From Actinophytocola xinjiangensis (GTDB lineage Bacteria > Actinomycetota > Actinomycetes > Mycobacteriales > Pseudonocardiaceae), in contig NZ_MSIF01000016.1 of assembly GCF_001921215.1 (NCBI RefSeq), positions 62,001 through 126,000 on the forward strand: a stretch of 64,000 nt of DNA, in the 5' to 3' direction. Under the pieces are notes generated by a model. The model searched no databases. It had not been told where the DNA came from and worked only from the letters and a program-made list of their open reading frames with translations. This document shows, piece after piece, positions 1-64,000 of this stretch (the stretch's first letter is position 1; the number at the start of each line of letters is the position of its first letter). The translations under genes were made by a program, and so were the position numbers.

Positions 1-7472
<7,472 letters not shown>

Positions 7473-7488
7473 GGACGCCACCTCTCTG

Positions 7489-19893
<12,405 letters not shown>

Positions 19894-19922
19894 CACTCCC
19901 CCTGGAGATGAGCGTCGAGGAC

Positions 19923-21176
19923 TCAGCGGTCCCGCACGGTCACCGGCAACTCCGCCACGCCCCGGATGGTGATGCTCTCCCCGGCGCGCACGGCGTCCGG
20001 GACCAGCCGCAGGTCGTGCTTGACCAGCTCGCCGACCACGACGTTGGTGACCATCCTGGCCAGGGGCGCACCGATGCAGAAATGAATTCCGCCGCCGAAG
20101 CCGAGGTTGCGGCGGCCGGAGCGGGACAGGTCGAGTTCGTCCGCGTTCTCGTAGGCCGCCGGGTCGTGGTTGGCCGCGCCGAGCATCAGCAGAACCGTTT
20201 CGCCCTTGGCGATCGGCTGACCGCCCAGCTCGGTGTCCTCCAGGGCCACCCGGCCGACCAGCTGCGTCGGCCCGTCGTAGCGCAGCAGCTCCTCGATCGC
20301 GTCGTCGAGCCGGTCGGGGTTGGCGCGCAACCAGTCGAGCTGTTCGGGGTTGCGCAGCAGGGCCAGCATCCCGTTGCCGATCAGGTTCTCCGTCGTCACA
20401 TAGCCGGCCGACAGCAGCAGCGTGCAGGTGACACACAGCTCGGCCATGGTCAGCTTGTCGCCGGCCTCCTCGACGGAGACGAGTTCGCTGACCAGGTCGG
20501 CGCGCGGCTCGACGCGCCGCTTCTCGGCCAGCTCACCGAAGTAGGCGATGAGCTCGTGCCGCCCGCTGTCCCGGCGGGCGATCTGCTCCGGGGTGAGGAA
20601 CACCGCGAGGTCGAGGCCGCGCCCGATGTCCGCGCACAGCGACTGGAACCGCGCGACGTCCTCGTCGGCCACGCCGAGCAGCGTGCCGAGCACGAGGGCC
20701 GGGACCGGTCGGGCGATCGTCGACATCAGGTCGATCGGACCGTCGCCCGCCTCGGCGCGCGCCTTCGCGAGCAGGTCGGCCACCAGGCTCTCGGTCTGCT
20801 CGAGCAACGTCCTGACCCGCGCCGGGGTGAACGCCTTGTTGACCAGCTTGCGCAGGCGCGTGTGGTCCGGCGGGTCGAGGAAGATGAACGGGCGTACCTG
20901 GGTACCGTCGGGGTTGGTGGTGAAGCGCGTCGTGGTGGTGGTGTCCTCGTCGGGCGCGCTGTCGCCCCAGCCGAACGCGGCGTTGCGCAGCACCGACGCG
21001 CACTCGTCGTAGTGGGTCACCACCCACAGCCCGAGCGGACTGCGCACCACCGCACCGAGCTCTCGCGCCTGGCGGTACGCCGCGTGGGGATTCGCGCGGT
21101 ACTCCGGGGTGGTCGGGTCGAACGTCAGCATCGCCCTGGCCACGTCCGCCGGCGATGGCGCCGCTGCCTCCGTCAT
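19923..21176 (-). CDS. Cytochrome P450 (polyketide tailoring)
   Basis: A 417-residue soluble bacterial P450, probably hydroxylating or epoxidising the polyketide made by the PKS genes 29 bp downstream on the same strand. The heme-binding loop [10 protein letters not shown] gives Cys367 as the axial thiolate. The I-helix reads SAGYVTTEN, keeping the AGxxTT threonines but with Val where an acidic residue is usual. EELLRYDGP fits the ExxR helix region. ATG 21176 follows AGGAAGAG at a good distance; an upstream in-frame GTG would only add 12 residues without a better ribosome binding site. It needs ferredoxin and reductase partners, which are not encoded here. Substrate cannot be read from sequence. 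Confidence 0.93.
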
Positions 21177-21300
21177 GGGATGACTCTCTTCCTGATCGTG
21201 TGGTGGGACCACCAGTCCGGTCGCGACCGGCGGTGCGGCGCCGGCTTCCCGGGACGACCCCGTCCGTTTCGTTCGACGGCCGCAGGCACCGGTCGGCCGG

Positions 21301-22584
21301 TCATGCCGGTTCTTCGGTCAGCTCCCGTGCCGGTGTGAGCTCGACGGGCAGCCGCGTGATCACGGTGTGCTTGTTGGTCGCCGCCCACACCGGGTCGCCG
21401 ACCACGGTCAACTCCGCGACGCGGTCCAGGAGCTCGTTGAGCAGCACCCGCATCTCCAGGCGCGCCAACCGCGGGCCGAGGCAGGAGTGGATGCCGTGAC
21501 CGAACGCCAGGTGCGGGTTGGGGCCGCGGCGGATGTCGAACGTGTCGGGGTCGGTGAAGACCGACTCGTCGCGGTTCCCCGAGGCCCACCACAGGGTGAC
21601 CTTCTGGCCGGCCTTGATCTCGGTGTCACGGAACACGATGTCCTCCGTGGCCGTCCGCCGGTTGTACGGCGTCGGCGAGGACCAGCGCAGCATCTCCTCG
21701 ACCGCGCCGTCGACGAGGGAGCGGTCCGCGCGCAGCCGCGCCCACTGGTCGGGATGCTGTGTCATGGCGTGCAGACCGATCGCCATCGCGTTCCGCGCCG
21801 GCTCGCTGCCGGCGGCGATCACCAGGCAGAAGAAGGCGGCCCGCTCGTACTCGGACAGCGGCCCCTCGGTCTCGTGGTCGGCGAGGTCCTGCCGCGACAC
21901 GATCGACATCAGGTCGTCGGTCGGCTCGGTCGCGCGTTTGAGGGCGATGAGCTCCAGGCTGTACTCGTACAGGGCGTAGACCGTCGCCGCGGCCACGTCG
22001 TCATGGTCACCGGACTCGCGGTTGTCCAGTCCGGCGACCGTCTGCGCCCAGTCCACCAGCCGTGGCCAGTCCCGCTCCGGCGCGCCGAGCAGCAGCGCCA
22101 TCGTCTGGATCGCGAACGGCGCGGTCAGCTCCGGCTGCAGGTCCACTCGCCCCTTGGCGACGGCCGCATCGACGAACTCGCGCGCCATCGCCCGAATTCG
22201 TGGCAGTCGCGCGTCCAACACGGCCTTCGCGAGCCCCGGTGAGACCAGGTCGCGCAGCAGCCGGTGCCGGGGGTCGTCGAGCATGTTGAGCAGGACGCCG
22301 GCGTGCACTCCGGCTTCCAGGTCGTCGATGTGCGTGCCGCCACCGGCCCGACCGCCACCGCCCTTCGACGACAGCGTCGGCAGTTCGGCCGCCGCCACGA
22401 GGTCCGCGTGCCGGCTGATCACCCAGAAGCCCTCGCCGTCCTTGGTGTGCACGCCGGGGTGCCACAGCACCGGCGCCGCCTGCCGCAGCCGTGCGAAGAC
22501 GTCGTAGGGAAACCCGGTGCGGAAGGCGCTCTGGTCGGTCAGGGCGAATCCGTCGAGAACTCCGGGAAGACCGGTTTCGGACAT
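21301..22584 (-). CDS. Cytochrome P450 with altered I-helix (polyketide tailoring)
   Basis: A 427-residue P450 and first gene of the P450-P450-PKS-PKS run. ATG 22584 is preceded by AAGAGGAGAAG. The heme loop FGHGIHSCLG places Cys368. EEMLRWSSP contains the ExxR helix and WWASGNRDESVF the usual downstream segment. In the I-helix the usual AGNETTRN pattern reads AGSEPARN, so the threonine that normally helps protonate the iron-peroxo group is Pro262. Family members lacking this Thr can still work with substrate-assisted proton delivery (EryF is the classic case) or do other oxidations. The gap to the next P450 is 124 bp. Role in tailoring of the polyketide is inferred from position. Confidence 0.93.
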   Translation of the reverse strand: MSETGLPGVLDGFALTDQSAFRTGFPYDVFARLRQAAPVLWHPGVHTKDGEGFWVISRHADLVAAAELPTLSSKGGGGRAGGGTHIDDLEAGVHAGVLLNMLDDPRHRLLRDLVSPGLAKAVLDARLPRIRAMAREFVDAAVAKGRVDLQPELTAPFAIQTMALLLGAPERDWPRLVDWAQTVAGLDNRESGDHDDVAAATVYALYEYSLELIALKRATEPTDDLMSIVSRQDLADHETEGPLSEYERAAFFCLVIAAGSEPARNAMAIGLHAMTQHPDQWARLRADRSLVDGAVEEMLRWSSPTPYNRRTATEDIVFRDTEIKAGQKVTLWWASGNRDESVFTDPDTFDIRRGPNPHLAFGHGIHSCLGPRLARLEMRVLLNELLDRVAELTVVGDPVWAATNKHTVITRLPVELTPARELTEEPA

Positions 22585-23165
22585 CGGTGAACTTCTCCTC
22601 TTGAGAACTATTCGCAATCCCCCGCGCCGCAGGAAAGGTTGCCCGACGACGCGACATACCCCAGTGCCCAGTGACACAACGGTCACTATGCGCGACGATT
22701 ACCCACCTACTCCGATGGGGTCACGGAGCCGGGTGGCGCCATTGTGGACTCGACGCGACGACCGCCGGGTCGGCCACGGACGGTCCTCAGCGGACCAGCC
22801 GACGTGACCTGGACCACCATTCCTCACGCTGAGTGTTCCCCTGGCCACACAAGGAACCCATAGCTGCCCCCCAGTGTTCGACTCCTCACGTTGCCGTGAC
22901 AGTAGCACTGCCCGAGTCGTGCGCAGACCCCTTCGAGACAAGCGCGAGGGGTGCTCGATCAGGCGCCCCATCGGCCCCGGCAGAATAACGACGACACCCA
23001 CGAATTCCGCCGCCAAGCGCTACCACCATTTCGAGAGCGCACGCAATCACGGCGAGTAGCCAGATCGCCATACAGGTATACGCGGCGTGAAATTGCGGGT
23101 ATTGACCACCAGTGGGCGCCGCATAGCGTACCGTACACGGTCAAAATCCCGACGAGGAGATATTC
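22585..23165. promoter_or_regulatory. Divergent promoter region between two P450 genes
   Basis: This 581-bp stretch has no convincing gene; the small frames in it lack ribosome binding sites and domain-like sequence. It must carry the promoter for the leftward P450/PKS genes and for the rightward P450. A possible promoter for the rightward gene is TTGACC at 23102-23107, 16 bp, then TAGCGT at 23124-23129, about 35 bp before the ATG. The tandem CGTAC pair beside it resembles the half-sites before the TetR gene near 28.5 kb, but this is weak. Confidence 0.4.
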
Positions 23166-24542
23166 ATGCCTGTAGCCACGCCGCCCGGCCCGTCGGGGTT
23201 GGAGTCACTCAAGCTCACGCAACGCTTTCAGCAGGACCCCATCTCGGTGTTCCGCGACCTCGCGGCGACCTACGGCGAGGTCGTGCGGTTCAACCTCGGC
23301 GGGCAGACGGTGTACTTCCTGTCCGGTGCCGAGACCGCCGCGCACGTACTGGTCTCGAAGCAGGAGAACTACGGGCGGGTCAACTATCCGTCGGTCGACG
23401 ACATGATCGGGGTCGCGCTGTTCACCGCGAGCGGGGAGACGTGGGCCCGCAGCCGGTCGCTCGCGCAACCGATGTTCGCGGCACGGCAACTGCCGAACTA
23501 CGCCGACCAGTTGGTGCAGGTCGCGGCGCGGACGGCGCAGACGTGGGCCGACGGGCCGCTGCCCCGCGAGATCGGCATGGTGCCCGCGATGCGGGAGATG
23601 GCGCTCGACGGGGTTTCGCGCGCGCTGTTCGGCCCGGACACGAGCGGCCACATGGACGCGATGACCGCGGCCATCAGGACGTCGGAGACGGTGACGGGCA
23701 AGGTGCTGCGGTCGCCGCTGGTGCTGGTCCTCAACCAGCTGCCCGGTGTCGGCCCGGCCAGGGCGTGGCGGATGCAGTTCCGCCGCCGGGCGAAGGTGCA
23801 GGGCGCCGCCCGCGAGTTCGACCGCATCATCGACGAGATCCGCGCCAAGCGAGAGGCTCAGCAGGACCCCGGCGAGGACCTGCTCGGCCAGCTGCTCACC
23901 AGCCGCGACGAGACGACCGGTGAGCCCCTGTCCCGCCAGAAGATTCGTGACGAGGCCACCGGTTACCTGTTCGCCGCACAGGACACGACGGGCCTGACGC
24001 TGTCGTGGCTGTGGTACCGGCTGGCGGCCCATCCCGAGGCGAGGGAGAAGCTGGAGGCCGAGGTCGACGAGGTGCTCGGCGACCGGATGCCGACGGCGGC
24101 CGACGCCGACCGCCTGCAGTGGACCCGGGCGGTCGTCAGCGAGACCCTGCGCCTGCACCCCATCGTGTGGGCGCTCGACCGCACGGCGATGGCTGACGAC
24201 GAGGTGCAGGGCTACCGGATCCCGGCGGGCTCCCGCGTCATGGTGATCCCCCCGGTGAACCACCGGGACACGAAGTGGTGGCCGGACCCCGACCGCTTCG
24301 ACCCGACACGGTTCCTGCCCGGCAACGACAAGGGCCGACCGCGCACGGCCTACCTGCCGTTCGGCGGCGGCCGACGAATCTGCATCGGCATGAGCTTCGC
24401 GATGATGGAGATCACCCTGGCGACGGCCGTCCTGGCCCGTCGGTTCCGGGCGGACCTGTTGCCGGGCGCCGAGGTGGGCACACATCTCGGCGTCGTCATG
24501 GCCCCGGCCGGCGAGCTGCCGATGACGATCTCGGCCCGGTAG
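23166..24542 (+). CDS. Cytochrome P450 (CYP102/CYP4-like bacterial type)
   Basis: A 458-residue P450 transcribed away from the other two. ATG 23166 follows GAGGAGATATTC. It looks more like the long 'eukaryotic-style' bacterial P450s than the two upstream ones: I-helix AAQDTTGLTLSW with the intact acid-Thr pair near residue 272, ETLRLHP for ExxR, and heme loop FGGGRRICIG with Cys406. The C-terminus ends PMTISAR. No reductase domain is fused. It probably adds another oxidation to the polyketide, or acts on a separate substrate; its own promoter suggests separate control. No TTA codon is obvious in it. Confidence 0.93.
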   Translation: MPVATPPGPSGLESLKLTQRFQQDPISVFRDLAATYGEVVRFNLGGQTVYFLSGAETAAHVLVSKQENYGRVNYPSVDDMIGVALFTASGETWARSRSLAQPMFAARQLPNYADQLVQVAARTAQTWADGPLPREIGMVPAMREMALDGVSRALFGPDTSGHMDAMTAAIRTSETVTGKVLRSPLVLVLNQLPGVGPARAWRMQFRRRAKVQGAAREFDRIIDEIRAKREAQQDPGEDLLGQLLTSRDETTGEPLSRQKIRDEATGYLFAAQDTTGLTLSWLWYRLAAHPEAREKLEAEVDEVLGDRMPTAADADRLQWTRAVVSETLRLHPIVWALDRTAMADDEVQGYRIPAGSRVMVIPPVNHRDTKWWPDPDRFDPTRFLPGNDKGRPRTAYLPFGGGRRICIGMSFAMMEITLATAVLARRFRADLLPGAEVGTHLGVVMAPAGELPMTISAR

Positions 24543-24672
24543 GCGGCCCCGAGCAGTAGGTGCTCAGGTCTGGTCCACGCCGGTGGGCCAGCCACACCGA
24601 CGCCGCGGGAGTCAGCCTCGGGGTGTGCCGGGCGGCCCGGTTTCTACCGGTTCGCCTGGCGCACAGGTGTGA

Positions 24673-25137
24673 TCAGAAAGGGTTCTTCGGGATTGGGTCT
24701 GTAACGTCCGACCCTGCACATCGAAGGATGTAACGATCTTCTTCGATATCGATCGAAGCCGATTCCTTGTCATCACCGAAAGCAATGACCCACAGCAAGT
24801 TCGGCACACGACAGGACTGGGTAATCAGACCCCTGAGTGCGATGTCGACGTGCGTACCTTGCCCACGCGAGTCATCCAGATAAGTGACGGTTACCGGTCG
24901 GGCATCTTCGGCTACGTCGCGCGGACTCAGGGAACCCGTTGGCCAACCCGGAAAGCGGCCATCGTCGACCGGTCGCCCATCTCCAGGGTGCCGCAACTCT
25001 CGCACAGTTTCGGCGAACGCGATCTTGGCGTATCCCTCATTCCTGACATCCGTTGCCAGATCACATGAGCAAGGACCACCGCCGCGTGCGTGCGGTGAAA
25101 CCGGACACGCCGGGTCTGGCACACCCACGTCCGGCAC
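24673..25137 (-). CDS. Hypothetical protein, possibly a gene remnant
   Basis: The C-terminal 120 residues read like a true protein: alternating acidic and hydrophobic segments such as VTVTYLDDSRGQGTHVDIAL and ASIDIEEDRYILRC, with a base composition lower in GC than its neighbours. The first 30 residues are Pro/Cys-rich and lie over a region with transposase-like debris, so the GTG at 25137 is doubtful and the original start may be lost. I do not recognise a family. It could be a broken gene left after an insertion or deletion between the polyketide locus and the next genes. Confidence 0.4.
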   Translation of the reverse strand: MPDVGVPDPACPVSPHARGGGPCSCDLATDVRNEGYAKIAFAETVRELRHPGDGRPVDDGRFPGWPTGSLSPRDVAEDARPVTVTYLDDSRGQGTHVDIALRGLITQSCRVPNLLWVIAFGDDKESASIDIEEDRYILRCAGSDVTDPIPKNPF

Positions 25138-25202
25138 TCACCGGCCATCGGCGCGATCCAGGGCACCGCCACAATCCCGGGTACGACACCGACGGCCGAA
25201 TC

Positions 25203-25322
25203 ATGCCCTGCCCGAGACCGGAGTCGGGCTGCCGGACTGCTCACGCCGCCTCGGTCTTGCGCTCAACACCGTCAAGCGATACGCCCGCGCAACGTCACCG
25301 AAAGTGCGCCAGAGCCGCTCGT
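25203..25322 (+). pseudogene. Transposase-like HTH fragment
   Basis: The plus-strand frame through this stretch gives SRRLGLALNTVKRYARA, which resembles the helix-turn-helix of transposases of the ISL3/IS21 type (pattern 'xxLGLxxxTVxRYAR'). No start codon, no catalytic DDE part and no terminal repeats are visible, so it is at most a remnant. It lies at the junction between the polyketide genes and the PadR/ABC genes. Confidence 0.4.
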
Positions 25323-25400
25323 GGCTGGTTGACGACCCAGCACCACTACTATGCATTGCGTGGTACTGTTCATTGCCGGTTACCGATGAGCGGGGAACGC

Positions 25401-25724
25401 ATGGATGTCAGTCAGCTGTTGAAAGGTGTGCTCGACCTCGCCGTTCTCGCGGTGCTGGACAAGGAGGACGGCTATGGCTACGACGTCGTCCGCCGTCTTC
25501 GGCTGGCAGGGCTGGACGGTGTCGGCGACGCTTCGGTCTACGGGACGCTGCGCCGCCTCTACAACCAGGGCGCCCTCACCTCGTACGTGGTGCCGAGCGA
25601 CGAGGGCCCGCATCGCAAGTACTACGGCCTGAACGACGCCGGCCGCCGCCGGCTCGCCGAGTCCGGGGCCACCTGGCGTGGCTTCGCCGCCACGATGACC
25701 GACCTGTTGGGAGCGAACGCGTGA
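25401..25724 (+). CDS. PadR-family transcriptional regulator
   Basis: A 107-residue winged-helix repressor. The N-terminus MDVSQLLKGVLDLAVLAVL, then GYGYDVVRRLRLAG, SVYGTLRRLYNQGAL and KYYGLNDAGRRRL, match the PadR HTH domain in order, with a short C-terminal helix for dimerisation. ATG 25401 lies a few bases after GGGGAA; the ATG at 25386 is in frame but less well placed. The stop overlaps the GTG of the next gene (GTGA), the usual arrangement of PadR with a HAAS/DUF1700 membrane protein. It likely represses its own operon and responds to cell-envelope or drug stress, as in the family. Confidence 0.9.
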   Translation: MDVSQLLKGVLDLAVLAVLDKEDGYGYDVVRRLRLAGLDGVGDASVYGTLRRLYNQGALTSYVVPSDEGPHRKYYGLNDAGRRRLAESGATWRGFAATMTDLLGANA

Positions 25725-26476
25725 ACACGAGCGACAGCAAGAAGGATAGCCACGATGCCTACATCGCCGAGCTGAGGCACGCGCTCGCCGATCTCCCGCG
25801 CGCCGAGGTCGACGCGATCGTCGAGGACGTCACACCGCAGCTCGCGGACGCGGCGGTGGCCGAGGAACTCGGCACCCCGGCCGAGCTGGCCGCCGAGCTG
25901 CGGGCCGCTGCGGGTTTCCCGACCGGCAGCACTCGACGGACGCTCACCGCGCGGATCGCGTTGTGGGTGCTCGTGCTCGCCACGGGCACCGCGGCATACG
26001 GCGGCTTCATCTCCAACCAGCTCCTCAGCAACGACGCACGATACTCGATGCCGGTCATCGCACTGGTCCTTGTCGCCTCCTGGTTCGTGGTCGGCCAACT
26101 CGGCCGCGACGTCGCGGCCGTCGAGGAGCTGCCCGAGGTCCGGACGGCACGGAAGCTCCTGTTCGGCGCCGCGTCGTCCCGAATGCTCGGTACCCTACGG
26201 CTGGTCGAGCTTGGCTGGCTCCTCGCACGCTTCCCACTGATCCTCATCGGCACGCTGCTGCTCGCCGTCCAGTTCGGCTGGAACTCGGGAATGGCGGGGG
26301 TGTTCGCCGTCGCCGTCGCGGTCGTGACCACCGCGGCCGGCTACCGCTCGCTCACCGACCGGCGCTGGCTGTGGCTCAGCGTCCCAGCCGGAGCCTGGGC
26401 GATCGGCGTGAGCCTGCGACTGGCGGTCTATCTGTCACTGGTCGTCGAAGGGCACATCGGCTACGTCAACGTCTGA
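25721..26476 (+). CDS. HAAS (DUF1700-like) membrane protein paired with PadR
   Basis: A 251-residue protein starting at GTG 25721, which overlaps the PadR stop by four bases. The N-terminal 80 residues form the alpha-helical HAAS-type domain (AYIAELRHALADLPRAEVDA... TPAELAAELRAAAG). About five to six hydrophobic segments follow, such as IALWVLVLATGTAAYGG and MPVIALVLVASWFVVG. The PadR/HAAS pairing is common in actinomycetes and firmicutes. Its function is likely sensing or membrane-linked signalling to the PadR partner; the exact role is unknown. Confidence 0.75.
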   Translation: MNTSDSKKDSHDAYIAELRHALADLPRAEVDAIVEDVTPQLADAAVAEELGTPAELAAELRAAAGFPTGSTRRTLTARIALWVLVLATGTAAYGGFISNQLLSNDARYSMPVIALVLVASWFVVGQLGRDVAAVEELPEVRTARKLLFGAASSRMLGTLRLVELGWLLARFPLILIGTLLLAVQFGWNSGMAGVFAVAVAVVTTAAGYRSLTDRRWLWLSVPAGAWAIGVSLRLAVYLSLVVEGHIGYVNV

Positions 26477-26665
26477 GGCGCGAACCGCCGGATGTCAGGG
26501 GCGTTCCGGCGATTGAGGGACGAGCAACCCTCTCGGTTGAACGCCTCGGTGGCGGCGAACAGACGAAGTGCACTCACACGCCCGGGCATCGGGCGCCACG
26601 GGGTCCAGTCCTACACGCGGTCGTTCGGCAGAGCCGGCATCGCTCTCCTGCGACACCGCCTCCTG

Positions 26666-27499
26666 TCACCGTCCGACTGCCCGGTAACGCCAGACCGCGA
26701 GTGGCATGAAGATCACCACCAGCAGAATCGACCAGGCGACGGTCATCGCGATCGGGTGCGCCATCGGGAAGCTCGGATCGGCCGCGACCGGGCCCGTGTT
26801 GCCGAACAACTGTCGGCAGGCGGCCACCAGCGAGCTGACCGGGTTCCATTCGGTGACCGTGCGCAGCCAGTCCGGCATTCCAGTGGTCGGCACGAAACTG
26901 TTGGAGAGCATGGTGATGGGGAAGATCAGCGGCACCAGGCTGTCCGCTGTCTCCGGCTTCACCGACAGTCCGATGAGGACACCCACCCAGGTGGCCGCGA
27001 AACGCAGTAGCAGGATCAGTCCGAACGCGGCGAGCGCGGGGCCGACGCCGTTGCGAACGTGCCAGCCGACGAGCAACCCGAAGCCGGCCATGACGGCCAC
27101 GCCCAGCGCGCTGGTCAGCAGGTCGGCCACCACGCGACCGAGCGGCACCGCCGAGCGGGCGGTGGGCATCGAGCGGAAGCGGTCCATGACACCTTCGCCG
27201 ATGTCCTTGGAGATCAGCGCCGCGCTGGTCATCACACCGATGAGCGAGGTCATCGCGAACATGCCGGGGATGAGGTACTCGCGGTAGTTGCCGCCGGGAA
27301 CGCTGATCGCGCTGCCGAACACATAGCCGAACAGCAGCACCATCAACCCGGGGAACAACAGGGCAACGGCAATCTGGGCGGGCTGTCGGCGTAACTGGCT
27401 GAGCTCGCGGCGCGTCAGGGTCCAGCCGTCGCGCAGGGTCCAACCGACACGTCCGAACACACCCGTTGGCGGGGCGGGGATTTCCAGGGCGGTGATCAT
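26666..27499 (-). CDS. ABC-2 type drug exporter permease (DrrB-like)
   Basis: A 277-residue integral membrane subunit of a two-gene drug exporter. It has an amphipathic N-terminus (LRDGWTLTRRELSQLRRQPA) and six hydrophobic segments ending RYRAVGR, as in DrrB/ABC2 permeases. The conserved segment LVPLIFPITMLSNSFVPT near residue 190 is the ABC-2 signature. ATG 27499 overlaps the ATPase stop (ATGA), so the two subunits are coupled. It would pair with the ATPase to export a hydrophobic metabolite, plausibly a product of this locus. Confidence 0.93.
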   Translation of the reverse strand: MITALEIPAPPTGVFGRVGWTLRDGWTLTRRELSQLRRQPAQIAVALLFPGLMVLLFGYVFGSAISVPGGNYREYLIPGMFAMTSLIGVMTSAALISKDIGEGVMDRFRSMPTARSAVPLGRVVADLLTSALGVAVMAGFGLLVGWHVRNGVGPALAAFGLILLLRFAATWVGVLIGLSVKPETADSLVPLIFPITMLSNSFVPTTGMPDWLRTVTEWNPVSSLVAACRQLFGNTGPVAADPSFPMAHPIAMTVAWSILLVVIFMPLAVWRYRAVGR

Positions 27500-28470
27500 G
27501 TGGCGAACTCGCTCTTGGTCTCGGTGTGGTCCTGGGAGGCGGTGTGGCCGGTGAGCCGGAGGAAGACATCGTCGAGAGTGGACCGGCGCAGTCCGATGTC
27601 GGCTGTGACGAGTCCAAGCCGGTCAAGGTCACGCAGCACAGCGGACAGGATCCGTGCGCCGTCCCGCACCGGTGCGCTGATCCGGTGCGAGGCGGACACG
27701 TGGGGCTCGGTGCCCGTGACGGCGGCGACCACGTCGACCGCCGCGGGCATCGCGGCGATGTCGCGCATCTCGACTTCGAGACGATCACCACCGGTCTGGG
27801 CCTTGAGCTCGGCCGGTGTGCCTGAGGCGATCACCCGACCGGTGTCCAGCACCACGATCTGGTCGGCGAGTTGGTCGGCCTCGTCGAGGTACTGGGTGGT
27901 CAGCAGCACGGTGGTGCCGTCGGCCACGAGCTTGCGAACCGCGTCCCAGACATCGCCGCGCGCCCTGGGGTCCAGCCCGGTGGTCGGTTCGTCGAGGAAC
28001 AGAACTTCTGGCGAGATGATCAGACTTGCCGCCAGGTCGAGACGGCGGCGCATACCGCCGGAGTAGGTCTTCACCGGACGGTCAGCGGCCTCGGTCAGGT
28101 CGAACTGCTCGAGCAGTTCGACCGCCCGACGGCGCCCGACCCGTCCCGGCAGGTGGTAGAGACGGGCGAACATCCGCAGGTTGTCGCGGGCGGTGAGGAT
28201 CTCGTCCACCGCCGCATACTGGCCAGTGAGGCCGATCCGGTAGCGCGCCTGTTCCGCCTGGCGCACCACGTCGTAGCCGGCGACGCTGGCGTGACCGGAA
28301 TCGGGTGTGGCGAGTGTGGCGAGGATCCGCACGGCGGTCGTCTTGCCAGCGCCATTGGGACCCAGCAGTCCGCAGACCGTGCCGGGTGGGACCGTCAGAT
28401 CGATGCCGCGTAAGGCCTCGGCGCGGCCGAAGCGCTTACGCAGTCCGCTCACGCGGATGCCGCCGACCAT
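27496..28470 (-). CDS. ABC exporter ATPase (DrrA-like)
   Basis: A 324-residue ATP-binding subunit. Walker A GPNGAGKTT, Q-loop TGQYAAV, signature SGGMRRRLDLA, Walker B VLFLDEPTTGLDP and the switch His region LLTTQYLDEAD are all intact. The C-terminal 100 residues match the DrrA-type regulatory extension (TLDDVFLRLTG). I chose ATG 28470, preceded by GAGGGAGCTTGAG; an upstream start at 28515 would run into the operator region. It is divergent from a TetR gene, and the shared 100-bp gap holds repeated operators, so it is very likely under TetR control. Confidence 0.94.
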   Translation of the reverse strand: MVGGIRVSGLRKRFGRAEALRGIDLTVPPGTVCGLLGPNGAGKTTAVRILATLATPDSGHASVAGYDVVRQAEQARYRIGLTGQYAAVDEILTARDNLRMFARLYHLPGRVGRRRAVELLEQFDLTEAADRPVKTYSGGMRRRLDLAASLIISPEVLFLDEPTTGLDPRARGDVWDAVRKLVADGTTVLLTTQYLDEADQLADQIVVLDTGRVIASGTPAELKAQTGGDRLEVEMRDIAAMPAAVDVVAAVTGTEPHVSASHRISAPVRDGARILSAVLRDLDRLGLVTADIGLRRSTLDDVFLRLTGHTASQDHTETKSEFAT

Positions 28471-28487
28471 CTCAAGCTCCCTCGTCC

Positions 28488-28541
28488 GCGTACACTGTAC
28501 TTGGCTCGCGTACAACGTACGTCTGCGCGTACAGTGTGCGC
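28488..28541. promoter_or_regulatory. TetR operator cluster between ABC exporter and TetR gene
   Basis: Three copies of a GCGTACA-based inverted repeat lie in 54 bp: GCGTACACTGTAC (28488-28500), GCGTACAACGTACG (about 28507-28520) and GCGTACAGTGTGCGC (about 28527-28541). They sit between divergent start codons at 28470 and 28571. Binding here would let the TetR protein repress both itself and the exporter. Confidence 0.7.
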
Positions 28542-28570
28542 AAGACCCGCCGATCGAGGAGAGATAGAGA

Positions 28571-29290
28571 ATGGCCAGGGAGGAAAAGGTGACGGAGGTG
28601 ATCTGGTCGCGAATCGATGCGACCGGCAGGCGAGCCCAGCCCTTCCTTGACTACGGCCAGATCGTCGAGGCCGCGGTGGAGATCGCCGACGCCGACGGCA
28701 TCGACGCCCTGTCCATGCGCAAGGTCGCCACACGACTCGGCACCGGCACGATGACGCTCTACCGGTACGTCTCCACGAAGGACGAGCTCATCGACCTGAT
28801 GACCGACTCGGTCCTCGGCGAGGTCAACCCACCAGCAGAACCAACCTCGGACTGGCGCGGGGAGTTGGCCGACTACGCCCGCCGCACCCGCCGTATGGCC
28901 TTCCGGCATCCGTGGGCGATCTGGTGCCTCGGCCGCGCGAATCTCGGCCCCAACCTGTGCCAGCAGATCGAGCACATGATGACCTGTCTGGACGGGCTCG
29001 AGATCGACATCGACGAGATGCTGGACATGTCGTTCACCGTCAACGCGTTCACGATCGGATTCGTGCAGATCGAACTGTCCGAACAGGAAGCCCGACGACG
29101 CACCGGACTGTCCGAACAGGAATGGCGTGAACGAATGGCGCCGTACATCACAGGACTGCTGTCCACCGGTAAATACCCGTGGCTTGAGCGAATCGTCCAC
29201 GACGCCGAGGACTTCCCCGACCCGGACGAGACGTTCGAACGGCGGCTGGCCCACGTCCTCGACGGACTCACATCGGGTCTTCCCACATGA
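28571..29290 (+). CDS. TetR/AcrR-family transcriptional regulator
   Basis: A 239-residue repressor. ATG 28571 follows GAGGAGAGATAGAGA. Residues 28-75 form the TetR HTH: IVEAAVEIADADGIDALSMR, then KVATRLGTGTMTLYRYVSTK. The C-terminal ligand domain includes HPWAIWCLGRANLGPNL and resembles the TetR_C class found with drug exporters. It contains a short internal echo (LSEQEARRRTGLSEQEWRER). It is divergent from the DrrAB-like exporter and probably releases its operators when the exported compound accumulates. Confidence 0.92.
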   Translation: MAREEKVTEVIWSRIDATGRRAQPFLDYGQIVEAAVEIADADGIDALSMRKVATRLGTGTMTLYRYVSTKDELIDLMTDSVLGEVNPPAEPTSDWRGELADYARRTRRMAFRHPWAIWCLGRANLGPNLCQQIEHMMTCLDGLEIDIDEMLDMSFTVNAFTIGFVQIELSEQEARRRTGLSEQEWRERMAPYITGLLSTGKYPWLERIVHDAEDFPDPDETFERRLAHVLDGLTSGLPT

Positions 29291-29373
29291 CACTGAGCCT
29301 TTCCACCTGGTGTACCTCCCGCGAGCCGGTCACCGGTCCACGTCGTGGACGGCCAGGTCACGGAACGGTCAGT

Positions 29374-29400
29374 GGCCCCGGGGAGAACTCTCCCGGGGCC
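29374..29400. terminator. Strong hairpin terminator between convergent genes
   Basis: GGCCCCGGGGAGA, a two-base loop, then TCTCCCGGGGCC form a 12-bp GC-rich stem with one bulged G. It lies between the TetR stop (29290) and the convergent stop of the secreted protein (29414), so it can end transcription from both sides. It lacks a long U-tract, as is common in actinomycetes. Confidence 0.75.
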
Positions 29401-29413
29401 CGTCGAACAACCG

Positions 29414-29890
29414 TCAGCACATGGTTGTCGCCATCACGTCGGTGGGGCTGGCCCACGACGCGCAACCGTTGTACGAATGCCCGTACCAGTTGTGGCCGAA
29501 CTCGTGCGCGGCCAGCAACGCCGGGTCGTTGACCGCACCCGGGTACAGTTTGATCAATTGGCCCATGCCGTAGTTGCAGCCGACCACGATCAGGTTGCCG
29601 TGCACGTCCGTCGTCTCGACGCCCTCGGCGAAGAACCCGCAGTCCGTGATCGCCGAGTTCTGGCACCGCACCGGAGTGCCGCCGCCCTCACTGGCGCCGC
29701 CCCAGTAGTTGGCGCCCTGACGGATCACGCCTTCCCAACCGGCACAGGACGATTCGATCGTGTACGACCAGGCCGCCTCGAACTCGGTCTCGGCCGGCGC
29801 CTCCTGTGCGGACGCGAGCGGCACCGCGACGAAACCGAACGCGAGCGCGGCGAACAGCGCGGTCGCGACCCTCATGACAAATTTCGACAT
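29414..29890 (-). CDS. Small secreted HExxH putative metallopeptidase
   Basis: A 158-residue exported protein. ATG 29890 follows AAAAGGAATATGCG. Residues 1-28 are a Sec signal peptide (VATALFAALAFGF... ASA/QEA). The mature part has six Cys residues, suggesting three disulfides, and HEFGHNWYGHSY near the C-terminus: an HExxH zinc-binding core with extra His residues nearby. The spacing is not that of classic metzincins or snapalysins, so I do not name a family. It ends in ...VMATTMC. It could be a general extracellular protease, or could trim a secreted peptide product; the second idea is speculation from position. Confidence 0.75.
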   Translation of the reverse strand: MSKFVMRVATALFAALAFGFVAVPLASAQEAPAETEFEAAWSYTIESSCAGWEGVIRQGANYWGGASEGGGTPVRCQNSAITDCGFFAEGVETTDVHGNLIVVGCNYGMGQLIKLYPGAVNDPALLAAHEFGHNWYGHSYNGCASWASPTDVMATTMC

Positions 29891-30438
29891 CGCATATTCC
29901 TTTTCTTGGCAGGGTGAAGAAACTCAATGCGATGGAAAACGAGATTCGAGGATTCGACTACCCCGACAAGTACTCAAACCTACTTACCCCGTGAAATACC
30001 CCACAACCTACGAAAGTAGGGGTCGCGTCGTCCGGTAACTGGCAACGGCCGCCGTGAGTGATCCCGGGAGTTTCCTGACAGATCGACACCGAACGCCCAG
30101 GACCGGGCCACTGCCCTGCCACGCCCGACGCGCACCGTCGGAGCGCTCGCGCACCCGGGCCGCACGGCGGCGAGCCATCCGATGAGCGAGATGGCATTGA
30201 CCGCGCAGATTTGATCATTCATGGTGAACCCGTCGCGGGGCGTGTCGGTGACGGGCACGCGCGAAATGCTGTGCTGCTCGGCCAACCGCCCGACGCAAAC
30301 AACCGCCCGGATTCGCAATTGGGCGACGATGTCATCGCAGCAGTGGCGAACCGTAGTGGACGCGGCGTTGACGGCGTTGGCGCAGGGGAGATCCGGTGGC
30401 GGCACCGCGCCGCCCGCACCAGGGCGTGCGCGCGCCGG
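29891..30438. other. Intergenic region without a supported gene
   Basis: This 548-bp stretch separates two minus-strand genes and must contain the promoter of the secreted HExxH protein. The part nearest that gene (29930-30020) is AT-richer than its surroundings and contains the small inverted repeat CCTACGAAAGTAGG at 30007-30020, a possible operator. The short frames present have no ribosome binding site or protein-like composition. Confidence 0.5.
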
Positions 30439-31773
30439 TTAGCTGACCAGCCACACGCTCAGGGTCGCCCGCCCGCCGGCGACGCCGTCGACACCGACAC
30501 CGAGCCTGTCGTTCAACGTCAGCTCGCCCTTCGGTCCGCTGCTCCACGCCGCGTTCCCGCCGAACACCGTTATCGAGCCTCCGGTCGAGTTGAACGACGA
30601 GATCTGCCCGCCGATCGCGACGGTCACCGAACCGCCACCGACGCCGGACACCAGCACCTGGTACGGACCGCCGGGACCGTTGATCGTGAGCAGGTTGCCC
30701 GGCGTGACACGGACCTGGCACCGCCCGTCGCGGCAGGCGCCGAGATTCGCGCCGTCAGCCGGCTTGCCGGCGCGTGCGATGGCCCGGTCACGGGCCTGCC
30801 TGTGCTGGATGGCGCCGACGACCTCGTCGCGTCCCTTCCTGGCGTCCTGCGCCCCCGGCTGGTCGGCATACTCGGTGAGGTACTCGTCGTACATCGTCCG
30901 GGCCTGCCCCCACGACGTCATGTCGCCCAGGGCGGCTGTCGCGTTCGCGCAGGCCAGCAACCACTCGTCGGCCAGGTCCTCGGTCGCCGCGATCGGCTCG
31001 GCCATCTCCGGCCGGGTCCAGTCGCCGGCGTGCAGCCAGGTGAACTCGTCACGGTCCGCGCAGACACGGGCCGCCGCCTCAGGATCGGCCGACCCGTACT
31101 CGTCCTCGACCGGGCGGGCGTACCCCGACTCTCCGAAGCGCTCGACATAGGCCTCCACCAGTTCACGCACCGCGGCCGACATCCCCGGGTAGGCGGCGAG
31201 CGTCTCGTTCAGCCGCTTCATCGCGCTCTTCGGATCACGCCCGACATCTCCGTCGGTGTCTCCCGCGGTGTCTCCGTCGGTGCCACCGTCGGAGTCCAGT
31301 CCGAGGAGCAGTTGGGAGAGCTCGACCCCGGCGTTCGGCCAGCGGGCACCCGGGTGGTCGACGTACTCGGCGAGCAGCCGGGGGTCGTAGCGCCCCTGCT
31401 CACCCGTCGCCTTGTCGAGCAGTCGACACGCCTGACGACCCGGCTCCGCCGAGCGAACGATGTCGCCGGCGGCAAGACGGTGGAACGATCCGAATCCGTC
31501 GAGCGTCGCGACCGATTCGGCACAGTCGCCCCGCCGGTGCGCGGCCTCGGCATCGTCGACGATTCCCGACGCCTGCAGTCGCACCGTGACCACGACAACA
31601 CCGACGGCGACCAGCAGGACCGCCACGGCCGCGAGGACGACGTTCCTGCGGCGCCGGAACAGCGTCCGCACCCCCCGTCGCGGCCTGGCCCCAGCCGGTC
31701 CGCCGTCCGGCATCGGATTGGGCGCCGGCCACGCGGCTGCCGGCCCGGTCGGGAGATCCTGCGGGTCTGTCAT
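30439..31773 (-). CDS. Membrane-anchored protein of unknown function with helical repeat domain
   Basis: A 444-residue protein. A Pro/Arg-rich cytoplasmic segment (1-44) leads to one transmembrane helix (VVLAAVAVLLVAVGVVVVTV, about 46-66), so the rest is outside the cell. Residues 75-340 are helix-rich and TPR-like (AEAAHRRGDCAESVATLDGF), with an acidic Thr/Gly/Asp linker near 160-172. The last 100 residues are Gly/Ser/Val-rich and beta-like, after a CRDGRCQVRV Cys pair. It starts 82 bp after the amidase gene on the same strand and may be the last gene of that operon. I recognise no defined family. Confidence 0.7.
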   Translation of the reverse strand: MTDPQDLPTGPAAAWPAPNPMPDGGPAGARPRRGVRTLFRRRRNVVLAAVAVLLVAVGVVVVTVRLQASGIVDDAEAAHRRGDCAESVATLDGFGSFHRLAAGDIVRSAEPGRQACRLLDKATGEQGRYDPRLLAEYVDHPGARWPNAGVELSQLLLGLDSDGGTDGDTAGDTDGDVGRDPKSAMKRLNETLAAYPGMSAAVRELVEAYVERFGESGYARPVEDEYGSADPEAAARVCADRDEFTWLHAGDWTRPEMAEPIAATEDLADEWLLACANATAALGDMTSWGQARTMYDEYLTEYADQPGAQDARKGRDEVVGAIQHRQARDRAIARAGKPADGANLGACRDGRCQVRVTPGNLLTINGPGGPYQVLVSGVGGGSVTVAIGGQISSFNSTGGSITVFGGNAAWSSGPKGELTLNDRLGVGVDGVAGGRATLSVWLVS

Positions 31774-31855
31774 CCGGCAAGTCGACCACCACCTGACCGG
31801 GACCCCTCCCCGACCGGCGCGGCAGCCACGGACCCACCCGGTCGGTCAGCGACGG

Positions 31856-33109
31856 CTACGGCTGGTTCCCGAGGTCGCACGCCAACCGGATGAGGTCGGC
31901 GTCCGTGCCGGGGCGGCCCACCAGTTGCACGGCGATCGGGGCGCCGTGTTCGGCACCGGTCGCGGCCGGGACGGTGATCGCGGGCAGGCCGGCGAAGCTG
32001 GCCACCGGCGTGTAGCCGATCCTGGACTCGTAGTCCGGCTCGCCCGGGCCGGGGATCGTCGTACCGGAGCGGACGAACGAGCCGATCGGGCGGGGGACGT
32101 CGGGATCCATGGGCAACAGCCAGAAGTCGGCGTTGTGCGCGTCGAACAACGCGGGTACGGCGGCGCGCTGGGCGACCAGCCGCGCGCTGATCTCCGCGTG
32201 CCGCTCCGCGCTGACCTCGGCGCCCGAGCGCAACGCCGCCCAGGTCGACTCGAGCAGGTCGTCGTTCACCCAGTCGCCCCACACCTGGTGACCGCGCCAG
32301 GCGTCGGCCGAGCACAGCTCCCAGGCGATCGCCCGGCAGTCCCACAGTTCCCCGAGTCGCGCGCGGCCGACCTCGTGCCCCGCGTCCTTCAGCGCCGAGG
32401 CCACCGCCTCCACCACCGCCAGGATCTCGTCGGCACAGCCACCGTCGAAGACCTCCTCCACGACCGCGATCCGGCGGCGGCCCGGCCTGGGTACCTGCCC
32501 GAGGCCCAGGTACTCCCAGGCGAAGGCGAGGTCGTCGGCGGTCCTCGCCACCCAGCCCGCGGCGTCCATCTGCGGGGACAGCGGAAAGACACCCTCGAGG
32601 GCGGCCGGGTCGTGGGTGGTGCGCAGACCCACCACCCCGCAGTGCGCGGCGGGCCAACGCACCGAGCCGAGGACGTCGGTGCCCAACGACACGTCGCAGA
32701 TGTTCGCCGCGACCGACACCCCGGAGCCGGTGGACGAGCCGGCCGGGTCGATGTGCGGGAAGTTCGGGTTCACACAACCGGAGCCGACACCGATGTTCAG
32801 CTCGGTCGTGACCACCTTCGCGGTGACCTCGACGCCAACGCCCCGCAGCGGCGCTGCCGAGCGGGTCGGGTGGTGCCGGTACCGGCGCAGGCCCAGCCTG
32901 GTCGGGAAACCCGCCACGTCCACGGTGTCCTTGACGCCCAGCCGAACCGGGCCGGTCGCGGGACGCAGGTCCGCGCACGCGCGGTAACGAGCGTCGGCGG
33001 CGAAGCCCCAGTCGTTCGCGGCCGCGAGCCAGTCGGCCAGGTCCAGCTCACCACGCTCGATCAGCCGGACGCGTTCGGCCAGCGGCAGATCCAGCAACTC
33101 GTCGGACAT
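31856..33109 (-). CDS. Amidase signature family hydrolase
   Basis: A 417-residue amidase. The Ser-cisSer-Lys triad is visible: Lys60 in GVKDTVDVAG, Ser125/Ser126 in PAGSSTGSGV and nucleophile Ser149 in GTDVLGSVRWPAA, with spacing matching the family. ATG 33109 follows CGGAGGTAGGGCAC, a ribosome binding site that overlaps the previous gene's stop; the long frame further upstream is read-through. It is the last tightly packed gene of the minus-strand operon. It could release ammonia or hydrolyse an amide cap or protecting residue on the product, as in pathways that use a removable aminoacyl group, but the substrate is unknown. Confidence 0.92.
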   Translation of the reverse strand: MSDELLDLPLAERVRLIERGELDLADWLAAANDWGFAADARYRACADLRPATGPVRLGVKDTVDVAGFPTRLGLRRYRHHPTRSAAPLRGVGVEVTAKVVTTELNIGVGSGCVNPNFPHIDPAGSSTGSGVSVAANICDVSLGTDVLGSVRWPAAHCGVVGLRTTHDPAALEGVFPLSPQMDAAGWVARTADDLAFAWEYLGLGQVPRPGRRRIAVVEEVFDGGCADEILAVVEAVASALKDAGHEVGRARLGELWDCRAIAWELCSADAWRGHQVWGDWVNDDLLESTWAALRSGAEVSAERHAEISARLVAQRAAVPALFDAHNADFWLLPMDPDVPRPIGSFVRSGTTIPGPGEPDYESRIGYTPVASFAGLPAITVPAATGAEHGAPIAVQLVGRPGTDADLIRLACDLGNQP

Positions 33110-33114
33110 GTGCC

Positions 33115-33861
33115 CTACCTCCGTTGTGCCCTGAAGTCGCGGAGCGTCTCCGCGGTGGTCGGCGGTGTGCCGGTGCCGGACCAGCGGGCCGCCTCCCAGA
33201 CGAACGGGTTGGTGGTGCTCTCGGTGGCCAGGTCGCTGTCCTGCTCGTGCGCGGTGTACAGGACGGTCTCGCGTGGTTTGTCCAGCAGCGACCGCAGCGA
33301 GCGCAGGCAGTCGCCGCGGTCGCCGGTCGGCTGGTCCGTGCGGCCGATGGTGCCCGCGTAGAGCGTGTCGCCGACAAGGCAGTAGCCGGGCACGCGGAGG
33401 TCGCCCGGCAGGTTGAACATGACCGAGCCTTTGGTGTGTCCCGGGGTGTGGTCGACCCGCACGAGCACCCCGCCCAGCTCCAGCACGTCGCCGTGCGCCA
33501 ACGTGTCGACATCGGACGGTTCGCGCCACGTCCAGTCCCGGCCCAGGAACTCCTCGAACTTGGGGGCGACCTCCTCCCCGAGTCCGCCGAGCGGGTCGGA
33601 CAGCATCCAGTGGTCGTCGGGATGCAGGTACAGGGGAATCCCGTACCGCTCGGACACCTCGGTCACCGATCCGGTGTGGTCGAGGTGTCCGTGGGTGAGC
33701 AGCACCGCCCTGGGCCGCAGCCCGTACGCGGCCAGCGCGTCCGGCAGCTTGGCGGCCACCCCGAGACCGGGGTCCACCAGCACACAGTCACTGTCGCGTT
33801 CCTCGGCCACGAGGTAGCACTTGGTGCCGAACGCGTCGGCCTCCAGGGTCCTGACGAGCAT
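33115..33861 (-). CDS. MBL-fold metallo-hydrolase (glyoxalase II-like)
   Basis: A 248-residue metallo-beta-lactamase-fold protein with the metal motif THGHLDH (His57, His59, Asp61, His62), then HTPGHTKGSV and GDTLYAG for the later ligands. This pattern is that of glyoxalase II-like hydrolases, which often cleave thioesters. ATG 33861 shares one base with the preceding ATP-grasp stop (TGATG), and the amidase starts 5 bp downstream. In a pathway with a free acyl carrier protein it might act as an editing or releasing thioesterase; that is inference from context. Confidence 0.9.
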   Translation of the reverse strand: MLVRTLEADAFGTKCYLVAEERDSDCVLVDPGLGVAAKLPDALAAYGLRPRAVLLTHGHLDHTGSVTEVSERYGIPLYLHPDDHWMLSDPLGGLGEEVAPKFEEFLGRDWTWREPSDVDTLAHGDVLELGGVLVRVDHTPGHTKGSVMFNLPGDLRVPGYCLVGDTLYAGTIGRTDQPTGDRGDCLRSLRSLLDKPRETVLYTAHEQDSDLATESTTNPFVWEAARWSGTGTPPTTAETLRDFRAQRR

Positions 33862-35216
33862 CAGACCGTCACCGCCCCGACCGGCTCGACCGACATCGTC
33901 ACCGCCGCGCGCACCCGGCGTTCCAGGTCGTCCAACTCGGTTTCGGTGTCGGCATCGATGAACACCGTCACCACCCGGTCGTCGGAGGAGGTCAGCTCGC
34001 CGAGCGGAGCGCCACGTTCCTTGAGCACCAGCACCATCCGCAGCGTGGGCGGGTCACCGGCACGGCCGGGCTCCGCGGCCGGCCACAGGTCGGTGTCGGC
34101 GAGCCAGACCGGTTCCACACCAGGCCAGTCCACCGTCACGTCGTGCAGCACGCCGGCCCCGTGGAGGTAGATCTGCCGGGCGTGGCGGCGGGGCGGCGGG
34201 TAGTCGACGTCCTCGCCGAGCGCGATCCGGACGATCTGCTCCTCGATGGGCCGGCCACAGGCGTATTCGTAGAGCAGCGTCAGGCCGTCGCCCGGCGTCC
34301 GCGACGCGATCTCCATCAGGTACGGCTCGCCATCGTCGGTCACCCGCCACTCCGAGTGCGCCACCCCGTCCGCGAAGTCCAGTGCCCGCAGCACCTCCGC
34401 GTCCACGGCCAGCAACAGCTCGACCACGTCCCGGCCCGCGGTCCTGACCGGGCCACACGGCACGCTGTGGACCAGCTCGACGAACGTGCGTCCGGTGGTG
34501 TCGGTCGTCTCCTTCCTGGTCACCGACGCGAACCGGACCTCACCGCCGCGCACCAGCGACTCGACGGAGTACTCGTGCCCGACCACCTTCTGCTCCACCA
34601 GGACGGTCTCGTGCGTGGGATAGGTCCGCAGCAGGGCGGCGACCTCCTCGGCGTCCGCACAGGCCAGGACACCCGAGCTGGCATGGCGGGTCGCCGGCTT
34701 GACGACCACCGGGTACTGCTGCGCGGTCAGGTCGACCGCGTGCCGCCGGCCGGGAGGCAGGACCACGGACCGTGGGCTGAACCGGGCGAGGTAGCCGCGC
34801 TGCAGGTACTTGCTGCGGCACACCCGACTGGCCCGCAGACCGGGAGCCGGGACGCCGAGCAGGTCGCAGACCAACCCGGTCGGCTCGACCAGCGTCTCCT
34901 CCATCGCGTAGACGCCGACGATCCGGTAACGGTCGCGCCAGTCCTGGACGACCGCCAGGACGTCGGGGGTGAACGAGCCCTCGCGGTCCAGGTCGCCGGC
35001 GGCGTAGGCCACCTCGGCGATCACCCGCAGCGGGTCGGGCAGGGCGCGCCGCATCGCCTCGACCTGTGCCCGCGACGACTCCGGGCACAGGACGAGCACG
35101 CGCAGGCCGCGCCGCGCGAGCGCGGTCAGGTACTTGTGGTTACGACACACCACCCGGAACGCGCCGGTGAGGACGAAGGCCGCGGTGCGGTGGTCGGGAG
35201 CCGGTGCGGGTGGCAC
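33861..35216 (-). CDS. ATP-grasp ligase (amino acid/peptide ligase type)
   Basis: A 451-residue ATP-grasp enzyme that likely joins a carboxylate to an amine with ATP. An N-terminal Rossmann-like part (AFVLTGAF... LVLCPESSRAQVEAM) leads to the ATP-grasp fold: YPVVVKPATRHASSG with the phosphate-binding loop, VLVEQKVVGHEYSVES, and the metal site GEPYLMEIASRTPGDG. The pattern is nearest to carbamoyl-phosphate-synthase-like L-amino acid ligases. A GTG at 35249 overlaps the MFS stop, but I prefer GTG 35216 because GGAAAGGAGGGG sits just before it. It is the first of three distinct ATP-grasp proteins in this operon. Confidence 0.88.
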   Translation of the reverse strand: MPPAPAPDHRTAAFVLTGAFRVVCRNHKYLTALARRGLRVLVLCPESSRAQVEAMRRALPDPLRVIAEVAYAAGDLDREGSFTPDVLAVVQDWRDRYRIVGVYAMEETLVEPTGLVCDLLGVPAPGLRASRVCRSKYLQRGYLARFSPRSVVLPPGRRHAVDLTAQQYPVVVKPATRHASSGVLACADAEEVAALLRTYPTHETVLVEQKVVGHEYSVESLVRGGEVRFASVTRKETTDTTGRTFVELVHSVPCGPVRTAGRDVVELLLAVDAEVLRALDFADGVAHSEWRVTDDGEPYLMEIASRTPGDGLTLLYEYACGRPIEEQIVRIALGEDVDYPPPRRHARQIYLHGAGVLHDVTVDWPGVEPVWLADTDLWPAAEPGRAGDPPTLRMVLVLKERGAPLGELTSSDDRVVTVFIDADTETELDDLERRVRAAVTMSVEPVGAVTV

Positions 35217-35245
35217 GCCCCCTCCTTTCCCTACGATGTGGACGG

Positions 35246-36508
35246 TCACGACGCCTCGGGCATGGTCTTGAGCTTCGCGATCGGCGAGAGCACGAGCCAC
35301 AGCGCGGACAGGCAGAACGCGATCGCGATGAGGAACAGCGTCGGCCGGATCCCGATCAGCGCGCCCAGCGCGCCGCCGAGCAGCGCGCCGAGCGGCTGGC
35401 TCCCCCAGGTGACCGTGCGCATCGCGGCGACGACCCGGCCCAGCTGCTCCCGGGGGATGAGCATCTGCTGGAGCGTGGCGACGTTGGTGTTGCCGATGGT
35501 CATGAACGTTCCGCCGACGAAGAACATCGACATCATGATCGCCATCGCCAGCCAGGACGGGCCCATGGCCAGGGGCAACAACAGCTGCACGGCCGACGCC
35601 ACCCCGTACCCGACGACGATGACCCGGCCTGGCCCGAGTCGCACGGCCAGTCGTTTGGCCACCATCGAGCCGATCAACGCGCCGATCGCGCCGACGCCGA
35701 GCACGAATCCCAGCGCGGAGGCGCTCAGCCCGAGGGTCTGGAGGACGAACAGCGGCAGCATGGTGTTGCGGGCCAGGAAGCACAGGTTGACCAGGCCGGA
35801 GCGGATGGTGAGGAACCGCAGGTTCCGGTCGTGCGCGATGAACCGCAGCGACTCGCCGATCTCGCGCAGGGCACGGCGTTCCCTCGGTTCCGGTGGTTGC
35901 TCCTGGCGCCTGATCCCGCGCAGGCACACCAGCGAGACCAGTGCGCTGACCGCGCTCGTCAGCAGCGCGACGGGCAGCGTGACCAGTTGCACCAGGAGTC
36001 CGGCCACCGCGGGTCCGCCGGAACCGGTGACGACGATCGTCGCCTGCAGCTTGCTGTTCCCGTCGAGGAGCTGGTCCCGGTCGACCAGCGACGGCAGGTA
36101 CGCCGTACCTGAGACGTCGAACAGGACGGCGCAGCACCCCAGTAGGAACGCGACGACGAACAGGTGCCACAACGCGACCGAGCCGAACAGCGCGATCAGC
36201 GGAATGACGGCCAGCACCACGACCCGGCCCAGCTCCGAGAGCACGAGCAGGCCGCGTTTGCGGCTGCGGTCGATCCACACGCCCGCCGCCAGGGTGAGCA
36301 GCAGGTAGGGGGTGAAGGCCAGCGCGTTCACCACCCCGAGCTCGACCGGGGTGGCGTCCACGAGCAAAATCGCGGCCAGCGGCAGCACGAGCTCGGCGAC
36401 CTGCACGCCCAGGCGCGAGAAGCTCTGGCTCACCCAGTACCGGAGGAAGTCGCCGTGTCGCCACAGGGAGGCCGGTGTCGCCGGGGTGTCCCGGATGTCG
36501 GTGCTCAT
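35246..36508 (-). CDS. MFS transporter, probable product exporter
   Basis: A 420-residue membrane protein of the major facilitator superfamily, MFS_3/enterobactin-exporter-like. Twelve hydrophobic segments can be traced. The loop DRSRKRGLLVLSELGR after helix 2 is the MFS motif A region, and a cytoplasmic loop (RRQEQPPEPRERRALREI) splits the two halves. ATG 36508 overlaps the preceding ATP-grasp stop (ATGA). Its place in the middle of the biosynthetic operon points to export of the final compound and self-protection. Confidence 0.92.
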   Translation of the reverse strand: MSTDIRDTPATPASLWRHGDFLRYWVSQSFSRLGVQVAELVLPLAAILLVDATPVELGVVNALAFTPYLLLTLAAGVWIDRSRKRGLLVLSELGRVVVLAVIPLIALFGSVALWHLFVVAFLLGCCAVLFDVSGTAYLPSLVDRDQLLDGNSKLQATIVVTGSGGPAVAGLLVQLVTLPVALLTSAVSALVSLVCLRGIRRQEQPPEPRERRALREIGESLRFIAHDRNLRFLTIRSGLVNLCFLARNTMLPLFVLQTLGLSASALGFVLGVGAIGALIGSMVAKRLAVRLGPGRVIVVGYGVASAVQLLLPLAMGPSWLAMAIMMSMFFVGGTFMTIGNTNVATLQQMLIPREQLGRVVAAMRTVTWGSQPLGALLGGALGALIGIRPTLFLIAIAFCLSALWLVLSPIAKLKTMPEAS

Positions 36509-37518
36509 CGCCCTCGCCCCGTGCCGCTCAGGTGGGCGTCGAGCCGGCGCGCGTAGGCGCGGAACCGGCCGCCGACGATCCGGTCCACCGCGTCCCGGTC
36601 GTCGAACAGGCCGGCCACCGCACCGTCGGTCTCCAGCTCGGAGAACCACAGTCCGCCGTCGGCGGTGCGGAGCAGGTCGACGCACACGTAGGGCAGGTCG
36701 AAGCGGCGGTGCACCAAGTCGACCAGCTCGTGGACCGAAGCGTCCACTTCGGATCGCGTGTCGGCGTGGCCGCCCCGGCTGATGTTGGCGACGTGCGAGC
36801 CCGGCGAGCCCACCCGGTCGTACACCGCGACGATCTCCCCTTCGACGGCGACGACCCGGGTGTCGGCGACGACCTCACCGACCGACGGCTGCACGAGCAT
36901 CGTCGCGCCACTGCCCGAGGCCAGGCCCAGCAGCGCGTCCAACGTGGGCCGGTCGGGGCAGCGCACGCCGCCAAGCCCGCGCCCCCAGGACGCCGGTTTG
37001 ACGAAGGCCGGGAACCACTCGTCCGGGATCATCTCCTGGTAGGACAACAGGTTCAGGTCCCGCCCGGTGATCACCCGCACCGACGGGATCACCGGCACCG
37101 GTGAGCCGTCCAGCGCCTCGGCGGTGGCGAACTTGTCGTTGCACAGCAGCGCGGTCGACAGCGGGATCGCCAACCAGAAACCCTGTGCCGCCAACGAGTG
37201 CACCAGCGTCAGGCTCGCGAGGAGGTCGGCTTCGTGCAACGGCTCCGACCGGACGTCGTAGACCACGATGTCCCGGTCGGGCCGCAGCCGCTCGCCCTGC
37301 CAGCAGGCCGCGCCGTCGCGGAGCACCACGTGCTCGGGGACGGCGACGGCGAAGTCCAGCCCGTTGGCGTTGGCGACCCGTTCGTAGACGGGCCAGAACT
37401 CGTCCCGCTCCCAGGTCGCCAGGGTCGCCGAGGAACGATCCGGGAACAGGTAGAGGATCCGCCGGCCGGTCGCCTGGAACGCCGCCGGGATTCGGTCAGC
37501 GACCGAGGAGTGCGCCAC
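36505..37518 (-). CDS. RimK-like ATP-grasp ligase
   Basis: A 337-residue protein with an N-terminal Rossmann-like domain (RILYLFPDRSSATLATW) and an ATP-grasp core: DKFATAEALDGSPVPVIPS, FPAFVKPASWGRGLGGV for the ATP lysine and loop, TMLVQPSVGEVVADTRVV, and DLLRTADGGLWFSELETDG near the metal site. The last motif has Glu residues, but the usual Asn of the 'EVN' triad is replaced in ELETDG, so metal binding may differ. GTG 37518 lies within the last 23 bases of the SDR gene. It probably forms an amide bond between building blocks or with the peptide. Confidence 0.8.
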   Translation of the reverse strand: MAHSSVADRIPAAFQATGRRILYLFPDRSSATLATWERDEFWPVYERVANANGLDFAVAVPEHVVLRDGAACWQGERLRPDRDIVVYDVRSEPLHEADLLASLTLVHSLAAQGFWLAIPLSTALLCNDKFATAEALDGSPVPVIPSVRVITGRDLNLLSYQEMIPDEWFPAFVKPASWGRGLGGVRCPDRPTLDALLGLASGSGATMLVQPSVGEVVADTRVVAVEGEIVAVYDRVGSPGSHVANISRGGHADTRSEVDASVHELVDLVHRRFDLPYVCVDLLRTADGGLWFSELETDGAVAGLFDDRDAVDRIVGGRFRAYARRLDAHLSGTGRGR

Positions 37519-38236
37519 CGTTGACTCCGATCACTTGTCCGGTCAGCCACGACGCGTCCTCGGACGCCAGGAAACGCACCACTCCGGCGATGTCGGCCGG
37601 GCGCCCGGACCGGCCGAGCAGGGTCTGCGCGACGAGGATGTCGTGCCGTGCGGAACGGCCGGTCTCGTTGAAGAACTCGGTGTCCTGGACGTAGCCGGGG
37701 GACACGACGTTGACCGTGATTCCGTCCCTGCCACCCACCTTGGCGAGGTCGAACGCCCAGCCGGTGAGGCCGGCCTTGGCCGCCCCGTAGGCGTCACCGC
37801 CACCGCGCTGGCCCGCGATCGAGCCGATGCCGACCACCCGGCCGCCCGGTCTGCGCAGCGCCGGCCACAGCGCCTCGGTCACGTTCATCGTCGTCAACAG
37901 GTTCAGCTCGACCGTCCTGCGGAAGTCCTCGAACTTCCCGGTCAGGCCGGGTGCCACGTCCTTGACCGTCCCGCCGGCGTTGTTGACCAGCACGTCCACC
38001 GTCACGCCCGCGAACAGTTCACCCAGTCGCCGGACGTCGGTGGTGTCGGTCAGGTCCGCCACATGCGGGTGGATCGCGAGGTCCGGGTTCTCCTCGACCA
38101 CCCTGGCGAGGGGTTGCGCACGGCGCCCGACGATGTGCACCTGGGCGCCCTCGGCGGCCAACCGCTCCGCGACCGCGCGCCCGATTCCCGTCCCGCCGCC
38201 GGTCACGACCGCTGTCCTCCTGTCCACGGTGGTCAC
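37496..38236 (-). CDS. Short-chain dehydrogenase/reductase
   Basis: A 246-residue classical SDR. The cofactor motif TGGGTGIG is at residues 13-20, VGRRAQ follows beta-2 (suggesting NADPH), NNAGG is present, and the catalytic Ser (GSIAGQ) and Tyr-x3-Lys (YGAAK) are intact. The C-terminus GQVIGVNGG is typical. GTG 38236 overlaps the fused aminotransferase/ligase stop (GTGA). It may reduce or oxidise a beta-keto or hydroxy group on a carrier-bound building block. A FabG-like role is possible, but its substrate cannot be read from sequence. Confidence 0.93.
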   Translation of the reverse strand: MTTVDRRTAVVTGGGTGIGRAVAERLAAEGAQVHIVGRRAQPLARVVEENPDLAIHPHVADLTDTTDVRRLGELFAGVTVDVLVNNAGGTVKDVAPGLTGKFEDFRRTVELNLLTTMNVTEALWPALRRPGGRVVGIGSIAGQRGGGDAYGAAKAGLTGWAFDLAKVGGRDGITVNVVSPGYVQDTEFFNETGRSARHDILVAQTLLGRSGRPADIAGVVRFLASEDASWLTGQVIGVNGGALLGR

Positions 38237-40794
38237 CGCGTGATCACCAGCAGCGGGGTCTTGGCCGTCCGGTCGTTGCTCGCCAGCTCGTCCACCACAC
38301 CGACCTCGAACGCCGCCGGTGCGTCGGAAACCACGTAACCCAGCCCCAGGTGACCGGCGAGGACGTGGGAGCGCACGCGGTCGGGCAGGCCGGGCCGGGA
38401 GTCCGATGTGGACCTCACGTTGAGCACGAGCCGTTCCGCGGTGGTTCCCGGCGCGAGCAGTGCCAGCTGGGCGTCGAGGACGTCGTCGATCCCGCACGCG
38501 AGCCCGACCAGTTCCTCCGGCGAGATCAGCTGGTTGAGGAACTTGAAGTACGAGTCCACCCGGCCGAGGACCCGCAACGCCGCGGCCGGTCGGCCGCACG
38601 GGCAGTCGACGAACTCGCCGACGTCGCCGACCTGGTAGCGCAGCAACGGGTTCACGCACCTTTCGTGCGTGTTGGTGATCAGGATCGCGCCGTCGCGCAG
38701 CTCCACGTACTGGTAGGGCAGCGGGTGCACGGTGTCCGGCCGGCACAGTGGGGTGTTCCAGCCGATCACCCAGGTCTCGGTCGAGCCGTAGAGGCCCCAG
38801 ACCTCGGCCTCCGGCAGGTGCTTGGCCACCAGCGCCGAGGTCGCGTCGTCGAACTTCTCCCCCACCCACAGGAGTTTGCGCAGGGCCGGCCAGGTCCGGC
38901 CGCTGTGCCCGAGGTGCAGGAGCAGGCGCTTGAGGGTGGTCGGTGTGGCCGCCAGTGCCGTGCACCCCTGGGCCTGGAAGAAGTCGATCCACGAGTCCAG
39001 CTCGTCGTCGGCGAGACCGCCGAACGGGACCACCGCCGCGCCGGAGGCCGCGGCGACGGCGTTGTAGAAGTAGTGCGCCGACCACAGCCGTCCCGGGGTG
39101 AACAGGTTGACCACCACGTCGTGCGGGTCGAGCGGCTGCCAGTGGGCGAGGATGTCCGGCACGAACATGTCGCCGGGGATGAGGCTCAGCCTCGGTTCGG
39201 AGATCGTGCCGCCGCTGGCGTACACGTAGGCACCGCCCCGCCCGTCCGGCTCGCCGGAGAGCAGCTCCTCGATCGCGGTGTTCAGCTCGTCCTTCGACAG
39301 CACCGGAACATCTGCCCATTCCGTGGCCGGGCCGTACTTGGCCCGCAGCGACGGCATCCGGGCCGCTCTGGCCAGCAGTGGGCCGGCGGCCGGCGGCGCG
39401 CTGACACTTTCGGTGGTCTCCAAGGGAATCCTCGCCTTCACAGTGGGGTCGGGGGTCACCGCCGCGAGCGCGTCCTCGACGATGTCGAGCGCGGTGTCCA
39501 GTACGTCTTCGGTCACCACCAGGGGTGGCAGCAGCCGCAGCACGGCACCCGCCCGCCCGCCGGTCTCCAGGATGAGACCCCGGTCGAGGCAGCGGCGCTG
39601 CGCCTCACGGGCCAGGTCGCCACGTGGCTCGCCGGTGCGGGGGTCGGCCAGCTCGATCCCCCACATCAGGCCGGTGCCCCGGACGTCGAACACGTGGCGG
39701 TGGCGGGCCGGCAGTCCGGACAGCCGCCGCCGCACCTGTTCCCCACGCGCGCGCACGTCGTCGAGAACCCCGTCGCGCTCGATGATCCGGATCGCCTCGA
39801 CCCCGGTGGCGAACGCCAACTGGTTGCCGCGAAAGGTCCCGCTGTGCGCGCCGGGCGCCCAGACGTCGAGCCGCTCGTCGTAGATGATCACCGCGGCGGG
39901 CAGTCCCACGCCGGAGAGCGCCTTGGACGCGACCACGACGTCGGGCTCGATGCCGTACCGCTCGAAGGCGAACCAGTCGCCGGTCCGTCCGCAGCCGGTC
40001 TGCACCTCGTCGACCACCAGCGGGATGTCCAGTTCCCTGGTGAGCTCCCGGATCCTGGTCACGAACTCCGGCCGGGCGGGAATGACGCCGCCCTCGCCCT
40101 GCACCAGTTCGAGGACGACGGCCGCGGGGGTCGCGATCCCACCGTGCGTGTCGCGCAACTGGTTCTCCAGCACCGCGACACAGTTCGTCGCGCAGGTGTC
40201 CGGGTCCAGGCTCAGCGGGCACCGTGCGCAGTAGGAGTAGGGGAAGAAGTGCACGCCCGGCATGGGATTGGCGATGCGCTCCTTCTGCCCCACCCAGCCG
40301 GTCATGGACAGGGCGGCGGTGGAGCTGCCGTGGAACGCACCGGAGAACACGACGACGTCGCCCCGGCCGGTCGCGGTCTTGCACAGCTTGATCGCGGCGT
40401 CGACCGCGTTCGCGCCGGTGGGACCGCAGAACTGGATGCGCATGTGGTCCCGCATACCGGCCGGGAGCATGCGCAGCTGCGCGGAGACGAACTCGTCCTT
40501 CGCCTCGGTCGGCAGGTCCAGCCCGTGCACGAACTCGTCCAGCTGCGCCTTCGCCGTCGCCACCAGTTCGGGGTGGCTGTGGCCGAGGGAGACCACGCCG
40601 GCGCCGCTCAGGAAGTCGACGAAGACGTTCCCGTCGACGTCCTCGACGAAGCACCCCCGCGCGCGGGCGACCGCGATGGGCAGGTTTCTCGGGTAGGCAC
40701 GCGCGTTGGACTCACGCTGCGACTGGGACGCGAGGAGCGCCGCGCCGCGCGGGCCGGGAATCGCGGTCCGGACCATCGGGCCTCGTGGGTTCAT
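38233..40794 (-). CDS. Fusion: class III aminotransferase (DABA type) + PaaK-like adenylate-forming ligase
   Basis: An 853-residue two-domain protein. Residues 1-435 are a class III PLP aminotransferase close to diaminobutyrate:2-oxoglutarate aminotransferases: FVDFLSGAGVVSLGHSHP, QFCGPTGANAVDAAIKL, VVDEVQTGCGRTG and the PLP lysine at 291 (VASKALSG). A linker (about 435-470) leads to a PaaK/phenylacetate-CoA-ligase-like adenylation domain: YASGGTISEPRLS, WGLYGSTETWVIGW, LLRYQVGDVGEF and VDSYFKFLNQLISPEEL. I see no stop or frameshift between them. A direct reading is that aspartate semialdehyde or a similar aldehyde is aminated and the amino acid activated by one polypeptide. ATG 40794 overlaps the DAHP synthase stop (ATGA). 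Confidence 0.9.
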   Translation of the reverse strand: MNPRGPMVRTAIPGPRGAALLASQSQRESNARAYPRNLPIAVARARGCFVEDVDGNVFVDFLSGAGVVSLGHSHPELVATAKAQLDEFVHGLDLPTEAKDEFVSAQLRMLPAGMRDHMRIQFCGPTGANAVDAAIKLCKTATGRGDVVVFSGAFHGSSTAALSMTGWVGQKERIANPMPGVHFFPYSYCARCPLSLDPDTCATNCVAVLENQLRDTHGGIATPAAVVLELVQGEGGVIPARPEFVTRIRELTRELDIPLVVDEVQTGCGRTGDWFAFERYGIEPDVVVASKALSGVGLPAAVIIYDERLDVWAPGAHSGTFRGNQLAFATGVEAIRIIERDGVLDDVRARGEQVRRRLSGLPARHRHVFDVRGTGLMWGIELADPRTGEPRGDLAREAQRRCLDRGLILETGGRAGAVLRLLPPLVVTEDVLDTALDIVEDALAAVTPDPTVKARIPLETTESVSAPPAAGPLLARAARMPSLRAKYGPATEWADVPVLSKDELNTAIEELLSGEPDGRGGAYVYASGGTISEPRLSLIPGDMFVPDILAHWQPLDPHDVVVNLFTPGRLWSAHYFYNAVAAASGAAVVPFGGLADDELDSWIDFFQAQGCTALAATPTTLKRLLLHLGHSGRTWPALRKLLWVGEKFDDATSALVAKHLPEAEVWGLYGSTETWVIGWNTPLCRPDTVHPLPYQYVELRDGAILITNTHERCVNPLLRYQVGDVGEFVDCPCGRPAAALRVLGRVDSYFKFLNQLISPEELVGLACGIDDVLDAQLALLAPGTTAERLVLNVRSTSDSRPGLPDRVRSHVLAGHLGLGYVVSDAPAAFEVGVVDELASNDRTAKTPLLVITR

Positions 40795-41996
40795 GCGGTG
40801 CTCCCCGTCTCGGAGTCGCCGGCCACGGTCGCGCCCCAGCCGGCGTCCAGTGCGGTGGCGACGACGACGGCGGCCTGTTCGGCGTTGAGCCGGGCGTCGC
40901 ACACGGTGGTGTAGTGGTCAAGCCGGCGGTCCAGGTCCGGCGCGGAGCCGACGCACTCGACCACCGGCTCCGGCGTCGTCTCCAGGTGCAGCCCCGCGAG
41001 CGCCAGGCCGTGGTCGCGCAGCACGGCACAGCAGGCCGCCACCTCGGCGACGACGTCGTCCACGACCCGGGTCTTCTGCCCGTGCCGGTTGCGGAGGTTG
41101 TTGCCGTGCAGGGGATCGCACAGCCACAGCACGTCGCGGGCCAGCGGGCCCAACTCGTCCAGCAGCCGGGGCAGCGTCTGCCCGAGTCGCGGGCCCAGCC
41201 GCGTGATCAGGCTCAGCCGTCCCGGCGCGTGGCCGTGTGCGAGGCGGGTGACGAGCGTGGCCACGTCCGCCGCGGTCGCGTCCGGGCCGATCTTCACCCC
41301 GACCGGGTTGGTGATGGCCTCGGCGAACGCGATGTGCGCGCCGTCGACGGCGCGCGTGCGCTCGCCGATCCAGAGGAGGTGGCCGGAGGAGCCGTAGTCG
41401 CCGCCCTGGAGGTCGTCCTCCCGGACCAGGGCGTGCTCGTAGTCCAGCAGGAGCGCCTCGTGGCTGGCGTAGGTGACCGAGTGGGGGTGGTCGGTACCAC
41501 CGAAGGGGGGCAGCAGGTCCCGCAGGAACAGTGCGTCCAGCGCCGTCGCGGAGTGGTCGTAGGCGGCCAGCAGGCGCCGGGCGTCGGCGACCCTGGCCTC
41601 GGGGTGCTCGTCGGGCGAGTTCACCGCGTCGCCGCGATACACCGGCAGCGGTCCGTGCGCGGTGGTCTCCGTCGACTCGGAGCGCGGTTTCGCGTACTGC
41701 CCGGCGAACCTGCCGACGCGGACCACGGGGACGCCGGTCGCCACCTCCACCTGGTCGGCCAGGGCGGTCAACAGGTCGAGCTTGCCGGCCATCGTGTCGG
41801 TGAACCGTTCCGCGCAGTCGCCGGCCTGGATGACCAGCGCCGCGCCGGCGGCCACCGCGGCCAGCTCCCGTTGCAGCGAGTAGCACGACGACGGGGTGAC
41901 CAGGGCGGGGCGCCGGCGCAGTTCGGCGACCACCGCGGCCAGTTCCGTGCCCCAGTCGGGTTGCTGTACGGCCGGGAGCCGGGTCCTCTCCGCCAT
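40791..41996 (-). CDS. Class II 3-deoxy-7-phosphoheptulonate (DAHP) synthase
   Basis: A 401-residue plant-type DAHP synthase, the first step of the shikimate pathway (PEP + erythrose 4-phosphate). Metal and substrate motifs are present: QAGDCAERF (Cys), IGERTRAVDGAHIAFA, NPVGVKIGP, LWLCDPLHGN (His), LHLETTPEPVVECVG (Glu) and CDARLNAEQ (Asp). It is shorter than the roughly 450-residue housekeeping enzymes, as cluster copies often are. ATG 41996 shares a base with the MIO gene stop (TGATG). A second, pathway copy implies that the operon needs extra aromatic precursor. Confidence 0.95.
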   Translation of the reverse strand: MAERTRLPAVQQPDWGTELAAVVAELRRRPALVTPSSCYSLQRELAAVAAGAALVIQAGDCAERFTDTMAGKLDLLTALADQVEVATGVPVVRVGRFAGQYAKPRSESTETTAHGPLPVYRGDAVNSPDEHPEARVADARRLLAAYDHSATALDALFLRDLLPPFGGTDHPHSVTYASHEALLLDYEHALVREDDLQGGDYGSSGHLLWIGERTRAVDGAHIAFAEAITNPVGVKIGPDATAADVATLVTRLAHGHAPGRLSLITRLGPRLGQTLPRLLDELGPLARDVLWLCDPLHGNNLRNRHGQKTRVVDDVVAEVAACCAVLRDHGLALAGLHLETTPEPVVECVGSAPDLDRRLDHYTTVCDARLNAEQAAVVVATALDAGWGATVAGDSETGSTA

Positions 41997-43459
41997 CAGG
42001 ACACCTCCTGGTCGCCGAAGATCTCCTCGAGCCGGGCGGCGAGGTCCACGACCGCGTCCGCCATCGGCCGGTCGGTGGTGAGGTCGGGCGTGTCGTCGGC
42101 GAGGTCGGCCCACAGCGGCGTGCTGTCCCGTGGTCGCAGGCGATGGGTCCAGGCCAGTGCGTGGCCGAGCGACGCCGCGATCCACCACGCCCGGTCGAGC
42201 ATCTCCGCGACGGTGTTGGCCCCGTTCAGGGCCATCGGCACGTGGTCCTGGTTGTCCAGGTTCGTGGGCACCGGCGTGCACGACGCCGGGTAGGCGCGCT
42301 GGCGGATGGCGGCGAGGTGGGAGGTAGCGGCGATCTGCACACCGGCGAACCCGCTCGTCCGCCCGGCGTCGTGGGCCAGCAGGGGCGACAGACCACCGTT
42401 GCGGTGGGGGTTGAGCACCATGGCGAGTTGGCGTTCCACCAGGAAGGCCACCTGCTGCACGCACACCGCGTGCACCTCGCTCACGAGCGCCACCGGGGCG
42501 GCGTGGAAGTTGCCGCCGTGGTGGACGCGGCCGTCGACCACGACCGGGTTGTCCGTACAGCCCGCGGCCTCGGTCACCAGCACGCCCTCCTGCAGCCGAA
42601 CCTGGTCGAGCACCGCACCGATGACCTGCGGCGCGCACCGCAGCGAGTACGCCTCCTGGAACGGCCGTCCACCTGGCTCGGCCGGCTCGACGTGTTCGGC
42701 CCGGATCAGGTCGGCCGCCACCCGGTGCCCGTCGTGCCCCCGGACGGTGGCGATCTCCGCGCGGAACGGGGCGCCCACGCTGCCGAGCAGGGTCGCGAGC
42801 CGCCCGGTCGCGGCCGCCGCGAACCGCGCCAACGCGGTCAGTCGGGAGTGGTTGACCAGTGCCCTGGCCAGGGCGGCGGACGTGCCGTTGACGAACGCGA
42901 GCGCCGAGCGCGTCTCCCAGCACACCGGGGTCAGCCCCAGCTCACGGAGCACGTCGGCGGCCGGTTCGGGACGCCACTGGTCGCCTGTCCGTGTCCAGGC
43001 CTGCCGCTGGCCCGCCGCGGCCTGTGCCGCGTGCGCCAGTGGCACGAGGTCGCCGCTCGCACTGAGGCTGCCGTCCCGAGGGACCACGGGCGTGAACCCC
43101 GCGTTCCACTGTTCGGCGAGCAGCTCCCACGTTCTCAGGTCGACGCCGGAGTGCCCGAGACGCATGCCGCGCAGCCGCAGCCACACGGCCAGCCGGGTCA
43201 CCACGGGCGGCAGCGGCGGCCCCTGACCGACGGTGAGGTGGTTGATCAGCCCGGTGCCCTGGGTCCACGCGTCCGGGTCGGCGGCGTACTCGGCGAGCGG
43301 GCCGAAGCCCCTGCTGATCCCGTAGACCGGTCGGTGGGCCGCGATCTCGGCCAGGTCGGCACGGCCGCGGGACATCGCGGCCCGCTCCCGCGCGCTCAGC
43401 GAGAGATGGCCCTTCCAGCCAGCCTCGGCGATGACCTCGGCGACGCTGTCACAGCGCAT
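41996..43459 (-). CDS. MIO-type aromatic amino acid ammonia-lyase or aminomutase
   Basis: A 487-residue member of the HAL/PAL/TAL/aminomutase family. The MIO-forming triad is Ala134-Ser135-Gly136 in SLSASGDLVPLAH. Tyr46 in VYGISRGFGP, NGTSAALA, QEAYSLRCAPQVIG, TDNPVV and GGNFHA are all in family order. The usual TTGFG reads SRGFG. It removes ammonia from an aromatic amino acid to give an arylacrylate, or shifts the amino group to give a beta-amino acid; the sequence seen here does not settle which. ATG 43459 overlaps the ligase stop by 11 bases; a GTG 15 bases upstream is possible. The DAHP synthase that follows supports an aromatic substrate. Confidence 0.92.
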   Translation of the reverse strand: MRCDSVAEVIAEAGWKGHLSLSARERAAMSRGRADLAEIAAHRPVYGISRGFGPLAEYAADPDAWTQGTGLINHLTVGQGPPLPPVVTRLAVWLRLRGMRLGHSGVDLRTWELLAEQWNAGFTPVVPRDGSLSASGDLVPLAHAAQAAAGQRQAWTRTGDQWRPEPAADVLRELGLTPVCWETRSALAFVNGTSAALARALVNHSRLTALARFAAAATGRLATLLGSVGAPFRAEIATVRGHDGHRVAADLIRAEHVEPAEPGGRPFQEAYSLRCAPQVIGAVLDQVRLQEGVLVTEAAGCTDNPVVVDGRVHHGGNFHAAPVALVSEVHAVCVQQVAFLVERQLAMVLNPHRNGGLSPLLAHDAGRTSGFAGVQIAATSHLAAIRQRAYPASCTPVPTNLDNQDHVPMALNGANTVAEMLDRAWWIAASLGHALAWTHRLRPRDSTPLWADLADDTPDLTTDRPMADAVVDLAARLEEIFGDQEVS

Positions 43460-44459
43460 TCTCGACCGCCCCACGGGCCGCCGCGAGCAGCCGATCGATA
43501 CGCACCTTGCCGGTGGCGCTGCGGGGCACCGCCGCGACCCGGACGACCCGACGGGGCACCGGCACCCCCTGGAACGCCTTCGCCAGCGCGGCCTGGACGT
43601 CCTGGCCGGTCACCAGGCCGGTGTCGTCGGCGTAGAACAGTTCGTAGTGCTCGGCCCGCACCTCGTCCCGCCTGGGCAGGCACACCAGGTCCACGCCCGG
43701 GAAGCGCACCCGCACCTCGTGCTCGACGTCGTCCAGACGCAGCCGACGACCATTGATCTTGATCAGCCGGGTGGCCCGGCCGAGCAGTTCGAACTGGCGC
43801 TTCCCGACGGGACGCACGAGGTCCTCCAGCGACACGGGTTCGGCCGGCCGGTCCTGGCCCGCCAGGCGGGCGTTGCGTGGACCACGGACCCGCAACGGTT
43901 GTTCCGTGGGGGAAACCGGGTCGGTCACCAGGTCGGTCACCAGGTCGACGTCGGGGAACAGCGTCCACACCGACGCGCGCGCCGGGCGGGGCGACAGTGT
44001 CCGGTGGGCGACCGCGCCGGTCTCGGTCGAGCCGAGGATCTCCACGGCCCGGAACCCGCTTCCGGCGAGTCTGGTCAGCGTCTGCCGCGTGGCCGGTGTG
44101 ACGGGGCCCGTGCTGTGCACCGCGATCACGCCCCCCAGGTCGCCGGCGAGGCTGCGCAGCATGAGCCAGGTGGACGGCAGGCAGACCAGCAGGACGCGCT
44201 CACCCGGCGTGCGGTCCGGCACCTGCCACGGGGTGTCCCAGAGGTGCCTCACCGGCACGTTCAGGTGCGCCGGCAGCAGGTCACCGAGCAGTCGGCCGTA
44301 CAGGTGCGTGGTGGGCGCGTAGTTCACCACGCGGTCGACCGGGCCGAGGACCTCGGCCAGCAGCGTCACCTCGGAGAACAGCTGGTCCCTTGTCCGGGTC
44401 CACACGACGGACTCGCCACAGGTGCCGGAGGTCGCGAACTCCTCGTCCGTCGAGGTCAC
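43449..44459 (-). CDS. Short adenylate-forming (AMP-binding) enzyme
   Basis: A 336-residue member of the ANL superfamily that begins directly at the phosphate-loop motif: EEFATSGTCGES near residue 6. LGSTETGAVAHR (A5), LGRATRLIKINGRRLRLDDV (A8) and RSATGKVRIDRLL with the C-terminal lysine (A10) are present. The N-terminal 150-180 residues of normal family members are missing. GTG 44459 overlaps the ACP stop (GTGA), so the short form appears to be the real protein. It likely activates an acid, such as the MIO product, and loads it onto the adjacent ACP. Confidence 0.85.
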   Translation of the reverse strand: MTSTDEEFATSGTCGESVVWTRTRDQLFSEVTLLAEVLGPVDRVVNYAPTTHLYGRLLGDLLPAHLNVPVRHLWDTPWQVPDRTPGERVLLVCLPSTWLMLRSLAGDLGGVIAVHSTGPVTPATRQTLTRLAGSGFRAVEILGSTETGAVAHRTLSPRPARASVWTLFPDVDLVTDLVTDPVSPTEQPLRVRGPRNARLAGQDRPAEPVSLEDLVRPVGKRQFELLGRATRLIKINGRRLRLDDVEHEVRVRFPGVDLVCLPRRDEVRAEHYELFYADDTGLVTGQDVQAALAKAFQGVPVPRRVVRVAAVPRSATGKVRIDRLLAAARGAVENAL

Positions 44460-44749
44460 CGCTCGCTCCGCAGCAGGGCACGGTCTTCCAGCCGGTCGCC
44501 AACGAACCGGGCCATCCGGGCGACCGTGGCGAACCAGTGCCGCACGTCGTGCGCCACGAAGTCGACCTCGATGTCGAACTCGCCCTCGATCGCGGTGATG
44601 CACTCCATCGCGGTGAGGCTGTCGTAGCGCTCGCCGAGGGCCTGCGCGAGATCGGCGTCCTGAGCGAGGTGGTCGACCGCGTCACCGAGGGTTCGGCCCA
44701 GCACGGACCGGATCCGCGTGACGATCTCGGTGTCGGTCAGCTGTGTCAT
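44456..44749 (-). CDS. Free-standing acyl carrier protein
   Basis: A 97-residue carrier protein. The phosphopantetheine Ser is residue 44 in ERYDSLTAMECITAIEGE, followed by FDIEV as in ACP helix III. The motif is DSL with Tyr before Asp, unlike the GFDSL of the PKS domains in this window. It is longer at the C-terminus than a simple ACP, ending RLEDRALLRSER. ATG 44749 overlaps the tautomerase stop (ATGA) and its own stop overlaps the ligase GTG. It probably carries the activated aromatic or diamino unit for later transfer. Confidence 0.92.
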   Translation of the reverse strand: MTQLTDTEIVTRIRSVLGRTLGDAVDHLAQDADLAQALGERYDSLTAMECITAIEGEFDIEVDFVAHDVRHWFATVARMARFVGDRLEDRALLRSER

Positions 44750-45171
44750 CGGTTCTGGTTCCCTTGCTTCTGCGGGGATCCCGGCTGGTCGGCACGGACC
44801 AGCCGGCCGCGCCGGGCGAAGTACACGAGGCTCGGCGCGGTCGGACGGAATTCGAGGTGGACGAAAGGGGTTTGCTCGGTGACCCGCAACGCGGCGGCGA
44901 TCTCGTCCGCGAGGTCCGCGCGGAACCACTCGTCACGGTCGGGCCCGACGCAACAGGTCACCGAGGCGAACGGCAGCGCGTCCGCGTCCCGGACCAACGC
45001 GTCGACCGGCACCGCACCGGTGAAGACCGTGTCCGCGCCGGTGTCGACGAAGCGGATGACCACGTGCGCCGGGTCGACGCCCCGGTCGGCGAACCACCGG
45101 GTCAGCCGCACCGCGATCGCACGCCGGCGCGCCGGCCGTGGAGCCGGGGTGTCGATGGTGATGGTCGGCAT
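44746..45171 (-). CDS. Tautomerase-superfamily-like protein (two 4-OT-like halves)
   Basis: A 141-residue protein whose N-terminus MPTITID would leave Pro1 after Met removal, the catalytic residue of the 4-oxalocrotonate tautomerase superfamily. The first half (PTITID... helix RRRAIAVRLTRWFAD... HVVIRFVDTGADTVFTGA) has a beta-alpha-beta layout like 4-OT. The second (FASVTCCVG... ADLADEIAAALRV... FVHLEFRPTAPSLVYFARRG) repeats it, though without an obvious second Pro. ATG 45171 follows TGAGGTGCGCC, which overlaps the previous stop. It could isomerise an enol/keto intermediate. The family call is from fold-like pattern only and could be wrong. Confidence 0.55.
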   Translation of the reverse strand: MPTITIDTPAPRPARRRAIAVRLTRWFADRGVDPAHVVIRFVDTGADTVFTGAVPVDALVRDADALPFASVTCCVGPDRDEWFRADLADEIAAALRVTEQTPFVHLEFRPTAPSLVYFARRGRLVRADQPGSPQKQGNQNR

Positions 45172-45179
45172 GGCGCACC

Positions 45180-46853
45180 TCAGGACAGGGTCAGGGCGGG
45201 CAGTTCGCACGACGGATCCACGAACCGCTTCCGGAGCAGTCGATGCAGGCATCCGGCGAGGGGGTCGCTGTCGCCGGGGTCCAGCGGGCTCCACGAGGCA
45301 CCCGCCGGCGTCGCGGTCCTGGCCAGGAACGCGTCCACGCCCTCGACCGGGATCCCGAACCGGTCGGCGGTGGCGACCGCCTCGTAGGTGGACAGCAGGT
45401 CCGGCAGCCGGTTGCCCTGGTTCGCCCACCCACCGCCACGGACCCGGTGACGGGCAAGCAGTTCGGCGACCACGCGCGGGGTCGGTCCACCGAGGACGCG
45501 GGCCGCGTGCAGCCCGGCGCGCAGCGTCGCGGGGGCGCCGGGCACGTTGCCGTGCCCGTCGTCGGTCGCACACCGCCGCACGAACGCGGCGAGCCGCCCG
45601 GTGTCCACCGTCCCGTCCAGCAACCTGGCGATCTCGACGGCCGACGCGGTCGACACGAGGTCGGAGCCGCGGCCGTGCCAGTACCCGAAGCCACCGTCCG
45701 GGTTCTGCAGTCGCGCCAACCAGTCCCGGATCGCCTGCCGGGAAGGTCCGTCGTCCGGGAAGGCGCCCGCTGCCAGCGCCCACAGCGTGCAGCGGATCTC
45801 GGCACCCCGACCCGGCATGTACATCAGCCCGCCCTCGTTGGGCAGTTGGCAGGCCTCAAGCCAGCGCCGCATCCGTGGCAACCCGGGGTCGTCGGGAGCC
45901 GACGACAGGGCACCCGCGGCCACCCGCAACGCGTCGGCCGCCAGTTCCGGCTCCCGGTAGGTGTATCCGCCGCCGGGACAGGCCATCCCGGCCAGCGCCG
46001 CCACCACCGCGTCCGCGACGTCGTGGGGGACGCCGCCGAGGTCCCTCAGGGCGCCGACCGCGCTGAACGCGGCCCACACGTCCGCGACCGGATAGCCGTC
46101 CCAGCGCGTGAAACCACCGTCGCCCAAGCGTCCGAGGATCCAGGTCACGCAGTCCCCGGCCGGCGCCGCGCCCAGCATCGCCAGCGCGCCGACCGCGCGG
46201 TAGGTCGCCCACAGACAGGGCACCTGCGCGTCCGGACCGAACCGGAACCCACCACCCGCGACCTGCTGGCGCCGCAGCCAGGCCACCAGGGCCGGCACGT
46301 CCCACGGGAGTTCGGTGTTCAGCGCCCGCCAGGCCGCCACTCCGTAGTAGCAGGCGCGGACGTCCGCGTCACCGTGTTCCGGCGACCAGCTCAGGCCACC
46401 GTCGGCGGTCTGCAGGGCGGCCAGCCACGCCAGGAGCCGGTCGCGGTCGGGCACGTCGTCGCCGCACAGTTCGATCGCGGTCCTGGTCGAGAAGTGCGTG
46501 GCCCACACGTCGGGCGCCTGGCCGGGCATCATGGCGTAGGCGGCGCCGGCGGAACTGTCCGACCAGGTGCCGCGCACCCACGCCGCGGTCCGGTCGCTGT
46601 CCGGCAGCGTCTCGCCGAGGGCGGCGAGGGAGGCCGCGCAGTAGAACGTCGCCCAAGCGTCCGAGGGCATGCCCCGGCTCCAGGCGTAGCCGCCGTCCGC
46701 GTTGCGCCGGGCGCGCAGGTAGTCCGCGCTGTCGGCCCGTCCCGGCGCGTCGTCGAGGCGCCCCAGCCAGGTCAGGGTGCGGATCGCCGCGTAGGTACAC
46801 CACAGGTCGGCGGTGCCGGTGATCGCCACCGAGGGGAACGCCTCGGTCCTCAC
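45180..46853 (-). CDS. QW-repeat alpha/alpha-toroid protein (prenyltransferase/squalene cyclase-like repeats)
   Basis: A 557-residue protein made of about eight repeats spaced roughly 50 residues apart, each with a QW-like core: NADGGYAW, TADGGLSW, VAGGGFRF, LGDGGFTRW, CPGGGYTY, NEGGLMY, NPDGGFGYW and VRGGGWAN. Such repeats build the alpha/alpha barrel of prenyltransferase beta subunits and squalene/terpene cyclases. The DxDD acid motif of class II terpene cyclases is absent, so terpene cyclisation is unlikely. LanC lanthipeptide cyclases share this toroid fold, but their Cys-Cys-His zinc ligands are not evident. GTG 46853 overlaps the ligase stop (GTGA). Its function is unknown. Confidence 0.75.
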   Translation of the reverse strand: MRTEAFPSVAITGTADLWCTYAAIRTLTWLGRLDDAPGRADSADYLRARRNADGGYAWSRGMPSDAWATFYCAASLAALGETLPDSDRTAAWVRGTWSDSSAGAAYAMMPGQAPDVWATHFSTRTAIELCGDDVPDRDRLLAWLAALQTADGGLSWSPEHGDADVRACYYGVAAWRALNTELPWDVPALVAWLRRQQVAGGGFRFGPDAQVPCLWATYRAVGALAMLGAAPAGDCVTWILGRLGDGGFTRWDGYPVADVWAAFSAVGALRDLGGVPHDVADAVVAALAGMACPGGGYTYREPELAADALRVAAGALSSAPDDPGLPRMRRWLEACQLPNEGGLMYMPGRGAEIRCTLWALAAGAFPDDGPSRQAIRDWLARLQNPDGGFGYWHGRGSDLVSTASAVEIARLLDGTVDTGRLAAFVRRCATDDGHGNVPGAPATLRAGLHAARVLGGPTPRVVAELLARHRVRGGGWANQGNRLPDLLSTYEAVATADRFGIPVEGVDAFLARTATPAGASWSPLDPGDSDPLAGCLHRLLRKRFVDPSCELPALTLS

Positions 46854-48160
46854 CACGTGTCCACGACCCGGAAGTTCGAGCGCTTCCAGTTCTTGAGCGA
46901 GCCACCGCTCTTCGTGGTGCTGGGCAGCGCGTTGACGAACAGGACCTGGTCGCAGTCGAGCCCGGCCCGGTCGCGGAACGCGGCGCGCACCGCGCTCACC
47001 GACGCCTCCTCACCGGCGCGGTCGGCCTCCGGTGACCGTTCCAGCAACAGCCGGAACCCCGTCCCCGCCCGGTCGATCTCCACCAGGTAGCCCAGCGCCG
47101 TGGTCGCGCCGTAGACGATCTCCTCGACCAGGTGCGGCGAGAGTGTCCCGTTCCGCACCCGTTGACCGTCCGAGCTGCGCCCGAGCACCGTCACGACCGG
47201 ACTCACCCGGCCGCAGTCGCAGCCGGTGGACAGCGAGACCTCGTCGCCGGTGTCGTACCGCAGCAGCGGCCGCGCGTGCAGGTTCAACGGGGTGACGACG
47301 AGCCGGCCCGTGCCGGGCGCCGTCCACGGTCGCGGGCCCCCGTCGCCGGCCAGCTCGAAGTGGTTGGCGGCGGTCAGCAGGTGCAGACCACCGGCCTGGC
47401 AGGTCGCCGCCAGGGTTCCGGTCTCGGTACTGCCGTAGCTGGCGTCGAGCGCCGTGGCGCCCCACCACTGGCCGAGCCGGGTGCGCAGCGCCGGTACGCA
47501 CACCTCGCCGAGCAGCATGATCGACCGCACCGACCGGCTCAACTCCGCCAGTTGCCCGCGCCTGAGGTACAGACCGGTGGCCTGCAGCGCGACCCCGGGC
47601 GAGAGGAACAGGACCGTCGGCTCGAAGTTCGCGACCAGGGTGGCCAGGCGGTCCCAGTCCGAGATACCGGTGGCGAAGGGGTAGGCCCGGGCGACGGGCA
47701 CGTCCAGGTACTCGCACACCGACGTCACCAGGTCGCCCGCCGGGACGACGTCCGACGGGAGCAGGTTGATCACCCGGTCCCCCGCGCCGATGACCTCGCC
47801 CCACGCGCTCGCCACGGACACGGTGTTCCAGATGATGTCGGCCGCGAGCCGGGGCGTCGGTGTCGACCGGCCGGTCGTGCCGCTGGTCTCGTAGTACTTC
47901 GTGCTCTCGTCGAGCCGCGCGGCGCCGAACCGCCAGGGGTCCGCCTTGAGCTGGTCCTTCGTCGTGACGGGAAGGGCGGTCAGCGACGCCCACGAGTAGT
48001 CGCCGATGTCCCGGTAGGCAGGTGTCGCCCGTGCCCGGGTCCAGCAGGCGGCTGTCTTCTCCCGGTAGAACTGCTCGGTCACCGGTCGCCCGTGAAGCGC
48101 GCGGAACTCCCGCTGCGCGTCGAGAACGGTTTCCAGCCGTTCCTTCGAGTTGATGATCAC
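46850..48160 (-). CDS. PaaK-like adenylate-forming ligase
   Basis: A 436-residue phenylacetate-CoA-ligase-like enzyme of the ANL superfamily. It has KYYETSGTTGRSTPTPR (phosphate loop), ALDASYGSTETGTLAA, LLRYDTGDEVSL, a CDCGR Cys pair typical of PaaK-like proteins, and a C-terminal STTKSGGSLKNWKRS with the lysine-rich tail. GTG 48160 follows AAGGACACG; the frame upstream covers the previous gene and is read-through. It sits between an ATP-grasp gene (10 bp) and the toroid gene (overlap). It likely adenylates a carboxylic acid for transfer to the ACP, CoA or an amine. It is distinct in sequence from the PaaK domain fused to the aminotransferase. Confidence 0.9.
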   Translation of the reverse strand: MIINSKERLETVLDAQREFRALHGRPVTEQFYREKTAACWTRARATPAYRDIGDYSWASLTALPVTTKDQLKADPWRFGAARLDESTKYYETSGTTGRSTPTPRLAADIIWNTVSVASAWGEVIGAGDRVINLLPSDVVPAGDLVTSVCEYLDVPVARAYPFATGISDWDRLATLVANFEPTVLFLSPGVALQATGLYLRRGQLAELSRSVRSIMLLGEVCVPALRTRLGQWWGATALDASYGSTETGTLAATCQAGGLHLLTAANHFELAGDGGPRPWTAPGTGRLVVTPLNLHARPLLRYDTGDEVSLSTGCDCGRVSPVVTVLGRSSDGQRVRNGTLSPHLVEEIVYGATTALGYLVEIDRAGTGFRLLLERSPEADRAGEEASVSAVRAAFRDRAGLDCDQVLFVNALPSTTKSGGSLKNWKRSNFRVVDTW

Positions 48161-48170
48161 ACCGTGTCCT

Positions 48171-49505
48171 TCAGGTGGTGGAGTGGAAGACGCAGCCCAC
48201 GTGCGACCCGTCCCCGAGGTAGCGGACGTCCTGCGCCCGGTCGAGCAGCCCCTTGACGAAACCGCCGGCGAGGCCACCGCCGGTGACGAACATTCCCCAG
48301 TGAAGGAAGCACGCGGAGTGCGGATCACCCGGCGCCGCACCGGGAAACCGCTCGGCCACCGACCGGGCCCTGCGCTGCACGACGAACTCGCCACGCAGCG
48401 CCGTCCGCACGTCCACCGCCCATTCCTCGGGTGTGCGCAGCCAGCCGGCGACCACGCCCAGGCCGGCGTGGCCGATGCTCGGCTTCAGCACCAACTCCTC
48501 GCGATGGGCCAGCACGTACTCGGTGATCGCCGGGTCCGCCATCGACCGGGTCCACGGGAGCACCCGGTCGATGATCTCCAGCTCGCCGGGCGTGAACCGC
48601 TGCCGGTTGCGCTCGTCACTGACCAGCGCCATGCACGTCTTGGTCCCGTAGAGGTCGGCGTTGACCGGGGAGAACAGCCCGACGGCGCCGGCGCGGACCG
48701 CTTCGATGAGCGTCGCCAGCACCTCGGGCGCCGCCGGATCGTCGGCGATCGCCTTGAGCAGGAACACCCGGTAGACGATGTCGATCCGGACGTCGCCGAG
48801 GAACAACCCGTCCCCGGTCAGCGACAGCTCGTCGAGGGTGCCCGCCACGACCCGGAAGCCCAGGTCCACCATCAGGTCGACGAACAGCGAGGAGTTGACC
48901 GAGATGGGCGTGGTCGGCCACTCGACCAGGGCGATGACCGGGCGGTCCGCCGGCCCGTGGCCGGTCGTGCTCAGCAGGGTGTCGACCATCGACGCGAGCG
49001 GGTCCACGTGGTAGAGCCCCGCGCTCTCGGCGAACGGTCCGAACGCGTCGTCGGTCAGGACCGCGCGGCACAGCTCACCGAACTCGAACGATCCGAGGGA
49101 GCTGGAGGTGTTGTACTCGACCATCTGGAACCCCGACGGCGTGTTCACGAGGTCGGCGCGGCCCAGTGGGACCGGTGGTCCCGACAGGTGTTCCAGGGCA
49201 TGGGCAACGCTGCGCTGGGTCCACCCGATGGCGCGGGCGAAGGCCAGCTGGTCGCCGTCGAAGAGTCGTTGCGGGAGCGACTGGAGAATGGACAACATCG
49301 CCGGCAGGTCCGTGCCGAGCTGCCGGGTCTGCGCGTCGTCGAGAATGGTGGGGCGGGCCAGCAACGGCCGGGTGAACCACTCCCGAAAACGGGCGTACCC
49401 AGACAGGTCGGTGTTCAAAGGGCGGCATTCAGACCGATCGAAGAACGCCTTTGTCTGGTCGTTCTCCACAATGTGCGCGGCAGGCGCCAAGGCCAACCCA
49501 GACAT
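48171..49505 (-). CDS. Glutathionylspermidine-synthase-like ATP-grasp protein
   Basis: A 444-residue protein and first gene of the minus-strand operon. The central segment GFQMVEYNTSSSLGSFEFGE resembles the substrate/metal loop of glutathionylspermidine synthase and circularly permuted ATP-grasp enzymes. The later segment ELVLKPSIGHAGLGVVAG carries the ATP lysine and glycine loop, and FVVQRRA follows. Members form amide bonds between a peptide carboxylate and an amine. ATG 49505 follows GGGGATGATGAATC. It is transcribed from the region shared with the divergent kinase/lyase/peptide genes, so the two sets are probably co-regulated. Confidence 0.78.
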   Translation of the reverse strand: MSGLALAPAAHIVENDQTKAFFDRSECRPLNTDLSGYARFREWFTRPLLARPTILDDAQTRQLGTDLPAMLSILQSLPQRLFDGDQLAFARAIGWTQRSVAHALEHLSGPPVPLGRADLVNTPSGFQMVEYNTSSSLGSFEFGELCRAVLTDDAFGPFAESAGLYHVDPLASMVDTLLSTTGHGPADRPVIALVEWPTTPISVNSSLFVDLMVDLGFRVVAGTLDELSLTGDGLFLGDVRIDIVYRVFLLKAIADDPAAPEVLATLIEAVRAGAVGLFSPVNADLYGTKTCMALVSDERNRQRFTPGELEIIDRVLPWTRSMADPAITEYVLAHREELVLKPSIGHAGLGVVAGWLRTPEEWAVDVRTALRGEFVVQRRARSVAERFPGAAPGDPHSACFLHWGMFVTGGGLAGGFVKGLLDRAQDVRYLGDGSHVGCVFHSTT

Positions 49506-49620
49506 GATTCATCATCCCCAGAGGAAGGATTTTCCGGCGGTTTCGGAGAATTCATCGCCGCGTCTCGTCGATCGTAAGCAATCGGCCGACGAACGTCCAC
49601 CGGCCGCGCGTCGGGATTTC

Positions 49621-49644
49621 GGTTGTACCGCCGGCGGTACAACC
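49621..49644. promoter_or_regulatory. Perfect 24-bp palindrome in the divergent promoter region
   Basis: GGTTGTACCGCC is followed at once by its exact reverse complement. It lies between the ATP-grasp start (49505) and the kinase start (49746), roughly midway, so a bound regulator could control both directions. It resembles a dimeric operator site. Its GTACAA half-site echoes the TetR operators near 28.5 kb, but the match is short. Confidence 0.7.
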
Positions 49645-49745
49645 CGACCGGCACGATCCCTGGCGGGACCGGACGGTCGCCTGGCAGGCTGTCCGGGCCC
49701 ACAATTCGGGGAGACACCATTTCGCGCACCACGGATCCGCATCGG

Positions 49746-50765
49746 ATGTCCCAACTGAACGACACGCTCACCCGTCTCGGACTCGGCACCCTCGCCGGTG
49801 ACGCCGTCACGACCTGTGCGGGCCGCAACCCGAACTGGGCCGGCACGACCAGTGCCGGTGTCCGTGTCTTCGTCAAACAGATCGGCGGCGACGAGCGGGT
49901 CGCGACGAACCGCTTCCGCCGTGCCATCGCGGTCGAGACCGAACGGCTCGCCGGCCGGTTCGACCTCGTTTCACCACGGTGCCTCGGTTGGGACCCGCAC
50001 GCCCGGCTGATCGTGTTCGAACTGCTCACGCCCTCCCGCAGCGGCGCGGACCTGGCCGCCGACGGCGACTTCGATGACCGCAGGGCCGAACAGGCCGGCC
50101 GGCTGCTCGCGACCCTGCACTCGGCGCGCCTGGCCCCTGGCCCGCCCGCGCCGCCGTTCCCGCACCCACCGGCGGCGTTGACCTGGCCCGAGTTCGCCGC
50201 CGCGACGGCCGCCGAGCTGGAGCTGTGGCGGCTCGTGCAGAACGACCGGGAGCTGCCCGAGGCGATCCGCGCCCTGCGTCGGGCCCAGGACCGTGCCGCC
50301 CCCGCGCCGGCGCACTGCGATCTGCGACTTGACCAGTTCGTGGACCACGACGGCCGGCTGTACCTGACCGACTGGGAGGAACTGCGGCTGGCCGACCCGG
50401 CCAGGGACGTCGGCGCCTACGTTGGCGAGTGGCTCCACCGCGCGATCGCCCGGCTCGACGCCGCCGACACCGACCTGACCCACGACGAGGTCGTGACCCG
50501 TGCGGCCACCGGGTTCGCCGAGGTCCGCCCGCTCATCCGCACGTTCTGGCGGTCGTACACCCACGCGACCGACCGCACCGACCCGGACCTGGCCGCGCGC
50601 GCGGTCGCCTTCGCGGGCTGGCACCAGTTCACCCGCGCGTTCGCCCACGCGCACACCCGTGCCCGGTTGTCGGCCATCGACCGGGCCGCCGCCGGTGTCG
50701 GCCGGACCGCTGTGCTCGCACCGCACCGGTTCGTCGCGGAGCTGGGTCTGGGGAGCGACTCGTGA
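49746..50765 (+). CDS. APH-like kinase of a RiPP dehydration pair (class V lanthipeptide/thioamitide type)
   Basis: A 339-residue aminoglycoside-phosphotransferase-fold protein. Its ATP part contains VRVFVKQIGGD with the lysine; catalytic HCDLRLDQF (Asp and Gln) and metal-binding LTDWEELRLADPARD follow. In class V lanthipeptides and thioamitides (TvaC) such kinases phosphorylate Ser/Thr of a precursor peptide and a HopA1-family partner eliminates phosphate. The next gene is exactly that partner, joined by a GTGA overlap, which is the main support for this role. I chose ATG 49746 although its ribosome binding site is weak; GGGGAG about 35 bp upstream faces an ATT codon, so the true start could be slightly earlier. 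An antibiotic-resistance kinase is the alternative. Confidence 0.85.
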   Translation: MSQLNDTLTRLGLGTLAGDAVTTCAGRNPNWAGTTSAGVRVFVKQIGGDERVATNRFRRAIAVETERLAGRFDLVSPRCLGWDPHARLIVFELLTPSRSGADLAADGDFDDRRAEQAGRLLATLHSARLAPGPPAPPFPHPPAALTWPEFAAATAAELELWRLVQNDRELPEAIRALRRAQDRAAPAPAHCDLRLDQFVDHDGRLYLTDWEELRLADPARDVGAYVGEWLHRAIARLDAADTDLTHDEVVTRAATGFAEVRPLIRTFWRSYTHATDRTDPDLAARAVAFAGWHQFTRAFAHAHTRARLSAIDRAAAGVGRTAVLAPHRFVAELGLGSDS

Positions 50766-51700
50766 GGCGTCTGCTCGACCACCTGCGTCAGGTGCGGGTG
50801 GACCTCGCCACGCTGACGGCCCGGGTCGGGGACCACGAGCTGACGGCGACCTCACCGGACGAGCTGCGCAGGCTGCTGTCCGGGGCGCTCTACGACCGGC
50901 TGCACGCCGGGCGGAGCGGGGGGCAGCCCGCCACCTCCCGGGATCTCACCGACGAGGACCTCGAGGAACGGCTGCGGGCCGTGGTGCCCCACACCCGGAC
51001 GCGTGTGACCACGTCGGTCACCGGGACGGCCGGCGACACCGTGGTCGTCACGCTCGACGGTGTCCTGGTGCGACTGCCGGTCTCCGGCGCGGCCGGCCTG
51101 GCCACCGGTGCGCACGTCGAACTGCTCGTGGACTGTGTGCGGCCACGGTTGTCACCGGGTTTCCTGCTGGTCGACGGGTCGGCCGGGCACGGCCTCGACA
51201 ACGGTCCCGTGCTACGGGTCTACCTCAACGTGCGGTCGTCGTGCGCCGCGCCGGCGGTGCTGGGGGCGACGTTGACCGTGTTGGAGGGCCTCGGCGTGCC
51301 GTACCGGGCGAAGATGACCTCCGTGCGCGTCAACCTGCCGAGGCGGGACGCGGCGGTCGTCTACCTCGGTCGGCACGCCTGGCACGCCGCGGCGAGAATC
51401 GCGGCCGCTGTCGGGCCCGTCGGAGGCCGTGGCGAGGAGGTGTCGCCCTACACCGAACCGCTGGGCAGTGGGGTGTCCGTGGCCTGGGAACCGACCGACC
51501 GCCGGCCCGGCTACCGGGGACTGAGTTTCGGCGAGCACCGTTCCCTGGTCGTTTCCACCGCACTGGTGGAATACTCGAGAAATCCAACCGGCTCACTGGA
51601 GAGGATGCTCACCAATGAATTCGACACAGCCGGGACAGATCCAAGAGCACCGTTCCGGGAGATGACATCACCCGAGCTCGGGAATATACTTCACCTATGA
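50762..51700 (+). CDS. HopA1-family lyase partner of the RiPP kinase
   Basis: A 312-residue protein of the T3SS-effector HopA1 family. Conserved blocks are SPGFLLVDGSAGHG, VLRVYLNV, LGVPYRAKMTSVRVNLPRRD, AVVYLGRHAW, GSGVSVAWEP and GYRGLSFGEHR. In class V lanthipeptide and thioamitide (TvaD) systems these proteins act as phospho-Ser/Thr lyases that create dehydroamino acids. GTG 50762 overlaps the kinase stop and its TGA overlaps the ATG of a small peptide gene (ATGA). The kinase-lyase-peptide unit is therefore translated as one coupled block. Confidence in the family is high; activity on the adjacent peptide is inference. Confidence 0.9.
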   Translation: MRRLLDHLRQVRVDLATLTARVGDHELTATSPDELRRLLSGALYDRLHAGRSGGQPATSRDLTDEDLEERLRAVVPHTRTRVTTSVTGTAGDTVVVTLDGVLVRLPVSGAAGLATGAHVELLVDCVRPRLSPGFLLVDGSAGHGLDNGPVLRVYLNVRSSCAAPAVLGATLTVLEGLGVPYRAKMTSVRVNLPRRDAAVVYLGRHAWHAAARIAAAVGPVGGRGEEVSPYTEPLGSGVSVAWEPTDRRPGYRGLSFGEHRSLVVSTALVEYSRNPTGSLERMLTNEFDTAGTDPRAPFREMTSPELGNILHL

Positions 51701-51885
51701 CTCTGCGAAATCTCATGACCGGCTACACGGCCTATACCGACGCCCAGGAGTTGACGACCACGCGCGGCTCCCACCAGAACGGAGCGGTCACCACGATTGC
51801 ACATCCGACGACCACCGTGGTGCTGTTGTGCCACGATCCCGCCACCTCGGGAACGGTACCGATCTCAGTGCGCCGGGTCGACTGA
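51697..51885 (+). CDS. Candidate RiPP precursor peptide, Ser/Thr-rich with one Cys
   Basis: A 62-residue peptide translationally coupled to the HopA1-family lyase (ATGA). It has 17 Ser/Thr (27%) and a single Cys45. A likely leader begins MTLRNLMTGYTAYT; the C-terminal half holds TTTVVLLCHDPATSGT, with Thr38-40 before and Thr50, Ser51 and Thr53 after the Cys, the layout expected if dehydrated residues are captured by one thiol. The last residues SVRRVD overlap, on the opposite strand, the final codons of the SARP gene, so the C-terminus is under dual constraint. It has no signal peptide and no match to a known precursor that I recognise. The cleavage site cannot be placed. Confidence 0.7.
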   Translation: MTLRNLMTGYTAYTDAQELTTTRGSHQNGAVTTIAHPTTTVVLLCHDPATSGTVPISVRRVD

Positions 51886-54800
51886 GGAAAGCAGTCTCCG
51901 GTATTCGGCGATCTCCGGCGTCGTTCCGGTCTCCGGTAACGACGTCAGCGCCTGCCGCCAGGCCCGGCGTGCCGCCCCGGCGTCGTCCCGCGCCCGGTGG
52001 GCGAGTCCCAGGACGTGCAGGGCTCTGGCGTGGTCGAGGCGACCTCCGGTGCGCTGGTGGATCTCGGCCGCCCGCCAGGCGTGCTCGGCAGCCACGGCGA
52101 ACTCACGCAGGTCGAACCGGATCCAGCCGAGCAGCGTCTCGGTCTGCCCTTCCAGGGTCTGGAATCCCGCCGACCGGCTCCGCTCCAGCGCGGTCCTGGC
52201 ATGAGCGACCGCCGCCCCCGGATCGCCGGACTTCCTGCTGTGCTCGGCGAAGCCGTGCAGGGCGACGATCTCGGCCCGGACGTGCCCGATCCGTCTGGCG
52301 AGTGCCAGGGCGGTGTCGAACGTGGTCAGAGCCCGGGCGTCGTGACCGAGGCGCAGGTAGATCGAGCCGAGGATGGCGAGGGCGTCCGCCTCCTCGTCGT
52401 GCGCGCTGGACCGGTTGGCCATGGAGGCCGCCGCCTCCGCGTACCGGCAGCCCGCCGGGTAGTCGCCCAGCTCGCGGTGGGCCAGTGCGAGCAACCCCAA
52501 CACGTCGGCCTCGTAGTGACGAACGGCGTTTCTCAGGTACAGGAAGCGGGCCTTGCCGAACTCGGCGATCGCCTCGGTGCACCGGCCGCGCCGCAGCAGC
52601 AGTTCACCGAGGATGGCGCGGCACTCCCCCTCCGCGATCCGGCCGCCTTCGTCGTCGCACAACGGCACCGCCTGCCTGGCCGCGTGCTCCGCGGCATCCA
52701 GGTTGCCGCGCTGCAACTCCACGAAACCCAGGTTCATCCAGGCCAGACAGGACACCGACCGGCTGCCGTTCTCCTCGGCCAGCCGCAGGCCGTCCCGGAT
52801 GTGCCGCGCGCCCTCGTCCAGATCGCCCATCGCCTGGCTGATGTTGCCGATGGCGACCAGCGCCCGCGCCTGGCCGACGGCGAACCCGTCGGCCCGGTGG
52901 GCACGCAGTTCCTCGCGGTAGTGCCGCATCGCACGCGGGTACTCGGCGTGCCGGTTGTACACGGCGCCGAGCGTGTTGTTCATGGCCGCGACCGCACGGT
53001 GGTTGCCCGCCTCGGTGGCCGCGTCCAGCACGGCGTGACAGGCCGACAGCCCTTCCGCGCGGTAGCGGCCCTGCGTGACCAGGTACGGGCGCAACAACTC
53101 CGCCATTGCCCACGCCAGCTGGGTCGGCCCCGTCACGCAGGCGTGCGTGATCGCCGCGGTGATGTTCAGGAACTCCTGGTCCATCCAGGCCAGCGCGCGC
53201 GACGAGTGCGTGAACCGGGCGCCCGGACCGGTCCGCTCCGGGCGCAACAGGGTGAGCCACACCGGGTACAGCAGGCGCGCCGCAGCGTCCACGCGCACGA
53301 GGTAGAAGCGGTAGAGCCGATCCGTGGCCTGGGCGATCGACACCTCGTCCTCCTCGAGGCGGCACCGCTCGACGGCGTAGAGCCGGAGCAGGTCGTGGAG
53401 GTGGAAGCGGGTGCTCGCCGACCGACCGACGAGGTTGGCGGCGGTGAGCTGGTCGAGCAGGCGCGCGGCCTGTTCCACCGGCACGTCCCCGAGTGCGGCG
53501 ACCGCGTCGACGTCGAAGGCGGACCCCGGCACCAGGCCGAGTAATCGGAACAGCCGCGCGACCGGCGCCGACAGGGTGGTGTAGGACAGCTCGAACGCGC
53601 CCCGGACGGCGGCCTCGTCGTCGCCGTCGATCGCGAGCCTGGCCAACAGGTTGCCCTGCCGCAGTTCCTCCGCGAACTCGCCGACGCTGCTTCTGGGACG
53701 CGCGAGAAGGTTCGCCGCCGCGATGCGCAGTGCCAGCGGCAGGTGGCCGCACTGCGCGGCGATGTCCGCCGTGGCGTCGGGTTCCGCGCCGACGCGGTCC
53801 GCGCCGACGATCGCGGCGAGCACCGCGTAGGACTGGGCCGGCGGCAGGACGTCCAGGTTCACCGGCCGCGAGCCCTGCAGTGCGGTCAGGCCGCGAAGCT
53901 CGTTGCGACTGGTGACCAGCACCGCGCAGCCGGGCGCGCTGGGCAGCAGCGGGCGGACCTGGGTCGGCACGGCCGCGTTGTCCAGCAGCACGAGCACCCG
54001 GCGGTTCGCGAGCAACGTCCGGTACAGCGTGGTCACCTCGTCCAGGTCCGACGGCACGGCCAGACCGGGGACACCGAGCGAGACCAGGAACCGGGAGATG
54101 ACCTGCTGCGGCGTCAGCGCGGGGGTGACTGAATATCCACGCAGGTCGGCGTAGAGCTGGCCGTCCGGGAACTTCGCGGCCAACTCGTGCGCGACCCGGA
54201 CCGCCAGCGCGGTCTTGCCGGCACCCGGGGGTCCGGTGATCACGACCAGCGGCACGCCGGCCGTCGCGTCCGGTTCGAGGATGCTGGCGATCTGTCCGAT
54301 CAGCTCGTCCCGGCCGACGAAGTCACGCAGGTCCGGTGGCAGCTGGCGGGGTGAGGCGTGGTGGTGCGCGCCGGCGGCGGCGACCACCTCGACGGGCTGC
54401 GGTGCCGCGACCGACGGATCACCGGTCAGGATCGCCTGGTGCAGCGTACGGAGCTCCTCTCCGGGGTCCACACCGAGCTGCTCGGCCAGCGCCCGCGCGA
54501 CCTTGTGGAACACGGCGAACGCCTCGGCCTGCCGACCGGACCGGTAGAGCGCCAGCATCAGCTGACCGGAGAACCGTTCACGCAGCGGGTGTTCCTCGCT
54601 GACCGCCTGGAGCTGGCGGATCAGCTCGGCGTGCCTGCCGAGCCGCAACTCGACGTCGAAGGACCGCTCCAGCACCTCGAGCCGCTCCGCCTCGAGGTGT
54701 GGGACGTCCTGTGACTGCACGCTCTCGGACGGCACGTCCACCAGCGGCCTGCCCCGCCACTGCTCCAGCGCGCCCTGGAGCAGTCCGGACCGCTCGGCGA

Positions 54801-55161
54801 GATCGCTGGTGGTCGAGGCGCGTGCCACGTGCTCACGGAACCGCGCGAGGTCCAGTTCGTCCGGCCCGACGAGGACCTGGTAACCGGTCCGCGAGGTGAC
54901 CACTCGTTCCGGGGTTCCGAGGGTCTGCCGCAGCCGCTGCACGTAGGTCTGCACGGTCGGCCGGGGACTGCGGGGCGGGTTCGTGCCCCACAACCGGTCG
55001 ACCAGGTCGTCGACAGGGACGATCTCGTTGGCACGCAGCAACAACGACGCGAGCAACACCCGTTGCCGACCTGCCACGACGGTGACCTGCTGGTCCTGGA
55101 CGAGAACCTCCAGACGCCCCAGGATCCGGAAATCCACTGTGGTGCTCGCGCGTTGGGTCAC
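51865..55161 (-). CDS. SARP-type regulator with NB-ARC and TPR domains (AfsR-like)
   Basis: A 1098-residue activator. Residues 8-100 are the OmpR-like winged helix (FRILGRLEVL... VDRLWGTNPPRSPRPTVQTYVQRLRQTLG). The bacterial transcriptional activation domain follows to about 255 (RFREHVARA... LGVDPGEELRTLHQAIL). The NB-ARC ATPase has Walker A GPPGAGKTALAV near 310 and VLVLLDNAA, and TPR repeats fill the C-terminal half. GTG 55161 begins VTQRASTTVDFRILG. It is divergent from the LmbU-type gene and converges on the candidate peptide gene, overlapping it by 21 bases. It very likely activates one or more of the biosynthetic operons here. Confidence 0.93.
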   Translation of the reverse strand: MTQRASTTVDFRILGRLEVLVQDQQVTVVAGRQRVLLASLLLRANEIVPVDDLVDRLWGTNPPRSPRPTVQTYVQRLRQTLGTPERVVTSRTGYQVLVGPDELDLARFREHVARASTTSDLAERSGLLQGALEQWRGRPLVDVPSESVQSQDVPHLEAERLEVLERSFDVELRLGRHAELIRQLQAVSEEHPLRERFSGQLMLALYRSGRQAEAFAVFHKVARALAEQLGVDPGEELRTLHQAILTGDPSVAAPQPVEVVAAAGAHHHASPRQLPPDLRDFVGRDELIGQIASILEPDATAGVPLVVITGPPGAGKTALAVRVAHELAAKFPDGQLYADLRGYSVTPALTPQQVISRFLVSLGVPGLAVPSDLDEVTTLYRTLLANRRVLVLLDNAAVPTQVRPLLPSAPGCAVLVTSRNELRGLTALQGSRPVNLDVLPPAQSYAVLAAIVGADRVGAEPDATADIAAQCGHLPLALRIAAANLLARPRSSVGEFAEELRQGNLLARLAIDGDDEAAVRGAFELSYTTLSAPVARLFRLLGLVPGSAFDVDAVAALGDVPVEQAARLLDQLTAANLVGRSASTRFHLHDLLRLYAVERCRLEEDEVSIAQATDRLYRFYLVRVDAAARLLYPVWLTLLRPERTGPGARFTHSSRALAWMDQEFLNITAAITHACVTGPTQLAWAMAELLRPYLVTQGRYRAEGLSACHAVLDAATEAGNHRAVAAMNNTLGAVYNRHAEYPRAMRHYREELRAHRADGFAVGQARALVAIGNISQAMGDLDEGARHIRDGLRLAEENGSRSVSCLAWMNLGFVELQRGNLDAAEHAARQAVPLCDDEGGRIAEGECRAILGELLLRRGRCTEAIAEFGKARFLYLRNAVRHYEADVLGLLALAHRELGDYPAGCRYAEAAASMANRSSAHDEEADALAILGSIYLRLGHDARALTTFDTALALARRIGHVRAEIVALHGFAEHSRKSGDPGAAVAHARTALERSRSAGFQTLEGQTETLLGWIRFDLREFAVAAEHAWRAAEIHQRTGGRLDHARALHVLGLAHRARDDAGAARRAWRQALTSLPETGTTPEIAEYRRLLSSVDPAH

Positions 55162-55315
55162 CGTCTGCCTCTCTGTCCCCGGCTCAGCGGCGCGTCACAA
55201 ACTACACTGTCGCGGTTAGACGGCCGCTGACGGTGAGACGTCTGACGGATGTCTACGACGGCTGGCAGGGTGAACACCACTGCCCGGTCAGCGACGAAGG
55301 CAACGAGGAATCCTG
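55162..55315. promoter_or_regulatory. Divergent promoter region of SARP and LmbU-type genes
   Basis: This 154-bp gap separates two divergent pathway regulators. It holds several GACGG/GACGT elements (55219, 55229, 55237, 55244, 55257) and the 8-bp palindrome AGACGTCT. The spacing is irregular, so I do not call them SARP boxes. GAGGAATCCTG before 55316 is a good ribosome binding site for the LmbU-type gene. Confidence 0.4.
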
Positions 55316-55942
55316 ATGCGACGACAGGAAGTGTTGACCAGCCCTGGACCCGCGCCAGGAATGGTCAGGGAGAATCACCCGGAAGTACCACCACCACGTG
55401 ACCAGATTCTCACCACGAAGGTCGGGCTTCGGTTCCCGGCGGACGTCAGTTTCGACTCGTGGCAACAGGCCGGCCGGCAGATCTCCCACGTCGTCGACTC
55501 CTTCGCCTGGTGCCTCGGCGACTGGTTGGTGTACGGCCAACGGCGCTACACCAACAGGTACAAGCAGGCGATCGACGCCATCGGCCTGGACTACCAGACG
55601 CTGCGCAACTACGCGTCCGTCGCCAGGCGCGTCACGCTCCCCCGCAGACGGCCTTCGCTGAGTTTTCAGCACCACGCCGAGGTCGCGGCCCTCTCGGAGA
55701 CGGAACAGGATTCCTGGCTGCACCGTGCCGAGCAGGGCGGTTGGTCCCGGAACCAGCTACGACAGCATCTGCGGGGCATTCGGTACGGCCGATCGAAAGA
55801 GACAACGGCGCTGCCCAAAATGGTCGTCCAGGACGAGCGGATCGCGCGGTGGCGGCTCGCCGCGACCCAATCGAACAGCCAATTCGAGCAGTGGGTCATC
55901 ACCGCGCTGGACCAGGCGGCCACGAGTGAGCTCGGCACGTAG
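55316..55942 (+). CDS. LmbU-family transcriptional activator
   Basis: A 208-residue regulator of the family named for LmbU of lincomycin biosynthesis. The diagnostic run is VGLRFPADVSFDSWQQAGRQ, then WCLGDWLVYGQRRYTNRYKQ, GLDYQTLRNYASVARRV and LSFQHHAEVAAL, ending with the DNA-binding region GWSRNQLRQHLRG. ATG 55316 follows CAACGAGGAATCCTG. Family members bind palindromic sites upstream of antibiotic genes and activate them. Its targets may include the 24-bp palindrome between the divergent biosynthetic operons, but that is a guess. Confidence 0.93.
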   Translation: MRRQEVLTSPGPAPGMVRENHPEVPPPRDQILTTKVGLRFPADVSFDSWQQAGRQISHVVDSFAWCLGDWLVYGQRRYTNRYKQAIDAIGLDYQTLRNYASVARRVTLPRRRPSLSFQHHAEVAALSETEQDSWLHRAEQGGWSRNQLRQHLRGIRYGRSKETTALPKMVVQDERIARWRLAATQSNSQFEQWVITALDQAATSELGT

Positions 55943-56458
55943 GCAAGCGGAGGCGGTGACGACCCGGCGGTGGTGGTCCGCCTGGTACCCCCGCTGACAG
56001 GAACGTCCTACGGTCCGCTGTCACACCGGTCCGGGCACGCTCCTGTTCACCGAGCACTGGCCGACGCGGCGAACGCGGGGCCTTCCCGTGATCAGCCTGG
56101 AGGCCACCAGGGGCAATCCCGCGCGACGACGCCCACGAGAGCGCCTCAGGGTGCGGGATCGGCCTCGGTTCGGTCCTACTGGGACTGTTGGGGGACGTGT
56201 CGGTTGACGCGGACGACGTCACGCCGTCGACGGTGTTCGGCAAGGTCGTGTTCTGGTTCGTCTTCGTCATCACCTTCACGATGTTCACCTCGGCGTCGGG
56301 GGTACCCCGGTCTCCGGGTTCCTCGACCAACTGCCACACCATCGCCGGACACCGTTCGAGATCCACGGAATCCGTCCCGACGTCCCACACTTCGTGGTTT
56401 CATGGACCGGCGGGACCATCGGTTCCGACCAAGGAGGGACGCGGAACGGGGGTTCGCG
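55943..56458. other. Gap between LmbU-type and STAND regulator genes
   Basis: This 516-bp stretch shows no protein-like frame with a ribosome binding site. The frame of the next gene stays open back to 55970, but its upstream translation is Arg/Pro-rich and out of character. An ATG at 56402 is in frame without a ribosome binding site. The promoter of the next gene should lie here. Confidence 0.5.
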
Positions 56459-59422
56459 GTGGGGGACGTGAGCGCTGGTGCGGCCGAGGGCGGCACAGAC
56501 GACCCACCGTCACCGGAGGGTGTCGCCACGGTGGACGAACTGGCCGCACGGCTGTGTGACCTGCGGGCGTGGGCCGGCAGTCCGTCGTTCACGCGGTTGG
56601 CCAAGGGCGTCGGCGCCGTGCGCGCGGCACGCGGCGCCCCGCCCGAGGAGCGTCCTGGCCGGGTGACCGTCTACGAGTGTTTCCGCCCCGGGCGACGGCG
56701 GATCGACGTCGAGTTGCTGGTCGACATCGTCGCCGCGCTCGGTGTGGATCAGGTCGGGCGCGACGCCTGGCGGCGGGCGCACCGCGCCGTGTCCCGCCCG
56801 ACGGCCAGCCCGGCGGCGCCCGCCTCGCCGTCGGTGCCGCCGGAGGTCAGCGCGGCGCTGGACTCCCTGCGCCGGGGTGGGTCCCACCGCGTCGCCAACC
56901 TGATCTGCCCCGCCGGCACCGGGAGGTCGGCCATGCTGGCGTCGTTGCCGGTCGACGCGGTGCGGGTCGACCTGGCGGCCGACGACGAGGACGTGCTGCT
57001 CGCGGCGCTGGACGACACGCCCGGCCTGGTCATCGTGGACAACGTGGACTCACCGGCCGCGCTCGCCACGGTGGGTGCCGCGCTCGACCGGCACGGACAG
57101 GTCCGGGCGATCGTGGCGAGCACCCGGCCGCTGTCCGGTTCGCTCGCCTCACTGACACCGGAGATCGCGGCCGTGGTCATCCCGCCACCGCACACCCACG
57201 CGCCCGCCGAGCTACCGCCCGACATCAGCGAGTTCACCGGGCGGGACCGCGAGTTGACCGAACTGGCGGACGCGCTCGGCTCCCCCGGCACGGCCCGCGC
57301 GGTCGCCGTGCGGATCATCTGCGGCATGGGCGGCTCCGGCAAGACGGCGCTCGCCGTGCACGTGGCGCATCTGCTGGCGCCCCGGTACCCGGCCGGGCAG
57401 CTGTTCGCGGACCTCACCAACGCGACCGCGGCGGAGGTGCTGGCCCAGTTCCTGGTCGGCCTGGGGGTCGACCGTTCCGTGGTGCCGGACGGGCTGAACG
57501 AACGAACCGCCATGTACCGCAGCAGAACCGCGGGCCGGCGGGTGCTGGTGGTCCTGGACAACGCGACCTCGGAGGAGGTGGTCCGGTGGCTGGTGCCGGG
57601 GGCCGCGTCGTGCGGGGTGCTCGTGACGAGCCGATCCCGGCTGTCGACACTGTCCGGTGCGACCCGACTCGACCTCGGTCAGCTGCCCGGCACGGACGCG
57701 GTGGCGTTGCTCCGCACGATCGCGGCCGTCAACCCAGGAGACTGGGACGGCGAGTCCGCGCGGGCCGTGGTCGGACTGTGCGACCGGCTACCGCTCGCCA
57801 TCAGGATCGCGGGTGCCAGGATCGCCCGCCGCCAGGGCGTCCCGCTCACCCGGTTCGCCAGCAGACTCGCCGACGAGAAGGCCCGACTCGACATCCTGTC
57901 CACGCCGGACCTCGGGGTTCGCGCGTGCTTCGACGTGACCTACGCCGACCTCGGCGCCCACGCCCGGCACACCTTCCTGTGCTTCGGCCTGGTGACGACG
58001 GACACCGTGGCGAGTTGGGTGCTGCGGGTGGCCACCGGCCTGTCCCAGCAGGAGACGGAGCTCGCGCTCGACGAGCTGACCGAGGCCCAGCTGTTCACGA
58101 CCACCGGCACCGACCTGACCGGTGAGCCCCGCTACCGGATGCACGACCTGGTGCGGCTGTACGCGACGGAACGCGCGCGGGCCGATCTCGGCGAGGACCA
58201 ACGGCGGTCCGCGCCGCGACGGGTGTTCGAGAGCTGGCTGGCGCTCGCGGCGGCGGCCGACCGACGTCTGCCGTACCGGACACTGCCCCGCGCCGAGCAC
58301 GTGAGCGCCACCGCACCGCCGTCGTCGGAGTTGGTCACCGACCCACTGGCGTGGTTCACCTCGGAGCGCGACCAGCTCCGCGCGGTCGTGCTCCAGGCGT
58401 CCGGATCGGGTCTGCCGGAGCTCGCGTGGCGGATCGCCGACGCGTGCGCCGGGTTCTACGAGACCCGCGATCTCTACGACGACTGGCGCGAGACCCACCT
58501 GGCCTGCCTCGACGCCTGCGAGCCAGCGGGCGTGGGCGCGTTCACGATGGCCCGCAACCTCGCCCACCTGTACAGCCTGCCGGTGGTGCGCGGCGAGACG
58601 ATGACCGCGTACGCCATGCGGGCACTGGAGATCGCCCGGGCGGCCGGGCTCACCGACGGCGTCGCACAGGCACAGGTCCTGCTCGCGGTGGCCGCGATCG
58701 CACGCGCCGCGTTCGACGAGGCGTTCGAGCTGGTGACCTCGGCACGCGACCACGCGGAACCAGGCAGCCCGGTCGACCTGGCCGGCTTGGGCGTTCTGGG
58801 AGTCCTGCACCGCCTGCGCGGCGAGGACGACGTCGCGGCCGAACACTTCGCCCGGGTGCTGGAGCGGGTCACCGGCCGTGGGCACAACGGGTACGAGCTG
58901 GTCGCGATGCGCACGCTGGCGATCATCTGGCGTGCCGGGAAGCGGTACGCGGAGGCCACAGCGATCCTGAACGAGGGCGTCGCCCTCACCCGGCGCCTGG
59001 GCGTCCGGGCCAGCGAGCTGCTCATGCTGATCGAACTGGGCGAGGTGTCGGCCCTGGCCGGACGTACCACCGCCGACGACGAACTGGCCGCCGCGAACAG
59101 CCTGGCGGAGGCCATGTCCAGCGAGATCGGCGCCGCACTGACCTGGCGTGCGATGTCCACACTGGACATCGCACGCGGGGACCTGGGGAGTGCGCGGGAC
59201 CGGCTCACCCGCTCACTCGCCGTGCAGCACCGGCACGGCCTCCCGCACGTGGAGGCACACACCCTACGTGCGCTCGGCACCGTCCAGGCCAAGCTGCGGG
59301 ATCCGGTCGCCGCCGCACGGTCCTGGCGGCAGGCGCGGGACATCTACTCGGTGCTGGGCAATGCCCACGAAGTAGAGGCCCTCGACCACGACCTGGACGC
59401 GCTCGCGCCGGACGGTCCGTAG
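56459..59422 (+). CDS. STAND-type regulator: HTH, NB-ARC and TPR domains
   Basis: A 987-residue signalling/regulatory ATPase. The first 110 residues resemble an XRE-like helical domain common in such actinomycete proteins ([20 protein letters not shown]... [15 protein letters not shown]). A degenerate P-loop-like segment follows near 155 ([11 protein letters not shown]). The true NB-ARC Walker [14 protein letters not shown] lies near 295 with VLVVLDNAT as Walker B and [10 protein letters not shown] as the MHD-like motif. C-terminal TPR repeats fill 600-980. GTG 56459 follows GGGGG by six bases; ATG 56402 is an alternative. It resembles SARP-like sensors without the BTAD domain and probably controls neighbouring genes. 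Confidence 0.85.
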
Positions 59423-59429
59423 CGCGTGG

Positions 59430-59873
59430 TCAGCACCACGGTGCGGACGAGTCCATACCGCCGTAGCCCTCGATGGTGAGCACGGAGTCGGTGTAGAAGT
59501 TCATCGGCTGCACCTTGACGACCGTGCCGCTCGGGATCGTCGCCAGCGCCTGGAGCGACACCGACGACTGGCTGCGCGGTGACACCTGGACCAGCGCGGA
59601 ATCGGACACCGCCCGGAACGTGTACGGACTGGGGACGCGGTTGGTGCTCACCACCCACGAACTGCCAGCGGGAATCCCGCCATCGGAGATGATCACGAAC
59701 TTCTCCACGTTTCCGAACGAGCCTTCACAGATGTGGCCGAGCACCGCGCCCTGGACACCGACCGTCCCGGCGTTCGCGGCAGGCGCGGCGTTCGCGACCC
59801 CGGCCGACAACACCAGCCCAACCGTGGCGAACACACCAGCGACCAGCCGGCGGATGTTCGAACCATTACCCAT
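59430..59873 (-). CDS. Small secreted protein of unknown function
   Basis: A 147-residue exported protein. ATG 59873 follows GGGGAATC. Residues 1-30 are a signal peptide (LVAGVFATVGLVLSAGVANA/AP). The mature part is rich in Ser, Val and Gly, likely all-beta, with two Cys residues (ICEG and the C-terminal PWC) that could form one disulfide. It converges on the STAND regulator with 7 bp between stops. I recognise no family. Confidence 0.75.
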   Translation of the reverse strand: MGNGSNIRRLVAGVFATVGLVLSAGVANAAPAANAGTVGVQGAVLGHICEGSFGNVEKFVIISDGGIPAGSSWVVSTNRVPSPYTFRAVSDSALVQVSPRSQSSVSLQALATIPSGTVVKVQPMNFYTDSVLTIEGYGGMDSSAPWC

Positions 59874-60098
59874 GATTCCCCAGCCCCTCCCACGCGGAAA
59901 CAGTTGATCGAATACTGGTCACGAACTCCCGGCCACACCATGATTCCGAACGAATCCGAACGAATCCGGATGGCTCCCCACTATCGACGTGTTCGAACTC
60001 AGCCACCTGTTGCGGATCGCATCCCGGAAACGATAATGTCGGCCTTGCCGCTCACTTCTTCCTTTCCAGCTGCCATTGATTGTTCCTGGGGGCATCAC

Positions 60099-60296
60099 AT
60101 GCCGAACGAGACGTCGCCGACCGAGGACCCGGACACCACCCCGGAGGACGGCACGACACACCCGGCGGGTCAGATCCGCCTGTCACCGGCCAGAGCCATC
60201 GGCCTCCGCGCCAGCGCACTCGGCGCCCTCGCCGTCGGCGCCGCCATCACCGCCGTGCCGTTGGTGACGGCCGTCCACACGACCAGCGGCCCCTGA
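60099..60296 (+). CDS. Possible small membrane protein
   Basis: A 65-residue frame starting at ATG 60099, seven bases after GGGGG. The N-terminal half is acidic and Thr/Pro-rich (PNETSPTEDPDTTPEDGTT). The C-terminal half is a hydrophobic helix (ALGALAVGAAITAVPLVTAV) ending HTTSGP. This layout fits a small single-pass protein. No homologue comes to mind, and chance cannot be excluded in GC-rich DNA. Confidence 0.45.
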   Translation: MPNETSPTEDPDTTPEDGTTHPAGQIRLSPARAIGLRASALGALAVGAAITAVPLVTAVHTTSGP

Positions 60297-60850
60297 ACGA
60301 CGCCCGACCTACCGGCGGCGCGAACCGGCACCCGCACCGGACGCGACCGTGTCCCTCTCGCCGGTGTGCCAGCCGTTCGCGACACGGTCCGCAGTGGATA
60401 CCGCCGCCGCGTCCTCGTGAGCCCGCCGGCAGCGAGCCTGACGACCCGTTCAACGGCGCCGCGCAGGACCTTGGCCGGTCAACGGACCATCCACTGCGCC
60501 ACCGCCTCCTCGTCGGCGGCCCGGTCCACGCGTCGTGCACGCCGTTCGGCGATCACGCCGGCTCCGGCGAGCCCACCATCGGCCACCCGCTGAGCGACAC
60601 CGAGAGTCACGTGCCTCCAACCGCTGCCCGTGATCGCGCTCTGGCCCAAGCTCACCTGGCTCAGCCGACGTTGCCGAACGACTCGACGTGCCACAGTCGT
60701 TGGTCAGCGAGCACAAGGCCGACGATCGGCGGCTGGAGACGCGTGGGCCGCGTCATGAGGGCCGTGTCGCTCCCGTTCCCACGACGTGGGGTCGTGGTGA
60801 CTCGGTCGCCTGCTTTCCGCCTCTTCGCGCGGCGGGCGGGTACCTGCCGT
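60297..60850. other. Intergenic region without a supported gene
   Basis: This 554-bp stretch between a possible small protein and the convergent stop of an unknown gene shows no frame with protein-like composition and a ribosome binding site. I see no clear terminator hairpin or repeat in it. Confidence 0.5.
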
Positions 60851-61714
60851 TCAGTAGGTGTGGAGCGGGTCGTCGCCGGACCGCTGGGCCTGATCAATCC
60901 ATGTCTGCGCGACGCGGTGGAACGTGGGGTTCTGGGGGGCGTGCCGCATGAGCGCGTTGAGCGCCCAGGTCGCCTGCCCGGGCGTCCAGCCGGTGCTGTT
61001 CAACGCGAGCCATGCCGTGCCGAGGTCGCCCGCGCCGAGGTGCTCCTCGAAGACCGCCTGCTTGTCCGACTCCCTGTCCAGCCAGGGCGGCACCTCGTCG
61101 AGGCCCGTGAGGTCGTCGGGCCCGTACTCGAACAAGCAGGTGTGCGGTCGCGGACCGCCCAGCGGGAACTGGCCGTCGTAGACCGCCGCGGCGTTGTCGT
61201 GCTGATCCTTGGCCAGTACCAGTTCGCGGGGGATCTCGTTCTGGAACTCGCGTAGTTCGCCGAGCATGTCGGGGTCGTCGCCGTGCTGGATGGTGTGCTC
61301 GTCGAAGCGTCGCAGATCGTCCGTTCCGACCCCCAACCGTGTCGCGATGGTGGAGATGGTGTCGTCGATGCCGTCGTTGCCCACGATGGCATCCACGATG
61401 GTCCTGGCGACGAGCTGGTCCTCGGTGCGGCACGTCTCGCTCGCGAGGTCGCCGTCCTCGCGGGAGGTGGTGACGAACACCGGAGAGCGCGGGACGAACC
61501 AGTGCATCCACAGGCCGTCGTACGACCAGCCGGAGTCGTTCGACCTGTAGGGGATCATCGCTGGCGGATACCCGTACCAGACCGGGCCCAGATCCTCCGC
61601 TCGCGGATAGAAACCATCCGAGGCCTCAACCATCGCCGGCACGATCGCCGCGGCACGGGGGTACCCCAGATCGGCGATCAGAGCGTGGTACTCCAGCATG
61701 AGCTTCGTCGACAT
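60851..61714 (-). CDS. Soluble protein of unknown function
   Basis: A 287-residue acidic, Trp-rich cytoplasmic protein. ATG 61714 follows CCGGAGGACACCCGCG, a strong ribosome binding site; the frame upstream to 61825 is read-through. It starts MSTKLMLEYHALIADLGYPR and contains WYGYPPAMIPYRSNDSGWSYDG, a pattern reminiscent of SMI1/KNR4 (SUKH)-like immunity or DUF proteins that protect against toxins, but the match is vague. There is no signal peptide or membrane segment. It is a lone gene on the minus strand. Confidence 0.75.
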   Translation of the reverse strand: MSTKLMLEYHALIADLGYPRAAAIVPAMVEASDGFYPRAEDLGPVWYGYPPAMIPYRSNDSGWSYDGLWMHWFVPRSPVFVTTSREDGDLASETCRTEDQLVARTIVDAIVGNDGIDDTISTIATRLGVGTDDLRRFDEHTIQHGDDPDMLGELREFQNEIPRELVLAKDQHDNAAAVYDGQFPLGGPRPHTCLFEYGPDDLTGLDEVPPWLDRESDKQAVFEEHLGAGDLGTAWLALNSTGWTPGQATWALNALMRHAPQNPTFHRVAQTWIDQAQRSGDDPLHTY

Positions 61715-61902
61715 CGCGGGTGTCCTCCGGTCGGGTGCCCCGCATTCTAGGGATGAGGACCTGAACGGCAGAGGTGTGTTGGACCACTGAGGAGAAACCG
61801 CTCTCGTCGACGGTACATGCCGCACCTCGATACAGGCCCCCGCGGTTCCAGTGACTCATGAACCCCAATCTGGTCATGTGCCAACCAGTGGGGCACGGTC
61901 AC

Positions 61903-62523
61903 TCAGTCGCGGCGCAGCCAGCCGCGGGTGAGGGCTTCGGTGACGGCGGCGGTGCGGTCGTTGACGTCGAACTTGGTGAACACGTGGAGCAGGTGGCTTT
62001 TCACGGTGGCTTCGCTGATGTGCAGTGCCTGGCCGATGTCGGCGTTGGACAGGCCGCGGGCGACGAGTTCGAGGACCGCGAGTTCGCGGCGGCTGGGGGT
62101 TGGGGCCTGGATCGCGGTGACCAGGCGGGTGGCGATCGGGGCCGGCAGGACGGTTCGGCCTCGGGCGGTGGCTCGGACGGCGGCGACGACCTCGGGGCCG
62201 GGTGTGTCCTTGAGCAGGTAGCCGGTGGCTCCGGCCTCGACGGCGCGGAGGATGTCGCCGTCGGTTTCGAAGGTGGTGAGGACCAGTACCTTGGCGCGGG
62301 TGGACGCGACGACCTGGGCGGTCGCGGTGACGCCGTCCATGCCGGGCATCTTCAGGTCCATCAGGACGACGTCGGGCGCGAGGTCGGTGGCGAGCCGGAC
62401 GGCGTCCTCGCCGTTGGCGCAGTCGGCGGTGACCTCGATGTCGGGTTCGGCGGACAGCAGGGCGCGCAGTCCCATGCGCACGACGGGGTGGTCGTCGGTG
62501 ATGGCGACGCGGATGGCGGTCAT
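61903..62523 (-). CDS. NarL/FixJ-family response regulator
   Basis: A 206-residue two-component regulator. The receiver domain has TDDHPVVRMGL (acidic pocket), phospho-acceptor Asp56 in VLMDLKMPGMDG, the Thr of VLTTFET and the Lys of YLLKDTPG. The C-terminal LuxR HTH reads ELAVLELVARGLSNADIGQA, then HISEATVKSHLLHVFTKFDV. ATG 62523 overlaps the kinase stop (ATGA), so the pair is coupled. It probably binds the palindrome at 63771-63794 or related sites; that target is inference. Confidence 0.95.
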   Translation of the reverse strand: MTAIRVAITDDHPVVRMGLRALLSAEPDIEVTADCANGEDAVRLATDLAPDVVLMDLKMPGMDGVTATAQVVASTRAKVLVLTTFETDGDILRAVEAGATGYLLKDTPGPEVVAAVRATARGRTVLPAPIATRLVTAIQAPTPSRRELAVLELVARGLSNADIGQALHISEATVKSHLLHVFTKFDVNDRTAAVTEALTRGWLRRD

Positions 62524-63701
62524 CGCGGGCACCCGCCGGTGAGGCGGACGAGCACCGTGACGCCGGCGCCGGGTGCCGTCCTGACGGTCAGCTCGCCGGC
62601 GACGCGCTGCACCCGTTCGCGGAGTCCGTCGAGGCCGAAGCCGGTGGGTCGGTTCGCCGGGTCGTAGCCCCTGCCGTCGTCGGTGATGCGCAGCGTGATG
62701 TGGTCGTCGGCGTAGGTGAGGGTCACGGTGGCCGTGGTGGCGCCGGAGTGCCGTCGGATGTTGGACAGCAGTTCCTGGGTGGCGCGCAGCAGCGTGACCT
62801 CGCAGGGGGTCGGCAGTTCGCGGTGGGTGCCGGAGACGGCCGTCGTGGCGGCGATGCCGGTTTCGGTGTGGAGACGTTCGGTCAGGCGGGTCAGCGCGGC
62901 GGGCAGGGACGACCCGTCGAGCTGGGCCGGGGTCAGTTCGGCGACCAGGGTGCGCAGTTCGGTGAGGTTCTCCCGCGTGGTCCGCTCGGCGAGGTCGAGG
63001 TGCCGCCCGGCCTCGGCCGGGTCCTGGCGCAGCGCCGACCTGGCGGAGGCGAGCAGGAACAGGACGCTGGTCGAACCCTGCGCCAGGGTGTCGTGCAGGT
63101 CCCTGGCGAGGCGCTCGCGCTCGGCGAGCACGCCGGCCTCGTGGCTGACCTGGGCGAGTTCGGTCCTGGTGGCGGCGAGTTCGGCGACCACCCTGGCCCG
63201 CTCCTGGCTCTGCTCGATGATCTTCGAGATCCACAGGCCGAGCACCGGGGCGACCACCAGCCCGACAGCGACACTGATCGCCGCGACGCCGAACTCGCCC
63301 ATGACCGCCACCACCACACCCACCGCGACGGTGACCGCCGAGGTCGCCCAGGCGGCGCGCCGGGCGGGCACCATGGACCAGATCTGCGGGTAGAGCGCGA
63401 ACAGCATCACCGAGGCCACCGGGGTCAACACGAACATCGCCACCGTCACCGGACCCGCGACCGCGAGATAGCCCCAGCTGCGCGGCGAGTCCGCCACCGT
63501 GTGCAGTACCCGCGCCCCGACCGAGGCGTACGCCCCGCACAACGTCGCCAGCAGCGCCAACGCGAGCCAATGCTGGGTCCCCGTCGTCGTACCGTCGGCG
63601 ACCAGCACCACCGCCGTGATGGCGACGAACACCCCGAAGACCACGTGCCAGCCGGCCCGCGTCCGCTCCCACACATCGGCCGATGCCCCCGCGTCCCGCA
63701 T
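62520..63701 (-). CDS. Sensor histidine kinase (NarL-partner, HPK7 type)
   Basis: A 393-residue membrane sensor kinase. About five to six hydrophobic segments occupy residues 18-165, without a large extracellular domain, as in DesK/LiaS-type sensors of membrane state. The H-box ERERLARDLHDTLAQG places His203. HATPase_c motifs are ELLSNIRRHSG (N-box), TDDGRGYD (G1) and GFGLDGLRERV (G2). ATG 63701 has a modest CAGGGTGGG ribosome binding site. It pairs with the overlapping response regulator and may sense envelope stress. Confidence 0.93.
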   Translation of the reverse strand: MRDAGASADVWERTRAGWHVVFGVFVAITAVVLVADGTTTGTQHWLALALLATLCGAYASVGARVLHTVADSPRSWGYLAVAGPVTVAMFVLTPVASVMLFALYPQIWSMVPARRAAWATSAVTVAVGVVVAVMGEFGVAAISVAVGLVVAPVLGLWISKIIEQSQERARVVAELAATRTELAQVSHEAGVLAERERLARDLHDTLAQGSTSVLFLLASARSALRQDPAEAGRHLDLAERTTRENLTELRTLVAELTPAQLDGSSLPAALTRLTERLHTETGIAATTAVSGTHRELPTPCEVTLLRATQELLSNIRRHSGATTATVTLTYADDHITLRITDDGRGYDPANRPTGFGLDGLRERVQRVAGELTVRTAPGAGVTVLVRLTGGCPR

Positions 63702-63770
63702 GGGCCCACCCTGCCAGGCCGCGCGCAGCGGCACAGCGAAACGCGGCGGTGGCCGCCGATCGGTCCAGCC

Positions 63771-63794
63771 GGTATCAGTCGATCGACTGATACC
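63771..63794. promoter_or_regulatory. Perfect 24-bp palindrome upstream of the two-component operon
   Basis: GGTATCAGTCGA is followed directly by its exact reverse complement. It lies 69 bp before the kinase start (63701) and 55 bp before the divergent membrane-protein start (63850). It is well placed as an operator for both, most simply of the linked response regulator. Confidence 0.7.
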
Positions 63795-63849
63795 GCGACC
63801 CGTCGTCGCACCGATTCGGCCCGCCTGTCCACACGGCACCATTCGGCGC

Positions 63850-64000
63850 ATGGATCGCAAGCGTCTCAACGCAGTCATGCTCGTCGCCTCCCTGGTCTTC
63901 GGGCTCACCATCGGTGTCCTCGCGGTAACCGGCTCCGACGCGGTCGGCCTGGTCTCGATGATCGGCGGCGGACTCCTCGGCATCTGCTGGGCCACCAGCG
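63850..64000 (+). CDS. Small membrane protein, cut by the window edge
   Basis: The first 50 residues begin MDRKRLNAVMLVAS, with one transmembrane helix (AVMLVASLVFGLTIGVLAV) and a second hydrophobic segment (GLVSMIGGGLLGICWA) at the edge. There is no good ribosome binding site before ATG 63850, so the message may be leaderless. It is divergent from the two-component system, with a shared palindrome between them, and is a likely target of that system. Confidence 0.65.
   Translation, partial: MDRKRLNAVMLVASLVFGLTIGVLAVTGSDAVGLVSMIGGGLLGICWATS

What the first reader, a model, noticed from the sequence alone, without database searches (positions are those of the whole stretch)
31856..49505. A 15-gene, almost gapless operon that looks built to add activated non-ribosomal units to a peptide
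Fifteen minus-strand genes run from 49505 to 31856, most joined by 1-23 nt overlaps or gaps of 10 bp or less. They include three unrelated ATP-grasp ligases, two PaaK-like ligase domains, a short adenylate-forming enzyme, a free ACP, a MIO enzyme, a class II DAHP synthase, a DABA-type aminotransferase, an SDR, a toroid protein, an exporter, an MBL hydrolase and an amidase. There is no NRPS condensation domain or PKS in it. Divergence from the kinase/lyase/peptide set across 240 bp suggests one pathway: a RiPP joined to aromatic and diamino-acid units by ATP-grasp chemistry, in the spirit of pheganomycin, which uses an ATP-grasp ligase on ribosomal peptides.
Basis: inference. Interest (0 to 1): 0.92.

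Follow-up and report, generated by a model that had tools for sequence, protein, structure and literature searches.

The report
Peptide-synthetase-free aromatic amide gene cluster
A run of 15 tightly packed bacterial genes looks like an apparently undescribed pathway that builds a tyrosine-derived amide compound without the usual giant peptide-making enzymes, and its five-gene heart, including a terpene-cyclase-shaped protein of unknown job, recurs in other actinobacteria without the neighbouring lantibiotic-type genes.

Summary
Confirmed: 15 minus-strand genes (49505-31856) whose 14 junctions are 1-23 nt overlaps or gaps of at most 10 bp. The divergent set is a class V lanthipeptide trio (LxmK, HopA1-type lyase, LxmA leader).

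Comparison splits the operon. A core (PaaK1, toroid, tautomerase, ACP, short AMP ligase) is complete in 13 other loci and cut by a contig end in a 14th, mostly with MIO enzyme, SDR, amidase or DAHP synthase. ATP-grasps 1 and 2 accompany it in four. The aminotransferase, fused to a swapped-in ligase domain, was seen only here.

A weaker link survives: a perfect 24-bp palindrome in the shared 240 bp, and a 29-33 aa peptide gene in the same slot of the two nearest relatives.

Best reading: an apparently undescribed, NRPS-free pathway joining a tyrosine-derived aryl unit to amino acids with discrete ligases. Product and toroid reaction are unknown.

The parts
48171..49505 (-). g1: circularly permuted ATP-grasp ligase (444 aa)
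   Evidence: Pfam CP_ATPgrasp_2 21.9 bits, below cut-off 32; only solved match at E<=0.5 a putative glutathionylspermidine synthase, E 0.097; 40-61% in 4 of 15 other loci
46850..48160 (-). g2 (PaaK1): PaaK-type adenylate-forming ligase; core gene
   Evidence: AMP-binding 33.3 bits, cut-off 29.9; nearest solved chains AjiA1 and the 6siw PaaK-like ligase; C-terminus (T/S)K(S/A)G(G/A)(S/A)xKxWKR in 15 of 15 loci with the gene, window included
45180..46856 (-). g3: alpha-alpha toroid protein (558 aa); core gene
   Evidence: Prenyltrans 126.6 bits; about half of the model matches GGTase/FTase beta subunits, squalene-hopene cyclase also matches; no DxDD and no D-x-C(Y/F/W) motif in 4 of 4 sequences
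   Evidence: Pro after Met in 14 of 14; model pLDDT 87.5, best folds cis-CaaD/Cg10062 with TM about 0.55-0.6; Pfam Tautomerase_3 below cut-off
44456..44749 (-). g5: free acyl carrier protein; core gene
   Evidence: PP-binding 27.5 bits, cut-off 20.8; DSL motif
43449..44459 (-). g6: short adenylate-forming enzyme; core gene
   Evidence: NCBIfam 4-coumarate-CoA ligase 73 bits, far below cut-off 335, matched from profile position 100 on; P-loop, GSTE, A8-like and TGK motifs present
41996..43459 (-). g7: MIO ammonia-lyase/aminomutase, probably tyrosine-acting
   Evidence: Lyase_aromatic 352.6 bits; best solved match 2o6y, with His-Leu aligned at what I recall as the selectivity pair; ASG present; best NCBIfam model is a histidine ammonia-lyase subfamily, 299.6 against cut-off 524
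40791..41996 (-). g8: short class II DAHP synthase
   Evidence: 374.7 bits; best solved match 6bmc, 405 aa
38233..40794 (-). g9: DABA-type aminotransferase fused to a PaaK-like domain (PaaK2)
   Evidence: Aminotran_3 + AMP-binding in one 853-aa ORF; TIGR00709 446.2 bits, cut-off 401.6; aminotransferase in 0 of 15 other loci
37496..38236 (-). g10: SDR oxidoreductase
   Evidence: adh_short_C2 140.6 bits
36505..37518 (-). g11: RimK-like ATP-grasp ligase
   Evidence: RimK 33.3 bits, cut-off 21; solved matches of its profile are RimK/LysX-type and D-Ala-D-Ala ligases
35246..36508 (-). g12: MFS exporter
   Evidence: MFS_1 122.2 bits
33861..35249 (-). g13: ATP-grasp of the L-amino-acid ligase type
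   Evidence: ATP-grasp_4 50.4 bits, cut-off 27; only solved match at E<=1e-5 L-amino acid ligase BL00235
33115..33861 (-). g14: metallo-beta-lactamase-fold hydrolase
   Evidence: Lactamase_B 92.1 bits; HxHxDH
31856..33109 (-). g15: amidase-signature amidase
   Evidence: Amidase 135.3 bits; Lys/Ser/Ser motifs
49621..49644 (.). perfect 24-bp palindrome in the 240-bp divergent region, operator-like
   Evidence: one site in the genome when 16 of its bases are searched with up to 2 mismatches
49746..51885 (+). divergent neighbour: class V lanthipeptide trio LxmK, HopA1-type lyase, LxmA-leader peptide; probably not part of the operon's pathway
   Evidence: NCBIfam LxmK 412 bits (cut-off 315), LxmA leader 28.9 (25); HopA1 130 bits (22.7)
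51865..55161 (-). AfsR/SARP-type regulator beyond the trio
   Evidence: an AfsR-type gene lies directly upstream of the operon in G300 and Micromonospora, but also near two of five LxmK loci

Best explanation
The operon is a stand-alone biosynthetic gene cluster for a small tyrosine-derived amide, made with discrete ligases instead of an NRPS. Shown by sequence: gene order, families, intact motifs where tested, and recurrence of the core. Inferred: g8 raises shikimate flux; g7 turns tyrosine into p-coumarate (or beta-tyrosine); g6 activates that aryl acid and loads it on ACP g5; tautomerase g4, SDR g10 and toroid g3 alter the ACP-bound or PaaK1-bound aryl unit (the toroid step is unknown, but its gene is always paired with PaaK1); PaaK1 (g2) forms an ester or amide from an acyl-adenylate, as NatL2-type PaaK enzymes do; the aminotransferase part of g9 makes a diamino-acid-type unit that its fused adenylation domain activates; g13, g11 and g1 form further amide bonds; g14 and g15 hydrolyse or edit; g12 exports. 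The lanthipeptide trio next door is a separate system that shares at most regulation.
For: 15 genes with overlapping or near-touching junctions. Across 15 other loci: PaaK1 and toroid 14, tautomerase, ACP and AMP ligase 13, SDR 12, MIO 11, amidase 9, DAHPS 8, PaaK2 8. The loci were chosen by toroid or grasp2, so toroid presence is by selection; SDR and MIO matches at 32-51% may be other subfamilies. PaaK1 is next to the toroid on the same strand in 15 of 15 loci that have both, window included. PaaK2 at E<=1e-40 occurs in 4 of 249 family genomes, the window and three others, and all four are among the 11 of 249 with the toroid. Of eight MIO enzymes scanned, two exceed the tyrosine 2,3-aminomutase cut-off (823.8 and 816.7 against 501) and three are nearest the BagA/FevW tyrosine ammonia-lyase model but below its cut-off. 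PaaK1's nearest solved relatives are AjiA1 and the 6siw ligase; NatL2 joins aryl acids as an ester from the acyl-adenylate, without CoA (PMC7204872, passages; that 6siw is NatL2 is recalled). Shared window genes are 57-68% identical to G300's except PaaK2 at 35%, a swap together with the fused aminotransferase. LxmK/HopA1/LxmA do not co-occur.
Against: No product, transcript or enzyme assay. MIO is missing at the G300 and G925 loci (G300 has only 37-39% MIO genes elsewhere), and no DAHPS was matched at several loci, so neither is obligatory. The remaining three MIO enzymes scanned, the window's among them, pass no cut-off, and their best model is a histidine ammonia-lyase subfamily, so tyrosine as substrate, and lyase versus mutase, are not proven. 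The AMP ligase matches the coumarate ligase model far below cut-off. The palindrome and the peptide slot speak for some link with ribosomal peptides.
Confidence: 0.5

Rival explanations
1. One hybrid pathway: the LxmA peptide is dehydrated by LxmK and the HopA1-type lyase, and the operon makes aryl and diamino-acid units that its ATP-grasp enzymes attach to the peptide.
For: 240-bp divergent arrangement with a perfect 24-bp palindrome, one site in the genome. In G300 and Micromonospora sp. NBRC 107566 the slot between an AfsR-type gene and the operon holds a 33- or 29-aa peptide gene, 52% identical to each other, in G300 followed by a RiPP-maturation B12 radical SAM (TIGR03975, 616 bits); Micromonospora keeps two short remnants of it. 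G925 has a small ORF, a radical SAM and a C39-peptidase transporter in its locus.
Against: HopA1 in 0 of 14 related genomes; LxmK/HopA1/LxmA in 0 of 15 loci; five LxmK loci without the operon, two of them with an AfsR-type gene of their own, so the AfsR neighbour is unspecific. The peptide homology rests on two sequences; tblastn found nothing at 1e-3. Related radical SAM genes occur in 26 of 160 genomes of G300's genus while the toroid is in 2 of 160. The consensus promoter scan found no site in the 240 bp.
Confidence: 0.17
2. Precursor-supply cassette for another product: the operon makes an aryl/beta-amino acyl starter that is handed to the modular PKS at 1-20436 in the same window.
For: A modular PKS and P450 genes lie in the same window; ACP plus adenylation enzyme plus MIO is a known starter-unit arrangement (recalled).
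Against: No PKS was recognised by eye in the predicted genes listed for the related loci (only the first residues of each were read, no domain search); ABC transporter genes, a TetR gene and a P450 on the other strand lie between; three ATP-grasps and an exporter suggest a finished product.
Confidence: 0.12
3. The core uses the MIO product only indirectly: the AMP ligase and ACP activate another chorismate-derived aryl acid supplied through DAHPS, and the MIO product enters at a later ligase.
For: DAHPS accompanies core loci whether the MIO is aminomutase-like (five loci) or nearest BagA (G993 and G1015, not G954); G300 keeps DAHPS but has no MIO at the locus.
Against: Micromonospora keeps the MIO (71%) with only a 34-residue DAHPS match; MIO is commoner than DAHPS across loci (11 against 8 of 15).
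Confidence: 0.15

Closest known systems
NatL2/AjiA1 PaaK-type condensing ligases (benzoxazole pathways)
   Same: PaaK1 is nearest AjiA1 and the 6siw ligase among solved structures; both are PaaK-family adenylate-forming enzymes of 436 aa
   Different: No NatAM-type amidohydrolase match here (the amidase is PF01425); the core adds toroid, tautomerase, ACP and a second AMP ligase
Bagremycin/ferroverdin pathway (NCBIfam models BagA/FevW tyrosine ammonia-lyase and BagE/FevW synthetase)
   Same: Best NCBIfam model for PaaK1 is BagE/FevW (92.5 bits); MIO of G993, G954 and G1015 is nearest the BagA model
   Different: All are below the curated cut-offs (800 and 1000); no toroid or ATP-grasp is recalled in those clusters
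Pheganomycin (PGM1 ATP-grasp joining a nonproteinogenic amino acid to a small peptide; PMC8939145, passages)
   Same: Idea of ATP-grasp ligation in a cluster with a small peptide gene nearby
   Different: No peptide found inside the operon, no PGM1 match among solved structures, no type III PKS or amidinotransferase in the 15 genes
Class V lanthipeptides (lexapeptide, cacaoidin)
   Same: The divergent trio passes LxmK, HopA1 and LxmA-leader cut-offs
   Different: It is a neighbour; five other LxmK loci do not carry the operon
C-1027-type beta-tyrosine units (tyrosine aminomutase, adenylation enzyme, free carrier; recalled)
   Same: Two relatives of the core carry MIO enzymes above the TIGR03832 cut-off together with a free ACP and an AMP ligase
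   Different: The AMP ligase is short and nearest coumarate ligases; the window MIO does not pass TIGR03832 (204.6 against 501)

Membership tests
NRPS cluster | condensation domain | tested here: not met
   none reported in the 15 proteins
Class V lanthipeptide (divergent trio) | LxmK-type kinase above curated cut-off | tested here: met
   412 against 315 bits
Class V lanthipeptide (divergent trio) | HopA1-type lyase | tested here: met
   130 against 22.7 bits
Class V lanthipeptide (divergent trio) | second APH-like protein (LxmX/CaoX) beside the trio | not tested
   no search was made for it
Class V lanthipeptide (operon as a member) | operon genes recur in class V clusters | tested here: not met
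   0 of 5 other LxmK loci (one 28% aminotransferase match aside); HopA1 in 0 of 14 related genomes
Pheganomycin-type | PGM1-type ATP-grasp | tested here: inconclusive
   no PGM1 chain among the matches of g1, g11, g13; that PGM1 is in the PDB is recalled
Pheganomycin-type | precursor peptide gene in the operon | tested here: inconclusive
   a pattern search of the window found no ORF like the relatives' peptides, but an unlike precursor would be missed; LxmA lies across the divergence
Bagremycin/ferroverdin | BagE/FevW synthetase above cut-off | tested here: not met
   92.5 against 800
Benzoxazole (NatL2/NatAM) | NatAM-type amidohydrolase | tested here: not met
   no amidohydrolase match; the amidase is PF01425
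Tyrosine 2,3-aminomutase | TIGR03832 above cut-off | tested here: not met
   window 204.6 against 501; the G081 and G978 enzymes pass with 823.8 and 816.7
Tautomerase superfamily | Pro1 and beta-alpha-beta fold | tested here: met
   Pro after Met in 14 of 14; fold matches to cis-CaaD at TM about 0.55-0.6
Class II terpene cyclase / protein prenyltransferase (toroid) | DxDD, or zinc-binding D-x-C | tested here: not met
   neither motif in 4 of 4 sequences; the fold is shared

The most novel reading that the evidence does not exclude
The five-gene core is a portable aryl-unit factory whose product is ligated to peptides of different origin: here to a class V lanthipeptide across the shared palindrome, in the G300 lineage to a 33-aa peptide altered by a B12 radical SAM, in other genomes to small peptides built by discrete ligases. 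That would be a RiPP/nonribosomal hybrid with an exchangeable peptide slot, using a terpene-cyclase-fold enzyme on a non-terpenoid substrate.
Probability: 0.15. Interest if true: 0.92.

Novelty: new variant of a known kind. Interest (0 to 1): 0.62.

Why it matters
It defines an apparently undescribed cluster family with a recognisable signature (the PaaK1-toroid pair, adjacent in 15 of 15 loci that have both, window included), gives genome mining a handle on pathways that NRPS/PKS-based rules could miss, and poses a clean question: what does a squalene-cyclase/prenyltransferase-fold protein without either catalytic motif do in an aromatic amide pathway? The ligase and aminotransferase swaps between relatives make the building-block logic testable.

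Tried and rejected
Toroid as lanthionine cyclase: rejected, it occurs in 14 other loci without a HopA1 match, 13 of whose genomes were searched and lack HopA1, and the 50 structural matches displayed are prenyltransferases and squalene-hopene cyclases. Toroid as ordinary terpene cyclase or protein prenyltransferase: no DxDD or D-x-C in 4 of 4. The toroid model is only moderate (mean pLDDT 72.3). SARP-type heptamer repeats in the 240 bp: none by a script of my own; no consensus sigma-70 site there either. Viral contigs for the toroid: none. Plasmids: four Streptomyces plasmids hold distant grasp1 relatives (31-36%) and the two inspected do not carry the operon; grasp2 none. Phylum sample with the toroid profile: only the window in 396 at E<=1e-30, although the family holds more, so a sparse sample misses it. 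Six of ten paper searches asked for the gene combination and gave no paper; the library holds open-licence PMC papers only, so this is weak evidence of absence from print. Whether the G300 radical SAM belongs to the pathway stays open: relatives at E<=1e-60 occur in 26 of 160 genomes of that genus, and among the 25 loci read the peptide motif was found only in G300's own (pattern-based, other precursors would be missed). Palindromes in other loci: listed but cut at 12 per locus, so no count is drawn from it.


Full report
1. What is there. The region 49505-31856 holds 15 minus-strand genes with the GC3 phase of coding sequence. With the starts the 14 junctions are 11 overlaps (1-23 nt) and 3 gaps (5, 8, 10 bp). 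Family searches give, in transcription order: CP-ATP-grasp (g1), PaaK-like ligase (g2, PaaK1), toroid (g3), tautomerase (g4), ACP (g5), short AMP ligase (g6), MIO enzyme (g7), class II DAHP synthase (g8), aminotransferase-PaaK2 fusion (g9), SDR (g10), RimK-like ATP-grasp (g11), MFS (g12), L-amino-acid-ligase-type ATP-grasp (g13), MBL hydrolase (g14), amidase (g15). The catalytic motifs tested are present in 10 of 15 proteins; the ATP-grasps and the MFS protein were not tested. The window lies in a 9.54-Mb, 72-contig genome.

2. The divergent set. The genes at 49746-51885 are a class V lanthipeptide trio by curated cut-offs: LxmK 412 (cut-off 315), LxmA leader 28.9 (25), HopA1 130 (22.7). In print, the kinase and the HopA1-type lyase of cacaoidin dehydrate the precursor peptide (PMC9486802, passages). 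The 240 bp between the two directions contain a perfect 24-bp palindrome, 49621-49644; a search of the whole genome with 16 of its bases and up to 2 mismatches finds this site alone, while the reversed control pattern matches 6 times per strand. A consensus sigma-70 scan found no promoter-like site in these 240 bp.

3. Relatives. A RimK-like ATP-grasp profile (g11 with two relatives) scanned over the genome collection by two short peptide patterns, so not exhaustively, gave 47 loci. Three are close: Micromonospora sp. NBRC 107566, Cellulomonas sp. KH9 and Streptomyces sp. DH12 (55-67%). The other 44 (33-38%) are a different kind of cluster in Kitasatospora, Nonomuraea and others: PaaK2 in 44 of 44, an MFS match in 43, an SDR match in 42, no toroid, tautomerase, ACP or g6 match within the roughly 20 kb held. 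A toroid profile gave 11 of 249 genomes in the window's family, counting the window, 2 of 160 in the genus of G300, counting G300, and only the window in a phylum sample of 396. None of the five congeners has it.

4. Gene content (15 loci besides the window, Cellulomonas included, selected by toroid or grasp2; tblastn at 55 bits or more): PaaK1 14, toroid 14, tautomerase 13, ACP 13, AMP ligase 13, SDR 12, MIO 11, amidase 9, DAHPS 8, PaaK2 8, grasp2 5, MFS 5 (one at 27%), grasp3 5 (one at 30%), grasp1 4, MBL 3, aminotransferase 0, LxmK/HopA1/LxmA 0. So the five-gene core is complete in 13; in G850 it is cut by the contig end, and in G925 its genes are scattered over about 20 kb. DH12, Micromonospora and G850 are cut by contig ends, so absences there are not firm. 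PaaK1 lies next to the toroid on the same strand in 15 of 15 loci that have both, window included, and its C-terminus (T/S)K(S/A)G(G/A)(S/A)xKxWKR is shared by all 15. In trees of toroid and PaaK1 the window groups with G300 and Micromonospora (support 100/98 and 97/98).

5. What varies. Five loci carry an MIO enzyme with an RSH selectivity region; the two of them scanned with NCBIfam exceed the tyrosine 2,3-aminomutase cut-off (823.8 and 816.7 against 501). Three loci carry an enzyme nearest the BagA/FevW tyrosine ammonia-lyase model, below its cut-off. The window enzyme and those of G753 and DH12 pass no cut-off, and their best model is a histidine ammonia-lyase subfamily (297-315 against 524); the window enzyme aligns His-Leu with the His-Leu of 2o6y, which I recall as the selectivity pair of the Rhodobacter tyrosine lyase. 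So a tyrosine-derived unit is likely but not proven, and deaminated or beta-amino is open. Against G300 the 12 other shared genes are 57-68% identical, PaaK2 only 35%: the ligase domain was replaced, together with the fused aminotransferase seen in none of the other 15 loci. This suggests, as inference, that PaaK2 selects the building block that the aminotransferase makes. PaaK2 at E<=1e-40 is found in 4 of 249 family genomes (the window and three others), all four also toroid genomes (in G850 on another contig).

6. Single enzymes. The tautomerase model (pLDDT 87.5) matches cis-CaaD and Cg10062 (TM about 0.55-0.6), enzymes of 3-chloroacrylate and acetylenecarboxylate, and the N-terminal Pro is present in 14 of 14. 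The toroid model (pLDDT 72.3) matches GGTase/FTase beta subunits over about half its length and squalene-hopene cyclase at TM about 0.4, yet lacks DxDD and D-x-C. PaaK1's best solved relatives are AjiA1 (6wuq) and a PaaK-like ligase (6siw); 6siw is NatL2 as far as I recall. NatL2 joins two aryl acids as an ester from the acyl-adenylate and is locked against CoA (PMC7204872, passages). DAHPS is nearest 6bmc, which I recall as the phenazine-pathway type.

7. Is it one pathway with the lanthipeptide? Two facts keep a weaker link alive. First, the palindrome. Second, the slot between an AfsR-type gene and the operon holds, in G300, a 33-aa ORF with an AGGAGG upstream, then a TIGR03975 radical SAM/DUF5825 gene, and in Micromonospora a 29-aa ORF (52% identical) with two short remnants of that radical SAM gene. 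The peptide homology rests on two sequences, and tblastn did not find it. Two of the five LxmK loci have an AfsR-type gene too, so the window's AfsR may belong to the trio. Related radical SAM genes are common in G300's genus (26 of 160), so recruitment by neighbourhood is possible. G925 has a 71-aa ORF, a radical SAM gene and a C39-peptidase transporter in its locus, unproven as a RiPP set.

8. Verdict. The operon is real and most likely makes its own small aromatic amide with discrete ligases; the core cassette appears undescribed within my limited literature searches. The exact product and the toroid reaction are unknown. The lanthipeptide trio is most likely a neighbour, perhaps co-regulated.

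Noticed in passing
49746-51885 (+): Minimal class V lanthipeptide trio (LxmK, HopA1-type lyase, 62-aa LxmA-leader peptide with a single Cys); its end overlaps the end of the convergent AfsR gene by 21 nt.
   Followed up: partly
49621-49644: Perfect 24-bp palindrome GGTTGTACCGCCGGCGGTACAACC in the divergent promoter region; one site in the genome.
   Followed up: partly
1-24542: Modular type I PKS (two very long minus-strand ORFs) beside three P450 genes; the one piece scanned (7489-12600) holds KS, AT, KR and carrier domains.
   Followed up: partly
30439-31773 (-): A 444-aa protein, weakly TPR-like, 82 bp below the amidase on the same strand; no match in the 15 related loci.
   Followed up: no
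L025-L068: 44 actinobacterial loci with a grasp2-PaaK2-MFS-SDR module; the three inspected (L028, L031, L048) add, variously, a free adenylation domain, amine oxidase, 4HBT thioesterase, AvaA6-like ligase or a DUF3050 protein: another cluster family.
   Followed up: partly
L101-L108: Core loci with aminomutase-type MIO lie beside genes that by eye resemble AsnB, SbnA/SbnB-like diaminopropionate genes and a CDGSH protein (not searched), plus a haem-oxygenase-like protein.
   Followed up: partly
L022 and L088: Micromonospora sp. NBRC 107566 copy looks partly decayed: radical SAM remnants, DAHPS reduced to a 34-residue match, SDR match split in two frames (may also be assembly errors).
   Followed up: partly
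L113 7377-16100: G925 locus: 71-aa ORF, radical SAM, JmjC-type oxygenase, C39-peptidase ABC transporter and separate condensation and adenylation proteins with a carrier-like ORF between, next to core genes.
   Followed up: partly
L020 4318-4419 (-): 33-aa ORF MKKKTILIDYRARARARQSPMAIIAIQTERKTK between AfsR and a B12 radical SAM/DUF5825 gene, upstream of the G300 operon on the same strand.
   Followed up: partly
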